From NCBI RefSeq assembly GCF_027912455.1, contig NZ_CP115446.1, positions 1,263,501 to 1,327,500 of the forward strand: a stretch of DNA of 64,000 bases, written 5' to 3'. Made by a program: the position numbers and the translations under genes. Position 1 is the stretch's first letter; the number at the start of each line of letters is the position of its first letter. Below are positions 1 to 64,000 of this stretch, one piece after another. The notes under the pieces are model-generated. The model made no database searches. It was given only the letters and a program-made list of their open reading frames with translations, and was not told the DNA's origin. This stretch comes from Aurantiacibacter sp. MUD61. Lineage in GTDB: Bacteria > Pseudomonadota > Alphaproteobacteria > Sphingomonadales > Sphingomonadaceae.

Positions 1-50
1 ATTCGACATAAGTCGGCGCGAATGACCGGCACACAGATGGAGAGAATGAC

Positions 51-1679
51 ATGGTCGAGCAGCGCCTCGAAAAGGCTCATTGCGATTGGTACGCCGATGA
101 GGAAATCCTCGATACCACGATAGGCGGATTGCTGCGCGAACAGGCCGCGAAGAACGGCGACGCAGAAGCGCTGGTCGAAGGGCTGATGGATGGCAGCACC
201 GGCCGTCGCTGGACCTATTCCGAATTGCTCGCCGATGCGGAGCGGATGGCCAAGGGCCTTGCCGCGCGCTTCCAGCCGGGCGAACGCATCGCCGTGTGGG
301 GCCCGAACATCCCCGAATGGGTCCTCGTCGAATATGCCTGCGCGCTCGCTGGCCTCACTCTGGTCACTGTCAATCCCGCCTATCAGAAGCGCGAGCTCGA
401 CTATGTGCTGCGCCAGTCCGGCAGCGTTGCCCTGTTCCTGATCAAGGAAGTGCGCGGCAATCCGATGGCTGAAATCGGCAAGGCTGTGTGCGAGGAAATC
501 CCTGCCGTCCGCGAAGTCGTCGACATGCACGATGAAGCGGCCATGTTCACCGATCCGAGTGGCACTCTGCCAGAGGTCGAGACGAACGATCCCGCGCAGA
601 TCCAGTATACTTCGGGCACGACCGGCTTCCCGAAGGGAGTCGTCCTGTCCCACCGAAACATCACCAACAATGCGCGCATCTTTGCCAAGACGGGCAATCT
701 GGAGGACCGCCAGTCGACCATCGGCCTCACCCCGCTGTTTCACACGATGGGCTGCTCCATGGGCGTCCTCGGCTCGCTCCAGACCGCTTCCAAATATGTG
801 CCGCTGCCTTTCTTCGAGCCCAACGCAGCGCTCGACATCATCGAGCGTGATAAGGTCACCTGGACGCTCACCGTGCCGACTATGGCCGTTGCGATGATCG
901 CGATGCAAAAGGCCAATGAGCGCGATCTGTCTTCACTCAAAGTGCTCGGCATGGGCGGGGCAATGGTTGCCCCGGAACTCGCCCGCGCCGCAGAAGCCGT
1001 GCTGGGCGCGCAGGCGCTGGTCGCCTATGGGCAGACCGAAAGTTCGCCGGTCATCACCAGTGCGCGGCCATCGGACTCGGTGGAGGATATCACCACTAGC
1101 ATCGGTCGCCCGGCGCTCGGCTGCGAAGTCGGCATTTTCGATCCGGCGACGGATGAGATCGTCGATTGCGGCGTGGTCGGCGAAATCCGCTCACGCAGCT
1201 ATGCGACCATGCTCGGCTATCACGAGAACCCGGAAGCCACCGCTGAAGCAATCGATGCCGATGGCTGGCTGCACACCGGTGACCTCGGCACGATGGACGA
1301 GCGCGGTTTCGTTCGCATCACGGGCCGGGTGAAGGAAATGATCATTCGCGGCGGCGAGAACCTGTTTCCGGCGGAAATCGAGAACGTCCTCGCCGAACAT
1401 GAGGGCGTCGCCGAATGCGCCGTCTTCGGCGTGCCGGACGATGTCCTGGGTGAAGCCGTCGCCGCCTATGTGCGGATGGAAGACGGACACACCTTCGATC
1501 CCGAAGAACTGCGTGCCTATTGCCGTTCCGAGATCGCGCCGCAGAAATGCCCGGCCTATTGGGAAGTGGTAAGCGAATGGCCGCTCACCGGTTCGGGCAA
1601 GATCCAGAAGTTCAAACTGCGCGATCAGTGGATCGCCAAGAACGTGAGCGCAAAGGCCGAAGGCGTTCTCGGCGGATAA
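51..1679 (+). CDS. AMP-dependent acyl-CoA synthetase
   Basis: This 542-residue protein belongs to the ANL (adenylate-forming) superfamily, which activates a carboxylic acid with ATP to an acyl-AMP and then forms the CoA thioester in the cytoplasm. The AMP-binding motif YTSGTTGFPKG sits near residue 187, GQTESSP lies near 325, the hinge region GWLHTGDLG near 405, and the C-terminal lid carries GRVKEMIIRGGENLFPAEIE and the lysine-containing GSGKIQKFKLR. The start is supported by GGAGA nine bases upstream. Overall it resembles medium/long-chain fatty acyl-CoA synthetases (FadD/FadD3-like), but the acyl substrate cannot be read from the sequence. It stands alone and converges on the transaldolase gene. 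Confidence 0.9.
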   Translation: MVEQRLEKAHCDWYADEEILDTTIGGLLREQAAKNGDAEALVEGLMDGSTGRRWTYSELLADAERMAKGLAARFQPGERIAVWGPNIPEWVLVEYACALAGLTLVTVNPAYQKRELDYVLRQSGSVALFLIKEVRGNPMAEIGKAVCEEIPAVREVVDMHDEAAMFTDPSGTLPEVETNDPAQIQYTSGTTGFPKGVVLSHRNITNNARIFAKTGNLEDRQSTIGLTPLFHTMGCSMGVLGSLQTASKYVPLPFFEPNAALDIIERDKVTWTLTVPTMAVAMIAMQKANERDLSSLKVLGMGGAMVAPELARAAEAVLGAQALVAYGQTESSPVITSARPSDSVEDITTSIGRPALGCEVGIFDPATDEIVDCGVVGEIRSRSYATMLGYHENPEATAEAIDADGWLHTGDLGTMDERGFVRITGRVKEMIIRGGENLFPAEIENVLAEHEGVAECAVFGVPDDVLGEAVAAYVRMEDGHTFDPEELRAYCRSEIAPQKCPAYWEVVSEWPLTGSGKIQKFKLRDQWIAKNVSAKAEGVLGG

Positions 1680-1694
1680 AGATGCTCTTTGGCA

Positions 1695-1721
1695 GTCGCC
1701 CCCTGCTCAGGCGGGGGCGAC
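1695..1721. terminator. Hairpin between convergent genes
   Basis: A perfect 9-bp stem (GTCGCCCCC paired with GGGGGCGAC) with a 9-base loop lies 16 bases after the acyl-CoA synthetase stop and 22 bases before the end of the convergent transaldolase gene. No clear T run follows on either strand, so termination in both directions is inferred from position and stem strength. Confidence 0.55.
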
Positions 1722-1742
1722 ACCTCGCTTTCCGTATCGCGA

Positions 1743-2396
1743 TTACAGGATCGATTGCCCGGTGGTTTCCCAGTCCTTGAGGAAGCCCTCGATGCCCTTG
1801 TCTGTCAGCACGTGCTTGAACAGCGCATGGATCACTTTGGGCGGCGCGGTCATGACGTCTGCGCCGATGCGCGCGCTTTCGAGAACATGGACCACATGCC
1901 GCACGCTCGCAACGAGGATTTCCGTGTGGAAATCGTAATTGTCGTAGATCAGGCGGATGTCGCGGATCAGGTCCATGCCATCCGTGCCATTGTCATCATG
2001 GCGGCCGACGAAAGGTGAAACGAAAGTCGCGCCAGCCTTGGCAGCCAGCAGCGCCTGATTGGCCGAGAAGCACAGGGTGACATTCACCATCGTGCCGTCA
2101 TCGGTCAGCGCCTTGCAGGTTTTCAGGCCATCGACCGTCAGCGGCACCTTGATGCAGACATTGTCGGCAATCTTGCGCAGCTTTTCGGCCTCTTTCATCA
2201 TCGTCTCGTGATCGAGGGCGACGACTTCGGCGCTCACCGGGCCATCGGTGATGCCGCAGATTTCCTTGGTCACTTCCATGAAATCGCGGCCCGACTTGGC
2301 GATCAGTGACGGATTGGTGGTGACGCCGTCCAGCAGGCCAGTGGCCGCCAGTTCGCGGATGTCATCGAGTTCGGCGGTGTCGGCGAAGAATTTCAT
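1743..2396 (-). CDS. Transaldolase-family / fructose-6-phosphate aldolase-like protein
   Basis: The 217-residue protein has the length and character of the small MipB/TalC subfamily of class I aldolases, which transfer or cleave dihydroxyacetone units in the non-oxidative pentose phosphate pathway. [13 protein letters not shown] opens the barrel, [13 protein letters not shown] is the signature motif, and the Schiff-base lysine is in VCIKVPLT near residue 86. Family members act either as transaldolase or as fructose-6-phosphate aldolase, and I cannot separate these from sequence alone. The gene is monocistronic, with a 129-base gap to the end of the next upstream gene. Confidence 0.9.
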
Positions 2397-2525
2397 GGTC
2401 GTATGTTTCCCGAAGTTGGCGCTGTCTGGAAGGTTCGAATCGTTGGCGCGACTATAGGCGTGGCAAAGCCCGGCGCGCTACCGATGCGCACAGGATTTCC
2501 TCACTTGGCTAACGGTACGCCGCGT

Positions 2526-3473
2526 TCAACCGGCCTTGCGCTTGCTGCCGAAACGCCCGTGCTTGCGATAGCGGACCATCCAGCGATCGAGGAACAGCGA
2601 CAGAGGCTTGGGATCGATGCCGAGTTTGTCGAGCTGCGGCACACCCGTGGTTGCCGTGCTACCTTCTTCCAGCATCGCCAGCTGATCCGAATTGATCGGT
2701 GTGAGCGGCAATGCGGCGAAGCCCTTCGCCAGCGGAGTGGGCATGGGGAAGAACACACGCTCGCGGTTTTGCCCGTCCGCAATCATCTCATGGATTTGCA
2801 TCATGGAAAGCTCTTCGGGGCCCGCAGCTTCATAGGTCCTACCGCCGTGCTTGCCGACATTCTCCAGAGCCGCCGCAACAGCTGCCGCAACATCATCGAC
2901 CCACACGACCTGAAACTTTGAATCGGCACCGAACACCGGCATCACCGGCATCATTTGCACCATGTCGGCGAACATCGGAACGAGCCCTGCGTCCTCACCG
3001 AACACGACCGAGGGACGAATGACTGTCGCCTTGGGGAAAGCTGCCAGCACCTGCAGCTCACCGTCACCCTTTGTGCGATAATAGCCGGTTTCCTTCTCCG
3101 GGTCGGCGCCAATCGCGGAGATGTAGACGAAACCCATCGCGCCTTCTTCGGCGGCGATTTTCGCGGCGTGCCCGGCGCTGTCTGCCTGCAGCTTTTGCTG
3201 ATTGCCTTCAAACGTGCCGATCAGATAGACCACCGCATCCGATCCGCGCACGCATGCCTCGACGCTGGCCTTGTCAGCCGCATTGCAACGGGCGAACTGG
3301 ATCTGCCCGAGATTGGCGAGCGGCTTCAGCTTGAAGGCTTTCTCAGGCTCGCGCGCAGCGATGCGCACACGCGCGCCGCGCTCGAGCAAATCCTGCGCAA
3401 CATGCGATCCGATAAATCCGCTGCCGCCGATCAGGGTGACGAGCTTGCCTTCGAGCGGAGATGATTTGGCCAT
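2526..3473 (-). CDS. NAD(P)-binding SDR protein, complex I NDUFA9-like
   Basis: This is an atypical short-chain dehydrogenase of about 315 residues with the Rossmann motif LIGGSGFIGSHVAQ close to its N terminus. It resembles the NDUFA9 (39-kDa) accessory subunit of complex I and related epimerase-like proteins of alphaproteobacteria, which bind NADPH and are tied to quinone metabolism or complex I assembly. The usual catalytic YxxxK appears weak (YYRTKGDGE), in line with a structural or assembly role. An ATG 9 bases upstream is possible, but the AAGGA sequence fits the ATG at 3473 better (about 10 bases away). No other complex I gene is in the window. Confidence 0.82.
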   Translation of the reverse strand: MAKSSPLEGKLVTLIGGSGFIGSHVAQDLLERGARVRIAAREPEKAFKLKPLANLGQIQFARCNAADKASVEACVRGSDAVVYLIGTFEGNQQKLQADSAGHAAKIAAEEGAMGFVYISAIGADPEKETGYYRTKGDGELQVLAAFPKATVIRPSVVFGEDAGLVPMFADMVQMMPVMPVFGADSKFQVVWVDDVAAAVAAALENVGKHGGRTYEAAGPEELSMMQIHEMIADGQNRERVFFPMPTPLAKGFAALPLTPINSDQLAMLEEGSTATTGVPQLDKLGIDPKPLSLFLDRWMVRYRKHGRFGSKRKAG

Positions 3474-3706
3474 GAGAGGCATGTCCTTCGAGCAGAATGG
3501 ATGTGTCGCAACGCCCTATGCACAGCCAGCGGGCGGCGGGCAATGCTTCTATTACGCGTAAAACACTCAGGCCGTTCCGCCGTTGCTCGGCGATCGCGGC
3601 AGAAAACCGTACGCGCGATGCAAAACCCGCGTTGACTCAATCGCAGCCCTGCCTTAGAGGCGCGCTCCTACCACACGGCGGAGCCACGCTTCGCCCTACA
3701 ATGTGT

Positions 3707-3793
<87 letters not shown>

Positions 3794-3843
3794 TTTCTCG
3801 AAAAATTCGCTGCTAGCGTTCGACGCGATTCTCGCGGCGGTGG

Positions 3844-4587
3844 CTAGTCTGCTTGCAGTGCCTCGAACACCGCATCTGCGTGGCCTTTCCGGCAGATCAG
3901 CAGGTCTGGCAGATAGGTGTCGCGCTGGTTGTAGAGCAAGGGTGAACCATCGACGCGGCTGATGTGGAGGCCGTGGGCGGCGGCGACTGCGGCTGGGGCG
4001 CAGCTGTCCCATTCGTATTGGCCGCCGGTGTGCAGATAAATGTCGGCCTCTCCGCGGATGATCGACATGGCCTTGGCGCCCGCACTGCCCATGGGGACAA
4101 GTTCAGCATCCAGCGCTTCGGCGACTTTGACAGCCTCGGGAGCAGGGCGGGTGCGGCTGACGACCATGCGCAGCTTTTCGGGCGCGCCGGGCAAAGCGCA
4201 AGGCTGATCGGTTCTCAGCACTTCGCCAAGGCCGGGCAGGGCGACTGCGGCGATCTCGGGCCTGCCATCGACAGCAAGCGCAACGTGAACCGCCCAATCG
4301 GTCCGCTCCTCACCATATTCGCGCGTGCCATCGACGGGGTCGACGATCCATACGCGGCTCTTATCAAGCCGCTCCATTGTGTCCTTGCTCTCTTCGGACA
4401 GCAGGCCGTCTTCGGGGCGCTGCGCACGCAGGGCATGGACGAGGAACTGGTTTGCCGTCTCATCGCCAGCTTTGCCGAGAGCCTTGCCGGCGATCATGCC
4501 AGAGGCGCGGACTTCCAGAAGGATGCGCCCGGCGCATTCGGCAAGGTGGGCGGCGAGTTCGGCGTCGGTCATAGGTGTGGCACTCAC
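3844..4587 (-). CDS. cysQ: 3'(2'),5'-bisphosphate nucleotidase CysQ
   Basis: A 247-residue member of the lithium-sensitive inositol monophosphatase family. CysQ removes the 3'-phosphate of PAP/PAPS, preventing accumulation of this by-product of sulfate assimilation. The metal-binding motifs are LLSEES near residue 65, [12 protein letters not shown] near 79-90, and the C-terminal [11 protein letters not shown] near 190. The GTG start overlaps the cysNC stop by four bases (GTGA), indicating translational coupling; an ATG five codons in lacks a ribosome site. It is the last gene of the cysD-cysNC-cysQ operon. Confidence 0.93.
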
Positions 4588-6497
4588 TTCAGCGGAAGGA
4601 TCTGGCCGATGATGTAATCGGCGGCTTCTTCGGGCGTCATTTCCACCGTGTTGACGGTGATTTCCGGCTTTTGCGGAGGCTCATACGGGCTGTCGATCCC
4701 GGTGAAGTTCTTCAGCTCTCCGGCGCGCGCCTTTTTGTATAGGCCCTTTACGTCCCGCTCTTCGGCAACTTCCAGCGGAGTGTCGACGAAGATCTCGATG
4801 AACTCGTGATCCTCCAGCATGTCGCGCACCATTTGCCGTTCCGCGCGGAAGGGCGAGATGAAGGCGGTGAGCACGATCAGGCCCGCATCGGTCATCAGCT
4901 TCGCCACTTCGCCGATGCGGCGGATGTTCTCGATCCGGTCGGCCTCGGTAAAGCCCAAATCCTTGTTCAGGCCGTGGCGGACATTGTCGCCGTCGAGCAG
5001 GAAGGTGTGGCGGTTCATCAGCGCCAGCTTCTTCTCGACTTCATTGGCGATGGTCGACTTGCCGCTTCCCGAAAGCCCGGTGAACCAGAGCACGCGCGGC
5101 GTCTGGTTCTTCATGCCCGCATGATGCTCGCGGCTGATGTCGGTCGCCTGCCAATGCACGTTCTGGCTGCGCCGCAGGCTGAAGTTGAGCATGCCCGCAC
5201 CAACGGTCGCATTGGTGATCTTGTCGATCAGGATGAAGCCGCCCAGCGTACGGCTGTCGGCATAGGGCTCGAACACGATGTTCTTGTCGGCATAGACTTC
5301 CGCCACGCCGATATCGTTGAGGCTGAGCGTCTTTGCCGCCATGTGATCCATCGTGTTGACGTCCACACGATACTTGGGCTGCTGCACCGTGGCTGAAACT
5401 GTCTGCGTGCCGATCTTCAGCCAATAGCTGCGCCCGACATGCAGGTCTTCATCGTTAAGCCACACTAGCGTCGCTTCGAACTGGTCGGCTGTTTCGGGTG
5501 GATTGTCCGCCACGCACAGCACGTCGCCACGCGAACAGTCGATCTCGTCTTCCAGCGTGATGGTGACCGACTGGCCGGCCACGGCCTCGTCCAGCTCGCC
5601 ATCATAAGTGACGATCGATTTTACGGTGCAGGTCTTGCCCGATGGTAGCGCGCGCACCGCATCGCCCGGCTTGACGGAGCCCGTGGCGATCAGGCCAGAG
5701 AACCCGCGGAAGTCGAGATTGGGGCGATTGACCCACTGCACCGGCATGCGGAAAGGCTTTTCCGCCGCCACTTCCGACAGGACTTCGACGCTTTCGAGGT
5801 GGTCGACAAGGCTCGGCCCGTCGTACCACGGCGTCTTGTCGCTCGGCGCCGAGGTGATGTTGTCGCCCTTGAAGCCCGAAATGGGCAGCGCGGTGAAACT
5901 CTCGATGCCGATTTCCTCGGCAAAGGCGCGATAGTCGGCCACGATGTCGTCGAAGACCTGCTGGTCGTAATCGACCAGGTCCATCTTGTTCACCGCCAGC
6001 ACGATGTTGCGGATGCCGATCCGGTGGCAGAGGTAGCTGTGCCGCCGCGTCTGAACGAGCACGCCCTTGCGCGCATCGACGAGGATGACCGCAAGGTCGG
6101 CGGTGGAGGCGCCGGTCACCATGTTGCGCGTATACTGTTCGTGCCCCGGGCAATCGGCGACGATGAACTTGCGCTTTTCGGTGTTGAAGAAGCGATAGGC
6201 GACATCGATGGTGATGCCCTGCTCGCGCTCTGCGGCGAGGCCATCCACCAACAGCGCAAAGTCGATCTCCTGCCCCTGCGTGCCGACCTTCTTGCTGTCG
6301 TTGCTCAACGCTTCGAGCTGGTCCTCGAAGATCATCTTGCTGTCGTAGAGCAGGCGGCCGATCAGCGTCGACTTGCCGTCATCCACGCTGCCGCATGTGA
6401 TGAAGCGCAGCATGGTCTTGTGCTGGTGCGTGTCGAGATAGGCGTCGATATCCTCGGCGATGAGGGCGTCGGTTTGGTAGATCGTGTCTTGCGACAT
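4584..6497 (-). CDS. cysNC: Sulfate adenylyltransferase large subunit fused to APS kinase (CysNC)
   Basis: This 637-residue fusion performs two steps of sulfate activation. The N-terminal GTPase half drives ATP sulfurylase with CysD to make APS, and the C-terminal half phosphorylates APS to PAPS. The GTPase motifs are GSVDDGKST (about residue 37), DCPGHEQY (about 116) and NKMDLVD (about 171). The kinase P-loop GLSGSGKST lies near residue 475. Fusion of CysN with CysC is common in alphaproteobacteria. The ATG overlaps the cysD stop (TGATG), so the subunits should be made together. No PAPS reductase is in the window, so the reductive genes are elsewhere. Confidence 0.96.
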
Positions 6498-7411
6498 CAG
6501 AAATAGCCCTCCTGCTTCTTCTTCTCCATGCCGGCACCGCCCGCATCCTTGTCGATCACGCGGCCCTGCCTTTCGCTGGTGGTGGTGAGCAGCGTTTCCT
6601 GAATGACTTCGCTGAGCGTCGAGGCTTCGCTTTCGACTGCGCCCGTCAGCGGAAAACAGCCGAGCGTGCGAAAGCGCACGGACCGGGTGGTGATCTCGGG
6701 GCGCTTACCCATGACCTTCTCAAGACGCTCGATATCGTCGGCCATGAACAGGCCGCCTTCATATTCGAAAGTCGGGCGCGGCGCGCTGAAATAGAGCGGT
6801 ACGATCTCGATATTCTCGAGCTGGATATACTGCCATACATCGAGCTCGGTCCAGTTGGAGATCGGGAAGACGCGGATGCTTTCGCCCTTGCGCTTCTTCG
6901 CGTTGTAGAGGTTCCACAGCTCCGGCCGCTGGTTCTTCGGGTCCCAGCCGTGGCTCGCGGTGCGGAAAGAAAAGATGCGCTCCTTCGCGCGGCTCTTTTC
7001 CTCGTCGCGGCGGGCACCGCCAAAGGCCGCGTCGAAACCATGCATGGTCAGCGCCTGCTTCAGCCCCTCGGTCTTCCACATGTCGGTGTGCAGCGGGCCG
7101 TGATCGAACGGGTTGATGCCGCGTTCCTGTGCCTCGGGGTTCTGGTGCACGATCAGCTCCATGCCCGCTTCTTCGGCAGACCGCTTGCGCAGATCGTACA
7201 TATCCTTGAACTTCCAGGTCGTATCGACGTGGAGCAGCGGGAAAGGCGGCGGCGAAGGGTAGAAGGCCTTCTTCGCCAGATGCAGCATCACGGCAGAATC
7301 CTTGCCGATCGAATACATCATCACTGGCTTGTCGGCTTCGGCAGCGACTTCGCGGATGATGTGAATGGCCTCTGCCTCGAGGCGCTGGAGATGGGTGAGC
7401 GGTGCAGTCAT
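6497..7411 (-). CDS. cysD: Sulfate adenylyltransferase subunit 2 (CysD)
   Basis: A 304-residue ATP sulfurylase catalytic subunit of the PAPS-reductase/PP-loop fold. It joins ATP and sulfate to form APS, powered by GTP hydrolysis in CysN. The PP-loop [12 protein letters not shown] lies near residue 34, followed by [17 protein letters not shown] and [17 protein letters not shown], all typical of CysD. A longer reading from 7453 would run into the palindrome and the divergent gene; ATG at 7411 gives the expected N terminus [12 protein letters not shown]. First gene of the operon, divergent from a LuxR-type regulator. Confidence 0.94.
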
Positions 7412-7444
7412 GGCGCGGGATGTAGCAAGCTCGCGACAATGTGG

Positions 7445-7462
7445 ACCTCCCAAATGGGAGGT
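7445..7462. promoter_or_regulatory. Perfect 18-bp palindrome, putative operator
   Basis: ACCTCCCAAATGGGAGGT is an inverted repeat of 8-bp arms around AA. It sits in the 65-base gap between the divergent start codons of cysD and the LuxR-type regulator. The ACCT...AGGT ends and 18-bp length resemble lux-box-like sites of LuxR-family proteins. The neighbouring regulator is the obvious candidate to bind it, but that is inferred. Confidence 0.7.
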
Positions 7463-7476
7463 GGTATGACGCGTGC

Positions 7477-8457
7477 ATGCGTATTCCCAATCTGGGCGAG
7501 ATAGAACTGCTTGTGCCGCTGCATGATGGCATGTTCGAGCAACCGATGTGGCAGACCTTCCTCTCGCGGCTGCAGTCGGCCGCGAATGCAGAGGGAGCGG
7601 CGATCATCCTGCAGTCGGGCGGCGATGTGGTGCGGCTCTCAGCCGGCGAGGTGGAGGAGGCAAACGACCTCTCCGAGCTTCGTCCCGGGAGGCCCTATGC
7701 GCCCGAGGAACTGGGCGCTCAGCAACATGCGATCCGGCTCACTGGCGAAGGAGGATTGGTGGCAACGCTGGTGGTGCAGCGCGGTGAGGGGGGCACTTCA
7801 TCGCTGCTTGCGGCGCTGGCCCCGCATTTTGGCGCTGCCCTGCGCGTGCTCTCCGGTCTGGAGCGCGAGCGCGCCCGATCCGCCATGAGCGCGCAGGCCT
7901 TTGCCCGGCTCGATTTCGGTTGGATCAGCCTCGATGCGAAGGGGCGCATTGTTGACAGCGACCAGCAGGCCGAGCGGTTGCTGCGCGAAAGTGGGCTATT
8001 GGCGCGCGGCGCCTATGACAGGCTCGTCCCCTCCGACCCGGCAGTGGACCGCCAGCTCACTGGGCTGGTGAAGGCCTTTGCCGCGAACCCCAGGGCTCGA
8101 CCTCGCGCAATCAATCTGAGCCACGATCCGTGGATCGACATTCTGGTATCCCCCCTGCGCCTCGCCGCACTGGCGGGGGGCAAGGATGCCGTAGCCGTGG
8201 TTTACCTGCGCGGTGACCGATCTTCCTCCGAAACGCGCGCCGAACAGCTAGTCGACCTCTTCAACCTGACGCCGAGCGAGGCGCGCATGGCGTGGTCCAT
8301 GGCGCAGGGCCTTTCGATTGCCGAGGCGGCGGAAGAGCACGGCCTGACCATCGAGACCGCGCGCAATTACTCGAAGAAAATCTATGCCAAGACTGGCGCG
8401 CGCGGGCAGGTCGACCTTGTTCGCCACGTGCTCACCGGAGTGCTTGCGTTGGCGTGA
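7477..8457 (+). CDS. LuxR-type helix-turn-helix transcriptional regulator
   Basis: A 326-residue protein with a C-terminal LuxR/GerE helix-turn-helix: [20 protein letters not shown], then the recognition segment with [21 protein letters not shown], residues about 260-320. The N-terminal 200 residues look like a PAS/GAF-type sensory region rather than an acyl-homoserine-lactone domain; no confident ligand assignment is possible. ATG at 7477 is preferred to GTG at 7441, because the upstream start would place the palindrome inside the coding region. Probable control of itself and perhaps cysD through the palindrome. Confidence 0.82.
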
Positions 8458-8516
8458 TCTGGCCCTTGCATAGTTTCATCTGAAATGAGAAGCGCAGGCC
8501 CAAGGAGAGAATCGCC

Positions 8517-9389
8517 ATGAAAATCGCATTTATCGGTCTTGGAAACATGGGCGGCGGCATGGCCGCGAACCTGGCGAAGGCGGGGCACGATGTGCGCGCT
8601 TTCGACCTTAGCGGGGCGGCGCTCGCGGCGGCAAAGGAAAAGGGCTGCGAGACTTTCACATCGGCCAGCGAGGCATGCAAAGGCGTGGATGCCGTGGTCT
8701 CCATGCTGCCCAATGGCGAGATCGTGAAAGCAGTCTACACCAGCGACGTGATCGGCCACGCACCGGAAGGTGCAGTGCTGATAGATTGCTCCACCATCGA
8801 CGTTGCGACCGCGCGCGAAGTGGCCGATGCCGCTTCCGCCGCTGGTTATCCCATGGTCGATGCGCCGGTATCGGGCGGGATCGCGGCAGCCGATGCGGGC
8901 ACGCTGACTTTCATGGTTGGGGGCAGCGAAGAAGGGTTCAGGGGCGCTGAAGAAGTGCTGAAAGACATGGGCAAGGCGGTGATCCACGCCGGAGATGCGG
9001 GTAACGGTCAGGCGGCAAAAATCTGCAACAACATGCTGCTCGCCGTCCAGATGATCGGCACGGCAGAAGCCTTTGCCATGGCGCAAAGGCTCGGCCTGGA
9101 TCCGCAGACCTTTTACGACATTTCCAGCGTCAGTTCGGGCCAGTGCTGGTCCATGACGAGCTATTGCCCGGTCCCGGGTGTCGGTCCGAAGTCGCCTTCG
9201 GATAATGATTATCAGGGCGGGTTCGCGACAGGCCTGATGCTGAAGGATCTGAAGCTCGCCATGGAAGCTGCCGAGACTGCGGGCATGAACACCCGCATCG
9301 GTGCCAAGGCGAAAGAGCTTTACGAAGCGTTCGACGCAGAGGGCAACGGCGCGCGGGATTTCAGCGCGATCATCACCGAATACGACTGA
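8517..9389 (+). CDS. mmsB: 3-hydroxyisobutyrate dehydrogenase
   Basis: A 290-residue beta-hydroxyacid dehydrogenase that oxidises 3-hydroxyisobutyrate to methylmalonate semialdehyde with NAD+ in valine catabolism. IAFIGLGNMGGGMAANL is the N-terminal nucleotide-binding motif, DAPVSGGIAAADAGTLTFMV the substrate-binding region near residue 120, and KICNNMLLA near residue 170 carries the catalytic lysine. A strong AAGGAGA ribosome site lies 8-9 bases upstream. The gene follows the LuxR-type regulator by 59 bases. No other valine-degradation gene is in the window. Confidence 0.92.
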   Translation: MKIAFIGLGNMGGGMAANLAKAGHDVRAFDLSGAALAAAKEKGCETFTSASEACKGVDAVVSMLPNGEIVKAVYTSDVIGHAPEGAVLIDCSTIDVATAREVADAASAAGYPMVDAPVSGGIAAADAGTLTFMVGGSEEGFRGAEEVLKDMGKAVIHAGDAGNGQAAKICNNMLLAVQMIGTAEAFAMAQRLGLDPQTFYDISSVSSGQCWSMTSYCPVPGVGPKSPSDNDYQGGFATGLMLKDLKLAMEAAETAGMNTRIGAKAKELYEAFDAEGNGARDFSAIITEYD

Positions 9390-9408
9390 TGCGGGGTCGG
9401 GGGGCGGC

Positions 9409-12400
9409 TTAACGCACCACCGGTATCGTGCCATCCCCGACCACGGCGAAAGCGGCCCAGTAAAACGGGTGCGATGTCTGCGCCTCGTCCATCAGACCGA
9501 GCTGCGCGCGGCGTAAGGCCTCGCCGGTCGTATCGCCCGGCGCTGCGGAGAATACGCCCGTCACCAGTCGCTGGGTCGCGTTGAAATCGTCTGGCACCGG
9601 CCAGTGGCTGGCCATCACCGTGCGTCCGCCAGCGCCCACAAAGGCACGGACAAGACCGTCCAGCGCGAAATCGCCAGCACCGCTGATACCGGCTTCGCGG
9701 CTCGCCACCAGACCGCCTTCACTTGCCGTATTGCAGGCCGAAAGGATGACCAGGTCGGCGTCGATCTGCAGGTCGAAGATTTCTGAAAAGCTCAGCAATC
9801 CGTCCGAATTCTCACCGCCGAAGCTGGTTAGCAATGCGGGGCGCGGCGGGCATTCCGACGCGGGGGCCGTCACCAGACCGTGCGTGGCGAAATGCAGGAT
9901 GCGATATTCGTCGAGCTGGTCCATGCCCAGCAGCGCACTGTCATTGAACGCCGCATCGGTTAGCAATCGCGCCTCGGCGCCATTGGCTTGCAAGGCATCT
10001 TGCGCAGCACGCAGCTCGGTCGCTGCAATCGGGTCGTTCCAGGCCGACGCGCCCCAGCGGCACCGATCGCTGACCATGCCGAGCGAACCCCTTGCAAGCG
10101 CTGGCAACGGCGATGCCCCAAGCGGCTGGTTTTGCCCAAGACCCAGGTAATCGAGCCGAGCGTCCGAAGCTCTCGCCGCGCGCACGTCTCGGAAGGAGCT
10201 TGGCGAAACCGATGTGGTGATGGGCATGTCGCGGCCCATCCATGCGGTGCCGCGATAGTCGAATTCGTCCCCTCCATTCGCCATCCGCGCGCCATGGGCG
10301 GCCACGCTGGCGTCATCGGTGACGAGGAGATTGACCGGCAACCGCAGCATCGCGCCGTCAGGCTCAAAAACGAGGTGCCGCGCATCGTTCAGATCGCTCG
10401 CCACTGGACCGAACAGCTGGGCATGCAGCGTGCGCGCGGTTTGGATCTCGAAGGGATACGTGATGGTCTGGCCGGCCAGGTCGACCGCGATGGAGTCCCG
10501 CAGCGTATCGACCATGCTGCCGATTTCATCACTGTCGGCGTCAATGCGGAAGGCGCGAGCCATGTCGGCTTCGGCATAGATGGCGTAGCTCGCCTCATCG
10601 AGCATCACCAGCTTGTAATAGGCTTCACCCGGTTGCAGCGTCGCCTGCAGGCTTGCCAGATCCATGCGGCTGTCTTCGACTACGCGGTAGCGCGGATATT
10701 CTGCCAATTGCTGCTGCATTTCCAACTGGCGAATTTGCAGAGTGTCCAGCTGCTGGCGCAAGTCTCCGATTTGCGAATCCGGCGCTGCACCCTCGACATT
10801 CGCGTCCAGCTCGGCCTGGGCGATGCGGACACGCAGCTGCTCGATCCCGCGCGAGACGTTGAGCGACTGGCGGAATAGCTGCGCTGCCTCGTCACTGCCA
10901 GCAGACAGTTCGCGCGCCAGCACCGCCTGCGTCTGCGCAAGGCCGGGGCGTAACATCAGCTGGCTCGCAGCGAACATCTCCTCTGCAACGCCTTGCCCAT
11001 CGCGCTCTGCAAGCAGCGCAAAATAGGGCGCGAGCAATTGTCGCAGGCTTGCGGCAGGCTTGCTGTCGGCGGATTGGACGAGCGTGCGATAGACGGACAG
11101 GGCCTGTTCCTCACGTCCGTTGCGCGCCAGAAAACCGGCATATTGCGCCTGCGCGCTGACGAGTGCGGGTGAGCCGGGATAGAAGGATTCGAGTAGCGCG
11201 ATGGCCTGCTGGTGGAGCGCTTCTGCGCCGCCGAGATCACCTGCGCGTTCATCGATTTCGGCGATTTCGCCCAGCACTTGCGCGCGCAGCCATAGAACCG
11301 TCACCACCCGTCCATCGCGCACGGTGAGCAATTGCTCGCGCGCCTGAACCAGCGCGGCGCGTGCATCCTGCGGGCGGCCCTGTGCCCTCAATGCAGTCGC
11401 GCGGATCTGCAGCGCCTGCGCATCGAGCAATTGGGCGTGTTCAAGCTCCGTCAGAGCGCCCGTCGCTCCGCTAATGGCATTGCCGTTTTCCGCGGCGAGG
11501 CGCTCTGCCAGTGGTATGGAGAGTTCCATCCGTGACAGCGCATCGAGGTCCGCTGCATCTCCGGGCAGGGGAACGTCGAGCGTCATGATCGCTTCTGCCG
11601 GACGTTCGCGATTGAGCGCGTCCAGCGCTTCAAAATTGCGCGCCATGCGGGTGAGGATCGGGTCTTCTCCGATCAACGATCGGATATCGATAAAGAGGAG
11701 CGCGGCTTCGAGATAATTGCCCAAATTGCTTTGTTGCAGCGCCGTGTTGAGCAGCGCTTCGGTGGCTTCTTCCCCTTCAAGCCCGTCTGCCGATGCGGAA
11801 AAAAACTCGGCGGCCTCTGCATAATTGCCCGCATTGGCGCGGCGATAGGCCTCTTCCAACGCGCTGTCCGGGCCGATGGCTTCGGCCTGCGCGCGGGCAA
11901 AAGCGCTGGCATCCGCGGCGAGCGTCAGCGGAATTTCAACGGTGCCCGCAATTTCGCGATCGCTTGCCAGCGTGGCCATGCCGAGCCGCAAGGCGTCCTG
12001 ATAAATGGATATGCCCTCCGCCACATATGTGTAGCCATTGGCGCTGCCGACAATCAGCAGGCGGTTGAGTTCGTTTCCTTCCTCCCGGCAAGCAAAGGCG
12101 CGCGCGCTTTCGATGCCCTGGGGCAGATTTGAAAGCTCGCCCTCCCGGCAGGTCCTGCCATCATCGGAAAGCGCAGAGAGAGCGGCTTCTGGACCGGTTG
12201 AAGGGAGCACAGCCAGGCTGCCAACGGCGATGGATGCATCTTGGCAAATTACCGCATAGCGGCGGTAGAACAGGCCATCCTGCGCTGTCGGGGACTGGAT
12301 CTGCATTTCGCACAATCCGTCCGATCCGATAGGCACGCTGTCGCGCAGCGATACCGGCACTTCCTGCGCGCTGGCCGGAAGGGCGAGGACGAGTCCGGCG

Positions 12401-12459
12401 AGACCCGCAAGCGCGAGCATCAGCCGCCCTGTGAGAGACCGTGACTGCTGCGCCATCAT
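9409..12459 (-). CDS. Secreted TPR-CHAT domain protein
   Basis: A 1016-residue protein with a signal peptide (LALAGLAGLVLALPASAQ, cleavage near residue 32). A middle region of helical TPR-like repeats (about residues 190-560) and a short coiled stretch near 570-600 precede a C-terminal CHAT domain. CHAT is a caspase-like cysteine peptidase fold. The dyad is visible as ILHFATHGLV (His near 860) and VILSACNTASEGG (Cys near 909), so it may be an active protease. Its start overlaps the TpsA stop by four bases (ATGA), tying expression to the exoprotein. CHAT-TPR genes are recurrent partners of two-partner-secretion loci. Processing, release or quality control of the exoprotein is a plausible inferred role. 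Confidence 0.88.
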   Translation of the reverse strand: MMAQQSRSLTGRLMLALAGLAGLVLALPASAQEVPVSLRDSVPIGSDGLCEMQIQSPTAQDGLFYRRYAVICQDASIAVGSLAVLPSTGPEAALSALSDDGRTCREGELSNLPQGIESARAFACREEGNELNRLLIVGSANGYTYVAEGISIYQDALRLGMATLASDREIAGTVEIPLTLAADASAFARAQAEAIGPDSALEEAYRRANAGNYAEAAEFFSASADGLEGEEATEALLNTALQQSNLGNYLEAALLFIDIRSLIGEDPILTRMARNFEALDALNRERPAEAIMTLDVPLPGDAADLDALSRMELSIPLAERLAAENGNAISGATGALTELEHAQLLDAQALQIRATALRAQGRPQDARAALVQAREQLLTVRDGRVVTVLWLRAQVLGEIAEIDERAGDLGGAEALHQQAIALLESFYPGSPALVSAQAQYAGFLARNGREEQALSVYRTLVQSADSKPAASLRQLLAPYFALLAERDGQGVAEEMFAASQLMLRPGLAQTQAVLARELSAGSDEAAQLFRQSLNVSRGIEQLRVRIAQAELDANVEGAAPDSQIGDLRQQLDTLQIRQLEMQQQLAEYPRYRVVEDSRMDLASLQATLQPGEAYYKLVMLDEASYAIYAEADMARAFRIDADSDEIGSMVDTLRDSIAVDLAGQTITYPFEIQTARTLHAQLFGPVASDLNDARHLVFEPDGAMLRLPVNLLVTDDASVAAHGARMANGGDEFDYRGTAWMGRDMPITTSVSPSSFRDVRAARASDARLDYLGLGQNQPLGASPLPALARGSLGMVSDRCRWGASAWNDPIAATELRAAQDALQANGAEARLLTDAAFNDSALLGMDQLDEYRILHFATHGLVTAPASECPPRPALLTSFGGENSDGLLSFSEIFDLQIDADLVILSACNTASEGGLVASREAGISGAGDFALDGLVRAFVGAGGRTVMASHWPVPDDFNATQRLVTGVFSAAPGDTTGEALRRAQLGLMDEAQTSHPFYWAAFAVVGDGTIPVVR

Positions 12460-15400
12460 TCGTCTCCCTCATCATCGTCAGCCGATCCGCTGAGCGCGTG
12501 AAGCGCGCTGTCCGAACCGCTTGTCACGGGTTCGCGCACCAGTTCGTCTTCGCTGATGAGCGGGGCATCCATCAGGCCCGGGAAGTCAAAGCCGAACCCG
12601 AAATCGAACGCCGTTCCTTCATCGATGACGAACTTGGGTGCGAGTGGTTGTTCGATCAGGATCTGGTTGGGAACCGGAACCTCGATCTCCTCTTCCACCG
12701 GGTCTTCCGGACAGGTCGAGGTGACGATGATGCAATTGTTGAACGTGGCATCGGGCGTGTAGGTGCCCACTCGATCGGTCGCGAATTCGACCACGAAGAA
12801 GAAATCATTATTGGTCAGCTGGCCGGTACCATCGTCCTGCGTACCAAAGGCGATTACTCGAAGCTGGCCGGGGAAGGCGGACGCTTGGGTGATCAGTAAC
12901 CCGCCAGGACCAACTTCGATGCCGCCATAGATGCCGTTTGCTCCGGTGTTCTGCCCGTAAACAAGGCCAAGCGCGTTGATCTCGACACGGTCGGCCGAGA
13001 TATAGCTCGATGCCTCGGCAGCGCCGCCATCATCGAGCAGCGCTTCTACCACCGCAGCGCTCGCGGGATCAGCGAGGATGTCGGCGATCAGATCGGCATC
13101 TGCGGCGATGAAATCGGTGGCGGAAATCTGCAGCGTGCCGGCCAGCGCGGACCCGCTATCGAGGCGGATGCTGCCTGTCGGCAGGGTCAGGAACAAAGTC
13201 CCTTCCGCCCCAATGGAAAGCGTGTCTCCGGACCCTGTCGAGGTGTAATTGAACGCGCCGAAAATATCGAGCGATCCGTCCACGAAGAGGTCGATGCTTG
13301 CAAAGCGCTGATCGCCGCTGCCAAGCAGGGTCAGATCATCGATCACCGCATCGACATCGGTGCCGCCGACATTGGGCAAGAAAATCGAAAGGCTGGTCGC
13401 ATCTATCGCGGCCGCCTCGTCCGCTAGCAGCGAATAGCCGCTGCCAGCGCTGGTGCCACCAAGCACGGCCTGCGCGTCGACATTGGTCGAAGTCAGCGCA
13501 ACTGCATCGCCGCCGAACAGAGTATCGGCGCCGACTTCGATGTCATGGGATGTAAGAAGGGTGTTCAGCGCGGCGATATTGCGCGCTGCGCCGTCATCGC
13601 CATCCAGTGTGATCGTCCCGCCTGCGGTGACATCGAAAGTGGCGGTCAGGTTCGCGCTGTCCGGCCCGCCGATGATCGTGCCGCCGGTGAGATATTGCAG
13701 CAGGATATCGCCCGTCACATCTGCGGAGAGCGTATCGAGCACATTGAGCGCGCCGCCATCGGCGAGGATCTGAGCCTGCGGGCCGGGATCGCTGCCTAGC
13801 GCCGAAATCGTCAGCGTGTCTGCGGTGACGCTGCCAGTGTTGCGGAACAGCGCAAGTCCCGGCGTCCCGGTTCCTACGCCAAGCGCATCTGTGTCGAGCA
13901 GGATATCGCCGATAGTGATCGGCCCCAGATCATTGTCGAACTCTGCCGAGCCGGAATTGGCAATTGCTCCCGCGCCCGCTTCGGCATTGGATATCAGCGA
14001 GAGAACGACGAGGTCGACCTGGCTCGTGCTGCCGAGGCTGAAGAACCGGGCGAGGGCGGAAGTTGCATCGCCATTTGCCGCCGTGCCCGTTCCGCCCAGC
14101 GCGCTCGATCGCACGGTGACGTTGCCGCCGGAAAGCGTGCTGTCGCCATTGGATAGCAGCGCGTCTCCGCTGGTAGCACTGCCGCCGTCCACCCCGTCAC
14201 CGCCAACTGCTTCCGAAGCAAGCAGCGTATTCGTGCCAAGGTCGATATCGGAGAAGCCTGCCTGCAAGGTCACTGCCCCACCGCTTGCGTTACCGCCTGT
14301 CCCGGTCGCGGTGCTGCCGCCAGTTGCCGTGCTTACCGCGTCGATCGCGATGTCGAGAGTGCTGCCGGTGAGGGCCGTAATCAGGATTTCGCCGGTTTCG
14401 GCTGCGCCGCCATCCACTGTATTTGCCCCCACGGCGTTGCCGCCGTTGGCGATGCCGGTCAGCGTGATCGAGGTGCCTGTGAGCGTGCCGTTGGCAATGT
14501 CGATATCGATCAAGCCGCTCGATGCAGATCCACCCTCTCCCCCGGTCACCGAACTGTCTCCGCCGGAACCCGCGCTCACCAATTGTGCCGCCGCGCCGGT
14601 CAGGTCGACCACCCCGCCGCGAAGGATGGCCAGTCCGACATCACCGCCATCGCCGATGCCACCAATCCCGCTGCCACCATTGGTCAAACCGCCGACGCCT
14701 AGCGATTGGAGCGATAGCTGGCCGGTAAGTGTCAGGCTGCTTGGCGCATCCGCTACGGCGATACCGGAGAAACCGCCGCTTGCATTGCCGCCGACAGCTG
14801 ACGCGCCGCCGTCTCCCGCAAGCGCATTGCTGTTCGCCAGCAGGCTGGTGAGGCTCGCGCTACCGCCGTTGACGATGTCCAGCGTGGCGCTGCCTCCGCT
14901 CGCCGATCCTGCGGTGAAACCGGCACCCGCGACGTTCCCACCCTGGGCCGGTGCAATCAGGCTCACTCCTGCACTTGGTCCATCAAGTGTGCCGCCATCG
15001 ATGGTGATCGCCGCCGATCCGCCAGAGGCTGAGCTTCCATCGCCGCCGTTGGCAGTGGATACCGAACCATTGGCAGTGGCGGCCATTGTCAGGCTGTTGG
15101 CCAGGGTGAGAGTCGAGCCGGTGCCTATGAGAAGGCTGGTTTCTCCGCCGATGACATCGCCGCCAGCGCCGCCCGTCGCATTAGCACCGAGGCCGATGGC
15201 GTCGCTCGAAATCGTCGATGCGCTCCAGCTACCGCCATTGAGCAGGTTGATTGTAGTCGAACCGCCAGCTGCATCGCCGCTATTCGCGCCGCTTCCAGCC
15301 TGCGCATTGGCAGAGAGCGAAGTCGCGCCGGTATTGATGAGATCGCCGCCATCGAGCAAGATATTCGCACCGCCGCCGAGCGCATTGCCGCCATCGCCCG

Positions 15401-17564
15401 AGCCGCTGGAGGATCCGGCGACGGCATTTGTGCTGATCGACAAGCTCCCGCCGGCATCGAGCGATCCATTGGTCACCGACAATCCCGCCGATCCCCCCAC
15501 CGCATCGCCGCCGCTTTCCCCTGCACCAGCGTTCCCCAACAGGTCCATCGTAATGCCTGTCGCGACCGTCATGTCCCCGTCCGTCACCGTGATGCTGGCG
15601 CTGCCTCCTGTCGCATTGCCCGCCGCCGCACCGCCGGCCGTCGTCGATGTCTGGGCAGAGGCATCGCCAGTCAGGCTGCCGCCGATATCGACCGCCGAGA
15701 AATCGATCGACTGCACATCTATCGTACCACCAAAGGCCGAGCGATCGACGCCCAATCCGATAGTTGAGGAGGTGATCAGTGCGCTCGCATCAAGTGTCAC
15801 GTCACCCGCAATCGAGACCGATCCGCCGCCCACACCCGTGCCGATGGAGATGCCTCCTCCGGTCGCGTCTCCAGCCACAGGTGCCACTGAAGAGACAAGC
15901 TCTGGCGCGGTCGCACTGGCGTCTACAGAAAGCGTGCCAAGCGTGCTCAGCGATCCGCCCTGCGTGGCGAGGAACTGCACTTGTCCGCCCTGCATCGCGC
16001 CATTGCCATCGAAGGTACCAAAGGTTTGATCTGTGCGGGCATAGGATTCCATCCGCACATTGCCGCGCAGGTCGATCGTTCCGCCTTCTGACAGGATTTG
16101 CGCCTGTCCGCCGGTACCCGAACCGATGTTGTTGAAGATGAAATCGAGCCCCGGAACGGCGCTTGCCGCAACCATGGTTTCGCCCAGCACAGTCAGCAAC
16201 GCGTCACTAGCCACGCGAATTGATGCGAGGCCGCCGGTCGCGTCTTCCTGGCCAGTCGCTTGGGTGTTCAGTCCGAAATTTCGCGCCGAGACAAACAGGT
16301 CGCCGTCCACCAATACTTGCGGGCCGCTGCCGACATCGATGACGGCCTGCTCCCGCCCGACAAGCGACAGATCGCCAGCAAAGGTGGACGTTGCCGTGGT
16401 AGCATCGAGGTTCGTCTGATGCGTTGAAATGGCGAGCAGATTGCTGGTGGCGACGATGCCGCTCAGCAGAATATCGCCGCGCTCGCCGGGCACCTGGCTG
16501 CGCCCGTCGAAGAAAGAATCGGCCCCTTGCCGACTGTCATCGCCATCCACAGTGCGACCGCTGACATTATAATTGGCGGACAGGATAACGTCGCCGTTCA
16601 CAATGGTGGCGCTGGCGGCGGGCTGGAAACCCAAATTGCCGCTGAACAGCATGGAAACGGGACCGCCGCTAAAGGCAGAGGCCTGAGTGACGCCGTAAAT
16701 CACATGCTCGTCACCCGCGCCCGTGCTCGACGGTCCGCCTGATGAACCGGTGTGTGTGATCGTCTGCCCGCCAGCCGTCACACCTTGGGTAATGATGATG
16801 TCGAACAGGCCAGAGGAATGGTTGAGGAATACTGCCTCGGACGCGACATAGGCAATCGAACCATTATAAAAGGCGCTTCCCGCCATGCTGATCTGCGGCG
16901 ACGCAACGATCAGGAAGCTGTCCTCCGGCCCGCCAGTGCCGGGCGCTCCTGTCAGAACCGCGCCTGCCTGGATGTCGATGGCCCCTGATGCGCCACTCAT
17001 AAAAAGTGATCCGGTGCCATTGGCGAAACCGCTGATGGTAGTGATGTCGACCGCCTGCGTGGTCAGCATCAATTGCGGAACTTCGAATCGTCCGGTCGGC
17101 CCGACAATGATGCCGGTGGGCGAATAGAAAGCGACGAAACCGCCCGGTGTGGTGACGCCGAAAGGATCGGTCAGAAAAGACTGCACCAGGCCTTCGAAAA
17201 GCGCAGGGGCGTTATCCGGCCCGGGAATAATCCGGTTGAGCACAGCAAAATTGAAGTTGTTGGCGCCGTTCTGGAAAATCGCGGTGTTACCCGCCGGTAG
17301 GAAGGTTTCGGTGGTCAACAGCGACGGATCGAAATCGGCTCGCCAGTCGATGACGGTGTCGAGCGTGTCGACCGTAATGCGCGTGGTCCCCATGACGCTT
17401 TCGTCGATTTGTGCGGAACCTTGAACGACGGCAGGTGTCGCCTGGATGCCCTGTGCAGAGGCTTCGGTCGCACCGAAGGCAAGACCCGCCAACATCGCCG
17501 CTCCGGCACACGAATGCAGCAGGCGTGATCGGATCATGGATGGCTTCGTCATGATGTTTGTCAT
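12456..17564 (-). CDS. Two-partner-secretion exoprotein (TpsA, filamentous haemagglutinin-like)
   Basis: A very large (about 1700-residue) secreted protein with a signal peptide (HSCAGAAMLAGLAFGATEAS) and an N-terminal TPS/haemagglutination-activity domain (about residues 40-250). That domain carries the recognition-like stretch FYSPTGIIVGPTGRFEVPQ. A long beta-helix-type region rich in Gly, Ala, Ser and Thr follows. The C-terminal 90 residues are acidic and proline-rich (VEEEIEVPVPNQ, FDFGFGFDFPG) and may be a periplasmic anchor or prodomain. GGAGAT six bases upstream supports ATG at 17564 rather than 17615. Only two bases separate it from the TpsB stop. An adhesin or biofilm role is inferred. 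Typical NPNG/NPNL motifs are replaced by SPTG here. Confidence 0.87.
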   Translation of the reverse strand: MTNIMTKPSMIRSRLLHSCAGAAMLAGLAFGATEASAQGIQATPAVVQGSAQIDESVMGTTRITVDTLDTVIDWRADFDPSLLTTETFLPAGNTAIFQNGANNFNFAVLNRIIPGPDNAPALFEGLVQSFLTDPFGVTTPGGFVAFYSPTGIIVGPTGRFEVPQLMLTTQAVDITTISGFANGTGSLFMSGASGAIDIQAGAVLTGAPGTGGPEDSFLIVASPQISMAGSAFYNGSIAYVASEAVFLNHSSGLFDIIITQGVTAGGQTITHTGSSGGPSSTGAGDEHVIYGVTQASAFSGGPVSMLFSGNLGFQPAASATIVNGDVILSANYNVSGRTVDGDDSRQGADSFFDGRSQVPGERGDILLSGIVATSNLLAISTHQTNLDATTATSTFAGDLSLVGREQAVIDVGSGPQVLVDGDLFVSARNFGLNTQATGQEDATGGLASIRVASDALLTVLGETMVAASAVPGLDFIFNNIGSGTGGQAQILSEGGTIDLRGNVRMESYARTDQTFGTFDGNGAMQGGQVQFLATQGGSLSTLGTLSVDASATAPELVSSVAPVAGDATGGGISIGTGVGGGSVSIAGDVTLDASALITSSTIGLGVDRSAFGGTIDVQSIDFSAVDIGGSLTGDASAQTSTTAGGAAAGNATGGSASITVTDGDMTVATGITMDLLGNAGAGESGGDAVGGSAGLSVTNGSLDAGGSLSISTNAVAGSSSGSGDGGNALGGGANILLDGGDLINTGATSLSANAQAGSGANSGDAAGGSTTINLLNGGSWSASTISSDAIGLGANATGGAGGDVIGGETSLLIGTGSTLTLANSLTMAATANGSVSTANGGDGSSASGGSAAITIDGGTLDGPSAGVSLIAPAQGGNVAGAGFTAGSASGGSATLDIVNGGSASLTSLLANSNALAGDGGASAVGGNASGGFSGIAVADAPSSLTLTGQLSLQSLGVGGLTNGGSGIGGIGDGGDVGLAILRGGVVDLTGAAAQLVSAGSGGDSSVTGGEGGSASSGLIDIDIANGTLTGTSITLTGIANGGNAVGANTVDGGAAETGEILITALTGSTLDIAIDAVSTATGGSTATGTGGNASGGAVTLQAGFSDIDLGTNTLLASEAVGGDGVDGGSATSGDALLSNGDSTLSGGNVTVRSSALGGTGTAANGDATSALARFFSLGSTSQVDLVVLSLISNAEAGAGAIANSGSAEFDNDLGPITIGDILLDTDALGVGTGTPGLALFRNTGSVTADTLTISALGSDPGPQAQILADGGALNVLDTLSADVTGDILLQYLTGGTIIGGPDSANLTATFDVTAGGTITLDGDDGAARNIAALNTLLTSHDIEVGADTLFGGDAVALTSTNVDAQAVLGGTSAGSGYSLLADEAAAIDATSLSIFLPNVGGTDVDAVIDDLTLLGSGDQRFASIDLFVDGSLDIFGAFNYTSTGSGDTLSIGAEGTLFLTLPTGSIRLDSGSALAGTLQISATDFIAADADLIADILADPASAAVVEALLDDGGAAEASSYISADRVEINALGLVYGQNTGANGIYGGIEVGPGGLLITQASAFPGQLRVIAFGTQDDGTGQLTNNDFFFVVEFATDRVGTYTPDATFNNCIIVTSTCPEDPVEEEIEVPVPNQILIEQPLAPKFVIDEGTAFDFGFGFDFPGLMDAPLISEDELVREPVTSGSDSALHALSGSADDDEGDE
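14000..15750 (-). repeat. Degenerate Gly/Ser-rich repeats inside the TpsA exoprotein
   Basis: The middle of the exoprotein repeats a degenerate module. Each unit has a Gly/Asn/Ala patch such as GGDAVGGSA, GGNALGGGA, GDAAGGST or GGNASGG. A short beta strand with a DGG or NGG turn follows (LLDGGDLINTG, LLNGGSW, TIDGGTLDG). The spacing is roughly 45-60 residues. This fits stacked coils of a right-handed beta-helix. The edges are approximate, and the GC-rich complement produces long false open frames on the other strand. Confidence 0.6.
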
Positions 17565-17566
17565 GA

Positions 17567-19384
17567 TTATCTCCAGGGCAGCAGGCGGGCCGTTATCGAG
17601 AACAGGATGCGCCAACCGGGGCGCTCACCGGTGGAATCCAGACGCTGCAGCGGGATCGCCACATTCACATCGCCTTGGATGTTGGCGCCGCGCACAAAGC
17701 GCATGCCGGCACCGGCGGACCACAGTTCGTCCGTCGGATCGAACAGCCCTGGGTCTTCATTGTCGGTCCAGGCGGCATCGGTGAAAGCGTATGCCTGAAA
17801 GCGCAGCGAGTCCGTCGAGGTCGGGATAAGCGAGCCGAAGCGCAGCTCAAGGCTGGTCGCCAAAGCGGAATCGCCGAGGATAGAGCTTGGATCGTAGCCA
17901 CGCCCGATGCCGTAATTGCCCGCGCCATATTCCTCGAATGCCGGAAGCGGGCTGCCGCTCAACTGGCCTTCCAGATCGAAAGCGATCGCGAGCAGCGGAA
18001 CAGGGCGGAACTCGGTATTGATGGATCCGCGAAGAAACAGCGGGGTGGGGTCCTGCTCAATCCGGGCAGGGCCAATGCCGCCATTGATCAGGCAGTCGGC
18101 CGGATTGTCCCGGCAATCGTCAGATGCACCGAAGATCCCAAGGCCCTGTCGCACTTCGCCGGTCGCGGAAAAGCGGAATTTGGGCTCGTACGGCGAATAT
18201 CCATCGCGCCGCGCAATGCTGTCCGCATCGACATGCAGATAGGTGCCGCGCAGATAGACGGCGCGCACGCGATCTTCGGTGAAGGGATTGCCGTTGAGCG
18301 TGACATCCTGATTAACGAAATCGAACCCTGCCGCGCCCCAGACGGAATCGGTCTGCGTGCGCAGGAAAGGATAGCTCGCCTCCACGCTGGCGAAGACCGT
18401 TTCGGATTCGATGGTGAAGCCGGGCAGGGCATCGGGCTGCGTCCAGCCCAGCGTTACCTGGCCGGACAGCACAAGCCCATCGCTTCCGAGCGGCATATCG
18501 TGGCTGAGTTGTAGCGTCTGCTGCTCTTCGAATTCCAGCGTGGAGAAGGCAGCGATGGCGGTGCGATCACCCATGCCGAAGACATTATAGGCCTCAGCCC
18601 GCAGCAATCCGCCGAAACGGCCAAGCGCGCGGCTGCCCCAGTTCTGGATATTGGCATCAATGGCAAAACTGTCACGCAGGACGGCGACTTCGCCGATCAG
18701 GTCTCCCGGCGCGCCTTCGGGCGCGGGGCGCAGCGACAGGCGCACTTCCATGCCCGGCACATCATTGGCCAGCAGCAGATAGCGCTCCGCCTCCCCGATG
18801 TTGAAAACCTCCTGCCCGACGAGCCGCTGGAGATACCCAGCAATCAGGCTTTCGGCACCTTGCGTATCGCCGCGCGCACGTACCGCGACGAGCCGCCCCA
18901 GCACGACGCGCATTTCCGCGCGGCCATCACCCAGCGATTGCGCCGGGATTTCGACGGCGGCGAGATAGCCAGCGTCCTCCAGCAAGGCCGCAGCGCGATC
19001 GCGAATGTCGCACAACGCGCGGATCGGCAGTTCGCGGTTCAGATAGCCATCATGTGCACGGGCGAGCGCGACGTCGGATGCGCGCTCCGCTCCGGTGTAA
19101 TCGACGCCGCTTAGCGTTACGGTCAGATCGGCGTATTCAGGGGCATCGAGCGCACAGGCGCGGCGTTCCATTTGCCCGTCGACCGTGAGCGTGAGCCCAT
19201 CGCGAACCTCGGGCCGTTCCTGCGGGCTTGTCAGCTCCCCGCGAGTCGGTGGCGCGGTATCCTGCGCCAGCGCGGGCACAGCGCATGCCGTGAGCGAGCC
19301 GGCAAGCAAAACTGCCGCGCTTTTCCGTGACTTGATTGTATGCACCGCACTCGCAAAAGCGTGCTGGTGCCCCACCCTTTTCAT
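17567..19384 (-). CDS. Two-partner-secretion transporter (TpsB, ShlB/FhaC family)
   Basis: A 605-residue outer-membrane Omp85-superfamily transporter that exports the TpsA partner. A signal peptide (AAVLLAGSLTACAVPALAQ) is followed by POTRA-type sequence around residues 75-210 (DLTVTLSGVDYTGAERASDV, LEDAGYLAAVEIPAQSLGDG). A beta-barrel of alternating aromatic strands then runs to the end, closing with LFSITARLLPWR. ATG at 19384 is chosen because it gives a compact signal peptide; the reading can be extended to 19429. It is the first gene of the tpsB-tpsA-CHAT operon. Confidence 0.88.
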   Translation of the reverse strand: MKRVGHQHAFASAVHTIKSRKSAAVLLAGSLTACAVPALAQDTAPPTRGELTSPQERPEVRDGLTLTVDGQMERRACALDAPEYADLTVTLSGVDYTGAERASDVALARAHDGYLNRELPIRALCDIRDRAAALLEDAGYLAAVEIPAQSLGDGRAEMRVVLGRLVAVRARGDTQGAESLIAGYLQRLVGQEVFNIGEAERYLLLANDVPGMEVRLSLRPAPEGAPGDLIGEVAVLRDSFAIDANIQNWGSRALGRFGGLLRAEAYNVFGMGDRTAIAAFSTLEFEEQQTLQLSHDMPLGSDGLVLSGQVTLGWTQPDALPGFTIESETVFASVEASYPFLRTQTDSVWGAAGFDFVNQDVTLNGNPFTEDRVRAVYLRGTYLHVDADSIARRDGYSPYEPKFRFSATGEVRQGLGIFGASDDCRDNPADCLINGGIGPARIEQDPTPLFLRGSINTEFRPVPLLAIAFDLEGQLSGSPLPAFEEYGAGNYGIGRGYDPSSILGDSALATSLELRFGSLIPTSTDSLRFQAYAFTDAAWTDNEDPGLFDPTDELWSAGAGMRFVRGANIQGDVNVAIPLQRLDSTGERPGWRILFSITARLLPWR

Positions 19385-19537
19385 TCGGCCGCCTCCCTTC
19401 GCCCCCTCATGGGTCAGCCTGCATGGCACGGATCATGCGCCCATTACGGACCTGAGTCCAATTTCCGCCTCCGTGCCCGTGCAATACCGCAAGCTAGATC
19501 GATGCGATTGTGCAAAGGCGACACGCCCAAGCCAATT

Positions 19538-20443
19538 TCAATCGATGCCGAGCGTTGCTGCCATGCCTTCGATCTGCTCGCGGGCGTCCGGATGCGCAGC
19601 GATCGCCGCGGCCTTGGCCCGGCGTGCATCGCCGGTGCGGCCCAACTGGTTGTAGCTGCGCATCAGCATGATCCATTCCTCCACGCTGCCGCCCTCTGCA
19701 TCGATGCGGGCGGCAAGCCGCGCCACCATGCCTTCCGCCATGGCCTGCTGCTCGCCCGGAGGCATGGAGGAAGCTGCGGCCATCTGCTCCGGCGATGGAC
19801 CCGGCTGGGCATTTACAAGGCCCTGTGGGAGCAAATCGCGTGTGCCGGCAGCTTCTGCAATCCGGTCCGTCACGTCGATTTCATTGATCGCGCCGACCTG
19901 CTGGATCGTACGCACCAGATCATTTTCCCACGGCGCGCTGGGCGGCGTATCGGCCAGCAGCGCCAGCCAATCGCGAATCGCGCCTTCGTGATCGCCGGTG
20001 AGATCGCGCGCGACAGCCAGAAAGTATCGCGCGCGCGGATCGGTCGGGTCGAGCTCCAGCGCGCGGCGGAATGCCTGCTCTGCGGCATCGGGCATCGGAT
20101 CATCCTCGCTCGCCATCACCCGCGCTTCGCCAAGTGAAGACCACAAAGTCGCCGTCTCCGGATCGAGTGCCACTGCGCGTTCATAGGCATCGGCGGCTTC
20201 GGCAAAGCGATTGGCGAGGAACAGGTTCACCGCAAGCTCCTGCCACGACTGCGGATTATCGGCATCGGCCTCTGCGCGGGCGGCAAGATCATCCAGTGTT
20301 GGTGGCACGCTTATCCCGGCGCTTTCGGGAGCATCGCCTGCATCCGCACCGGCCTCGCCATCGACAACGCGCCAGCCGATAACGCCCGCCAGCAGCGCGC
20401 AGCCCGCCAAAGTTGCGATCGTACCCTTGCCAATTTTCGCCAT
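19538..20443 (-). CDS. TPR protein resembling CcmI/CycH C-terminal domain
   Basis: A 301-residue protein with one N-terminal membrane anchor (TIATLAGCALLAGVIGW) and a TPR region on the periplasmic side (NPQSWQELAVNLFLANRFAE, AAEQAFRRALELDPTDPRAR). The second half resembles the periplasmic part of cytochrome c maturation factor CcmI/CycH (TDRIAEAAGTRDLLPQG, then a final TPR EEWIMLMRSYNQLGR). In that pathway CcmI holds unfolded apocytochrome for heme attachment. No other ccm gene is present. The gene is divergent from a locus encoding 25 predicted c-hemes, so a local chaperone role is attractive but inferred. The start is ATG at 20443; an extension to 20494 lacks support. Confidence 0.72.
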   Translation of the reverse strand: MAKIGKGTIATLAGCALLAGVIGWRVVDGEAGADAGDAPESAGISVPPTLDDLAARAEADADNPQSWQELAVNLFLANRFAEAADAYERAVALDPETATLWSSLGEARVMASEDDPMPDAAEQAFRRALELDPTDPRARYFLAVARDLTGDHEGAIRDWLALLADTPPSAPWENDLVRTIQQVGAINEIDVTDRIAEAAGTRDLLPQGLVNAQPGPSPEQMAAASSMPPGEQQAMAEGMVARLAARIDAEGGSVEEWIMLMRSYNQLGRTGDARRAKAAAIAAHPDAREQIEGMAATLGID

Positions 20444-20564
20444 ACAAGACGCCCCCTCAACGCCGCTTTGGCCAAGCCTAGCGAAGCCCTGCAAAGGCGC
20501 AAGCGCAAGACACGGTTTCCTTTCGGCCCGCTTTTATGCATAACTGCAAGCAGGGGGGAAAGTG

Positions 20565-23015
20565 ATGGGGGAACCTCTACAGGTTCAAATTGCCATTGTC
20601 GGCTCCGGTCCGGCGGGCATGAGCGCTGCGGCCCATGCGGCGGCGCTCGGTCTTTCCCATGTCCTCATCGAAAAGACCGATCACCTCTCCGATACGATTT
20701 TCAAATACCAGAAGGGCAAGCACGTGATGGCGACGCCCAGCAATCTGGTGCTGCGCAGCGATCTCGATTTCGATGCGGGCAAGCGTGAAGCCATTCTGGA
20801 AACATGGGACCGGCAGATCGAGGAGGGCAAGGTCAAGGTCCTCTACAATGCCGAAGTGACCGAGATTACCGGGACAAGCGGCGATTTCACCGTGACGGCC
20901 AAAGGTGGCCAGGTGGTGAAAGCGCAGGCCGTGGTGCTCGCCATCGGGACGCAGGGGAACCCCAATTTGCTGCGCATTCCCGGCGCAGACTTGCCGCATA
21001 TCCAGTACCAGCTCGATGATCCGGGAGAGTATTTCGACGAGCACATTACCGTGGTCGGATCGGGTGATGCGGGGATCGAGAACGCGCTTGGCCTCGCCGC
21101 CGATCCAGCGCAAGCGAACACCGTAACCATCCTCAACCGGCGAGACAGCTTCGCCCGCGCCAAGGGTGCAAATGTCAAACTGCTGGAAGAGGCGGAGGCG
21201 GATGGACGGATCGTCGTGCGGCGAGAGACCTCTCCCATCGAAGTCCGACCGGGCGAATTGGTGCTGGAAACGCGCGATGGCGAGGTAACGATCCCCTGCG
21301 ATCGCATCATCGCGCGCACCGGCTCCAAACCGCCGCGCGGCTTTGTCGAGGCGATCGGCGTTGAATTCACAAGCGAAGAGCGCGACGCCTATCCGACGCT
21401 CAGCCAGACATTCGAGACCACCAAAAACGGCGTCCATGTTATCGGCGCGCTGGCGGGCTATCCGCTGATCAAGCACTGCATGAACCAGGGCTATGACGTG
21501 ATCGAATTCCTCAACGGGAATACCGATTTGAAGCCCGCCGACCAGCCGATCTTGGAAGAGAAACTCGCCGGCCTGCCGGGGCGCCGCAGCGTCGAGGAGT
21601 GGCTCGATGTGTTCGGCGAGAACGTCGTCATCTTCGAAGAGCTCTCACCGCTGCAACTGCGCGAGCTGATGCTCGATTCGACAGTGCATTACTTCGAGCG
21701 GGGCGAAACGGTGTTCACCAAGAATGAGCCGGGCAGCTCCATGTTCGCTATCGCCGAAGGATCGGTGGCGGTGCAGGTGAGCGAGGATGATCCCTCCATC
21801 ACCGTGCCCATCGAGCAAGGCTCCATCTTCGGCGAGGTCGGGCTGATTTCGGGCCGTCGCCGCGGCGCGACGATTCAGGCGGCAGAGCCGCTCGTGGCCA
21901 TCGAATTGTCCCGCAATGCCGCATTGAAGCTGATCGCCACCGTGCCGAGCGCCGGTCGTGCGGTAAACCGCATCTCCATCGAACGGCAATTCCTGCAAAT
22001 GTTCGGCAGCGGCCTGACGCGCGAGGATGTCGCCGAAATCGTCGAGGCGGGCGAAGTGATGGACGTTCGCGCAGGCGAAGTCGTTGTCGAAGAGGGCGCG
22101 GACGACAAGGACATCTTCGTCATCCGTCGCGGCTCGATGATCGTCGAGAAGAACATTGGCGGCCATCCGGTCTTTCTCTCCTACCTGCCGGCAGGCTCCT
22201 ATTTCGGGGAAATGGCGGTGATCGACGGATCGGCGCGCACCGCAACGGTCAAGGCCGCGATCAAGAGCGAGGTCGTGCGCTTTCCGGGCGAGAAATTCCT
22301 CGCGCTGATGGAAGCCAAGCCGGAGCTGAAAGGCCGCGCGCTCGAAGACATGCGCTCGCGGCGCGAGGTCAACGCTTTCGTCGAAGCGCGCAAGGACAGC
22401 TTCGGCAGCGCGGCGGACATGTATTCCGAAACCGCGCAATTCCTCGTCGACAACGGCATCGGCGAAGCGACCGACGTATTGCTGATCGACGAGAAGCTAT
22501 GCGTAGCCTGTGACAATTGCGAACGCGCCTGCGCGGACAGTCATGATGGCCTCAGCCGCCTCGACCGTGAGGCCGGGCGATCCTACGCGCATCTCCACGT
22601 GCCCACATCCTGCCGCCATTGCGAGCATCCGCATTGCATGGCCGACTGCCCGCCCAATGCCATCCAGCGCGGCCCCGATGGCGAGGTATTCATCGACGAC
22701 ACTTGCATCGGCTGCGGCAATTGCCAGCGCAATTGCCCCTACGGTGTGATCCGCATGGATGCGGTGCCGCCTAAGAAGCCTTCGCTGCTGAGCTGGCTGC
22801 TGTTCGGAGCCGGACCCGGCCCGGGCGAGGCAAGCTATGGCTGGCGCAAGAAACACGCCGATCCGGAAAAGCCCAAGCAGGCGATCAAATGTGACATGTG
22901 TGCAGGGATTGACGGTGGCCCTGCCTGCGTTCGCGCCTGCCCCACCGGCGCGGCGATCCGTGTGTCGCCCGACAAATTCCTGACAGTCACCAAGCTGACG
23001 GAGGATGTCGAATAA
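20565..23015 (+). CDS. FAD oxidoreductase with two cyclic-nucleotide-binding domains and a four-cluster ferredoxin
   Basis: An 816-residue cytosolic fusion. Residues 1-320 are a thioredoxin-reductase-like flavoprotein with FAD motif GSGPAG (13-18) and NAD(P) motif GSGDAG (near 166). It lacks the CxxC of true thioredoxin reductase, so electrons cannot leave by a disulfide. Two cNMP-binding domains follow (about 355-460 and 485-590). Their phosphate cassettes FGEVGLISGRRRGAT and FGEMAVIDGSARTAT keep the Glu and Arg that hold the cyclic nucleotide. Residues 645-805 resemble DmsB/HybA ferredoxins, with 16 cysteines in four groups (CVACDNCERAC, CRHCEHPHCMADC, CIGCGNCQRNC, CDMCAGIDGGPACVRAC), enough for four [4Fe-4S] clusters. 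Likely NAD(P)H-to-membrane electron transfer gated by cAMP or cGMP. An AGGGGGG site precedes the ATG; the stop overlaps the next start (TAATG). Confidence 0.88.
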   Translation: MGEPLQVQIAIVGSGPAGMSAAAHAAALGLSHVLIEKTDHLSDTIFKYQKGKHVMATPSNLVLRSDLDFDAGKREAILETWDRQIEEGKVKVLYNAEVTEITGTSGDFTVTAKGGQVVKAQAVVLAIGTQGNPNLLRIPGADLPHIQYQLDDPGEYFDEHITVVGSGDAGIENALGLAADPAQANTVTILNRRDSFARAKGANVKLLEEAEADGRIVVRRETSPIEVRPGELVLETRDGEVTIPCDRIIARTGSKPPRGFVEAIGVEFTSEERDAYPTLSQTFETTKNGVHVIGALAGYPLIKHCMNQGYDVIEFLNGNTDLKPADQPILEEKLAGLPGRRSVEEWLDVFGENVVIFEELSPLQLRELMLDSTVHYFERGETVFTKNEPGSSMFAIAEGSVAVQVSEDDPSITVPIEQGSIFGEVGLISGRRRGATIQAAEPLVAIELSRNAALKLIATVPSAGRAVNRISIERQFLQMFGSGLTREDVAEIVEAGEVMDVRAGEVVVEEGADDKDIFVIRRGSMIVEKNIGGHPVFLSYLPAGSYFGEMAVIDGSARTATVKAAIKSEVVRFPGEKFLALMEAKPELKGRALEDMRSRREVNAFVEARKDSFGSAADMYSETAQFLVDNGIGEATDVLLIDEKLCVACDNCERACADSHDGLSRLDREAGRSYAHLHVPTSCRHCEHPHCMADCPPNAIQRGPDGEVFIDDTCIGCGNCQRNCPYGVIRMDAVPPKKPSLLSWLLFGAGPGPGEASYGWRKKHADPEKPKQAIKCDMCAGIDGGPACVRACPTGAAIRVSPDKFLTVTKLTEDVE

Positions 23016-23881
23016 TGGCGACGGCTCCGGACAATCGCTATGCTCTCGACGAGGCGCGGCGGGACAGTGATCACGTCAGCTTCCTGAAGCATCGTCGCTG
23101 GCGTTGGGCAAAACTGGCCACGATAATCAGCGTGGTTGCGATCCTCAGCCATTTGCTGGTCGATGTAGAGCCACGCCACAATGGCGGCAGCTGGTATGGC
23201 TATACGCTCGGCACGATCGGCGCGGGCCTGATCGTCTGGCTCAGCCTGCTCGGCGTACGCAAGCGGAACATGAGCGAAGGCAAATGGAGCCTGAAGGCGT
23301 GGACCAGCGCTCATGTCTACCTTGGCCTTGCGCTGATCGTGATCGGCACGCTGCACACCGGCTTCCAGCTCGGCTGGAATGTCCATACGCTCGCTTGGGG
23401 GCTGATGATGGTGGTCATCGTTTCGGGGCTTTACGGCGTCTTCGCCTACGCCACGATCCCTTCGGAAATTAACGCCAACCGTCGGCAGATGACCAAGCGC
23501 GAAATGCTCGATGCACTTGCCGCCATCGACCGCCAGCTCGAAAGAGCTGCGCAGCCGCTGGGGCGCGAGGATGCCGACCTCGTTATCGCCGCGCTGGAGC
23601 AGGACCCCTTCGATTTCGGTGTCGGCACAAGGCTTTCGGGCCATTATCGCAAGTGCCGCACGATTGCCGCGCTCGATCAATTTGGCGTGTCCGGCCACGA
23701 TGACGCGCTCGACAAAGTCGTAAGCCTGCTGCGCAAGCGCCGCGCCCAGCTTGAACAAATCCGCCGCCAGATGCGCCTTCGCGCGCTGCTAGATATCTGG
23801 CTTTATGTTCATGTGCCCGTCACCATCGCGCTACTCGCAGCGCTGACGGCGCACGTGATTTCCGTTTTCTATTACTGGTGA
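23015..23881 (+). CDS. Cytochrome-b-like integral membrane protein
   Basis: A 288-residue protein with about five membrane helices (residues 30-50, 62-82, 97-116, 125-146 and 262-285) and a charged cytosolic loop of about 110 residues between helices four and five. Histidines within or next to helices (SHLLVD, AHVYLG, LHTGF, YVHVP, TAHVIS) are placed like axial ligands of b-type hemes in cytochrome b561 or DmsC/NrfD-type partners. The family is not certain. It is sandwiched between a cytosolic Fe-S flavoprotein and a periplasmic multiheme protein, with a one-base overlap upstream. It is therefore best read as the membrane link carrying electrons across the inner membrane. Confidence 0.75.
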   Translation: MATAPDNRYALDEARRDSDHVSFLKHRRWRWAKLATIISVVAILSHLLVDVEPRHNGGSWYGYTLGTIGAGLIVWLSLLGVRKRNMSEGKWSLKAWTSAHVYLGLALIVIGTLHTGFQLGWNVHTLAWGLMMVVIVSGLYGVFAYATIPSEINANRRQMTKREMLDALAAIDRQLERAAQPLGREDADLVIAALEQDPFDFGVGTRLSGHYRKCRTIAALDQFGVSGHDDALDKVVSLLRKRRAQLEQIRRQMRLRALLDIWLYVHVPVTIALLAALTAHVISVFYYW

Positions 23882-23892
23882 AGGGGGCTGTG

Positions 23893-25632
23893 ATGGAATT
23901 ACGCATTCGCAGTATCGACTTCACCGAAAGCGGCCGGGAAATCGTGCGCGAGCGCGAGGTCGGCACCGATGCGATTACCATTGGCCGCGCGAGCGAGAAC
24001 ACCATCCACCTGCCCGACCTTGCAATCGAGCAGACGCATATTGTCGTCACACAAAATGCGAGCGGAATGCTTGAGGCAAAAGCCGCCGGGACGCTCGGCT
24101 TCACGCATGACGGCGTGCACACTGAAGCTGCCAGCCTCGATCCTGCAAAGGGTGGGGAGCTGGGCCTCGGTTCCTATCTGCTGGCATTCGGCCAGGGTGA
24201 TGATGGCAAGCTTACGATCACGCAGCGCAAGGCCGCAAAGGACGATGGCGAAGCGAAAGACCGGCTCGCCGGCTTCGGGCTGAGCGGGGCGCTGCCCGGT
24301 AAACGTCCGATGGCCTGGGCGGCGCTCGTCGCCATACTCGTCGTCTTCCTTGCGATCCCGATTGTCTCCCATCTTTCGCGCGACCGCGTGGCGGAGCCCA
24401 GCGTGGAGGATGAAGGCAGTGTGATGATGGACGCCAGCTGGTCCACCGGTTCGCTTTCCAGCGTGCATCACGGATTGGAAGACAATTGCGAGGCTTGCCA
24501 CACCACCCCCTTTGTCGCCGTTCGCGATGAGTCGTGTCTGACCTGTCACGAAGGGCTGGGCGATCATGCCGAGCTTGACCGGCTGCGCACCGGAATGCCC
24601 GAGTTCACTGGCGGCGAAGCCTTCCTCTGGTCCGTGGCAGAGGCCTTCAACAAGCCGGGTCCGGGTGCCTGTACCGATTGCCACACCGAGCATGAAGGCG
24701 CCGGCCAGATGGAGCCGACCAGCGAGCGTTTCTGCGCCGATTGCCACGAAACGATGGACGTGCGCCTCACCGATACCTCGCTTGGGAATGCGCATGATTT
24801 CGGCACCGGGCACCCGCAATTCCAGGCGCTGATCACACCAGCGCGCGGTGAAGAGGAGCGCCGCACGGAACTCTCGGCCGATGGGGCGCATTTCAACGGG
24901 CTGAAATTCCCGCATGACGAGCATCTCTCGACCACCAACGGCGTCGCCCGCATGGCTGGCCGCCTCCGCAAATGGGAAATGACAGACGATGGCGCGCTCG
25001 CGTGCAGTGCCTGTCACACACCGACAGCCGATGGCGTACGCTTCATGCCGGTGGATATGGAGCAAAGCTGCGAGAGCTGCCACAGCCTTGTCTACGATCA
25101 GGTGGGCAGCACTTTCCGCTCGCTCAGCCATGGTGACCTCGATCAGGTGCGCGCCGATCTTCTCGCCGCAGACCGCGCGCCGCGTCGTCCCGTCCAGACC
25201 GGTCGGCGTCGTCCCGGTCAATATGCCGAGGGTGGCATCTATTTCGGTAATTTCAGCCGGGTGATTGTTCCGACTCTCGGCAATGCGCTGAGCGATGACG
25301 GGGTGTGCGGCGAATGCCATTACCGCGATACGAGTGCGAGCGGCGCATTGGCAGTACATCCGGTCGTGCAGCAAACCCGCTTCTTCCAGAATGGCTGGTT
25401 CGATCACGATGCGCATACACAGGAAACCTGCGTCAGCTGCCATGCCGCCGATACATCGGGCGATGCGGCAGACCTGCTGCTGCCCGACCTTGAAAGCTGC
25501 CGCGATTGCCATTTGGGAGAGACCGCGCTGGAGGCCGACGTGCCGTCGAGCTGCGCCATGTGCCATTCCTACCATCCGCGAGACAGCACCGGTGCCGCCG
25601 CGCCTCCGCGCATCGCCAGACGGGAGAGGTAG
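23893..25632 (+). CDS. FHA domain-transmembrane-decaheme cytochrome c
   Basis: A 579-residue type II membrane protein. Residues 1-105 form a forkhead-associated domain (TIGRASENTIHLPDL, then EQTHIVV), which in known cases binds phosphothreonine. One helix (about 142-160, MAWAALVAILVVFLAIPIV) leads to a periplasmic domain with ten CxxCH heme sites: CEACH, CLTCH, CTDCH, CADCH, CSACH, CESCH, CGECH, CVSCH, CRDCH and CAMCH. Many extra histidines can serve as distal ligands. A phosphopeptide reader joined to a cytochrome is unusual. AAGGGGG six bases before the ATG supports this start; a GTG at 23878 overlapping the previous stop is the alternative. Likely a periplasmic electron acceptor for the cytochrome b, with activity or assembly influenced by a cytosolic Ser/Thr kinase signal (inferred). 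Confidence 0.87.
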   Translation: MELRIRSIDFTESGREIVREREVGTDAITIGRASENTIHLPDLAIEQTHIVVTQNASGMLEAKAAGTLGFTHDGVHTEAASLDPAKGGELGLGSYLLAFGQGDDGKLTITQRKAAKDDGEAKDRLAGFGLSGALPGKRPMAWAALVAILVVFLAIPIVSHLSRDRVAEPSVEDEGSVMMDASWSTGSLSSVHHGLEDNCEACHTTPFVAVRDESCLTCHEGLGDHAELDRLRTGMPEFTGGEAFLWSVAEAFNKPGPGACTDCHTEHEGAGQMEPTSERFCADCHETMDVRLTDTSLGNAHDFGTGHPQFQALITPARGEEERRTELSADGAHFNGLKFPHDEHLSTTNGVARMAGRLRKWEMTDDGALACSACHTPTADGVRFMPVDMEQSCESCHSLVYDQVGSTFRSLSHGDLDQVRADLLAADRAPRRPVQTGRRRPGQYAEGGIYFGNFSRVIVPTLGNALSDDGVCGECHYRDTSASGALAVHPVVQQTRFFQNGWFDHDAHTQETCVSCHAADTSGDAADLLLPDLESCRDCHLGETALEADVPSSCAMCHSYHPRDSTGAAAPPRIARRER

Positions 25633-25637
25633 CGCAC

Positions 25638-26498
25638 ATGCTGATCGCGCAGATGACCGATATCCATATCGGGTTCGAGCCCGACGCAAAGCCGGAGGAG
25701 CTTAATCGCACGCGCTTTCGCGCAACGCTAGACCGGCTGCTCGCGCAACCCAATCCGGTCGATATGCTGCTGGTCACAGGTGACATCACCGACCGCGGGG
25801 ACCGGGAGAGTTTTACCCGCACGGCAGAATTGCTCGCCGCATGCCCGTTTCCGGTGAAAGCGCTGATCGGCAATCATGACACGCGCGAGGAATTGCTGCG
25901 CGCCTTTCCCGACACCGAGACCGATGCGGATGGCTTCATCCAGTCCGCGTTTGTGCAGGATGGACTGCTGGTGGTGATGCTCGATACGCTCGAGCCGGGG
26001 CGCCACGGCGGCGCTTTTTGCGAACGGCGGCGCGACTGGCTGAAAGCGACGCTCGCTGCGCATGCGGGCACGCCCACGGTCATTTTCATGCACCACCCGC
26101 CGGTGGTTTCCGGCATCGAGTGGATGGACCCCGATCCGTCGGAACAATGGATCGCCAATCTGGCCGATGCGCTGGAAGGCCATGCCGATCAGGTGCTCGC
26201 CATCCATTGCGGCCATCTGCATCGCCAGCTGGTCAGCCGGTTTTGCGGCATTCCGGTGTCCGTCACTCCGTCAGTCGCGCCGCTGGTGAGCATGGATATG
26301 CGGGCAATCAGCGGGGACACTCCCGACAGCCGCGCGCTCATTACGACCGAGCCGCCCACCTATGCGCTGCACCGTTGGAATGGGACTTCGCTGGCGAGCC
26401 ACTATGAGCGCGTCAGCGATTGGGATGTCATCGCGTACTATGGCCCCCATCTGCAGCCGATGATCCGCGAAATGGAGCGAGAGAAGGGGACGGGTTGA
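25638..26498 (+). CDS. CpdA-like cyclic nucleotide phosphodiesterase (metallophosphoesterase)
   Basis: A 286-residue class III calcineurin-like phosphoesterase with all dinuclear metal motifs: MTDIHIG (residue 6), GDITDRGD (about 47), GNHDTR (about 77), MHHPP (about 156) and GHLH (about 196). This is the pattern of cAMP phosphodiesterase CpdA, although related enzymes cleave glycerophosphodiesters. The start is set by GGGAGAGG eight bases upstream of 25638; longer reading frames run into the cytochrome gene. It lies six bases after the FHA-cytochrome in the same operon, beside a protein with cNMP-binding domains and opposite an adenylate cyclase, which favours a cAMP role. Confidence 0.87.
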   Translation: MLIAQMTDIHIGFEPDAKPEELNRTRFRATLDRLLAQPNPVDMLLVTGDITDRGDRESFTRTAELLAACPFPVKALIGNHDTREELLRAFPDTETDADGFIQSAFVQDGLLVVMLDTLEPGRHGGAFCERRRDWLKATLAAHAGTPTVIFMHHPPVVSGIEWMDPDPSEQWIANLADALEGHADQVLAIHCGHLHRQLVSRFCGIPVSVTPSVAPLVSMDMRAISGDTPDSRALITTEPPTYALHRWNGTSLASHYERVSDWDVIAYYGPHLQPMIREMEREKGTG

Positions 26499-26510
26499 AA
26501 GCCTAAACTC

Positions 26511-26592
26511 CGTTCGTCCTGAGCCTATCGAAGTACTGCTTTTCTTTTGTTGTGGCGCCGAAAGGAAGTACTATCCTACGACAAGCTTAGGA
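26511..26592. repeat. REP-like imperfect inverted repeat
   Basis: Between two convergent operons lie two arms of an imperfect inverted repeat. The left arm contains TCCTGAGCCTATCGAAGTACT at about 26517-26537 and the right arm AGTACT...CGACAAGCTTAGGA at about 26567-26592. The spacer is about 29 bases. The CTGAGC-T-TCGAAG core resembles a repetitive extragenic element I know from sphingomonad genomes. It abuts the stop codon of the lipoprotein gene and may act as a bidirectional transcription barrier. Confidence 0.6.
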
Positions 26593-26994
26593 TTAGCGGG
26601 CTTTTTGGTCTTCGCTGACATCCTCTTCGCCGCAATTCACTTCAGGATGATGGAGAAATTGGCCATCAGCGCCAATCTCCACGATCGCCACACATGGTGC
26701 ATGATTGACCTCGATCATCTCTTGGCTATCGCCATAGACGGTCCTGCTGGGCGTCTGGCTCGACAGATAAATTCCAATAATCGCTTTGTCGGCTGGAATG
26801 TCTCCAATCCCAAAAAAATTTTCGATTTCTTGCTCTTCGAAGAGAGCGTAGTGGCGTTCGTAATTGCCGAGGTCGATCCGACCTTCTTCAATGATTGTAG
26901 CCTCTAGCCGCTCGACGAGCTCATTGGTGTCCGGCTGTTGCTGGCAGGACGTCAGAGCAAGGGCTCCAAACAGCATTGCAAGCCCGAATCTCAT
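26593..26994 (-). CDS. Small lipoprotein of the multiheme operon
   Basis: A 133-residue hypothetical protein with a lipoprotein signal (MLFGALALTSC lipobox), so it should be anchored in the envelope. It contains a conserved-looking stretch NFFGIGDIPADKAIIGIYLS and two further cysteines (APCVAIVEI, VNCGEE) that could form a disulfide. No CxxCH is present. The start codon overlaps the stop of the decaheme cytochrome gene by four bases (ATGA), so it is translated with it. I do not recognise the family. A structural accessory to the outer-membrane complex is the contextual guess. Confidence 0.75.
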   Translation of the reverse strand: MRFGLAMLFGALALTSCQQQPDTNELVERLEATIIEEGRIDLGNYERHYALFEEQEIENFFGIGDIPADKAIIGIYLSSQTPSRTVYGDSQEMIEVNHAPCVAIVEIGADGQFLHHPEVNCGEEDVSEDQKAR

Positions 26995-29900
26995 TCTCCC
27001 GGCCTCCGTCGCCCAGCCACTGGCCCCGCACCCGGAACCCAGGCTTCTATATCTGCCTCGTCACTGACGCGCCATGGGATGCCTGCGCCGGTGAGGAACA
27101 GGTTTTCCATTTCCTGCCGGTTGAAGGGCCGCGATCCGAGCCTGCCGAACACCGCCATCTGTCCGCCCGTCTCGTCCACCGCGCGGTCACGGTCGAGGCC
27201 CTTGCTGAGCGAGATCGCGGGGCTGGGGGTACGGCGAAAAGCGATGAGTTCGGGCACGGGGGCAGGGCTGAAACCGTAGAAATTGGGCTGGCTCGATGGG
27301 CTGGTGAGCTGGACGACTTTCATCCCGTTCACTCCGTCCGCGACATAGGCGAAGAGGCTGGCATTCGTCGATCCGACGATCACGTCCTCGACATCGTTCA
27401 TCGTGCCGCCAAAGGTCTCTCGCCGGTAGATTTCAGGTGCCAGTGGACGCGTCACATCGGCGATCACCAGTCCTTCGCTCTTCCCGGCAATGTAGAGATA
27501 GGTGCGCGCGATATACATGCGCTGCGCATTGGCGAGTGGGATCGTGCCTTCGGGCCGCGCGACCGGATTGCGCAGGTCTGTCACGTCGAAGAGCTTCACG
27601 CCCTCGGCATCGGAAACCCAGAGATAGCGGAACTGGATCGTGCTCGCGCGCGCATCGGTGATCGGACGCACTGCGGCGAGCTGCGGATTGGATGGATCGG
27701 CGAGGTCGACCACCACAAGGCCTCGATCGGCGGTGATGTAAGCCACTTCACCCGCAAGATGCACATGCCGCGCGCCGTTCAGCACGCCATCGGGGTTCCA
27801 CGCATCAGCGCCGGTGCCGAAGGTCAGGCGATCGAGGCGGTTGTTGCGCAGCTCTCCATCGGCGAGAGTATCGACATTGACGAGGATCAGCCCTTCCTCG
27901 GCATCGGTGACCACGGCGTAGGAATAGATCGGCAGGAAGGCCTGCTCCTGGTTCATCTCGCGCATTTCGGCTGTATTGCGATGCGGAGCGATGGGCTGGT
28001 TGGTAGCGAGCGCCATGCATGACGCGTTTTCGCTGCTCACGTGGGTGTCATGGCCCAGCGGCGAGAAAGGCGCGGTAATGATGCGCTCGGAGAAGCCTTT
28101 GTTCGCCACGCTGGCGATATCGTAGACGCGGAAGCCGCCCGATCCTTCCGCCACGAACATATATTCGCCGCGCATCTGCAGGCAGCCGACGCGGTCCGCC
28201 GTGCCTTCGTGGACATTGGCGAATTCTTCCAGCGCGCGGGTTTCGCCCGATAAATCCTCATCGAAAATCTCGCCACGCGTCCAGTTGATCAGCTCGCGGC
28301 CATTGTCCTCGACATGGTAGCGGTAATAATCGGGGTAGGCGTAGCGATGGAGGTAGCTGCCGAGTACCGCCTGCGGCTCTTCCCATTCGGTGACGCGCAC
28401 GGCTTCGAAACCGCCCTCAAGCCCGGTCCAGGCGTGCATGCCGACAAAGTTCACGTAATTGGTGCCGAGCAACAGCAGCTGGCTCATGATTGCATTATTG
28501 TCCTCGGCCTCGGAGAGATGGCAATCGCTGCATTGCTTGGTCTCGGTCAGGCGGACGGTGTGCGGGAAATGCGGCGCGAAGGCCTGCGAGGAGAATCCCG
28601 AGGCGCTGACGGGCGGTTGCTGAATGTAGATCCGTTCGCGGTTGATATTGGTGGAGCTGAGTACGAGCGCGCTGGTCGAGCGGATCGGCGCAATCTGGTT
28701 GCCCTTGGTCGACTGGTGGATGCCCAGCTGGAACATCTGGTCGCGCGCGACCTGCGGGTTGTAGGTCGCGAAGTTACGCGTCGTTTCGCCGTCATAGCGA
28801 TGGACTTCGCTCTGCCAGTTGGCCTCGATCGGCAGATGGCACCCGCCGCACGAAGTGGTCCACGAAAGGTGGCAGGTGAAACACGCCATTTCCTGCTCGC
28901 CATGCGCGCGGTCTTCCACCGCGACGCCGGGACCGAATTCGAAATTGCCGGTTTCTGCGCCATCCGCGCTCATCAGCTTGGAGCGGGCGGAAAGCGCGTT
29001 GAAATTGGGTGAGGCGGGATCGACGCTGTCGCGCACAAGGCTGACTTCCCATTCGAGGTTGGGGTCGACGATGCTCCGCTGGATCAGCGTGCGGCTGCCA
29101 TTGGCGTTCTCGGTCCATTCGAAACGGCGGCGGCCATCGGGATTGCGCAGCAGCGTGAGGTCATGCCCCTCGGGCGGCGCGGCGGGGCCGGAGGTGCGCA
29201 GCGCGGGATAGGCATCGGCGGTGCCGTGGCAATCCTTGCAGCCGATCTCGATAGCGTTTGCGACTTCACCATAGATCAGCCCGTTGCCATGACTGTCCTG
29301 CGCGTAGTGGCAATCGGCGCACTGCATGCCGTTCTCTGCATGGATGCTCATCATGTGGACGGCTTCGCCCGGATTGGTCCCCGGCTCGACGAATTGCTCT
29401 TCCCCGTCGCGGCGGAAGCGCTGGCGCCAGCGATCATCGTGGCGTGCAGCCTCTTCGGGCGTGTCGCTTTCGTCGGCAGGTCGAATGATTTCGCCATCGG
29501 CATCGAGCAGATTGCCCTCGCGGTCGCGGCGGAAGATGCCGCGGAAATTCCAGCCGTGACCGTGATAGTCGGCCATCTGCGTATCCTGCAGCTCACTGTT
29601 CAAATCATAGACATTGCGCAGGAAATCGAGATCCGCCCACAGCCCGCGCGGGGCCGCGCCTTCGGGGTTGCGATCGAGCACTTCGCGCACCTGCTCTGCC
29701 GTGGGATAGCGCTGCTGGAGATACATCTCCCGATATTCCTCGTCGCTCATGCCCGGCGGTCGCGGCGCGGTGTTTTCCGGGCCAGGCCACATCATCGGCG
29801 CATCGCTCTCGTAATCCCACATGGTGTAGCCGAGGTAGGAATTGAGGAAGATATTGGGCTGGTGCATGTGGCAATTCATGCATTGCGCGGTCGGGATGGC

Positions 29901-31205
29901 GCGGGTGAAAACATGGCGCAGCGGGTGGCCGCGCTCGCGCTCATCGGGGCCGTAGCCGTCATCCTCTTCGGCATGATCATCATCAGGCCCGATCAGATCG
30001 CCGTGGCCGCTTGGCTCATCGGCGTGGCTCTCATCCCCGTGATCGTCATGAAGGCGATTGATCTGCGCAGCGATAGTCGGATCGGAGGTGACCGTCTGCC
30101 CGTCACGCCCGTATTGCGCGTAGACCAGCGAGTGGCGCGGTTCGCGATCGTTGGCGTAGATCACATGGCAGCTGGCGCAGCCCGAATGGCGATAATCGCC
30201 CGGCTGATCATTGGTGCCCATGAACCAGGTGAAGGGATCGTTGAGCCGCGTCTTGTGGATGTTGAGCACCGGAATGGCGGCGCGAAGGCCGGTGCCCGGG
30301 CCGCGGTTCGACTGGCGCAGGTCTGGCCGGCCGGGCTCCTCCAGCCGCTGGATCTGGCCCGTCGGATTGGGAATGCCGATTTCGGGGAATTGCGTGTTGA
30401 TCGTGCGCCCGCCACGCTCGAACACGCGGAACACGTCTGCCGGAGGAACAACTTGCCAAGTGGGGAGCGGATAGAGAGCCGCGAGCGCGCCGCGTTCCTC
30501 TTCTTCCGGAGTGACCGTGCCCGGCTCGGTATCGCTCGGGCTGAGGATCATCGCGGCCTCGCCATCGCGCGTATAGGCCTCGCCGACAACGTAATTCTTA
30601 TAGGGCAGGATGCCGTTGTTATAGGCCGCACCGCCCCACAGCATGGCGCCCGTTGCCATGAGTGAGCGTTCCGCCGCCTCGATCACCGGCATGTGGCAGG
30701 CCCCGCAGGCCTCGCGCGCAACGCGGTAATCCGACGGGTTCACAAAGCGGATGAAGATCGGATCTTCGCGGTTGAGCAGCGAATAGCTGCGCTCTGGATT
30801 GGCGCTGCTGGGGTAATGCCAGCTGTCCGGATAGGTCGGCAGGACATGTGCTGCCTCGCGCGCGGCAACATAGTCCTCATGTTCGAATCCGAGTGTGGGA
30901 TCGCCATAGATTTCCGCATTGCCGCCGTGGCAATCGATACAGCCGAGCACTACCGCATCGGAAACATGCATGGTCGGCGCATCGGTCTGCACGTGGCAGC
31001 TGTTGCACCCGGCGGATTTCTCGTCTGCCTCCAGCTGCGTCTGGTTCTGCGGAGCGGGAGGAGCGATTACGCCTGCCGCCTCGTAATCGCGGTCGACCGC
31101 GGTTTCATAGCCTTCCGCCGCCAGCAGCGACCCACCACCAAGCAGCGCTGCCCCGACCGCGAATATGCCGGTCACGAGATTGGTGGGGGAAAGGCGTTTC
31201 AGCAT
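26991..31205 (-). CDS. Decaheme cytochrome c with C-terminal LVIVD repeats
   Basis: A 1404-residue exported protein with an N-terminal signal sequence. It has ten CxxCH sites between residues 67 and 896: CNSCH, CIDCH, CGACH, CASCH, CMNCH, CADCH, CKDCH, CFTCH, CGGCH and CSDCH. From about residue 1010 to 1305 come at least six LVIVD-type strands (GLILVNVDTL, GLVVVDLADP, GVKLFDVTDL, GLVIADVTRP, GMKVVQLTSP, GFRVYDIA), expected to build a beta-propeller. A His/Asp-rich insertion (HDDHGDESHADE) near 390 may bind metal. Its ATG overlaps the stop of the beta-barrel gene (TGATG), and its stop overlaps the lipoprotein start. Likely a large periplasmic or surface electron carrier working with the barrel. 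The propeller could bind the terminal acceptor or another protein. Confidence 0.88.
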   Translation of the reverse strand: MLKRLSPTNLVTGIFAVGAALLGGGSLLAAEGYETAVDRDYEAAGVIAPPAPQNQTQLEADEKSAGCNSCHVQTDAPTMHVSDAVVLGCIDCHGGNAEIYGDPTLGFEHEDYVAAREAAHVLPTYPDSWHYPSSANPERSYSLLNREDPIFIRFVNPSDYRVAREACGACHMPVIEAAERSLMATGAMLWGGAAYNNGILPYKNYVVGEAYTRDGEAAMILSPSDTEPGTVTPEEEERGALAALYPLPTWQVVPPADVFRVFERGGRTINTQFPEIGIPNPTGQIQRLEEPGRPDLRQSNRGPGTGLRAAIPVLNIHKTRLNDPFTWFMGTNDQPGDYRHSGCASCHVIYANDREPRHSLVYAQYGRDGQTVTSDPTIAAQINRLHDDHGDESHADEPSGHGDLIGPDDDHAEEDDGYGPDERERGHPLRHVFTRAIPTAQCMNCHMHQPNIFLNSYLGYTMWDYESDAPMMWPGPENTAPRPPGMSDEEYREMYLQQRYPTAEQVREVLDRNPEGAAPRGLWADLDFLRNVYDLNSELQDTQMADYHGHGWNFRGIFRRDREGNLLDADGEIIRPADESDTPEEAARHDDRWRQRFRRDGEEQFVEPGTNPGEAVHMMSIHAENGMQCADCHYAQDSHGNGLIYGEVANAIEIGCKDCHGTADAYPALRTSGPAAPPEGHDLTLLRNPDGRRRFEWTENANGSRTLIQRSIVDPNLEWEVSLVRDSVDPASPNFNALSARSKLMSADGAETGNFEFGPGVAVEDRAHGEQEMACFTCHLSWTTSCGGCHLPIEANWQSEVHRYDGETTRNFATYNPQVARDQMFQLGIHQSTKGNQIAPIRSTSALVLSSTNINRERIYIQQPPVSASGFSSQAFAPHFPHTVRLTETKQCSDCHLSEAEDNNAIMSQLLLLGTNYVNFVGMHAWTGLEGGFEAVRVTEWEEPQAVLGSYLHRYAYPDYYRYHVEDNGRELINWTRGEIFDEDLSGETRALEEFANVHEGTADRVGCLQMRGEYMFVAEGSGGFRVYDIASVANKGFSERIITAPFSPLGHDTHVSSENASCMALATNQPIAPHRNTAEMREMNQEQAFLPIYSYAVVTDAEEGLILVNVDTLADGELRNNRLDRLTFGTGADAWNPDGVLNGARHVHLAGEVAYITADRGLVVVDLADPSNPQLAAVRPITDARASTIQFRYLWVSDAEGVKLFDVTDLRNPVARPEGTIPLANAQRMYIARTYLYIAGKSEGLVIADVTRPLAPEIYRRETFGGTMNDVEDVIVGSTNASLFAYVADGVNGMKVVQLTSPSSQPNFYGFSPAPVPELIAFRRTPSPAISLSKGLDRDRAVDETGGQMAVFGRLGSRPFNRQEMENLFLTGAGIPWRVSDEADIEAWVPGAGPVAGRRRPGE

Positions 31206-33211
31206 CAGTAGCTCAGCGTCGCATTGGCGAGGATGGAGTAATAGACATTGTCGCCCCCGCGATTGTCGAACAGGTCCTGAAAGCCGTCGCCCGCCACCAG
31301 CGCCGCGCCGGAGAGGCGGAAGACGAGGTTCTGATTGGCCCGCGGCCGCCAGATGGCCGAAACCGACACGTCATAGCCGATGTCTTCGGGGATCGACCCT
31401 TCCACGCGCAGCGCTTCGAGGACGCTGGTATCTTCGAACCACAGGTGATTGGCATTGCCGGAGACGCGCAATTCCGGTGTCAGGTCGAAATCCGCGCCGA
31501 CGCCCGTCAGGATGAGGCCGGGATTGTTGAAATTGCTCTGCCCCTGCTCCTTGGAACTGCGCAATGAATTGAGCAGGCCATTGCGGCCATTCAGGCTGAC
31601 CGCCCGCCCGCCGCCCGCGAAGGGAATGGTCTGGCGCATCCAGTATGAGGTGTCCGCGCCTGCAAAGATGGGATTTTCAAAAATCGCGTCGAACCCGCCT
31701 TCGACATTGTTGAACGGATCGCTGTCTCCGCTGGCGAACAGGCCGGAGAGGCGGAAGCGCATCCAGTCGCGGTCATAGCTCAGCTCCGCCGCGCCGAAGA
31801 AAGCGCGGATTTCGGCAGGTTCGCTGGTGAAGATCGAATTGCGGTCTTCGCCAAACGCGCCGTAGAGGCTGGCGGTCACATTGATCCGCCCGATGCGGCC
31901 ATCGGCGTTGTAGCCGACATAGAGCACATCGTAGTCGCGCCCGCGCAAATCGCCGAGCAGGGCGGGGCGCACAGGGAAGCCGTTGTCGTCGATCTCCACG
32001 TCACCGCCTTCGCGGTTCATATTGTAGACGAGCGTGAACTGGCTGGTGAGCGCGGGGATCAGGAAGTCCTGGCGATAGGCATTGGCGACGAACACGAAAT
32101 CGCTGCGCGGCGTTTGCGTGATGTCGTTGAGGCCCGAATTGGTGTCTTTCTCCAGCCGCCAGAAGGCACCGAGATTGTACTGGAAACGATTGTTGTCCCG
32201 CGTGCCGAAAAAGCGCAGGCCCAGCTGGCTATCCTGAAACAGGAATCCGCGGAAATCGGCCTGGAACGGCTGGATGCCGATGCGGAAGCTGTCGAAATCG
32301 TACCGCTCGCTGGTGTTGCGGATGTGGTAGTCGAAAAAGGCTTCCTGCACGCCGAGAAAGTCGTCGGTGCGATTGCTCGCGCGGCTGGGTTCGACCAGCA
32401 GCACGCGCCGCTCGGGAACATCGACATGGTTGATATTGTAGGCGAGCGTCAGGCGGTATTCGACATCGGGCGGCTTGTACGCGGTCGAGCCCTTGATCAG
32501 GGCAGCACCGAAGATGAAGGTCTGCGAAAAGACAGGCGAATAATCATTGCCGAACACATCCAGCCGGTCCGGGTCTTCGGTCGTCTGCACGCCGACGGGT
32601 ATCGGGAAAGTGCGCGGCTCGATCACCGTGTCGGAAATGGCGTTGATGACAAAGAACCAGTCATTGCCCTCGAGTCCAAGGAAGCGCGGTGTCCAGCACT
32701 CGTCCGACCCATAGGGATATTCGACGCGCGTGGGATCGTAGGGCCTGCCTTCCGCAAGGGCGCGGCTGCGTTCGGCCTCTTCCGCAGCCCGGCGCAGGCC
32801 GGCGCGATATTCGCGCTCCTCATCCGAATTGATGCAGATCGGGCGATCGCCCTTGTAGGTGTTCTGGCGGTAGGGATCGAAGGGGTCTTCGGTCACGAGC
32901 CCCAGGTTCTGGATCAGCCGCCAGCGATCGGGAATGGGGATCTGCTCGGTCGGAAAAGCTTGCGGCGGCGGCGCGCGAATGGCTCCGGCGTTCTCCTGCG
33001 TCACAGGATCGGGAAGTTCCCCCACAAAGCCGGGACGGCGGCGTCCTTCGATGATCTCGGGATCGACCGGTTCTGCCGGATCGACCTGGGTCCCCAGACC
33101 GCCATCGGGCCGCTCCTGATCCTCGACCTGCTCCTGCTGTTCCTCGGTTTCCGGATCGCCCGGCACATCCTGTGCCTGCAGCGCGAGGATCAAGGCGAGC
33201 GCGGTTTCCAT
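31205..33211 (-). CDS. Outer-membrane beta-barrel partner of multiheme cytochromes
   Basis: A 668-residue exported protein. A short signal (METALALILALQAQ) is followed by a disordered acidic/proline segment (about 20-110). Two cysteines lie at CINSDE and DECWTP. From about residue 200 to the end, alternating amphipathic strands with aromatic girdles run to the final strand, which ends ANATLSY as in outer-membrane proteins. ATG at 33211 overlaps the upstream stop (TGATG); the frame stays open to 33268. It shows no obvious similarity I can name to MtrB or PioB. A barrel encoded between multiheme cytochromes is nevertheless the hallmark of porin-cytochrome conduits, and I infer that role. Confidence 0.77.
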   Translation of the reverse strand: METALALILALQAQDVPGDPETEEQQEQVEDQERPDGGLGTQVDPAEPVDPEIIEGRRRPGFVGELPDPVTQENAGAIRAPPPQAFPTEQIPIPDRWRLIQNLGLVTEDPFDPYRQNTYKGDRPICINSDEEREYRAGLRRAAEEAERSRALAEGRPYDPTRVEYPYGSDECWTPRFLGLEGNDWFFVINAISDTVIEPRTFPIPVGVQTTEDPDRLDVFGNDYSPVFSQTFIFGAALIKGSTAYKPPDVEYRLTLAYNINHVDVPERRVLLVEPSRASNRTDDFLGVQEAFFDYHIRNTSERYDFDSFRIGIQPFQADFRGFLFQDSQLGLRFFGTRDNNRFQYNLGAFWRLEKDTNSGLNDITQTPRSDFVFVANAYRQDFLIPALTSQFTLVYNMNREGGDVEIDDNGFPVRPALLGDLRGRDYDVLYVGYNADGRIGRINVTASLYGAFGEDRNSIFTSEPAEIRAFFGAAELSYDRDWMRFRLSGLFASGDSDPFNNVEGGFDAIFENPIFAGADTSYWMRQTIPFAGGGRAVSLNGRNGLLNSLRSSKEQGQSNFNNPGLILTGVGADFDLTPELRVSGNANHLWFEDTSVLEALRVEGSIPEDIGYDVSVSAIWRPRANQNLVFRLSGAALVAGDGFQDLFDNRGGDNVYYSILANATLSY

Positions 33212-35202
33212 CACAGGCCCTGACACACATTTTGCGCGTCCGTATCGAGGAACGGCGCGAAGGGACAATTGATGTAGCGAAGGCGCGTGTTGCGGCCATT
33301 CACATTCACAACGATCCGGTCTGCGCGGATCGCCGGATCGGCATTGTTCACACTGCCTGTCCGCACGCCCGCATTATGCAGGCCGAGGAAGCTGACCATG
33401 TCATCCTGGTCGATCCCGTCGCCCGACACGCCGATACCGCCGACCAGCACGTTGCCGCGATAGATCGGGACAGAACCGGGAAAGATCTGGACGCCATTGG
33501 CGATGCGCGGGCTTCCAGAGGGCGAGTTCGGCGCAAGCGTACAACCGCGCGGCGTATCGCTCGCCGCAGTGCCGCTCACAAAGGCGAGATGCGCGCCGAT
33601 ATTGGGCACCACCAGATCGGTCTGCAGGCCCACTGCAAAGGGACTGAAAGTGGCGGGCACCTGCACCGACAATGGGCCGGCCACGGCGCTGACTTCACCA
33701 TCGGGGAAATAGGGCCGCGAAAGGTTGCCGCCGGAGCGATCGGCAAAGGCGAAATTGCCGGTCAGTGCGGCAGGATCGCCGAGGAATGTGCGCACGCGGT
33801 TCACGTAATCCGCGCCGGCCAAGCCGCCGGGCGGGGCAGGGATCGGAGCAAGGTCTGCGGCAGCAACAGGATTGGAGAAGAAAGCGGCCGTACGCGCCTT
33901 CTGCAAGCTGACATCGACGCCGAAAATCGGCCCGTCGGGGGAGCGTACGATGCCGAGAACTTCGCCATGCGTATCGACCAGGCTGATGCTCGCCTGCATG
34001 CGGCTGTCGGTGGGGCGGCGAATTTGCGCACGGGCGCGGCTGAGGATGGTGAAAGCCTCCTCCAGGATCGTGCGCACTTCGTCTGCGGTCAGAGGCTGCG
34101 CGACGCTTCCACCATCGGTCCCGGAACGGATCGGGTAGCGCGGAATGCCCGCACCATCGGTGAGCACCCAGGCATCGCGATTGGAGAATTCGGCCGCTGT
34201 CGAGGCGCGAATGCCCGAGGCCTCGCTGCCATAGGCTGTCCCTGAGCGCAGCGTACCGTCCGTGTAGCCGGTGACCGGGACCAGATTGCCTGCGGTGCCA
34301 TTGATCGCCGCAAAGCTGCCGCCCCCGCCGGTGATCTGGCTTTCGCTGACATCGGTGAAGCGTAGCGAGGTGCCGTCCACGAAAATGCGGTTTGCGCGAA
34401 TATTGGTGGGCGGCATGAAGCCCTGCGCCCCCGCAATAGCGATAGCTTCCTCGGCATCGTTTTCGACATCGAGGATATTGGGATCGAAGCCATAATCGCC
34501 ATCGCCCATCACGCCAATGCCGCCGACCACGACCCCGTTCTTGTACAGCGGCAATCCGCCCGGATCGGCCGCGAGGCCCAGCGGCGAACGCTTGGGTCCG
34601 ATCAGCCCGTCGTCCGCACGTGCGGAAAGGTCGGAACACGGCAGCTGGCTGAATTGCACGCCGAACAGCGGCCCGCTTTCGAGCCCTACTGTAGTGGGCG
34701 CGGGCGGGAAATGCTCCTGCACGATCATGCTGGCGGTGCGGCTGGTGAAGGCATTGCCGCTGCTCGAAAGATAGGCTCCGGTCAGGGCCTTGGCGATGGC
34801 CGCCGCCGTGCTTGGCACCATCGCGCCTTGCAGGCCGATCTCGCTGCCGCTGGCCGCCATTCCGCCGATCTGTCGGCGGCTGAGCGCGGCCATGTCGGGC
34901 GCGCCGTTCATGTCGAATACGGCGAGCACATTGCCGACGCGGTCCGTCACGGCGATGACCGATGGCAGATTGCGGCTCTGCGCCTCCGCCACGGCCTGTG
35001 CGATCACTGCCTGCACGTCGGTGATAGACAGGGCTTCCTGTGCGGGCGGAGTGAACAGCTGGCCCGACGGCGGAGGCGTGGGTGACGGTGTCGGGACGAC
35101 AGCATTGCCGCTGCCATTCTGTCCGCCATCACCGCCTCCGCCGCACCCCGCAAGCACCAGCGCGCTCGCGGACAGCAATGCGGTGGCCCCCCTCCAGCGC
35201 AT
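33211..35202 (-). CDS. Lipoprotein with two GlcG/HbpS-like domains
   Basis: A 663-residue lipoprotein (lipobox LVLAGC, then a Gly/Ser linker). Two copies of a GlcG/HbpS (DUF336) fold follow. The first begins LSITDVQAVIAQAVAEAQSR with SVIAVTDRVGNVLAVF and ends near VVGGIGVMGDGDYG. The second begins LTADEVRTILEEAFTILSRA with SISLVDTHGEVLGIV and ends near VLVGGIGVSGDGID. HbpS binds heme and iron in actinomycetes, while other members have cofactor or stress roles. Placement between a pentaheme cytochrome and the barrel, with TAATG and TGATG overlaps at both ends, suggests heme handling or a redox-complex scaffold. Four cysteines beyond the lipobox are probably structural. Confidence 0.8.
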   Translation of the reverse strand: MRWRGATALLSASALVLAGCGGGGDGGQNGSGNAVVPTPSPTPPPSGQLFTPPAQEALSITDVQAVIAQAVAEAQSRNLPSVIAVTDRVGNVLAVFDMNGAPDMAALSRRQIGGMAASGSEIGLQGAMVPSTAAAIAKALTGAYLSSSGNAFTSRTASMIVQEHFPPAPTTVGLESGPLFGVQFSQLPCSDLSARADDGLIGPKRSPLGLAADPGGLPLYKNGVVVGGIGVMGDGDYGFDPNILDVENDAEEAIAIAGAQGFMPPTNIRANRIFVDGTSLRFTDVSESQITGGGGSFAAINGTAGNLVPVTGYTDGTLRSGTAYGSEASGIRASTAAEFSNRDAWVLTDGAGIPRYPIRSGTDGGSVAQPLTADEVRTILEEAFTILSRARAQIRRPTDSRMQASISLVDTHGEVLGIVRSPDGPIFGVDVSLQKARTAAFFSNPVAAADLAPIPAPPGGLAGADYVNRVRTFLGDPAALTGNFAFADRSGGNLSRPYFPDGEVSAVAGPLSVQVPATFSPFAVGLQTDLVVPNIGAHLAFVSGTAASDTPRGCTLAPNSPSGSPRIANGVQIFPGSVPIYRGNVLVGGIGVSGDGIDQDDMVSFLGLHNAGVRTGSVNNADPAIRADRIVVNVNGRNTRLRYINCPFAPFLDTDAQNVCQGL

Positions 35203-36629
35203 TACCGCAGCCTTCCGATCGCACTGACCGCATCGCCCAGCGCCGTCCGGAACGCAGCGGGGCGATACTCGCCGGGGCTGCTCACTGCCGAATAGGCGCG
35301 GTTGATATTGGCGCGAATGCCCGCGGCGGCTCCGGTTGTCACGCGGCCATCGCTCACCAGCGCATTGAGCAGCGTATCGATCGCCATCACCGCCTGCACG
35401 CTGCCCGCATAATCGGTGAAGCGGGGCGAGACGGCACGGCTGCCAATCCGTTCTACAATGGTGAAGGCATCATTCGATCCATAGCCGCGCGAAGAGAGGG
35501 CAGCAGAGAGCGACTGCGCTTCGCTGCGCAAGGCAATCGCGGCGCGCTGCGCATCGGCGCGGCCATCGTCCATGGCATCGTGGAAGTCGCGGCTGGCGGC
35601 GCGGAAGGCATCGCTGCGGCCCGGCGCCAGCACATCGGCCACGGCGGACAGCATGATGATATTCTCATCGTTGAAAGGCGGTTGGCCGAAAGTGATCGGT
35701 CGGCCCGGATTGGTTTCGAATGTCAGTCGTCTCTCGTCGCCATCGGTGATGGGCCGGTGGCACGAATGGCAATCGTAGAAATAGAGCTGCGGGAAGACCC
35801 CCTCGGTCCCATAGGCAGGCCGCGCAAACAGATCGGTCGCGCGCGCGACGGCTTCGGCCTGCCCCACTGCCCAAAGCTGCACGCTGTCAGGCTGGCCTTT
35901 GCGCTGCACATAATCGGCATCGACATCGTGATGCTGCTGGAATGCGCTGAACAGGTCGAGCTCGAATGTGAGGCGCGGGTGGCCTGCCGCCATCATGGCG
36001 TGGGTGACGAATTGACCGCGATCGGTGCTGCCATAATGGCAATCGAGGCAGACCCGCGCGCGGACCTGCGGATCCTCCAGCGGGGTAAGGCCATTGCGCA
36101 CATTCGCAGGATGTGTGCCGCGCACTTCGTAATGGCTCGACAGCCAGCCAATGGCCGCTCCGTGGCAGCTTTCACAGCCGACACCATCGTCCAGCTGGAA
36201 GCGCGGGCCGCGCTCGCTGGCGGGGACGTAGGTCGCATGACAGCCGAGGCATGATCCTGCCGAACGCGCGTCACCCAGGCCGAGCGAGCTGGAAATCTGC
36301 TGCCCGCGCCGCCCGCCCAGCAAAGCAAAGGCGCGGCTGTGCGCTCCGCTGACCGCGCTGGGTGATTGCCATGTGGCGATTTCGTCCTGCCGCACGATGG
36401 CACCATTGCCCTCGCTACGCCCGTGGCAGGTGGACCCCGCGCAGGAAGCAACACCGGTGTAGGAATAGCCGCTTTGCGCATTCAATGGCTGGCCTGCGGA
36501 AAGTCCGGCGAACAGGGCAATCGCCAGCGTCAACGCGGCAGTCGGCAGGAGAGTGAGAGGTCGCGCAAAGCCAAACGCAGCACGGACCCCGGCAATCAAC
36601 CGGCGTATCGCGGAACCGCGTTGAGCCAT
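35202..36629 (-). CDS. Pentaheme c-type cytochrome (c554-like)
   Basis: A 475-residue exported cytochrome with an N-terminal hydrophobic signal/anchor (PLTLLPTAALTLAIALFAGL). It has four CxxCH sites (CLGCH, CESCH, CLDCH, CHSCH) plus one less common CX4CH (CAGSTCH), the latter first in sequence. The layout VASCAGSTCHG, then VGCESCHG and RVCLDCHYG recalls cytochrome c554 and related multiheme proteins. The C-terminal 170 residues are helical and without heme motifs. AGGGGGG before ATG at 36629 decides the start; the same site precedes the flavoprotein gene at 20565. It is the first of five coupled genes and probably a periplasmic shuttle to the outer membrane. Confidence 0.85.
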   Translation of the reverse strand: MAQRGSAIRRLIAGVRAAFGFARPLTLLPTAALTLAIALFAGLSAGQPLNAQSGYSYTGVASCAGSTCHGRSEGNGAIVRQDEIATWQSPSAVSGAHSRAFALLGGRRGQQISSSLGLGDARSAGSCLGCHATYVPASERGPRFQLDDGVGCESCHGAAIGWLSSHYEVRGTHPANVRNGLTPLEDPQVRARVCLDCHYGSTDRGQFVTHAMMAAGHPRLTFELDLFSAFQQHHDVDADYVQRKGQPDSVQLWAVGQAEAVARATDLFARPAYGTEGVFPQLYFYDCHSCHRPITDGDERRLTFETNPGRPITFGQPPFNDENIIMLSAVADVLAPGRSDAFRAASRDFHDAMDDGRADAQRAAIALRSEAQSLSAALSSRGYGSNDAFTIVERIGSRAVSPRFTDYAGSVQAVMAIDTLLNALVSDGRVTTGAAAGIRANINRAYSAVSSPGEYRPAAFRTALGDAVSAIGRLR

Positions 36630-36745
36630 CGCTTTCCCCCCTTCATCGGCACCCTTGGGTGCGATTGGCAACTCCCCAGCTGCCGTCCCTCCATTCGGAC
36701 ACTAACCCATCACCCGCCGTTTGGCGAGACCGCTATGGCACCCGA

Positions 36746-37462
36746 TCACTCAGCCAGCGCGCGGGCCATCTGATCGAGCTGGACGGTGCAGTTGTTGGCG
36801 AGCAGTGTCAGCGCCAGTTCCTCGCCGTCCTCAGGGATATCCTGCAGGAAGACGAAATTGACTTCGGTCGGCGTGGTGCCGCCGGAAATGACATAGGTCT
36901 CGCCTTCGCGCAGCTGCACCGCTCCATCCCAGATGCCCAGCATTTCACGCTCCGGGAAAGTGACGGCAATCGCCTCACCTTCGGAACCAGCCCGGCTGAC
37001 CGAATAGGTCGCTGCTTCGGAGGTATCGGCGCGCCACAATTGCAAGGGATCGGGATTGGCGAGGCAGATCGTCCCGCTCTGGCTGATGTCGACATACCAG
37101 AGGTTGGGATTGGTCACATTTTCGCCGTCGCCGCGTACGGCACCGGTGCGAGCCCGGTCAGACGAGCGGCGCGTGGTGAGCGCAGCCAGCGTGCGATTGT
37201 CCGATCGCGCGCCGCGCCGGGCGAGGACGAAGGTGCCCGGTCCGCGAAATGTCCGGGTGCGTCCGCCATCCAGTACAGTCAGAACATCGCCGTTTCGCAG
37301 GGTGATGCGCTGGGTATCGCCGATCTGTGTACCGACAGGATATTGCTCGGAAGATGGTCCGCTTGAAGCGACAACAGTGCCGGCATGCGCCGCTTCCGGC
37401 ACCAGCATCAGCGCCGCTGCGGCTCCGGCGATTGCCAGCAAAGTCTTGTTTGGCAAACCCAT
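36746..37462 (-). CDS. FecR-domain protein
   Basis: A 238-residue exported protein with a signal peptide (LLAIAGAAAALMLVPEAAHA). A FecR-like beta domain follows: SSEQYPVGTQIGDTQRITLR, then GDVLTVLDGGRTRTFRGPGTF, about residues 30-90. In iron signalling FecR is an anti-sigma regulator, but this protein has no cytoplasmic part and no sigma factor neighbour. It therefore belongs to the stand-alone secreted FecR proteins often found near CHASE2 sensor genes. GAGGAGGGAACC upstream sets the start. It lies 88 bases after the cyclase gene and 116 bases before the cytochrome operon, all in the same direction. A ligand or partner for the CHASE2 domain is a reasonable guess. Confidence 0.75.
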   Translation of the reverse strand: MGLPNKTLLAIAGAAAALMLVPEAAHAGTVVASSGPSSEQYPVGTQIGDTQRITLRNGDVLTVLDGGRTRTFRGPGTFVLARRGARSDNRTLAALTTRRSSDRARTGAVRGDGENVTNPNLWYVDISQSGTICLANPDPLQLWRADTSEAATYSVSRAGSEGEAIAVTFPEREMLGIWDGAVQLREGETYVISGGTTPTEVNFVFLQDIPEDGEELALTLLANNCTVQLDQMARALAE

Positions 37463-37550
37463 GGTTCCCTCCTCACACCTTCGGTTTCGTCTTCCATACC
37501 AGATTTGCACCCGCTTGTGCGCGCTGAATAGGAAATTTGCGAAATCGCCG

Positions 37551-39602
37551 TCACTTGCCCGCCATGACATAGGCACCATCCGCATTCAGATCGCGGCAGC
37601 GCTCGAGCAGCGCGGCAAGGCCCGTATCCTCGGGATATTTCGCCGCCATCGCCCCAATCGTTCGGATTGCTCCCTCTCGAGCGGTATCGAGCATCTCCAC
37701 CGCCGTGTTCAGCGTGCGGCGATCGTGCTCGGCAAAGTCGGGCGCGGGCTCATACAATTCGACCGGTCGCGAGCGACCGGACAAGATTACGCGGCCCATC
37801 CGCCGCCACCATTTGAGGCCGGACCGGCTGGCAAATTCCTCGCTCGCCATCACCGATGTGCGGAACGTCTTGTTTCCCGACTCGAGCCGGGCGGCTGTAT
37901 TCATGCTGTCGCCCAGCGCGGTATACTGGATGCGGTTTTCGCCGCCGAAATTGCCCACGACCGCTTCGCCGAAATGCAGTCCCACGCGGGTTTTGCCGAT
38001 CGGGGGCAGGCTGGGGTCCATGCGCGCCACTTCTTCGCGAAATGCCTCGCCCGCCTGCCAGATGGCATAGCCACATTGCGCCGCGCGCGTCGCATCATCG
38101 GGCCGTGCGATCGGTGCGCCCCAGAAGGCCACCACTGCATCGCCGATGAATTTGTCGAGGATGCCGCCATGGGCCAGTACCACGTCGGAAAGCATTTCGA
38201 GATAGCGGTTGAGCAGTTTGGCGACCATCTCCGGGGCAATGGCGTGGCTCATCTTGGTGAAGCCCTCAAGGTCCGAAAACAGCACGTAGATTTCGCGCTT
38301 CTCGCCGCCAAGGCGCAGCAGTTCGGGTTTTTCGATGATCTCTTCGGCAATGCTTTGCGGCAAATATTTGCCCAGCGCGCCTTGCGCGAATTTTCGCTGC
38401 ACCGCGCCCGATGCCCGCGCCGCGCTGGTGACAGCGGTAAAGGCCAGGATCCAGCCGAGCGCCGGCCCGACGGCGGGGAAGCCGTGGGTGTCGACGCCGC
38501 GTTCATGCAGGAAGAATGGCAGTCCGATAAACAGCAGCACCTGCGCCACCAGCAGCGGGATGAACTTCCAATTGCGCAGCTCCAGCAGGGCGGTCAGCGT
38601 GGCGGCGATGACGACCAGCATGGCAAGCGCCCAGAGATACCATGGGGATGGCTGGCGCAGCCGATCACCATCGAGCATTTGGGCGATGGTCGCCGCGTGA
38701 ATGGCGATACCCGGTGGCCGTACGCTGCGCCCGCCCTGTTCCACTGCGGCGTCGGTGAAGCCCGAAAGCGGCGTCAGCGCGCGGTCGTAATCGGTAATAT
38801 CGCCGCCGATCAGGACATAGGAATCGCGGACAGCCGTTTCGAATTCGGCGCGCGCCTCCGGGATCGCAAAGATCTCATCCATGCTGAAGACCATGATCGA
38901 GAGGCTGGGAACCACCGGCTCATCGGCAAAGGCGGGCCGGCGGAAGCGGATCGCACCTTCATACCCCGCAAAGCGCTCTGCTGCCGGATCGCCCGCCATT
39001 TCCAGCATGACTCGCCCCAGAAGCGGCGGGCTGCCGTCGATAATGTCCGGCCACAGCCGCGTGACACCTTCGTTCTCGGCCAGGCGGATGCTCGCGCGTC
39101 GCACATTGGGCCCTTCCACAGCGGCCATGAACTCGTCGAGATAGAGCTGCTGCTCATATTCGATATCGAGCGCATTGGTATCGACGCTGGCATAGCCGAC
39201 CGCCGTGGGTGTTTGCATGGCTCGCAATGTCTCGATCAGCTCGGCATCCTCGGCCTGCGGCTGGTCGAACAATATATCGACGCCGATCGCTTTCGCGCCC
39301 AGCGTGTCGATATTGCGAAGCGCGGCGGCGATGGTGTCGCGCGGCAAGGGGGATCTCTTCTGCAGCTCGATCAGCGCCTGATCGTCAAACGCAATGATCA
39401 CCACCCGCATGTCCGGTTCGACCAGTTCGGACAGGTAATATTCCCGCGCATCATACAGCGCCCGCTCGGCCGTATCGGTGAACCAGATCTGCCAGCTGAA
39501 GCGCGCGAGCAGCAAAGCAAGGATGAGCATGAGGCCAGTCAGCACAAGCCGTCTGGGACCCGCCTCGCGCACGCTGCGCCAGCCGGTGGCAAAGATCCGC
39601 AT
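37551..39602 (-). CDS. CHASE2-domain class III adenylate cyclase
   Basis: A 683-residue membrane sensor that should make cAMP. One helix (about 20-38) leads to a periplasmic CHASE2 domain (about 45-310; VVIIAFDDQALIEL, AIGVDILF, VLIGGDITDYD). Three adjacent helices follow (321-341, 345-366, 374-394), then a cytosolic cyclase domain (435-600). The two metal aspartates are in FSDLEGF and GDAVVAFWG. Adenine-selecting Lys and Asp are in DKFIGD and ALGDSMN, and the transition-state Asn/Arg in NTAARLE, so the active site looks complete. ATG at 39602 with AGGA five bases upstream is preferred to a TTG at 39668. It is the probable source of the signal read by the cNMP-binding flavoprotein. Confidence 0.9.
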   Translation of the reverse strand: MRIFATGWRSVREAGPRRLVLTGLMLILALLLARFSWQIWFTDTAERALYDAREYYLSELVEPDMRVVIIAFDDQALIELQKRSPLPRDTIAAALRNIDTLGAKAIGVDILFDQPQAEDAELIETLRAMQTPTAVGYASVDTNALDIEYEQQLYLDEFMAAVEGPNVRRASIRLAENEGVTRLWPDIIDGSPPLLGRVMLEMAGDPAAERFAGYEGAIRFRRPAFADEPVVPSLSIMVFSMDEIFAIPEARAEFETAVRDSYVLIGGDITDYDRALTPLSGFTDAAVEQGGRSVRPPGIAIHAATIAQMLDGDRLRQPSPWYLWALAMLVVIAATLTALLELRNWKFIPLLVAQVLLFIGLPFFLHERGVDTHGFPAVGPALGWILAFTAVTSAARASGAVQRKFAQGALGKYLPQSIAEEIIEKPELLRLGGEKREIYVLFSDLEGFTKMSHAIAPEMVAKLLNRYLEMLSDVVLAHGGILDKFIGDAVVAFWGAPIARPDDATRAAQCGYAIWQAGEAFREEVARMDPSLPPIGKTRVGLHFGEAVVGNFGGENRIQYTALGDSMNTAARLESGNKTFRTSVMASEEFASRSGLKWWRRMGRVILSGRSRPVELYEPAPDFAEHDRRTLNTAVEMLDTAREGAIRTIGAMAAKYPEDTGLAALLERCRDLNADGAYVMAGK

Positions 39603-39743
39603 TGGTCCTGCTTGTGCCAAATCAGCCCCCCTTGGCGGGAACAATGGCACAGGCGACGGATTCGTCAAACATCCAAAAAGCAGGCATACATACGCCGATG
39701 ACTCGCGTGGTCGCGGGTCTGCAGAAGGGGGGAGGGCCAGAGC

Positions 39744-41108
39744 ATGGCATCAGTTTACGACCGTCACGTCGATCTCGATAAATTCATGGAAGGCGTGAAA
39801 AAGCGCAATCCCGGGCAGACCGAATTCATCCAGGCCGTCCACGAAGTTTCGCAGGACGTTTTCGAATTCATCGAGGACAAGGAAGAATATCACGAAGCGC
39901 AGATCCTGCGCCGGATTGCAGAGCCCGACCGGGTCGTTTCCTTCCGCGTGTGCTGGGAGGACGACAATCACAACATCCGCGTACAGCGCGGCTGGCGGGT
40001 GCAGAACAACAATGCCATCGGCCCTTACAAGGGCGGCATCCGCTTCCATCCCAGCGTGAATGAAAGCGTGCTGAAATTCCTCGCTTTCGAACAGACGTTC
40101 AAGAATTCGCTCACCGGCCTGCCCATGGGTGGCGGCAAGGGCGGCTCCAATTTCAACCCCAAGGGCAAGAGCGACAGCGAAGTGATGCGCTTCTGCCAGA
40201 GCTTCATGACCGAACTCTACCGCCATATCGGCCCCGACACCGATGTGCCGGCTGGCGATATCGGCGTAGGCGGGCGTGAAATCGGCTATATGTTCGGCCA
40301 ATACAAGCGGATCACCAATCGCTGGGAAGGCGTGCTGACCGGCAAGGCCACCGAATATGGCGGCAGCGCCATGCGTCCCGAAGCGACAGGCTACGGCGCG
40401 GTCTATTTCCTCAGCAACATGCTCAAACATGCAGGCGAAGACATAGAAGGCAAAACGGCGGTCATTTCCGGCTCGGGAAATGTCGCAACGCATGCGGCGG
40501 AGAAAATCTGTCAGATGGGTGGCAAGGTGCTCACCCTGTCAGACAGCGGCGGCTTCATCCACGATCCGGACGGTATCGATCAGGAGAAGATCGACTGGGT
40601 CAAACATCTGAAGAATGTGAAGCGCGGGCGCATCTCCGAATATGCCGATCACTTCACCAATGCGAGCTACCACGACGGCAAGCGCCCGTGGAACGTCGAA
40701 ACCGATCTTGCTCTGCCCTGCGCAACGCAGAACGAACTGAACGAGGACGAGGCGAAAGCGCTGGTCGACAATGGCTGCATCGCAGTGAGCGAAGGCGCGA
40801 ATATGCCGACCACGCTGGAGGGTGTGAAAGTCTTCCACGATGCCAAGATCATGTACGGTCCGGGCAAGGCTGCGAACGCTGGCGGCGTCGCTGTCTCAGG
40901 CCTCGAAATGAGCCAGAACTCGGAACGCATCAGCTGGAACCAGGAAAAGCTCGGCGACATGCTGACCGAGCTGATGCAAGGCATTCACGAGAAATGCGTC
41001 GAATACGGCAAATGCGAAGACAGTGACTATGTCGACTACGTAAAAGGCGCGAATATCGCGGGTTTCAAGAAAGTGGCCGATGCAATGCTGGCGTTTGGGG
41101 TGGTGTGA
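39744..41108 (+). CDS. gdhA: NADP-type glutamate dehydrogenase
   Basis: A 454-residue hexameric-type glutamate dehydrogenase, the usual length for bacterial GdhA. It makes glutamate from 2-oxoglutarate and ammonium with NADPH. The substrate pocket is visible in GPYKGGIRFHPSVN, KNSLTGLPMGGGKGGSNFNP (with catalytic lysines) and PAGDIGVGGREIGYM. The nucleotide fold is marked by VISGSGNVATHAAEK near residue 240. GGGAGGG ahead of the ATG is a strong ribosome site. The stop overlaps the GTG start of a small lipoprotein gene. Confidence 0.95.
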   Translation: MASVYDRHVDLDKFMEGVKKRNPGQTEFIQAVHEVSQDVFEFIEDKEEYHEAQILRRIAEPDRVVSFRVCWEDDNHNIRVQRGWRVQNNNAIGPYKGGIRFHPSVNESVLKFLAFEQTFKNSLTGLPMGGGKGGSNFNPKGKSDSEVMRFCQSFMTELYRHIGPDTDVPAGDIGVGGREIGYMFGQYKRITNRWEGVLTGKATEYGGSAMRPEATGYGAVYFLSNMLKHAGEDIEGKTAVISGSGNVATHAAEKICQMGGKVLTLSDSGGFIHDPDGIDQEKIDWVKHLKNVKRGRISEYADHFTNASYHDGKRPWNVETDLALPCATQNELNEDEAKALVDNGCIAVSEGANMPTTLEGVKVFHDAKIMYGPGKAANAGGVAVSGLEMSQNSERISWNQEKLGDMLTELMQGIHEKCVEYGKCEDSDYVDYVKGANIAGFKKVADAMLAFGVV

Positions 41109-41530
41109 AGCAGGCTAGCGCTAATTTCGCGCTCCTTTTCAGCGCGCTTGTTATATCCGGCTGTCAGCAAGATAATTGCCAGCGCGGCGATGCAAGCTGC
41201 AACGAGTTGGCCAATAAGCACGAGTATTCCATTTTACAGGCCGCTCATTTCCAAGTGGGGCAGAGCTCGGAAAATGAGCAGCTGATTATCCTCCGGGACG
41301 TCGGCGGAACCGGCAAGGCCGTGCTGGCCTTCCCATCGCGAGAAGGCGGTGGTTACGTAGTCATGCTTGCCGATGCAGAAGTTTCGCCGAGAGACAAAAC
41401 CATCGGACTTGAGGATTTCTATGTAACAGCTGAGGCTATCGCCGGGCTAGAAGCGAGCGGTCTCGTACTTACGCCTGAGATCGATCGTTTGATTAGCGAA
41501 ATGGCCGAAAAAAGTGGCGAAGTCAGCTGA
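41105..41530 (+). CDS. Hypothetical lipoprotein downstream of gdhA
   Basis: A 141-residue protein beginning with GTG that overlaps the gdhA stop (GTGA). It has a lipoprotein signal (LLFSALVISGC) followed by a cysteine-rich patch (DNCQRGDASCNE), then a soluble domain with LIILRDVGGTGKAVLAFPS and a helical C terminus. The final bases overlap the convergent mannose-6-phosphate isomerase gene by eight. I do not recognise a family. Translational coupling to gdhA does not by itself imply a nitrogen role. Confidence 0.7.
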   Translation: MKQASANFALLFSALVISGCQQDNCQRGDASCNELANKHEYSILQAAHFQVGQSSENEQLIILRDVGGTGKAVLAFPSREGGGYVVMLADAEVSPRDKTIGLEDFYVTAEAIAGLEASGLVLTPEIDRLISEMAEKSGEVS

Positions 41531-42329
41531 CGCAAGGCGCCGTCACCAGTGCCTTGCCATGCGGGGCGAAGGTGACGCTGGCGAGGCTCGGGGCATAGGC
41601 GCATTCGCCGGGCTTCACCACTTCGCCTGTCACCAGGACCTCTCCTGACAGCGGGACCACCAGCAGCTTTTCCGAATAGGCGTAGAGCAGCGCGTCATCC
41701 GCGACGCCGTCGACATAATCGAGCGTGAAGGCCGGGCCGGATACGAGATTGGCGTGGCCGGAGGCGGGCAGGGACTTGCGCAATTCGGCAGGGTAGGGCG
41801 AGCCTTCGGCCACGGCGACGCCGCGCTCCAGATGCAATTCCCGGTCGCGCCCGTAGTCATACAGGCGATAGGTAATATCGCTGGTTTGCTGCACTTCGAT
41901 GATCGAGCAGCCCGGGCCGATGGCATGAACCGTATTGGCAGGGATGTAGAAGAAATCACCCGGCTGCACATCGTGCCAGACCATCAGGTCCTCGATACTG
42001 CCATCGCGCGCGGCGGCGCGCATTTCTTCGGCTGTCAGCTCGCGCTCGAAACCGATGCCCAGCGTTGCGCCGGGTTCGGCAGCGACAACCAGCCAGCATT
42101 CTTCCTTACCCGTGCGGCCAAGCCCTGCCGCCTCAGCCTGATCGGCATCCGGATGGCACTGGACCGAAAGCTTCTCGCTCGTGAAAAGATATTTCACCAG
42201 CAGCTCGGGCAGGTCGGCAGGCGGCTCAAACCAGATCTCGCCGATACGCTTGCCTTCGGGCGAGACGAACGGCGCGGGGAGTTCGTCCCGGCCCCATACT
42301 TTCTCAACCGTGCGCGTAGGCAGAACCAT
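41523..42329 (-). CDS. manA: Class I mannose-6-phosphate isomerase
   Basis: A 268-residue cupin enzyme that interconverts mannose-6-phosphate and fructose-6-phosphate, feeding GDP-sugar and polysaccharide synthesis. Zinc-site residues are in VQCHPDADQA (near residue 60) and PANTVHAIGPG (near 140), and the catalytic region is EVQQTSDITYRLYDYGR. It is the short form of the family, as in many alphaproteobacteria. AAGG before ATG at 42329 and the N terminus MVLPTRTVEKVWGRDELP support this start; the frame continues upstream to 42437 without support. Confidence 0.88.
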   Translation of the reverse strand: MVLPTRTVEKVWGRDELPAPFVSPEGKRIGEIWFEPPADLPELLVKYLFTSEKLSVQCHPDADQAEAAGLGRTGKEECWLVVAAEPGATLGIGFERELTAEEMRAAARDGSIEDLMVWHDVQPGDFFYIPANTVHAIGPGCSIIEVQQTSDITYRLYDYGRDRELHLERGVAVAEGSPYPAELRKSLPASGHANLVSGPAFTLDYVDGVADDALLYAYSEKLLVVPLSGEVLVTGEVVKPGECAYAPSLASVTFAPHGKALVTAPCVS

Positions 42330-42478
42330 GGGTGACCTTGTGAATGAGTGAGCAGCGTCCATGCAAGGATCGCTTAACCATGAAATGTTGCCGTTTGCAT
42401 AACGCTGCACACAATTCCAGTACGATAGTGGGCACAAGGCGTTTTGAATTCGTGCGATACCTGCCGTAAGCCACGCTC

Positions 42479-43477
42479 ATGACCGATTTCACCGTCATTC
42501 AGGCCGATCCGCACTGGCTTCCCCATAGGCTCGATCTCGCCGGACAGCGCATGCTGTTTTTGCGGATAGAGAGGGACGCGCTGACGGAGAGTGGCTTTCT
42601 CGCCGATCTCCAGTCTGAGCGCGACGAAGATGCGCAGTGGCTGCCGCTCAATTCCGTGCGCAGCATGCAAGTGGAAACCGGCCCGCTGCATTTCATATTT
42701 CACACCGCTTTCTGCCGCTCGACCCTGCTGGCGCGGGCGATGAACATACCGGGCGTCAGCGTGGGCATGGCAGAGCCGGGCATACTCGCACAGCTGGCGG
42801 GTGCAGGCGACGCAGCGAAGGATCTGGTGAAGCCCGTGTGCGACCTGCTTTCCCGCCCGTGGGTTGCCGAGGGAGGAGAGCGTGAGGCGGTTTTCGTCAA
42901 GCCCACCAATCACGCCAACATGCTGATCCCCGCTCTGCTTGAAGCACGACCGGATGCGAAAGCCGTCTTGATGACCAACCCGCTGTCCACCTTCCTGCAT
43001 TCAGTCGACAAGCGTGCGCTGATGGGCAGGCGCTGGGGGCGGCAGCTCTATCTCGAAGTCATGGGATATGCGGGCATGGACCTCGGCATGGATGCGCGCG
43101 AGCAGTTTTCGATGACCGATCTGCAGGCGGCAGGGCTCGCGTGGTTCCTGTCACAGCGGATGTACGCGATGCTGCAGGCAAGCTCGCAGGGTGAAAGACT
43201 GCGTGTGCTCGATGGAGATCGTTTCGCGCTCGACCGCGCCGATACGGTCGAGGCGGTGCTGGAACTGGCGGGCCTCTCCTACGATCCGCGAGAGATAGAG
43301 ACCGTGGTCGATGGCCCTGTATTCCGCAAACACGCCAAATTGGGTGGTGAGTTCGACGAGAAGGCTCCGCCTGCATCGCCAGTCCTCAAGCAGGAAATCG
43401 GCCAGGTCCAGCAATGGCTCGGCATGATCGCAGAGCAGGCAGGTGTGCCAATTCCCGCCCGCCAAACGCTGTTCTAG
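42479..43477 (+). CDS. Sulfotransferase-like P-loop protein
   Basis: A 332-residue protein with the sequence FHTAFCRSTLLARAM near residue 75, resembling the 5'-phosphosulfate-binding loop of PAPS-dependent sulfotransferases. A later segment RVLDGDRFALD followed by a helix could be the 3'-phosphate region. Catalytic residues cannot be assigned with confidence, and the protein could be another P-loop-related transferase. It is divergent from manA across 149 bases and its stop overlaps that of the convergent hydrolase. The ribosome site is weak. Confidence 0.6.
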   Translation: MTDFTVIQADPHWLPHRLDLAGQRMLFLRIERDALTESGFLADLQSERDEDAQWLPLNSVRSMQVETGPLHFIFHTAFCRSTLLARAMNIPGVSVGMAEPGILAQLAGAGDAAKDLVKPVCDLLSRPWVAEGGEREAVFVKPTNHANMLIPALLEARPDAKAVLMTNPLSTFLHSVDKRALMGRRWGRQLYLEVMGYAGMDLGMDAREQFSMTDLQAAGLAWFLSQRMYAMLQASSQGERLRVLDGDRFALDRADTVEAVLELAGLSYDPREIETVVDGPVFRKHAKLGGEFDEKAPPASPVLKQEIGQVQQWLGMIAEQAGVPIPARQTLF

Positions 43478-44400
43478 TCGGCGAGGAAGTTGAGAACCGC
43501 TGCCTCGAATGCAGCAGGCTGGTCCACCATCACGAAATGGGCAGCAGGCGAGATCACTTCGAACTCCACCTCTGGCAACGCATCATACTGCTGAGTGTAG
43601 AAGGCGATTGTCGCCTCTTCAGTGCGAAATGCCGGATTGTGCGGGACGACGACGGTCGCGGGAGCGGTAATGGCGGCGATGTTCTGACGCATGTCGCTCA
43701 CCATTAATTCGTACGCAAGCTGCGCTGTAACGCGCAGATCCGCACCGCTGGTAAGCTCCCGCAACCGCGGCAAATTGGACTGATCGATCGTGTAGCCTGA
43801 AAGCAGCGCGTCATTGGCACCTTCGGGCATGTCGCGCCCGTGCATGGAGAGCATCATGGCCCGCATTCCCACGGCCTGCGCTTCCACCTGCGCCATGTCT
43901 GGCTCTGTTCCCGGCGGCACCATGATGGCGGCGAACCACGGCAAGCTGTCGACGATCATGATGCGACCCGGCAGGCCGGGATGTTCCGCAGCGAGCGACA
44001 TGGCGATGAATCCGCCCATCGAATGTCCAATAATGGCCGGGTTCTCGATCCCGCCCGCTCCGATATAACGCGCTAGTTCGGCGATCAGGCCTTCGAGGAT
44101 CGGACCTTCCCCATTTACGCCAGCATCCTCACCAAAGCCGCGCACTTGCAGCAGATGAACGCGATGACCCTCCAGCGCGCCGAGATGTGGTCGCCAAACT
44201 TCGCGCGTGGTCGAGAGGCCGGGGATGAGGATCACATCCGGCCCCTCTCCGACGACCTCGACGCTGAAGCGCGTCGGCTCAAATGCCTCCTGCGCCTTGG
44301 CGGGCAGCGCCAGGAGAGCGCCGAAACCGAGCAAAATGATGCTCAGCGAGAAGGCAAGAAGATGGCGTGCTCGCAGAGGCGAGATTCCAAAAAACATCAT
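43474..44400 (-). CDS. Exported alpha/beta hydrolase
   Basis: A 308-residue alpha/beta-fold hydrolase with an N-terminal signal (LLAFSLSIILLGFGALLALPAKAQ). The oxyanion segment is VILIPGLSTTREVW, the nucleophile elbow GHSMGGF (near residue 140) and the catalytic histidine SPAAHFVMVDQP near the C terminus. This suits an esterase or lipase-like enzyme in the periplasm; the substrate is unknown. It shares a four-base tail overlap with the sulfotransferase-like gene and is followed closely upstream by the XRE operon on the same strand. Confidence 0.85.
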   Translation of the reverse strand: MMFFGISPLRARHLLAFSLSIILLGFGALLALPAKAQEAFEPTRFSVEVVGEGPDVILIPGLSTTREVWRPHLGALEGHRVHLLQVRGFGEDAGVNGEGPILEGLIAELARYIGAGGIENPAIIGHSMGGFIAMSLAAEHPGLPGRIMIVDSLPWFAAIMVPPGTEPDMAQVEAQAVGMRAMMLSMHGRDMPEGANDALLSGYTIDQSNLPRLRELTSGADLRVTAQLAYELMVSDMRQNIAAITAPATVVVPHNPAFRTEEATIAFYTQQYDALPEVEFEVISPAAHFVMVDQPAAFEAAVLNFLAD

Positions 44401-44425
44401 TCAATTTACCCTTTGTCTCGAGCGC

Positions 44426-44638
44426 TTATTCCGCCGCCTGTTCGCCCACATCGCGAAGGAAAATCTCCTCGATCGCCAGCTGGAAAACGTCGGCGATCTT
44501 GAAGGCGAGGGGGAGCGAGGGATCGTATTTGCCTGTCTCGATCGCATTCACGCTCTGGCGGCTGACTTCGAGCCGGTCGGCAAGGTCCTGCTGGCTCCAT
44601 TGCCGCTCTGCCCGCAGGACGCGGAGGCGATTGTTCAC
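44426..44638 (-). CDS. Small XRE-family transcriptional regulator
   Basis: A 70-residue regulator that is almost entirely one helix-turn-helix: LRAERQWSQQDLADRLEVSR, then QSVNAIETGKYDPSLPLAFKIA. This is the YozG-like compact form often encoded at the end of operons for small membrane proteins. It begins with GTG overlapping the stop of the preceding membrane-protein gene (GTGA). It probably represses its own operon by binding the inverted repeat at 45895-45920. Confidence 0.88.
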   Translation of the reverse strand: MNNRLRVLRAERQWSQQDLADRLEVSRQSVNAIETGKYDPSLPLAFKIADVFQLAIEEIFLRDVGEQAAE

Positions 44639-45234
44639 GAGGCGTCTCCGCCACCGATTGGCTGGGCAATCATGCCGATGCCAAGACCGATCGCCCAAGT
44701 CGGGAAAACCCACCACGCCCACACATGCGGCACGAGGCCAAAGGTTTCGAGAAAGCCCCATCCGGTGCCGAGCACCAGCACCAGGCCGAGCCCGACCAGT
44801 GACGCATTCACCGCGCGCAATCTGAGGTACTCGTCCGTCTCTTCCTGAAGGTAGCGGAACATCGTCCAGATCATGCCGAACACGGGAAACATCGGCAGTA
44901 TGGCGAGAACCCACATTCCGGGCGATCCGTCTGCCAACTCGCCAGCAATCGTGCCTGAAACAAGCATGACAACCATATAGGCCAGAGAAAAGCCGAGGAA
45001 GCGCTGGTTATAGCTGCGCATGGCTTTGGACACGGCACCTTTCTGTTCCTGCGCTTTCGACGCTGCACGGACCATGGGGATCAGCAGGATCATATTGAGG
45101 CCAATCAGGATTGCCGGGGTCGGATGCTCCAAGGCTCCGGTGCCTGCAAGCACGGCGATCAACGCCATGTTTACCGCAAACAATCCGCCCCACAGACCGG
45201 GCTTCGGGTTCTTTTGAACAGCATCGGTCATCAT
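44635..45234 (-). CDS. Membrane protein paralogue 2 (XRE operon)
   Basis: A 199-residue protein with about six membrane helices and no recognised enzyme motif. Its last 70 residues (TDEYLRLRAVNASLVGLGLV, then WGFLETFGLVPHVWAWWVFP) clearly match the C terminus of the gene just upstream, so the two are paralogues. ATG overlaps the upstream stop by four bases (ATGA) and the stop overlaps the XRE start. Genes of this kind next to a YozG-like regulator are common but uncharacterised. Confidence 0.8.
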   Translation of the reverse strand: MMTDAVQKNPKPGLWGGLFAVNMALIAVLAGTGALEHPTPAILIGLNMILLIPMVRAASKAQEQKGAVSKAMRSYNQRFLGFSLAYMVVMLVSGTIAGELADGSPGMWVLAILPMFPVFGMIWTMFRYLQEETDEYLRLRAVNASLVGLGLVLVLGTGWGFLETFGLVPHVWAWWVFPTWAIGLGIGMIAQPIGGGDAS

Positions 45235-45656
45235 GCACACTCTCCATAGGTGCCCATGGTGATCTTGTTGTAGATCGCCCCCACGCCGAGGCCGAAGCAC
45301 CAGATGGTCGGCCACCAGAAGGCGCGAACATGCGGCACGGGCATATAGGTTTCGAGGAAGCCCCAGACCGCTGCGGCTGTCAGCGCAAGGCCGGTCGCGA
45401 CAAGCACCTGGCGGATGTAGAGCATGCGGAAAAACTCATCACGCTCTTCCACGATCAGGCGCACGAAGATCCAGAAGACGGCAGCGAAGGAAAGGCCGGG
45501 CAGGGCAGCCAGCACATAGGCCCGCCACCCTGACATGCCCTGATCCTCGATCAGGATTTCTGCTGCAAACAGCGAACCGAGATAGATCACCATCGCGACT
45601 GCGATACGGATCAGATAGCGAAGTTTTTCAGGCTTTCCGAGGCGAGAGAGACTCAT
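45231..45656 (-). CDS. Membrane protein paralogue 1 (XRE operon)
   Basis: A 141-residue protein with four predicted membrane helices (about 14-33, 46-66, 83-103 and 112-131). Its motif RDEFFRMLYIRQVL and WGFLETYMPVPHVRAFWWP are shared with the following gene. Four-base ATGA overlaps at both ends place it firmly in the operon. The function is unknown; the charged loop before helix three (VEERDEFFRM) is the most conserved part between the paralogues. Confidence 0.8.
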   Translation of the reverse strand: MSLSRLGKPEKLRYLIRIAVAMVIYLGSLFAAEILIEDQGMSGWRAYVLAALPGLSFAAVFWIFVRLIVEERDEFFRMLYIRQVLVATGLALTAAAVWGFLETYMPVPHVRAFWWPTIWCFGLGVGAIYNKITMGTYGECA

Positions 45657-45847
45657 GGTTTTTCTCCCGTTCTGGAGATCGGGCAGGGCAGGCAGCTACG
45701 CCGCTGGCCGATGGTTGCCCATGCGAGCACGGGCAGCATGAAGAACATGGACTTGAACGTCTCGTTCTCTACCGGGCCGAAGGCACCGATCAGCGCAAAT
45801 GCGATGATGGCAGCGCCCCACAAAAGCGATTTCTGAATGTAGCTCAT
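45653..45847 (-). CDS. Small two-helix membrane protein (XRE operon, first gene)
   Basis: A 64-residue protein with two membrane helices (LLWGAAIIAFALIGAF and MFFMLPVLAWATI) and a Cys-x2-Cys in the tail (CLPCP). AAGGGAGC six bases before ATG at 45847 decides the start over a longer frame to 45904, which would run into the promoter. First gene of a four-gene operon, with a four-base overlap to the next. The family is unknown. Confidence 0.7.
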   Translation of the reverse strand: MSYIQKSLLWGAAIIAFALIGAFGPVENETFKSMFFMLPVLAWATIGQRRSCLPCPISRTGEKP

Positions 45848-45875
45848 GTCAAGCTCCCTTGAATTGATGTAAAGG

Positions 45876-45920
45876 ACCCTAGACATCGAGTCGACTTTTG
45901 TCAAGCGACCTTGTCAAAAG
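45876..45920 (-). promoter_or_regulatory. Promoter and operator of the XRE operon
   Basis: Reading the minus strand, TTGACA (45904-45899) is followed after 17 bases by TAGGGT (45881-45876), a plausible sigma-70 promoter with a perfect -35. The -35 is embedded in an inverted repeat, CTTTTGTCAAG-4-CTTGTCAAAAG (45895-45920, one mismatch). A repressor bound there would block the promoter; the XRE protein encoded in the operon is the likely candidate. Confidence 0.6.
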
Positions 45921-46222
45921 GATTGGGGTGCTTGACGTGTTGATGTGATTTGCCGGATGGCGAGGGCGATTTTGGCTTTCCTACAGTGGTGCTCTTTTCG
46001 CAGGTGGGTGGCATGCCAGTGCGCCCGTTCCAAATTGCCTCGAAACCCCGCTTTTCTGCCGCTTTGCCCCATCAGGAGATTTTGTCTCTTGAACACTGTC
46101 ACACCTGTCACACCCCTCGCGAGAGCGATCCCGCTCACAGTGATCGGAAATCCCGCCCCAAAAGCGGTATCGCCGTTATCTTGTCATTCACTGCGGCAAG
46201 CCTACATTGTCAGGACGAAAGG
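45921..46222 (+). promoter_or_regulatory. Non-coding region upstream of ftsH
   Basis: About 300 bases without a convincing gene lie between the XRE promoter and ftsH. A reading frame continuous with ftsH crosses it but has no ribosome site or FtsH-like sequence. CTTGAA at 46088 recalls a heat-shock -35, and directly after it are two adjacent copies of CTGTCACAC (46096-46113). No matching -10 could be assigned with confidence. The FtsH promoter is probably within this stretch. Confidence 0.4.
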
Positions 46223-48181
46223 ATGCCAACGAGCATGGATGAGAATCGCGAACCCGAGAACCAGCCTAACCCCTGGATGAAGAGCCTCTTCGTATGGGGC
46301 GGTATCTTTCTGGCCCTGCTGCTGACCGTTTCGATGTTCAGCGGAGACCGCGAAGCACCGGGCACGCAGATCCCCTATTCGGACTTCAAGGAACGCGTTG
46401 CGGAAGGCAGCGTCACCGAAGTGCGCATCTCGCCTGACCTGATTGCCGGTACCCTGGGCAATGAGCAGAACTTCACCACCGTTCCGGTGGCGAACGATCC
46501 GCGCCTGATGGAGCAGCTGGAAGCAGCTGACGTGCAAGTCACCGCAGCTCCGGCAGAGCAGATGAGCCTGTTCTGGGTCGTGCTGATCAACTCGCTGCCA
46601 TTCCTCCTCATCCTCGGCATCGCCTTCTTCGCGCTGCGCCAGGTGCAGAAGGGCGGCGGCGCAGGCGGCGCAATGGGCTTCGGCAAGTCCAAGGCCAAGC
46701 TGCTCACCGAAAAGCAGGGCCGCGTGACGTTTGAAGACGTCGCCGGCATCGATGAAGCGCGCGAAGAGCTGCAGGAAATCGTCGAGTTCCTGAAGGACCC
46801 GCAGCGCTTCTCCAAGCTCGGCGGACAGATCCCTAAGGGCGCATTGCTGGTCGGCTCGCCCGGTACTGGTAAGACGCTGCTCGCCCGCGCCATTGCAGGC
46901 GAAGCGCGTGTGCCGTTCTTCACCATTTCGGGCTCCGACTTCGTCGAGATGTTCGTGGGTGTGGGCGCAAGCCGCGTACGCGACATGTTCGAACAGGCGA
47001 AGAAGAATGCGCCCTGTATCGTCTTCATCGACGAAATCGACGCCGTGGGTCGCCACCGCGGTAATGGCATCGGCAACTCGAATGATGAGCGCGAGCAGAC
47101 TCTTAACCAGCTGCTGGTCGAGATGGATGGCTTCGAAGCCAATGAAGGCATCATCATCATCGCCGCCACCAACCGTCCCGACGTGCTCGACCCCGCGCTG
47201 CTGCGCCCGGGCCGTTTCGATCGCCAGGTCGTGGTGCCGGTTCCCGATATCGATGGCCGCGAGAAGATCCTCGCCGTGCACATGAAGAAGGTGCCGCTGG
47301 CGCCCGATGTGAACCCGCGCACCATTGCACGCGGTACGCCGGGCTTCTCGGGTGCTGACCTCGCAAACCTCGTCAACGAGGCTGCCTTGCTCGCGGCGCG
47401 TCGTAATAAGCGCCTCGTCGCCATGCAGGAGTTCGAGGACGCCAAGGACAAGGTGATGATGGGCACCGAGCGCAAGTCCATGGTGATGACCGAGGACGAG
47501 AAGAAGATGACCGCCTATCACGAGGCTGGCCACGCGCTCGTCTCTCTGAACGAGCCGGCGTCCGATCCGATCCACAAGGCGACCATCATCCCGCGCGGCC
47601 GCGCGCTGGGCATGGTCATGCGCCTGCCGGAGCGGGACAACTACTCCTATCACCGTGACAAGATGCACGCGAACCTGGCGGTCGCCATGGGTGGCCGTGT
47701 CGCCGAAGAGATCATCTTCGGCCATGACAAGGTCTCGAGCGGTGCATCGGGCGACATCCAGTATGCCACCGATCTGGCCAAGAACATGGTCACCAAATGG
47801 GGCATGTCCGACAAGCTCGGCCCGCTGATGTACGAGCAGAGCCAGGAAGGCTATCTCGGCATGGGGCAGTCGAGCCGCACGATGGCTGGTGCAGACACCA
47901 ACAAGCTGATCGATGCGGAGATCAAGGAGCTGGTCGAAAGCGGTCTCAAGCGCGCCACCGACGTGCTGACCGAACAGGAGGACAAGCTCCACCTGCTCGC
48001 CCAGGCGCTGCTCGAATACGAAACGCTGACGGGTGACGAGATCACCCAGCTGATGGAAAACGGCAAGATCGACCGGCCCGATGCGCCGAGCGGCCCTGTC
48101 ATCCAGCAGCCGACGCACGGCTCGTCCATCCCCAAGGCGGGCAAGCGCTTTGGCGGCGGCGAGGCGCCCGAAGGCGCGTAA
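46223..48181 (+). CDS. ftsH: ATP-dependent zinc metalloprotease FtsH
   Basis: A 652-residue inner-membrane AAA+ protease that degrades misfolded membrane proteins and short-lived regulators. Two membrane helices (about 18-36 and 116-134) flank a periplasmic domain. The ATPase has Walker A GSPGTGKT (about 213), Walker [12 protein letters not shown] and the arginine-finger region RPGRFDRQ. The zinc site is HEAGH (about 435). Length matches other FtsH proteins. ATG at 46223 is supported by AGGA eight bases upstream; a second ATG lies four codons in. It stands alone, followed by a hairpin. Confidence 0.97.
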
Positions 48182-48209
48182 AGCGCTTTCCTACAGCTTT
48201 TGAACACGC

Positions 48210-48239
48210 GAAGGGCGGTGCAGCGATGCGCCGCCCTTC
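48210..48239 (+). terminator. Hairpin after ftsH
   Basis: A perfect 9-bp stem (GAAGGGCGG with CCGCCCTTC) and 12-base loop begins 28 bases after the ftsH stop. A strong T run is missing, so it may terminate weakly or simply protect the 3' end of the transcript. Confidence 0.5.
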
Positions 48240-48318
48240 TCGCATGGGCGATCGGTCTCGGAACCGCTCACGGCCCTCGCCGGTTTACATGGCAAAGACA
48301 CTTTCCGGAGTACCACCA

Positions 48319-48603
48319 ATGAAAACCGCAATCGTAACGACCCTCCTTACCGCATCAGTCGCCAGTTTCGGGCTCGCCGCATGTTCCGAACAGACCGAGG
48401 CAGACGCGGAGCGCACAGCGGAAATGGCAGCCGAAGATACGGCCGCCAATGCCGAGGTTGCCGGCGAAGTCATCGAAGAGGGCGCGATCGACGCTTCCGA
48501 AGCTGTTGCTGAAGGCGCGTCCGATCTCGCCGAGAACTTGCGTGAAGGCGATGAGGAAGAACCCGGTCCGGCACCGATTACCGGCGACGATCTCAACGAG
48601 TAA
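48319..48603 (+). CDS. Small acidic lipoprotein
   Basis: A 94-residue protein with signal sequence and lipobox (ASVASFGLAAC), then an acidic, Ala/Glu-rich helical body without aromatic residues (AEMAAEDTAANAEVAGEVIE). It looks like an Ala/Glu-rich coiled lipoprotein of the kind that links membrane and cell wall, but no family is recognised. GGAG nine bases upstream sets ATG at 48319; upstream in-frame starts are in the hairpin region. Confidence 0.7.
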   Translation: MKTAIVTTLLTASVASFGLAACSEQTEADAERTAEMAAEDTAANAEVAGEVIEEGAIDASEAVAEGASDLAENLREGDEEEPGPAPITGDDLNE

Positions 48604-48690
48604 TCGCCAACTGCCAGCAGAAGTGCCTGCGGGCGGCCCTTGGTTGGAACAAACGGTGAACTGAGGGGTTACTGGGGAAAGGAGTAAGAC

Positions 48691-48924
48691 ATGACTGCAC
48701 CAACCCCCAATGAAACGCCCAAGAGCGATCCTGTATCGAATGCCGAAAAGGCACCCGAAAACTGGACGACGGGCGATGAGCGCATGACCGGCGCACAGGC
48801 GAGCTATCTGAAGACGCTGAGCGAAGAAGCAGGAACCCCGGAAGCGTATGACACTGAATTGACCAAGGCCGAAGCTTCAAAGCGGATCGACGAATTGCAG
48901 GATGCGACCGGGCGCGGCAGCTGA
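48691..48924 (+). CDS. DUF3072 family protein
   Basis: A 77-residue cytosolic protein with a proline-rich N-terminal tail, then MTGAQASYLKTLSEEAG and a helical C terminus TELTKAEASKRIDELQ, the pattern of the DUF3072 family. The function is unknown; similar sequences occur as stand-alone proteins or tails resembling a SAP-like or ligase-associated helix pair. AAAGGAG lies eight bases upstream. It converges on the DUF3667 gene, only six bases apart. Confidence 0.85.
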   Translation: MTAPTPNETPKSDPVSNAEKAPENWTTGDERMTGAQASYLKTLSEEAGTPEAYDTELTKAEASKRIDELQDATGRGS

Positions 48925-48930
48925 GCGCGC

Positions 48931-50046
48931 TTAATAGGCCCCGATCATCAGCAGCAATTGCACGAACAGCGCGATCACAATCCAGATAAAGCCACTCAGC
49001 ACAATCAGTCGCCAGAACGCGCTGAACCGGCTGAGCTCATAGGTATAGCGGAGCTGTTTGTAGAGGTGGAACGGCGGGATGAAGATCATCGGCAGCAGCC
49101 AGACCGCCGGATTGAAACCCGCCACACCGAGCATCGAGACGACGACGAACAGCAGCGTAACGAAGCTGAGCGAATAGGTGATGAAAATCGCGTGATCGTA
49201 GGCTTTGAAACGCCGCTTCCAGAAAAACAGCAACCAGACGAAGGGTATCGAGATCGGAATCAGCAGCCAGCTGAACTTGTAGGCATTGGCCTGCAATTTG
49301 TAGAGCATGAGTCCCGGGTTCTCTCGCCATTTGTCACCAAGCGATTCCAGGAATCCGTCATGCGTTTCCACCGTAGGAGCTGTCGTCTCGGCATCTTGGG
49401 CGTTTCGCGTCGTACCCGCCTCGCGATAGCCTCGCTCGAAGCTTTCGATCAGGCTCTCTTCACCGTCATCGGTTTCGGGCTCGGTCTGGCCCATGAAGGT
49501 ACGTAGCAGCGCCAGCTCGGATTCGATCCGATCGCGCTCGGACTGGTCCAGCGTTTCATCGGCGAGCTGCTCTTCCAGCTGAGTGATTTCAGCGGCTGTG
49601 GATTCGCGCACCCGTTCTTCGACCACATCGCCCGCCGGCACGTCCGTAGGGGTCGAAATGCCGGTCAGCTGAAACACTGCGAACATAAGGAAGACGGTGA
49701 ACAGGAACAGCGCCATCGGCGAGACGAAGCGGGCTCGTTGTCCCTCGATATAGCGCCGCGTCAGCTGGCCCGGTTTGAAAATGAGAAGCGGCAGGGTCCG
49801 CCAGAATTTGCCTTCGAAATGCAGCGCGCCGTGCACCAGCTCATGCAGAAACGCGCCGATCGTGCGGTGGACGTGTCCGCGCTGTCCGCAAGCATGGCAA
49901 TAGGCACCGGTAAGCGCGGTGCCGCAATTCTTGCATTCTTCAGGCTGTTCGGGGTGCGGCGGCTTGGCTCCGGAATCCGGCTCGAGCGCGCGCGAGAACA
50001 GGCCGCCTTCGACCGCGCTGCCGATACCGCCCAGAATGTCGCTCAT
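48931..50046 (-). CDS. DUF3667 domain membrane protein
   Basis: A 371-residue protein with an N-terminal zinc-ribbon-like segment (CKNCGTALTGAYCHACGQ, residues 37-54). The DUF3667 core follows (TIGAFLHELVHGALHFEGKF, then a helix near 110), then a charged coiled region (about 140-230) and three further membrane helices at the C terminus. The family is widespread in Sphingomonadales and Bacteroidetes, and its biochemical role is not known to me. It is divergent from the sterol-desaturase-like gene. Confidence 0.87.
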   Translation of the reverse strand: MSDILGGIGSAVEGGLFSRALEPDSGAKPPHPEQPEECKNCGTALTGAYCHACGQRGHVHRTIGAFLHELVHGALHFEGKFWRTLPLLIFKPGQLTRRYIEGQRARFVSPMALFLFTVFLMFAVFQLTGISTPTDVPAGDVVEERVRESTAAEITQLEEQLADETLDQSERDRIESELALLRTFMGQTEPETDDGEESLIESFERGYREAGTTRNAQDAETTAPTVETHDGFLESLGDKWRENPGLMLYKLQANAYKFSWLLIPISIPFVWLLFFWKRRFKAYDHAIFITYSLSFVTLLFVVVSMLGVAGFNPAVWLLPMIFIPPFHLYKQLRYTYELSRFSAFWRLIVLSGFIWIVIALFVQLLLMIGAY

Positions 50047-50149
50047 GCCGCAAGCCCCCGTCCTTGGTCATCGCTTACTATAGGCGGCGCGTAGCAAGAC
50101 ACAATCGGGCTACCTTGTGAAACCTATCGCGACAAACCAAATAGCACCC

Positions 50150-50950
50150 ATGCCCGATACGGACAGCATTTCGCCCACTATCGGCCTCGCCATCATGGCA
50201 GGCGCTTTCGCCGTATTCGCGCTGATCGAGTGGCTGCTGCCGGTGCGAGAGGCCAGGCAATCGCAGCCGCGCCGCTGGTTTACCAATATTGCGCTCTTCG
50301 CTCTCGATACGCTGGCGATCCGGCTGATCTTCCCGCTCGCCATGGTTGGCGGCGCGCTATGGGCGGCAAAAGCGGGCTGGGGCCTCTTCAACCTTTTCGC
50401 GGCGCCATACTGGCTCGCCTTTGTGGTGACGCTGCTGGTGCTCGACCTCGCGCTATACCTGCAACATTGGGCAACGCACCGCGTACCGCTGCTCTGGCGA
50501 CTGCACCGCGTGCATCACAGCGACCGCGATTTCGATGTGACCACGGCTGCGCGCTTTCATCCGGTCGAGATCGTGCTGTCCATGCTTTGGAAACTGGGAG
50601 TCGTTATTGCCCTCGGCGCACCGGCACTGGCGGTATTCGTGTTCGAGGTCGGCTTTGCCGTCGCCACGCTGTTCACCCACGCCAATTTCGCGCTGCCCGG
50701 ACGCTGGGATAGCAGAACCCGTACACTGCTGGTCACACCGAGCATGCATCGCATCCACCATTCGGACCGCGAAAAGGAAACAAACAGCAATTACGGTACC
50801 GTCCTCACGCTGTGGGACAGGCTGTTCGGCACCTACGTTTCCAGCGCGGCGAAGGGACAGCGCGATATGACCATCGGGCTGAAGGAATGGGAAGGTGAGC
50901 AGACCGCCCGCCTCGGTTTCAGCCTCTGGCTACCCTTTACACGCCGCTAA
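50150..50950 (+). CDS. Sterol desaturase / fatty acid hydroxylase family protein
   Basis: A 266-residue integral membrane di-iron enzyme candidate. The histidine clusters HWATHR (near residue 107), HRVHHSD (near 122) and the C-terminal HRIHHSDREKE (near 203) match the HxxxH, HxxHH and HxxHH pattern that binds two irons. The family hydroxylates or desaturates lipids and carotenoids; the substrate here is unknown. Start is ambiguous between GTG at 50117 and ATG at 50150, neither with a clear ribosome site; the later one gives a typical N terminus. Confidence 0.85.
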   Translation: MPDTDSISPTIGLAIMAGAFAVFALIEWLLPVREARQSQPRRWFTNIALFALDTLAIRLIFPLAMVGGALWAAKAGWGLFNLFAAPYWLAFVVTLLVLDLALYLQHWATHRVPLLWRLHRVHHSDRDFDVTTAARFHPVEIVLSMLWKLGVVIALGAPALAVFVFEVGFAVATLFTHANFALPGRWDSRTRTLLVTPSMHRIHHSDREKETNSNYGTVLTLWDRLFGTYVSSAAKGQRDMTIGLKEWEGEQTARLGFSLWLPFTRR

Positions 50951-50960
50951 AAACAAAAAA

Positions 50961-50987
50961 GGCCGCAACCCGAAGGTGCGGCCCTTT
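50961..50987. terminator. Bidirectional terminator
   Basis: GGCCGCA at 50961-50967 pairs with TGCGGCC at 50977-50983. An A-rich tract precedes it and TTTT follows, so it can serve as a rho-independent terminator for the hydroxylase gene on one strand and rpoZ on the other. Confidence 0.85.
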
Positions 50988-51011
50988 TGCAGTTCGTATG
51001 ATCTGGAAAGA

Positions 51012-51356
51012 TCAGCCGTCGTAATCGGCACCGATCGACGTCGAACGGGTCGGGGCTGCGGCGGAGAGGCGCATGGCCTCTGCCGACTGGCTCAGCGAAC
51101 CGACATCATCGGCTTCGTCTTCATCATCCGGCAGGATTTGCTGCAGCGACTGCACCAGCGATTCTTGCAGATGCTTGGGCTTCACAGTCTGCTCGGCGAT
51201 TTCGCGCAGAGCCACAACCGGGTTCTTGTCACGGTCGCGATCGAGAGTGATTTCCGCACCGCCCGAAATCTCGCGCGCACGCTGTGCGGCCAGCAGGACG
51301 AGGTCAAAACGATTAGGAACTTTGTCGACGCAATCTTCGACTGTAACGCGCGCCAT
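51012..51356 (-). CDS. rpoZ: RNA polymerase omega subunit
   Basis: A 114-residue omega subunit, which binds the beta-prime subunit and helps assemble RNA polymerase. The N-terminal [20 protein letters not shown] and [11 protein letters not shown] with [11 protein letters not shown] are diagnostic. The 30-residue acidic and Ser-rich tail is normal for alphaproteobacterial omega. CGGAG five bases before ATG at 51356 decides the start. No spoT or gmk neighbour is present. Confidence 0.95.
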
Positions 51357-51483
51357 GGGCACTCCGATATTCTGGTGTTGTCGGAAAGGGCTTCAGATAG
51401 GCGGTGAGGGAACAAGGGTCAAGGTCTTTGCGTAGAGGCAACGGTGGCCCAGTCCCCGCCACGAGCCCTTCAAGGACCACCGC

Positions 51484-52650
51484 ATGTATACAGAGCCCGA
51501 TGCCAGCGCCCACGACTTCCCCGAACCCTTCACGGTAGAGGCGCAGGGCCACAGCTTCACTTTCATGCCCGATGGCGTGCATCGATACGCAGCGCTGCTC
51601 GCCTGCATCAACGATGCGAAAAACAAGCTCGAAGTGTTCTATTACATGTTTCAGGATGATCCAGCAGGCCGCCCGGTGCGCGATGCGCTGGTTGCGGCGG
51701 CAGAGCGCGGGGTGGATGTCAAGCTGGTGGTTGATCGTTTTGGCACCGATGCGGACGAGGAGTTCTTCCAGCCTATCGTCGATGCCGGTGGCAGCTTCTG
51801 TTTCTTCAATCCCAAGACCACGCGCCGCTATCTGATCCGCAATCATCAAAAGATGTGCATCGCCGATGAAGAGATGGCGATCGTCGGCGGTTTCAACATT
51901 TCGGAGAATTACTTCAAGCCGCCCGAGGAAAACGGCTGGACCGATCTCGGCGTGATTATGCGCGGCCCCTGCGTCGAAAAGCTGCGCGAATGGTACAAAC
52001 TCGTGCGCGACTGGGCGAAGAACGACAAGGCGCAGTACCGCGCGGTGCGCGACATGGTGCGCGAGTGGGAGCCTGGCGACGGCAAAGTCCGGCTGCTGGT
52101 CGGCGGGCCGACGCGCGTTCCCAGCAACTGGGAATATTTCATCAAGCGCGATTTCAACGATGGCAAGAAATTGCACATGGTGATGGCTTATTTCTCGCCG
52201 CCGCGTAGCTATCGCCGCTTGCTACGCAAATTTGCCCAGCGCGGTGATGTCAATCTGGTCATGGCGGCAAAATCGGACAATTCGGCCACAATTGCGGCCG
52301 CCCGCGCAACTTATTCCAAATTGCTGAAGGCAGGGGCAAAGATTTACGAATTCCAGCCCAGCAAGCTGCATATGAAGCTATTGGTGGTAGATGATGTGAC
52401 CTATTTCGGTAGCTCCAATTTCGATCACCGCTCGATCCGGCTGAACCTTGAAATGATGTTCCGGGTGGAAGATCAGGAACTGGCTGACCGGATGCGCGAA
52501 TTCATCGGCTCAATGCAGGACGCATCGGAACACATTACGCCCGAGCTTCACCGCGAGCGATCCAATCCGTGGGAGCGCTTCAAACGCTGGATCGGCTGGA
52601 GCCTCGTTTCGATTGTCGATTACACGGTCACCCGCCGGCTCAACCCTTGA
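51484..52650 (+). CDS. Phospholipase D / cardiolipin synthase-like protein
   Basis: A 388-residue protein with two phospholipase D catalytic motifs: NHQKMCIADEEMAIVGGFNI (near residue 119) and KLHMKLLVVDDVTYFGSSN (near 297), each HxKx4D-like. The family joins or cleaves phosphatidyl groups at the membrane. The layout resembles ClsB-type cardiolipin synthases, which have no N-terminal membrane helices. AAGGA lies eight bases upstream. It converges on the universal stress protein gene with 15 bases between. Confidence 0.87.
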   Translation: MYTEPDASAHDFPEPFTVEAQGHSFTFMPDGVHRYAALLACINDAKNKLEVFYYMFQDDPAGRPVRDALVAAAERGVDVKLVVDRFGTDADEEFFQPIVDAGGSFCFFNPKTTRRYLIRNHQKMCIADEEMAIVGGFNISENYFKPPEENGWTDLGVIMRGPCVEKLREWYKLVRDWAKNDKAQYRAVRDMVREWEPGDGKVRLLVGGPTRVPSNWEYFIKRDFNDGKKLHMVMAYFSPPRSYRRLLRKFAQRGDVNLVMAAKSDNSATIAAARATYSKLLKAGAKIYEFQPSKLHMKLLVVDDVTYFGSSNFDHRSIRLNLEMMFRVEDQELADRMREFIGSMQDASEHITPELHRERSNPWERFKRWIGWSLVSIVDYTVTRRLNP

Positions 52651-52665
52651 TCGACCGTGCCCGCG

Positions 52666-53484
52666 CTAACTTGTCACGCGCGGGCCGATAATCACGGTGT
52701 CGGCATGGCTGGAGGTCAGCAGGCTGTTGGCCTGACTGCCAATAGTGGCATGGCGGAAGCCGGTTTCTCCGTGCGAGCCGAGTACGACCAAGTCCACGCC
52801 CTCACGCACAATCAACGTATTCATCGCGCTGCCAAGCATGCCGTTTTCGACATGTGTCGTGATGCGGCCCTGCAATTCTTCGGGCAGCGCTTTCACAAAC
52901 TCGGCCATTTTTTCGCGCGCATAATTGCCGATTTCGTCGGTGACATAGGCGGCATTGTTCCAGGCGGCGAAGGGGACATGGAAAGCATGAAGCAAATGCA
53001 ATTTTGCCTGCGGGAACGTGTCTGCCGCCCAGCGTGCAGCCCTTTGGGCGAATTCGGAGAAATCGGTGGCGATGGCGATCGTTTGGTAGGGCTGCTGCGG
53101 CCGCTTCTTCACCACCAATACCGGCAGATCCGTGCGGCGGATGGTGCTGTCGACCGCGGTGCCAAGGAAATAATCGCCGATTGAATTGTGCCTTGCGACG
53201 CCCAGCACGATGAGGCCTGCGTTCTTCTCATCGGCGAAATCGGCGATAGCCTGCGGCGGGTTTCCGCCTTTGTAGGCCAGCTGCACGTTCTTGGCACCGC
53301 GCGGCAAGACCTCACGCAATTGCGCGTCGAGATCGTGATTGTCCTCTGTGGGATATGGCGGCAGGTCGCGCGCATGAAAGACGATAACCTCGTGGCCAAG
53401 CTGCTCTCCCAGCGCAATGGCGCGGTCGATCGCGCGGTCTGCGCGTGGTCCGAAATCGGTTCCAGCGATGATGGGGCCTGACAT
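52666..53484 (-). CDS. Tandem universal stress protein
   Basis: A 272-residue protein with two UspA domains. The N-terminal one (GTDFGPRADRAIDRAIALGE) has GVARHNSIGDYFLGTAVDS. The C-terminal one (IAIATDFSEFAQRAARWA) ends in GSHGETGFRHATIGSQANSL, an ATP-binding-type loop. Such proteins respond to starvation or stress. GGAGGA seven bases before the ATG supports the start. The gene lies downstream of dnaB on the same strand but separated by 90 bases. Confidence 0.92.
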   Translation of the reverse strand: MSGPIIAGTDFGPRADRAIDRAIALGEQLGHEVIVFHARDLPPYPTEDNHDLDAQLREVLPRGAKNVQLAYKGGNPPQAIADFADEKNAGLIVLGVARHNSIGDYFLGTAVDSTIRRTDLPVLVVKKRPQQPYQTIAIATDFSEFAQRAARWAADTFPQAKLHLLHAFHVPFAAWNNAAYVTDEIGNYAREKMAEFVKALPEELQGRITTHVENGMLGSAMNTLIVREGVDLVVLGSHGETGFRHATIGSQANSLLTSSHADTVIIGPRVTS

Positions 53485-53574
53485 GACAAATCTCCTCCTG
53501 TGATGAGTCGACTATGCCCTGCCGAGGCTATCAGCGATTTGATCTGGCGCAAAATCGCGCGCTTTTCACATCGA

Positions 53575-55095
53575 TCATTCGAACCCGTAGTCCGAATAAT
53601 CTTTCATATTGGGCGAGGTGAACTTGGTGAACTCGGCCTGGAAATGTAGCGGGACATTGCCGGTGGAGCCGTGGCGCTGCTTGGCGACGATCAGCGTGGC
53701 GCGATTGGCGAGCTCTTCCATGCGGCTGGCCCAGACCGAGTATTTCTCCTTGTCCGCTTCCGAACTGGTTTCGGTCGGCACATCGGGGCGCAGCGCCTCG
53801 TGGTAATATTCGGCGCGGAAAATGAACCACACCATATCGGCGTCCTGCTCGATCGAGCCCGATTCGCGCAGGTCGGACAGCATCGGTCGCTTGTCCTCGC
53901 GCTGCTCCACCGCACGGCTGAGCTGGGAAAGTGCGATCACCGGAACCTGCAATTCCTTGGCGAGGGTCTTGAGGCCGCGGCTGATTTCGGAAATCTCGTT
54001 CACGCGGTTGTCATTCGCGCGGCCGGAGCCTTGGAGCAACTGAAGATAGTCGATCACGATCAAGCCGATGTCGTGCTTGCGCTTCAGACGCCGAGCCCGG
54101 GCGCGAAGGCCTGAAATAGTTAGCGCAGGCGTGTCATCGATATAGAGTGGCAGCTCGGCAAGGCGCTGCGCGGCAAAGGAAAGCTGCTGAAATTCATCGC
54201 GCGACAGCTTACCCATGCGCAGCGCTTCGGAAGAAATCTCCGCCTGCTCGGCGAGGATACGCGTCGCGAGCTGGTCTGCGCTCATTTCGAGGCTGAAAAA
54301 AGCTGTCGGGGCTCCGTAATTGTGCGGCCCGCCATCGCGCATCCAGTTGAGATGTTCCTCGGCGCAATTAAACGCGATATTGGTGGCGAGCGAGGTCTTG
54401 CCCATGCCGGGACGCCCGGCAAGGATCACGAGGTCCGAATTGTGCAGACCGGCGGTCTTGCTGTCCAAGGATGCGAGGCCGCTGGTCTTGCCGGACAGGC
54501 CGCCGCCCGAGCTCATGGCGGCTTCGACCATGCGGATCGCTTCCATCGAAGCAGCGCGGAAATTGGTTTCGGCCTTTTCGCTCGTTGCGCCTTCGGCCAC
54601 CTGGAACAGGCGTGCCTCAGCGCCCTCGATCTGCTTCATCGGCTCAACCTCTTGCGAGGTATCGAGCGCGCTTTCGACCAGATCGCGGCCGACGCTCACC
54701 AGTTCCCTGAGCAGCGCCAGATCGTAAATCTGCTGCGCCATTTCGCGCGGGGCGAGCAGGCCCTGCCCGTCCGCAGTCAGCTGCGCCAGGTATGCGGTGC
54801 CGCCAAGTTCGGCGAGGCCTTCGTCATCCTGGAAATAGGGTTTGAGCGTCACCGGAGTGACGACCATCTGCTTTTCAACGCCGATCAGGATGCGATCGAA
54901 GATTCGCTGGTGGATCGGCGCGAAGAAGTGCTTGGGCTGAATTTCAACCGGCAGCTCTTCCAGCACCCGGTTATCGATCAGGACAGCGCCGATAAACGCA
55001 GCCTCTGCCTCGAGATTGGCGGGAAGCGTGCGGCCCTTGGGCTCGCCATCTGCTGGTTTCGCATCGGCTTTGATGAGGAGATCTTGGTCTGACAT
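53575..55095 (-). CDS. dnaB: Replicative DNA helicase DnaB
   Basis: A 506-residue hexameric helicase that unwinds DNA at the replication fork. The N-terminal domain (LPANLEAEAAFIGAVLIDNR) is followed by a RecA-like ATPase with Walker A AGRPGMGKTSLATNI (near residue 225). IGLIVIDYLQLLQGSGRAND and ALSQLSRAVEQREDKRPMLS are DnaB signatures. An ATG at 55110 is a possible earlier start. It is divergent from UPF0262 across about 150 bases. Confidence 0.96.
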   Translation of the reverse strand: MSDQDLLIKADAKPADGEPKGRTLPANLEAEAAFIGAVLIDNRVLEELPVEIQPKHFFAPIHQRIFDRILIGVEKQMVVTPVTLKPYFQDDEGLAELGGTAYLAQLTADGQGLLAPREMAQQIYDLALLRELVSVGRDLVESALDTSQEVEPMKQIEGAEARLFQVAEGATSEKAETNFRAASMEAIRMVEAAMSSGGGLSGKTSGLASLDSKTAGLHNSDLVILAGRPGMGKTSLATNIAFNCAEEHLNWMRDGGPHNYGAPTAFFSLEMSADQLATRILAEQAEISSEALRMGKLSRDEFQQLSFAAQRLAELPLYIDDTPALTISGLRARARRLKRKHDIGLIVIDYLQLLQGSGRANDNRVNEISEISRGLKTLAKELQVPVIALSQLSRAVEQREDKRPMLSDLRESGSIEQDADMVWFIFRAEYYHEALRPDVPTETSSEADKEKYSVWASRMEELANRATLIVAKQRHGSTGNVPLHFQAEFTKFTSPNMKDYSDYGFE

Positions 55096-55247
55096 TATGG
55101 GAGCCTTCATGCGGTGCGCGCGCCGTGCAGGCAAGCCATGGTGCCCTGCAAATGTGCACCACCCCCTGTGGAAAGCGGGGACGATTGTGCACCGCATCCT
55201 TTTCGCAATTGCAATGTAGGGCGCGGGTGGGCCAAGAGAACGCTGTT

Positions 55248-55739
55248 ATGGCGCAGGACGAAGACGACCGGATTGATCGCATCACGCTTGATGAAGCGAC
55301 TGTCATCGCGCGCAATGACGATATCGAAAAAGAGCGCGAAGTGGCGCTGCGCGATCTGGTGGAGGACAATCTCTTCCGCCCGCTGCGCGCCAAGGAGGCC
55401 GGCCATTCCGGACCGTGGCTGGTGCATCTTGCAATTATAGATGGGATGCTGGCGCTGCATTTGTCGGACCGCGCAGGCGAATCTGCGGGCACGATCGGTC
55501 TTGGCCTTGCGCGCCTTCGCCGTGTGGTTCGTGATTACTTCGCGATTTGCGACAGCTATTACAAAGCGCTGCGCCGCGCCTCTGCGCAGGAAATCGAGAC
55601 TATCGATATGGCGCGCCGTGCCATACATGATCGCGGCACGCGGCAATTGCTCGATTCGCTGGAAAGCAAAGTCGAAACCGACTTCGAGACTGCGCGCCGC
55701 CTTTTTACATTAATTTGCGTGCTGCATATCAAAGCCTGA
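55248..55739 (+). CDS. UPF0262 family protein
   Basis: A 163-residue cytosolic protein of the alphaproteobacterial UPF0262 family: RIDRITLDEATVIARNDDIE, then LRPLRAKEAGHSGPWLVHLA-like sequence and LARLRRVVRDYFAICDSYY. Function unknown; the family often lies near histidine biosynthesis genes, not so here. ATG at 55248 gives the expected N terminus. Frames extending to 55125 would cross the dnaB promoter region. Confidence 0.9.
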   Translation: MAQDEDDRIDRITLDEATVIARNDDIEKEREVALRDLVEDNLFRPLRAKEAGHSGPWLVHLAIIDGMLALHLSDRAGESAGTIGLGLARLRRVVRDYFAICDSYYKALRRASAQEIETIDMARRAIHDRGTRQLLDSLESKVETDFETARRLFTLICVLHIKA

Positions 55740-55787
55740 GGCTAGGGTGCACGAGCGCATCAGGCACGAAACGAGCAGGGTCGCCCC

Positions 55788-56486
55788 ATGGGCAAGAAAA
55801 AGAAATCCGCAGTGCGCTTCTGGATTGAAGCCCTGCTGTTCATCGTGCTCGTCGCGGTGGGCGCGGGGCTGTGGTGGTACAGCAAAAACTGGGCGCCGCC
55901 TCGTGCTGAATTCCCCATACAAGGCGTGGTCATGGGCGAGGCGGAAGGCATCGTCGACATCTCCGCCCTGCGCACCGCGCGCGCCGATTTCGTTTATCTC
56001 GAGGCCAGCAGCGGCGCAGAAGGTCGCGACCAGAATTTCGGCCGCAATCTTGCGGCGCTCAGCGAGACGGAGATTCCACACGGCGCGGTCCACACTTACG
56101 ATCCGTGCATTCCGGCAGAGCAGCAAGCCGCCAATTTCGTGACTATCGTGCCGCGCGATGCATCACTGATGCCGCCTGCCATTTATCTCGACAAACAGCC
56201 GAGCGAATGCGGCGATCCGGTGCTGGAGGCCGCGCTCGAAAGCGAGCTGACGACTTTCATCAACCAGGTCGAAGGGCATGCCGGACAGCCGGTGGTGCTG
56301 AAGATCAGCGAGGATTTCGCCCGCCAGTATCAGATCGCCACCCGCATTGAGCGGAACCTCTGGCTTGATCGCGACTGGCTGCAGCCTGACTATGCAGGCA
56401 GGCCTTGGACGCTGTGGACTTCCAATTCTGCGCTTACCAATCCAGCGAACGGCGAGCCGATGCGCTGGGTGGTGGTGCAGAACTGA
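55788..56486 (+). CDS. Membrane-anchored GH25-like protein
   Basis: A 232-residue protein with a Lys-rich N terminus and one membrane helix (FWIEALLFIVLVAVGAGLWW). A domain resembling glycoside hydrolase family 25 muramidases follows: EGIVDISALRTARADFVYLE supplies the Asp and Glu expected in the active site, and WLDRDWLQPDYAG and LWTSNS come late as in that family. It is shorter and more divergent than phage or secreted lysozymes. A role in remodelling the host's own peptidoglycan is plausible. It converges on the M14 gene, six bases apart. Confidence 0.72.
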   Translation: MGKKKKSAVRFWIEALLFIVLVAVGAGLWWYSKNWAPPRAEFPIQGVVMGEAEGIVDISALRTARADFVYLEASSGAEGRDQNFGRNLAALSETEIPHGAVHTYDPCIPAEQQAANFVTIVPRDASLMPPAIYLDKQPSECGDPVLEAALESELTTFINQVEGHAGQPVVLKISEDFARQYQIATRIERNLWLDRDWLQPDYAGRPWTLWTSNSALTNPANGEPMRWVVVQN

Positions 56487-56492
56487 TCGGGC

Positions 56493-57638
56493 TCAGCCTT
56501 CCTCGCCGTCAAACCATTCGACCATCGCCGCAAGGCAATCGCGCGCCAGCAGCTTGCAGCGCTCGGGGCTCCAGCCCTGGGCTTGGTCGGGCCAGTCGTC
56601 ATTGTCCTTGAACGGCATTTCCAATGTCATTGCAGTCGCATTGTAGCGTTCTGCCACCTGGTTGGTGCTGACGGTCATATTGGCGGTGCCGGGCTTTGAC
56701 TTCGGATAGCCTTTCGCAGTCTGGAAATCGGGGCAGCGGCGATCGAGGATTCGCTGGTAGCGATAGAATCGCTCACAGAAATCGTCGGTCCAGCTGGGTA
56801 TGCCTTCATAGCCTGCAAGGAAGACTGCGGCGATGGCTTCATCGCCGTGCACGTCCATTGCGAAATCAACACCGCTTTCATCCATAGCATTGCGGATGGC
56901 GAGCACTTCCGGGGAGCGATCGGTCGAGGGTTCGGCCCACTCACGATTGAGGTTCACGCCTTCTGCATTGGTGCGCAGATGGCCGCGTGCGCTGCCATCG
57001 GGATTGCAGTTGGGTACCACGTGGATGCGGCATTTGGCGCGCAGGGCCCGGCCAACGACGTCGGCGGGATCGGTGAGCACTTCGAGCGCACCTTCCATCC
57101 ACCATTCGGCCTGCGTTTCGCCGGGATGCTGGCGACCGTAGATCCAGAGCTGCTTGTCGCCATCACCCATTTCGAGGCAGTCGATCGAGCGCCCGTCAAA
57201 GGTCTCACCCAGACGGCGATAGGTCACGCCTTCCGCGCTCGCCGCCTCGGCGACGAGATCGTGGTGACGCTCCATCGAATAGGGTGCGAAATAGGCGAAA
57301 TAGGCCATGTCCGATGCGGGCGTATAGCGCACCGTCATCGTGCCATTGCCGCTATTTGCGTCGTATTCGGTATCCGCGCGGCCCCAGAAGTCGCGGTCTT
57401 CCGACACGCAGGCGCGGTATCCGGGCCAGCCTTCGGGATAGGCAGTATTCTTCAGGTCCTCGAAAACCAGCGTCAGTTCGCGGCCCGCGGCGCCCGAAAC
57501 GCGGAAGTGGAACCACTGCGCGAACTCGCTCTTGCGGTCTTGCGGAATGCGCAGGCGTGCGGTGGCGCCATCAATGGAAACGATCTCGACATTGCCGCTG
57601 TCGAAAGCGGCATCGATGGCAATATCAGTATCTGACAT
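56493..57638 (-). CDS. M14-type cytosolic carboxypeptidase family protein
   Basis: A 381-residue zinc peptidase. An N-terminal beta-sandwich domain (about 1-130) precedes the M14 catalytic domain, with zinc ligands in [14 protein letters not shown] (near 168), DVHGDE (near 262) and the general base in [10 protein letters not shown] (near 345). No signal peptide is seen, consistent with the cytosolic carboxypeptidase branch that trims C-terminal residues such as glutamate. It follows the DUF4136 gene by 11 bases on the same strand, so the two are probably cotranscribed. Confidence 0.9.
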
Positions 57639-57649
57639 GAATTCTCTTT

Positions 57650-58252
57650 TTACTCGATTTCGATGGTTTCGCCGGAATTGCCGGGGAAACCTGCAAAAAG
57701 CGCGTCCGCCATTCGGGCAGCGGCTGCTGCATCTTCGGCATAATCACTATTGCTGGTTGCGACCATAGTTGCGCGGCCTTCCCACAGATTCGTAGTCATT
57801 TCGTTACCCTGCAGCGCAACAAAAATCTCACGCTCGATCCGTTCCGGCGGCGGGCCGGACAGGCTGCCGAGGTTGATGCCCACACCGACGCCGACGCCGC
57901 TGCCATATGTGCCGGTCGATCCGCCGGCACCCACGCTGACCGGAGACCTGCGGCCTTCCTCTGCGCCGACAAAGATTTCGACCGAAAGCATCGCCGTCTG
58001 ATTGCCGTCATCCATGACTACGCGGTAGCCAAGCTCTTCGAGCTCCTGCCGGATGGCCTCGGCATAGATTTCATATTCTAGTGATGCGGTATCGGTGCCG
58101 GGCGCAGCGACCACTTCCACTGTTCCCTGCCCGAGGAAGGCTGGTGTATCTCCGACAAATCGCGTCACTTGCACGGGCGAAACATAGGCTGGCGCAGCAC
58201 ATCCGGTGGCTAGCGCGCATGCGGCGAGAAGGAAGAGGGGGGCTTTCATCAT
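57650..58252 (-). CDS. DUF4136-like lipoprotein
   Basis: A 200-residue lipoprotein (lipobox LATGC). Its soluble domain contains [19 protein letters not shown], a Gly-rich turn region ([20 protein letters not shown]) and [15 protein letters not shown], close to the DUF4136 pattern. The family is a set of envelope proteins of unknown function. Two start codons lie in a row at 58252 and 58249. It is divergent from galE across a region with direct repeats and a palindrome. Confidence 0.8.
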
Positions 58253-58263
58253 ACGGGTTATAA

Positions 58264-58302
58264 TGCACCAGAACGGGAAAGTGCACCAGAACGCGGTTCT
58301 GG
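58264..58302. promoter_or_regulatory. Direct repeats and palindrome upstream of DUF4136/galE
   Basis: TGCACCAGAACG occurs twice (58264-58275 and 58282-58293), 18 bases apart start to start. The second copy overlaps a perfect inverted repeat CCAGAAC-GCG-GTTCTGG (58286-58302). It lies between two divergent genes and looks like a regulator binding site; the regulator is unknown. Confidence 0.55.
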
Positions 58303-58361
58303 CCCATGATCGGTGCCCCAGTCATTATCCGTTAGGCCATTTCTGTTAAGGCGCTGATCCC

Positions 58362-59381
58362 ATGACGACGACAAAAATTCCCGTTCTGGTGACCGGCGGT
58401 GCCGGCTATATCGGCAGCCATGCCGTGCTGGCTTTGCGTGATCGTGGCTGGCCGGTTGCAGTGATCGACAATCTCACCACCGGCTTTCGCTTCGCCGTGC
58501 CCGATGATGTGCCTTTCTATGAGGGCGATATCGCCGACGCCGATCTGCTTGCGCGGATTTTCGAGGAGCAGGGCACGCGCGCGATCATGCATTTTGCGGG
58601 CTCCATCGTGGTGCCGGAAAGCGTATCAGACCCGCTCAAATATTATCGCAACAATACGGTGAACAGCCGGGCCTTGCTGGAGGCTGCCGTCGGGGCAGGC
58701 GTGCCGCATTTCATCTTCTCCAGCACGGCGGCAACATATGGCATCCCCGATGTCTCACCGGTGACCGAAAATACGCCGACCGTGCCGATCAATCCCTATG
58801 GCTGGTCCAAGCTGATGACGGAGCAGATGCTCGCCGATACGGCTTTCGCGCATGACATGAACTATTGTGCGCTGCGCTATTTCAATGTGGCCGGTGCCGA
58901 TCCGCAGGCGCGCAGCGGGCAGTCGACAGCGGGTGCAACGCATCTCATCAAAGTGGCGGTTGAGGCGGCGCTCGGCCAGCGTGAGAGCGTTGCGGTGTTC
59001 GGCACCGATTATGACACTCCCGACGGAACCGGCGTGCGCGACTATATCCATGTCAGCGATCTCGCTGCTGCCCACGTTTTGGCGCTGGAAGAATTGATGG
59101 CGAAGCCGGATACTTCGCTGACGATGAATTGCGGTTATGGCCGCGGCTTCTCCGTGCTCGAAGTGCTGGACGCGGTGGACCGGGTGACCAACCTCAAGAT
59201 CGAGCGCGTGATGCAGCCGCGGCGCGCAGGCGATTCCGACTCGCTCGTTTCCGACCCAAGCCGCATCAAGAGGACGCTCCCGTGGGAGCCGCAGCATGAC
59301 GATCTCGATGAAATCATCGGCCACGCCCTCGCATGGGAGCGAAAGCTCGGCGATATCAGGGGAAATTCGGGCGGCGACTAG
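58362..59381 (+). CDS. galE: UDP-glucose 4-epimerase
   Basis: A 339-residue extended SDR enzyme that interconverts UDP-glucose and UDP-galactose for polysaccharide synthesis. The NAD motif is VTGGAGYIGSH (residues 10-20), the catalytic Ser/Thr region FSSTAATYG (near 124) and the YxxxK pair YGWSK (near 147). RYFNVAGADP and the C-terminal RRAGDSDSLVSDPSR are GalE-typical. Length is standard for the family. It stands alone between two intergenic regions with secondary structure. Confidence 0.94.
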   Translation: MTTTKIPVLVTGGAGYIGSHAVLALRDRGWPVAVIDNLTTGFRFAVPDDVPFYEGDIADADLLARIFEEQGTRAIMHFAGSIVVPESVSDPLKYYRNNTVNSRALLEAAVGAGVPHFIFSSTAATYGIPDVSPVTENTPTVPINPYGWSKLMTEQMLADTAFAHDMNYCALRYFNVAGADPQARSGQSTAGATHLIKVAVEAALGQRESVAVFGTDYDTPDGTGVRDYIHVSDLAAAHVLALEELMAKPDTSLTMNCGYGRGFSVLEVLDAVDRVTNLKIERVMQPRRAGDSDSLVSDPSRIKRTLPWEPQHDDLDEIIGHALAWERKLGDIRGNSGGD

Positions 59382-59535
59382 CCGACCGCAAGGGCAAACG
59401 CCCGCCCGCAGGTGCCGCGCAGCGAAGCGGAGCGAGTGGCACCGAGGAGCTCCGGCGGATGCTGGAGCGTGAAACAAGCAGGCTGCAAGCTTGACTCAGT
59501 AAGTTCCTCCCCTTATCGGCGCGGCTTGAATTTCC

Positions 59536-59570
59536 GGCATCGGGGACTATCTCCGGTGCCGTAATATTTT
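59536..59570 (+). promoter_or_regulatory. Hairpin in the rpmJ leader
   Basis: GGCATCGGGG (59536-59545) pairs with CTCCGGTGCC (59551-59560), including two G-T pairs, around loop ACTAT. GTAATATTTT follows. It ends about 12 bases before the rpmJ ribosome site, so it could be an attenuator in the rpmJ leader or a terminator for upstream transcription. Further upstream (59429-59461) a looser stem GGTGCC/GGCACC is also visible. Confidence 0.45.
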
Positions 59571-59582
59571 CGGGAAAAGACC

Positions 59583-59708
59583 ATGAAGATCCGTAACAGC
59601 CTCAAGTCGCTGAAGAACCGTCACCGTGACTGCCGCGTGATTCGTCGTCGCGGTCGCACCTATGTGATCAACAAGACCAACCGTCGTTTCAAGGCCCGCC
59701 AGGGCTAA
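59583..59708 (+). CDS. rpmJ: Ribosomal protein L36 (bL36)
   Basis: A 41-residue ribosomal protein of the large subunit, too short for many gene finders. [20 protein letters not shown] begins the protein; the body is strongly basic ([20 protein letters not shown]). It has only one cysteine, so it is the zinc-free version, as usual in alphaproteobacteria. GGGAAAAG precedes the ATG. A terminator follows at 59751-59778. Confidence 0.97.
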
Positions 59709-59750
59709 CCGGCGCCGTGCCGCCAGCTTTGCGCGGCACAGGTCTTTTGC

Positions 59751-59778
59751 AAAGCCTCCGCCATTGCGGGGGCTTTTT
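59751..59778 (+). terminator. rpmJ terminator
   Basis: AGCCTCCGC and GCGGGGGCT form a 9-bp stem (one G-T pair) around CATT, and TTTTT follows at once. It ends two bases before the start of the HAD gene. Confidence 0.85.
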
Positions 59779-59780
59779 GC

Positions 59781-60401
59781 ATGTCTGAGATCCGTCTGCC
59801 TTCTGCCGTCGTCTGGGACGTTGGACGTGTGCTGATCCAGTGGGATCTGCGCTGCCTGTTCGCGAAGATGATCGACGATCCCGTAGAGGTTGAGTGGTTC
59901 GTCTCCAATGTTGTGACCGAGCGCTGGCATCACCAGCAGGATGAGGGCCGCCCTCTATCCGAGATGGTGCCCGAAAGAATCGCGCAATATCCGCAATATG
60001 CAGAACACATTCGCGCCTATGCGACGCGTTTCAACGAGACGATCCCAGGTCCTGTTCCCGGCACGCATGATCTGGTCGCGCAGTTGGATGCGCAGGGCGT
60101 TCGGCAATTCGGGCTGACCAATTTCGGTGACGACTTCTGGCCGCTCTTCCGCCCGACGCAGACCGTGTTCGACGTGTTTGAAGATGTGGTGGTCTCCGGC
60201 ACGGAGAAAGTCGCCAAGCCCGATCCGGCGATCTACGCGCTCGCAGAAGAGCGTTTCGGCCTGCCTCCGTCAGCTCTTTTCTTCATCGATGACAAGGCGG
60301 AAAATATCGCCGCTGCCAAAGCGCGCGGATGGCATGGGCATGTGTTCGAGGACGCTGCAAGGCTCGAAGCGGACCTTACCGCTCACGGCCTGCTCGGCTG
60401 A
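59781..60401 (+). CDS. HAD-superfamily phosphatase (YihX-like)
   Basis: A 206-residue haloacid dehalogenase-type hydrolase. Motif I is VVWDVGRVLIQWD (the second Asp replaced by Gly, as in YihX-like sugar phosphatases), motif II is FGLTNFG, and motif III with the metal site is AKPDPAIYALAEER then FFIDDKAENIAAAKARG. The substrate is probably a sugar phosphate. The ATG follows the rpmJ terminator by two bases and has no ribosome site, so it may be leaderless or the transcript may start inside the terminator. Confidence 0.85.
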   Translation: MSEIRLPSAVVWDVGRVLIQWDLRCLFAKMIDDPVEVEWFVSNVVTERWHHQQDEGRPLSEMVPERIAQYPQYAEHIRAYATRFNETIPGPVPGTHDLVAQLDAQGVRQFGLTNFGDDFWPLFRPTQTVFDVFEDVVVSGTEKVAKPDPAIYALAEERFGLPPSALFFIDDKAENIAAAKARGWHGHVFEDAARLEADLTAHGLLG

Positions 60402-60409
60402 TCTGTCCC

Positions 60410-60445
60410 AAAAAAGTGCCCCGACAGCCGCGAAGGCGCCGGGGC
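60410..60445 (-). terminator. Terminator of the 60494-60808 gene
   Basis: On the minus strand GCCCCG (60445-60440) pairs with CGGGGC (60423-60418), and an unbroken run of six T follows at 60415-60410. It lies 49 bases past the stop of the small secreted-protein gene and 9 bases beyond the stop of the convergent HAD gene. Confidence 0.8.
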
Positions 60446-60493
60446 AATGGAGTGCCGCCCAGATGGAGAGGGGGCGGCGGGACCGGTGGCGGC

Positions 60494-60808
60494 TCAGCCG
60501 TTGCAGCGAGCGAGCAATTCATCCGAAATCAGTTCACCGCGAACTTTGAAGCTGGCGATCTGGCCAACTTCGCGCCGCAGCTGCGTGCACACGCGCAGCG
60601 GCCGGTGCCCGCTGCGGGGGCCGGTGCAGCTTTCGCCATCGCATCGGAACACGACGCCGCCGGCAATCGGGGTGGTCTCGTCAGTAGGTTCGGTCAGCGT
60701 CGCTTCGAAATAGTGTCCCGTGCTGCTCGTCGCCTGAGTGGCGGCGGGCGCGGCGAGAGCAGCGAGTGGGAGAAGTGTTGAGAGTGCGATCGTGGCGAAG
60801 CGGTTCAT
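60494..60808 (-). CDS. Small secreted protein (CC_3452-like)
   Basis: A 104-residue protein with a signal peptide (LSTLLPLAALAAPAATQA) and three or more cysteines (VFRCDGESCTG, LRVCTQLRRE, LLARCNG) that can form disulfides. The end REVGQIASFKVRGELISDEL then LARCN matches a small family I know as CC_3452-type, of unknown function. AAAGGAG eight bases upstream sets the start. It is divergent from an HxlR regulator across paired repeats. Confidence 0.75.
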   Translation of the reverse strand: MNRFATIALSTLLPLAALAAPAATQATSSTGHYFEATLTEPTDETTPIAGGVVFRCDGESCTGPRSGHRPLRVCTQLRREVGQIASFKVRGELISDELLARCNG

Positions 60809-60833
60809 GGGAGGCTCCTTTGACAGGCAGTTC

Positions 60834-60877
60834 AGTTGCAACTAACAACCAGTTGCGACTCGCTACCTATCTAGGTA
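60834..60877. promoter_or_regulatory. Repeats in the HxlR divergent promoter region
   Basis: AGTTGCAACT (60834-60843, a perfect palindrome) is repeated as AGTTGCGACT at 60851-60860, 17 bases on. TACCTA-TC-TAGGTA (60864-60877) is a second perfect inverted repeat. They lie in the 154-base gap between the small secreted-protein gene and the HxlR gene and suit a dimeric repressor. Confidence 0.55.
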
Positions 60878-60962
60878 AGTTTCGATTAGCAACCCTTATT
60901 TGCGAAAGTTTTTGGCATTCTCGCAATTCCCTGTAGGAGGGTCACGGGACTGAGATGATTAT

Positions 60963-61460
60963 ATGGGCATAAGAGAACCACTGAGCGAACTGGGCTGCGG
61001 CCTCTCGCATGCACTTGAAGTGATGGGAGAACGCTGGTCGTTCCTCATCCTGCGCGCCGCGTTCAACGGCCTGTATCACTTCGAAGAATTTTCGCAGGAA
61101 CTGGGCATTGCCCGCAACATCCTGTCCAATCGCCTCGTCAAAATGGTCGAACACGGTGTGCTCGAACGCACGCCGTGTGAAAGCGATCGCCGCAAGGTGG
61201 AATACCGCCTGACGGAAAAGGGTCTCGCCCTGCTCCCCGCCATGCTCGCGCTCCGCCAGTGGGGTGAGAAATACGCAGATATCTGCAACCCGAACCTGGT
61301 ACTGGTCGATTGCCGCGACGGGCAGCCGGTGCAAACCATCGGCATCCATGCGCATGACGGCCGCGCACTGGGGTGGCACGAACTCGGCTGGCAGACCCCC
61401 GACAAAATCGGCACTCCGGTGGAGCGGCATGAGGGATACTACACCAAGGAAGACGCCTGA
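60963..61460 (+). CDS. HxlR-family transcriptional regulator
   Basis: A 165-residue regulator with the winged-helix HxlR domain: LEVMGERWSFLILRAAFNG, FEEFSQELGIARNILSNRL then LTEKGLALLPAMLAL, residues 17-100. The remaining 60 residues (PNLVLVDCRDGQPVQTIG and so on) are an extension seen in many relatives. HxlR proteins respond to redox or aldehyde stress and usually control a divergent neighbour. The ribosome site is weak; the next upstream in-frame triplets include a stop, so this start is forced. Its 3' end overlaps the next gene by 32 bases. Confidence 0.9.
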   Translation: MGIREPLSELGCGLSHALEVMGERWSFLILRAAFNGLYHFEEFSQELGIARNILSNRLVKMVEHGVLERTPCESDRRKVEYRLTEKGLALLPAMLALRQWGEKYADICNPNLVLVDCRDGQPVQTIGIHAHDGRALGWHELGWQTPDKIGTPVERHEGYYTKEDA

Positions 61461-61734
61461 CGGGCGCTACATCATCGTCGATGGACGTTTGTGGCGCGCG
61501 AGCAATCCTGCCCTGTCCGAAGAACGCCGCCAACACCTGGTCAACGAGCTGATGGACGCCCGCCGCGCCGTGCGCGATGCGAAAGGCGATCCGGACAAAG
61601 TCAAAGCCGCCCGCGCCAAAGTGCACGAGGCCAAAGTGGCCTTGGGCGAACGCGGCCCCGTGTGGTGGGACGACGGCGCGCCCGACTACAATCGCAAGCT
61701 GGTGAAGAACACGCCTTATGGGGACGGATATTAG
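61429..61734 (+). CDS. Conserved hypothetical protein overlapping hxlR
   Basis: A 101-residue cytosolic protein starting within hxlR in another frame, with GGTGGAG five bases before the ATG. RYIIVDGRLWRASNPALSEE is followed by a charged helical stretch (VNELMDARRAVRDAKGD) and WWDDGAPDYNRKLVKNTPYG. I recognise the sequence as recurrent in proteobacteria but not its function. The 32-base overlap implies coupled translation with the regulator. Confidence 0.8.
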   Translation: MRDTTPRKTPDGRYIIVDGRLWRASNPALSEERRQHLVNELMDARRAVRDAKGDPDKVKAARAKVHEAKVALGERGPVWWDDGAPDYNRKLVKNTPYGDGY

Positions 61735-61767
61735 CGGCATATTAGATGACCCTGTTGAGCTAGCTAA

Positions 61768-62172
61768 TCAGAGATGCCGCTCACGATTCTGTGCTGCGGG
61801 ATCGAAGGTCCACATTCGATAGCCGAGAAATATCAGTGCCGCGATTAAACCGGCGACTGCCGCGTAAGCGATTGCAGCTGGCGGTTGCATCTCAGCTTTC
61901 AGCAGCCAGAGGAATACTACAGACGCAATCGCCACCAAGAGGCTCGGTAGACTCATTCCTGCGAACCACCGGAGTTTCCCGGCTTTCTCGGCAATGCAAA
62001 TCAAGACATTTGGAACAAGCGTCAAGACAATCCAAGGACTGCTAAATTCGCTTACGCCCATCCCACCCAGCAGAAACCAAGCAGCTGCATTGATCAGAAA
62101 AAGCGCACCCACCTTGGGGCTATTTTCAATTTCTAGATTGAGATGATGATGGGCCCGTTCGAAGATTTTCAT
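61768..62172 (-). CDS. Hypothetical four-helix membrane protein
   Basis: A 134-residue protein with four membrane helices (about 22-40, 45-62, 71-90 and 98-118) and a charged N-terminal stretch rich in histidine (ERAHHHLNLE). No motif or family is recognised. It has lower GC than its neighbours, which may indicate recent acquisition. It lies 36 bases downstream of comM on the same strand. Confidence 0.6.
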   Translation of the reverse strand: MKIFERAHHHLNLEIENSPKVGALFLINAAAWFLLGGMGVSEFSSPWIVLTLVPNVLICIAEKAGKLRWFAGMSLPSLLVAIASVVFLWLLKAEMQPPAAIAYAAVAGLIAALIFLGYRMWTFDPAAQNRERHL

Positions 62173-62208
62173 ACCTCTATTCGCTTTCCGCTAATATGAA
62201 ACAAACCG

Positions 62209-63705
62209 CTAAGCCCGCGGCGGCTGTCTGCGATAACTCAGCGCCTCAGCGATATGCACGCGGCCCACGCGTTCGGCGCCGGCCAGATCGGCGATCGTGC
62301 GGGCGACGCGGAGCATTCTTGTGTAGCCGCGGGCGGAAAGGCGCATCGCTTCGGCGGCCTGCATCAGCAAAGTGCGGCCTGCGTCATCCGGTCCGGCGTA
62401 TTGCTCCAGCGCGTCGCCTTCCAATTCGGCGTTGCTGCGTACGCCGCGCGCGGTTTGCACCCGGCGCGCTGCCGCCACGCGGCTGGCCACTTCGGCGCTG
62501 CCTTCTGCAGCCGGGGGCAGGGCAAGGTCCGCAGCGGAGACAGGATCTACCTCGACATGCATATCGATCCGGTCGAGCATCGGGCCGGAGACTTTGCTCT
62601 GGTAATCGGCGGCGCAGCGCGGGGCGCGTGAGCAGGCGAGCGCGGGATCGCCAAGATGGCCGCAGCGGCAGGGGTTCATCGCCGCGATCAACTGCACCCG
62701 CGCCGGAAAAGACACATGCGCATTGGCGCGCGCCACATCGACCTTGCCCGTCTCCAAGGGCTGGCGCAGCGAATCGAGCACCGCACGCTGGAATTCGGGA
62801 AGCTCGTCGAGGAACAGCACACCCAGATGCGCGAGGCTGACTTCGCCCGGCTTCACTTTCAGCCCGCCGCCGGTCAACGCAGCCATGCTTGCTGAATGAT
62901 GCGGAGCGCGGAATGGCCGCTCCCGGCTGATGCGCCCGCCCTCCAGCGTGCCCGCGACCGAGGCGACCATGCTCACTTCCAGCGCCTCTGTCGGGGAAAG
63001 CGGCGGCAGGATGCCGGGCAGGCATGACGCGAGCAGCGATTTGCCCGCACCCGGAGGTCCATTCATCAAAAGATTATGTCCGCCAGCAGCCGCGATCTCG
63101 AGAGCGCGCTTGGCGGTTTCCTGCCCTTTAACCTGTTTCAGATCCGGCCCCGGTGCGGCTTCCTCCACTTCTCCCGGCTGCGGTTCGGCGAGCTGGGCCG
63201 TTCCGCGCAAATGATTGAGCAGGCTGGTGAGATCGGGCGCGGCGCATACGCGAATATCGCTCGCCCAGCGCGCCTCGGGTCCTTGGTCCGCGGGGCAGAT
63301 CAGCCCCGACTCCTGCTCGCTTGCATGGAGCGCTGCGAGCAACACGCCGGGCGAAGCTGCGATGCGGCCATCGAGCGCGAGCTCTCCTACGGCGAGCCAC
63401 TCGCTCATCGCTTCTGCGTCCACCACGCCCATGGCCGCTAGCAGCGCGAGCGCGATGGGCAGATCGTAATGCGAGCCTTCCTTGGGGAGGTCCGCAGGTG
63501 ACAAGTTTACCGTGATCCGTTTGGGCGGCAGCGAGAGACCCATGGCAGAGAGCGCGGCGCGCACCCGCTCCTTGCTTTCACCAACTGCCTTGTCGGCCAG
63601 CCCGACGATATTGAACTTCGGCATGCCCGGCGCGAGCGAGCACTGTACTTCCACGCTGCGCGCCTCGAGCCCCAGATAGGCAACCGTGCTGACCATTGAA
63701 ACCAA
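62209..63705 (-). CDS. comM: YifB/ComM family Mg-chelatase-like AAA ATPase
   Basis: A 498-residue protein related to ComM, a hexameric helicase that drives branch migration during natural transformation in some bacteria. The Lon-like N-terminal part (STVAYLGLEARSVEVQ, then KFNIVGLADKAVGESKERVR) is followed by an AAA domain with Walker A NGPPGAGKSLLASC (near 215), Walker B VLFLDELPEF and the C-terminal SARGYTRMLRVARTIADL. The start is either TTG at 63705, which is near AAGGGGG, or ATG at 63696; the former is given. It is divergent from the gene at the window end. Confidence 0.93.
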   Translation of the reverse strand: MVSMVSTVAYLGLEARSVEVQCSLAPGMPKFNIVGLADKAVGESKERVRAALSAMGLSLPPKRITVNLSPADLPKEGSHYDLPIALALLAAMGVVDAEAMSEWLAVGELALDGRIAASPGVLLAALHASEQESGLICPADQGPEARWASDIRVCAAPDLTSLLNHLRGTAQLAEPQPGEVEEAAPGPDLKQVKGQETAKRALEIAAAGGHNLLMNGPPGAGKSLLASCLPGILPPLSPTEALEVSMVASVAGTLEGGRISRERPFRAPHHSASMAALTGGGLKVKPGEVSLAHLGVLFLDELPEFQRAVLDSLRQPLETGKVDVARANAHVSFPARVQLIAAMNPCRCGHLGDPALACSRAPRCAADYQSKVSGPMLDRIDMHVEVDPVSAADLALPPAAEGSAEVASRVAAARRVQTARGVRSNAELEGDALEQYAGPDDAGRTLLMQAAEAMRLSARGYTRMLRVARTIADLAGAERVGRVHIAEALSYRRQPPRA

Positions 63706-63832
63706 TGTATTTTTCCCCCTTGTTCTATGGTGATAGCGGAGAACGCCGCGCTGTCGAGGGGAGGTGTCGTTAATTTAATAGCAACCCCGTCTCTTTGGGA
63801 TTGCGCAGCATCGGCCTGCCACTTTGGCTGGC

Positions 63833-64000
63833 ATGTTCCGGCATTTGTCCATCCTTGCAGCACTTATCGCTCCGCTATGCGCTGTGCCTGCAGCCGCGCA
63901 GCAGGGCGAGGTCGTGGTGGTTATCGAGGAATGGGTCGAGGTGCGCGGTGCCTCCCGTTACGTGTCGCCCGAGCACGAGGCGGCGGATCGCGATGCGCTG
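63833..64000 (+). CDS. Partial gene: exported protein, N terminus only
   Basis: The first 56 codons of a gene cut by the window edge. A signal peptide is visible (HLSILAALIAPLCAVPAAAQ), then EVVVVIEEWVEVRGASRYV. The ATG at 63833 has no strong ribosome site. Product and length cannot be judged. Confidence 0.6.
   Translation, partial: MFRHLSILAALIAPLCAVPAAAQQGEVVVVIEEWVEVRGASRYVSPEHEAADRDAL

Follow-up and report, generated by a model that had tools for sequence, protein, structure and literature searches.

A candidate multihaem electron-transfer locus with a flavoprotein carrying predicted cyclic-nucleotide-binding domains in Aurantiacibacter sp. MUD61 and other proteobacteria

Gene content of the locus

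We analysed a window of 64,000 nucleotides (contig NZ_CP115446.1, positions 1,263,501 to 1,327,500) of Aurantiacibacter sp. MUD61, whose genome is one contig of 2.97 Mb. The window contains two convergent operons. Operon 1 lies on the plus strand (20562-26498) and includes FLAV, CYTB, FHA10 and PDE. Operon 2 lies on the minus strand (39668-26593) and includes CYC, a FecR-like gene, C5, HBPS, BARREL, LVIVD and LP133. Re-reading the window, we arrived at the same two operons, gene order and coordinates as the initial annotation. The genes and their neighbours are listed below; folds, signals and cellular locations are predicted.

FLAV, 20562..23015, plus strand: 817 aa; TrxR/YpdA-like FAD and NAD(P)H domain, two cNMP-binding (CNB) domains, four [4Fe-4S] Cys sets
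CYTB, 23015..23881, plus strand: membrane protein of 288 aa, dihaem-b type, two H-x13-H helices
FHA10, 23878..25632, plus strand: cytoplasmic FHA domain, one TM helix, decahaem c domain
PDE, 25638..26498, plus strand: CpdA/SpdA/Rv0805-type metallophosphoesterase
LP133, 26593..26994, minus strand: small lipoprotein; lipobox LTSC read by eye
LVIVD, 26991..31205, minus strand: 1404 aa; decahaem domain and LVIVD repeats, Sec signal
BARREL, 31205..33211, minus strand: predicted outer-membrane beta-barrel, 18 long strands
HBPS, 33211..35202, minus strand: lipoprotein with HbpS-like domains
C5, 35202..36671, minus strand: secreted pentahaem cytochrome, 4 CXXCH and 1 CX4CH, cytochrome c554-like; likely start ATG 36629
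FecR-like secreted protein, 36746..37585, minus strand: name without Pfam support
CYC, 37551..39668, minus strand: CHASE2 sensor and class III adenylate cyclase
CcmI/CycH-like TPR protein, 19538..20494, minus strand: divergent from FLAV; PF23914, 49.5 bits (cut-off 42)
ShlB/FhaC-type two-partner secretion transporter (TpsB), 17567..19429, minus strand: PF03865
TpsA-like exoprotein, 12456..17615, minus strand: 1719 aa; 30% over 399 aa to a Sphingobium protein of 2092 aa; no Pfam family
TPR-CHAT protein, 9409..12459, minus strand: PF12770, E 9e-51

The gene overlaps of one to four bases that had been claimed are present. Four are of one base, namely FLAV/CYTB at 23015, C5/HBPS at 35202, BARREL/LVIVD at 31205 and, provided that BARREL starts at its own ATG, HBPS/BARREL at 33211. 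Two are of four bases, namely CYTB/FHA10 (23878-23881) and LVIVD/LP133 (26991-26994). The count of 25 haem sites also stands: CXXCH occurs 10, 10 and 4 times in three proteins, with one additional CX4CH. When the window was read from stop to stop in its six frames (at least 60 aa), two or more CXXCH motifs were found only in these three haem genes. Using Pfam, we confirmed the earlier domain calls for the flavoprotein (tandem cNMP-binding, pyridine-nucleotide/FAD and 4Fe-4S domains), the phosphodiesterase (calcineurin-like phosphoesterase), the cyclase (CHASE2 and class III cyclase) and the HbpS-like and LVIVD proteins.

The seven-gene core and its distribution

The core of the locus consists of FLAV, CYTB, FHA10, HBPS, BARREL, LVIVD and C5. 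In loci with titles naming Alpha-, Beta- and Gammaproteobacteria, the core is one co-directional operon. The unit is wider than was initially proposed and has other bounds. A wide scan with one genome per species gave at least 594 confirmed stretches encoding an LVIVD relative, and genes were counted in the best 80 of these at least 594 loci. Among these best 80, LVIVD was present in 80, BARREL in 75, HBPS in 63, FLAV in 59, FHA10 and C5 in 58 each, and CYTB in 56; the six genes other than C5 occurred together in 51 loci, and all seven in 37. When only the 41 of these 80 loci that exceed 20 kb were considered, FLAV, CYTB, FHA10 and HBPS were each found in 40, BARREL and LVIVD in 41, and C5 in 30, with C5 not found in the other 11. 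The order FLAV-CYTB-FHA10-HBPS-BARREL-LVIVD was followed by C5 in 16 of the best 80 loci and stood without C5 in 14, and the order CYTB...C5-FLAV was seen in 11. A few LVIVD records name other phyla, for example Vicinamibacteria or Marinimicrobia, as judged from titles alone.

The genes of the core also travel together between genomes. LVIVD and FLAV occupy the identical 28 of 99 genomes, including the host genome; FLAV has four further weak matches (30-35%) in other families of the order. The series FLAV-CYTB-FHA10-PDE was present in each of the 27 retrieved relatives as far as the contigs reach (that of G032 stops inside CYTB). G040 and G058 have both gene modules, at separate places. Among 240 genomes of the class, LVIVD matched in 20, strongly in 15 (E 4.6e-70 or better) and weakly in 5, and all 15 genomes with strong matches also hold FLAV. 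FLAV occurred without LVIVD in five genomes of the class: at a contig end in G123, alone in G218, and as FLAV-CYTB-FHA10 in G150, G158 and G203. Thus, the inner trunk apparently serves something else too. The phylum sample gave strong LVIVD matches in 4 of 249 genomes and weak ones in 8 more. The pairwise distances of the core proteins co-vary, with r of 0.84-0.93 for seven pairs in 41-86 loci (0 of 999 permutations for each pair).

The haem motifs are not a matter of chance, since ten CXXCH are kept in the LVIVD and FHA10 orthologues and LVIVD shares its 28 of 99 genomes with FLAV. The co-occurrence check proposed for the flavoprotein, FHA-decahaem and LVIVD-decahaem genes came out positive, FHA10 standing in the operon of distant loci. 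The single operon in distant loci, the co-occurrence and the co-divergence support one electron-transfer unit, as had been supposed. Two unrelated neighbouring operons were rejected in view of the single co-directional operon and the shared 28 genomes. We found no published description of the seven-gene set in the open-licence PMC literature, in agreement with the initial annotation, which knew of no system with this combination. Apparently, it is an electron-transfer system that is widespread in proteobacteria and undescribed.

Cofactor sites and predicted location of the components

The orthologue alignments show hardly any variation in the haem numbers, the four His of CYTB, the sixteen Fe-S Cys and the two cyclic-nucleotide sites. 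FLAV residues 8-298 match YpdA/Bdr structures in the PDB, residues 640-806 match subunit 2 of formate hydrogenlyase, and the relatives of the CNB domains are the regulatory domains of PKG/PKA. FLAV resembles YpdA/TrxR-like NADPH reductases and HycB-type ferredoxins in its FAD and Fe-S parts, but adds the tandem CNB domains; no description of such a fusion was found in the open-licence PMC literature. Each of the 16 Fe-S Cys is kept in 92-93 of 93 rows. The CNB domain scores 111.9 bits at a Pfam cut-off of 27.5. The Glu and Arg of the phosphate cassette have known roles in CNB domains. In the first domain, they are kept in 92 and 93 of 93 rows; in the second, the Arg is kept in all 93 and the Glu in 82, with Gln in its place in 9. 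The proposed cNMP-binding sites are therefore conserved almost universally across the 93 rows, and an entry protein of the NAD(P)H type is supported as well. The NR..R motif, which we take to be of the NADPH type, appears imperfect (R199 in 89, R205 in 79 and R200 in 38 of 93 rows).

CYTB belongs to no Pfam family. Its four haem-b His and one further His are invariant (72/72 rows), which bears out its description as a cytochrome-b-like protein. In FHA10, residues 1-113 gave a confident model that matched solved FHA domains in the PDB, a helix was predicted at 137-162, and the model of the haem domain is of low confidence. Ten CXXCH are present in 84 of 85 rows, and the exception stops at a contig end. 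The name FHA-decahaem protein thus holds for the predicted fold and the ten haem sites; the Pfam FHA model gave no match. In FHA domains that read phosphothreonine, the Ser of the SxxH motif is a conserved residue. This Ser occurs in only 7 of 85 rows (Arg in 69, His in 61), which weakens functional pThr reading by FHA10. A PP2C phosphatase and a double-FHA protein are present in some gammaproteobacterial loci.

In C5, four CXXCH are kept in 61/61 rows and CX4CH in 20/20. A hydrophobic signal core occurs in 59 of 63 rows, and a lipobox in one. Compared with OcwA/c554/NrfA-type cytochromes, C5 has five haems, is predicted to be secreted and matches OcwA weakly (E 4e-4; entry code 6i5b in the excerpt of PMC6703420). 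The CcmI/CycH-like TPR gene lies beside FLAV in 25 of 27 retrieved relatives, and the contigs of the other two start inside FLAV. Its product is a probable haem-maturation helper. Some loci are adjoined by ccm-type genes (L190 by Pfam, others by clustering), and PF01578 genes are present in the host genome. The TPR gene and the ccm-type genes near the loci thus fit haem loading.

As judged by the alignments, LVIVD is the most conserved component. Ten CXXCH are found in 112 of 113 rows, the median identity to 60 rows of distant loci (L166-L228) is 0.61, and the closest named match is from Aurantiacibacter marinus (86%). A lipobox is present in 1 of 113 rows of LVIVD and in 58 of 90 orthologues of HBPS, which matches PF03928 in 3 stretches (E 3.2e-21). 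The model of BARREL has a mean pLDDT of 68.7 and 18 long strands. Its best fold match is AlgE, and Occ/OprD channels are also among the best matches. The outer-membrane barrel thus stands as a prediction. MtrB-like entries were not among the 50 listed fold matches, a list that cannot show their absence, and a classical MtrB-type conduit gained no support from these matches. LP133 is rare in relatives (tblastn match in 2 of 34 retrieved stretches).

We compared these components with known conduits. According to the excerpt of PMC6148476, a conduit has a multihaem periplasmic c-type cytochrome, an integral outer-membrane beta-barrel and an outer-membrane lipoprotein with a redox cofactor. Here, the first corresponds to FHA10 with ten haems and C5 with five, in their predicted location, and the second to the predicted 18-strand BARREL. 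For the third, HBPS would be a candidate by the lipobox counts above, if it binds a redox cofactor. The locus is like MtrCAB, OmbB-OmaB-OmcB and ExtABCD/ExtEFG in that a periplasmic multihaem cytochrome, a barrel and a further multihaem protein share one operon. Unlike these, its operon adds an NAD(P)H-type CNB flavoprotein, a cytochrome b and an FHA protein, and it has an AlgE-like barrel and no recognised multihaem outer-membrane lipoprotein. In the excerpt of PMC5877670, MtrB has 28 predicted trans-membrane motifs. An 18-strand BARREL is compatible with a conduit: 18 strands are also predicted for Geobacter ExtB, and loss of the ExtB cluster causes a growth defect on electrodes (excerpt of PMC6148476).

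The Geobacter extHIJKLMNOPQS cluster (selenite/tellurite) also encodes porin-like and pentahaem proteins besides a cytochrome b; it has Rieske and rhodanese proteins, and the excerpt of PMC5877670 names no flavoprotein, CNB, FHA or LVIVD in it. Its extHIJKL part is likewise without an outer-membrane cytochrome (excerpt of PMC6148476). LVIVD scores 59.6 bits (window) and 78.1 bits (L129) in the ExtM model NCBIfam NF040943, at a cut-off of 800. We do not file the locus as a conduit or ext member, because this cut-off is not reached and HBPS is only a candidate for the lipoprotein component. The likeness of LVIVD to ExtM, together with tellurite reduction by some aerobic phototrophs, gave a weak lead. 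The purified NADH-using tellurite enzyme of Erythromonas, with 117 kDa and subunits of 62 and 55 kDa in the excerpt of PMC5488091, does not fit the locus in size.

Proposed electron path and its possible control by cyclic nucleotides

Our main reading is a chain to an envelope reductase, to which as a whole we give a probability of about 0.6. Electrons from NADPH (or NADH) would enter the FAD of cytoplasmic FLAV and pass through its four [4Fe-4S] clusters to the inner-membrane dihaem cytochrome b. From there, they would reach the periplasmic decahaem part of FHA10, then the pentahaem C5 and the decahaem LVIVD at the outer membrane, beside the AlgE-like barrel and the HbpS-type lipoprotein. LVIVD would be a specific terminal oxidoreductase. 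A cyclic nucleotide on the two CNB domains would set the flow through FLAV, and in this lineage the tie may be to cAMP, as suggested by PDE in the operon and the sole class III cyclase of the genome. We infer the outward direction from redox potentials and the reductase type of the flavoprotein.

Inward flow, with oxidation of an outer substrate feeding NADP+ or the respiratory chain, seems quite improbable. Electrons would have to move uphill to get from c haems to NADP+, and the FAD and Fe-S parts are like those of NADPH-oxidising reductases and ferredoxin-like subunits, even though the components are reversible in principle and a Haliea MAG titled Biocath_Gamma_022 (L175) holds the operon. 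An extracellular conduit like MtrCAB, in which the barrel and LVIVD hand electrons to minerals or electrodes across the outer membrane, gains from the barrel, multihaem proteins and lipoprotein in one operon and from the 18 strands of ExtB. We consider it unlikely, although less so than inward flow: the best folds of BARREL are AlgE and Occ/OprD channels, the lipobox is lacking in LVIVD (112/113 rows) and C5 (62/63), the named cultivated hosts are mostly known as aerobes, and 61% median identity to distant loci is more in keeping with a specific enzyme than with a wire. Delivery of electrons to the outside, as initially annotated, is at most partly supported, given the likeness of BARREL to the 18-stranded AlgE and the missing lipobox of LVIVD. 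Specific reduction by LVIVD is favoured over a general wire because of its high conservation, the missing lipobox and the AlgE-like neighbour channel.

We also assessed whether the messenger is handled locally. CYC is the sole PF00211 match of the host genome, where a class I cyclase was looked for and not found. Aligned to 6fht/2w01 and read by eye, it has the metal Asp pair, Lys/Asp and Asn/Arg, presumably the class III catalytic residues, so the name adenylate cyclase holds. Within the family, 27 of the 28 genomes with the cluster have a class III cyclase of any kind, as do 3 of the 32 without it (Fisher 2.4e-12, shared ancestry not corrected); within the genus, the counts are 19/20 versus 1/20. 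In other families, 10 of 39 genomes have one, all without the cluster. A CYC orthologue (at least 46% identity) occurred in 22 of 28 cluster-positive versus 1 of 32 cluster-negative genomes of the family, and in G040, G058 and G059 it lies on other contigs or places. The best cyclase matches in G041 and G051 are 38% and 33%, and G006 has both CNB sites and no class III cyclase. PDE matches PDB 2hy1 (E 1e-19) and scores 146.8 bits for SpdA and 80.5 bits for CpdA in NCBIfam, below the cut-offs of 400 and 225. It stands behind FHA10 in 27 of the 28 cluster-positive genomes, G032 being the exception because its contig stops earlier, and is present in the Sphingobium locus, but among the 41 long loci of the best 80 of at least 594 it was found in only 2, and PDE is therefore a lineage addition. 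So is the cyclase, with a weak match in 2 of the 41; both lie outside the core. Synthesis and removal of the messenger on site, as initially proposed, is not a property of the core, and CYC occurs in cluster-negative G050.

The cyclase and FecR-like genes could instead belong to a CHAT/two-partner-secretion module, with the CNB domains sensing global cAMP or another ligand and no local circuit; we put this somewhat below an even chance. On the far side of the locus, positions 9409-19429 are taken up by the CHAT, TpsA-like and TpsB genes, so that a secretion module brackets the electron-transfer genes. TpsB and the TPR gene are neighbours in 15 of the 27 retrieved relatives, some stretches being too short to tell. 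G059 and the cluster-negative G050 have the series CHAT-CYC-FECR-TPSB-TPSA in one place (L244, L245, where CHAT adjoins the cyclase), CHAT adjoins TPSA in L075, and in Sphingobium the cyclase and FecR-like gene precede TpsB-TpsA. The FecR-like label itself was not confirmed, Pfam giving no family at E 0.01; the protein is 38% identical over 209 aa to a Sphingobium pMSHV protein beside a CHASE2 gene. The absence of a local circuit also agrees with the core being mostly without cyclase elsewhere and with six further ORFs with CNB domains in the genome. It is opposed by the distribution of the CYC orthologue, also where it lies at separate places, by PDE behind FHA10, and by CYC being the sole class III cyclase with no class I found. 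The conserved CNB sites are independent of the local-circuit and secretion-module readings. It seems possible, and we hold it tentatively, that the chain to LVIVD is a signal-gated envelope reductase of aerobes, in which a cyclic nucleotide on the NADPH-flavoprotein directly switches a transmembrane multihaem chain and FHA, in some gammaproteobacterial loci with the PP2C phosphatase and the double-FHA protein, adds an assembly control of the phosphorylation type.

If the chain is gated in this way, its cyclic-nucleotide switch would tie carbon-state signalling to envelope redox balance, and Alpha-, Beta- and Gammaproteobacteria would spend NADPH on one conserved outer-membrane reduction. We know of no other respiratory-like chain in which a second messenger would act as a gate on the protein itself. 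Some of the at least 594 stretches with an LVIVD-decahaem relative are from Duganella, Limnobacter, Haliea and Steroidobacter. These bacteria, like Sphingobium, are known as aerobes, and export of electrons through multihaem proteins would not be expected of them. LVIVD is also found on megaplasmids, in 13 of 72,556 plasmid records (12 from Sphingobium and one from Sphingopyxis), and the Sphingobium plasmid pMSHV carries the entire locus.

Genes flanking the locus

The flavin/Fe-S protein (FLAV), which carries two cyclic-nucleotide (CNB) domains, is adjoined by a CcmH/CycH-type TPR gene in 25/27 fetched relatives. In the window, this gene is divergent from FLAV. Its product probably serves as a helper dedicated to the maturation of cytochrome c. 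The genes on this side are as follows:

4584-7453 (-), CysN/C- and PAPS reductase-type genes of sulfate assimilation
9409-19429 (-), CHAT-TPR protein, TpsA-like exoprotein and ShlB/FhaC-type transporter
19538-20494 (-), CcmH/CycH-type TPR protein

No Pfam family was found for the window's TpsA-like exoprotein (1719 aa). In L244 and L245, genes of the CHAT, TpsA-like and ShlB/FhaC-type kinds adjoin a CHASE2 cyclase gene and a FecR-like gene.

Variation of the operon in other genomes

Several loci carry additional or different genes:

L144:13741-15558 and L142:3772-5715, differing terminal module
L185:15083-16874, L189:14973-17104 and L207:14986-17045, PP2C-type phosphatase and double-FHA protein
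L129:13011-13667 and L130:6963-7604, small secreted protein
L190:13805-15890, ccmA/B/C-type genes

In L144 and L142, the trunk of FLAV, the dihaem-b protein and the FHA-decahaem protein (FHA10) is joined to the pentahaem cytochrome (C5) and a five-haem c554-like protein of 606-648 aa; the decahaem LVIVD protein is absent within these stretches. In the gammaproteobacterial operons (L185, L189, L207), C5 is followed by the phosphatase and double-FHA genes, which hint at phosphorylation control. By clustering, the phosphatase occurs in 12/100 loci and the double-FHA protein in 8/100; the Pfam check covered L185 and, in L189, the FHA protein.

In alphaproteobacterial operons (L129, L130 and 14 more loci), the small secreted protein gene lies between FHA10 and the HbpS-type lipoprotein gene; the L129 protein matched no Pfam family. 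In a Sulfuriflexus MAG (L190), the ccmA/B/C-type genes follow the operon at once, and clustering places proteins like these in 5-8 of 100 loci, including L166.

Cyclase absence and plasmid carriage

The 99% complete genome G006 (L060, L251) has the cluster and both CNB motifs and contains no class III cyclase; beside C5, only a short FecR-like match remains. The Sphingobium herbicidovorans megaplasmid pMSHV (L240), typed as conjugative, carries the entire locus, with the cyclase, two-partner secretion pair, metallophosphoesterase and TPR gene.
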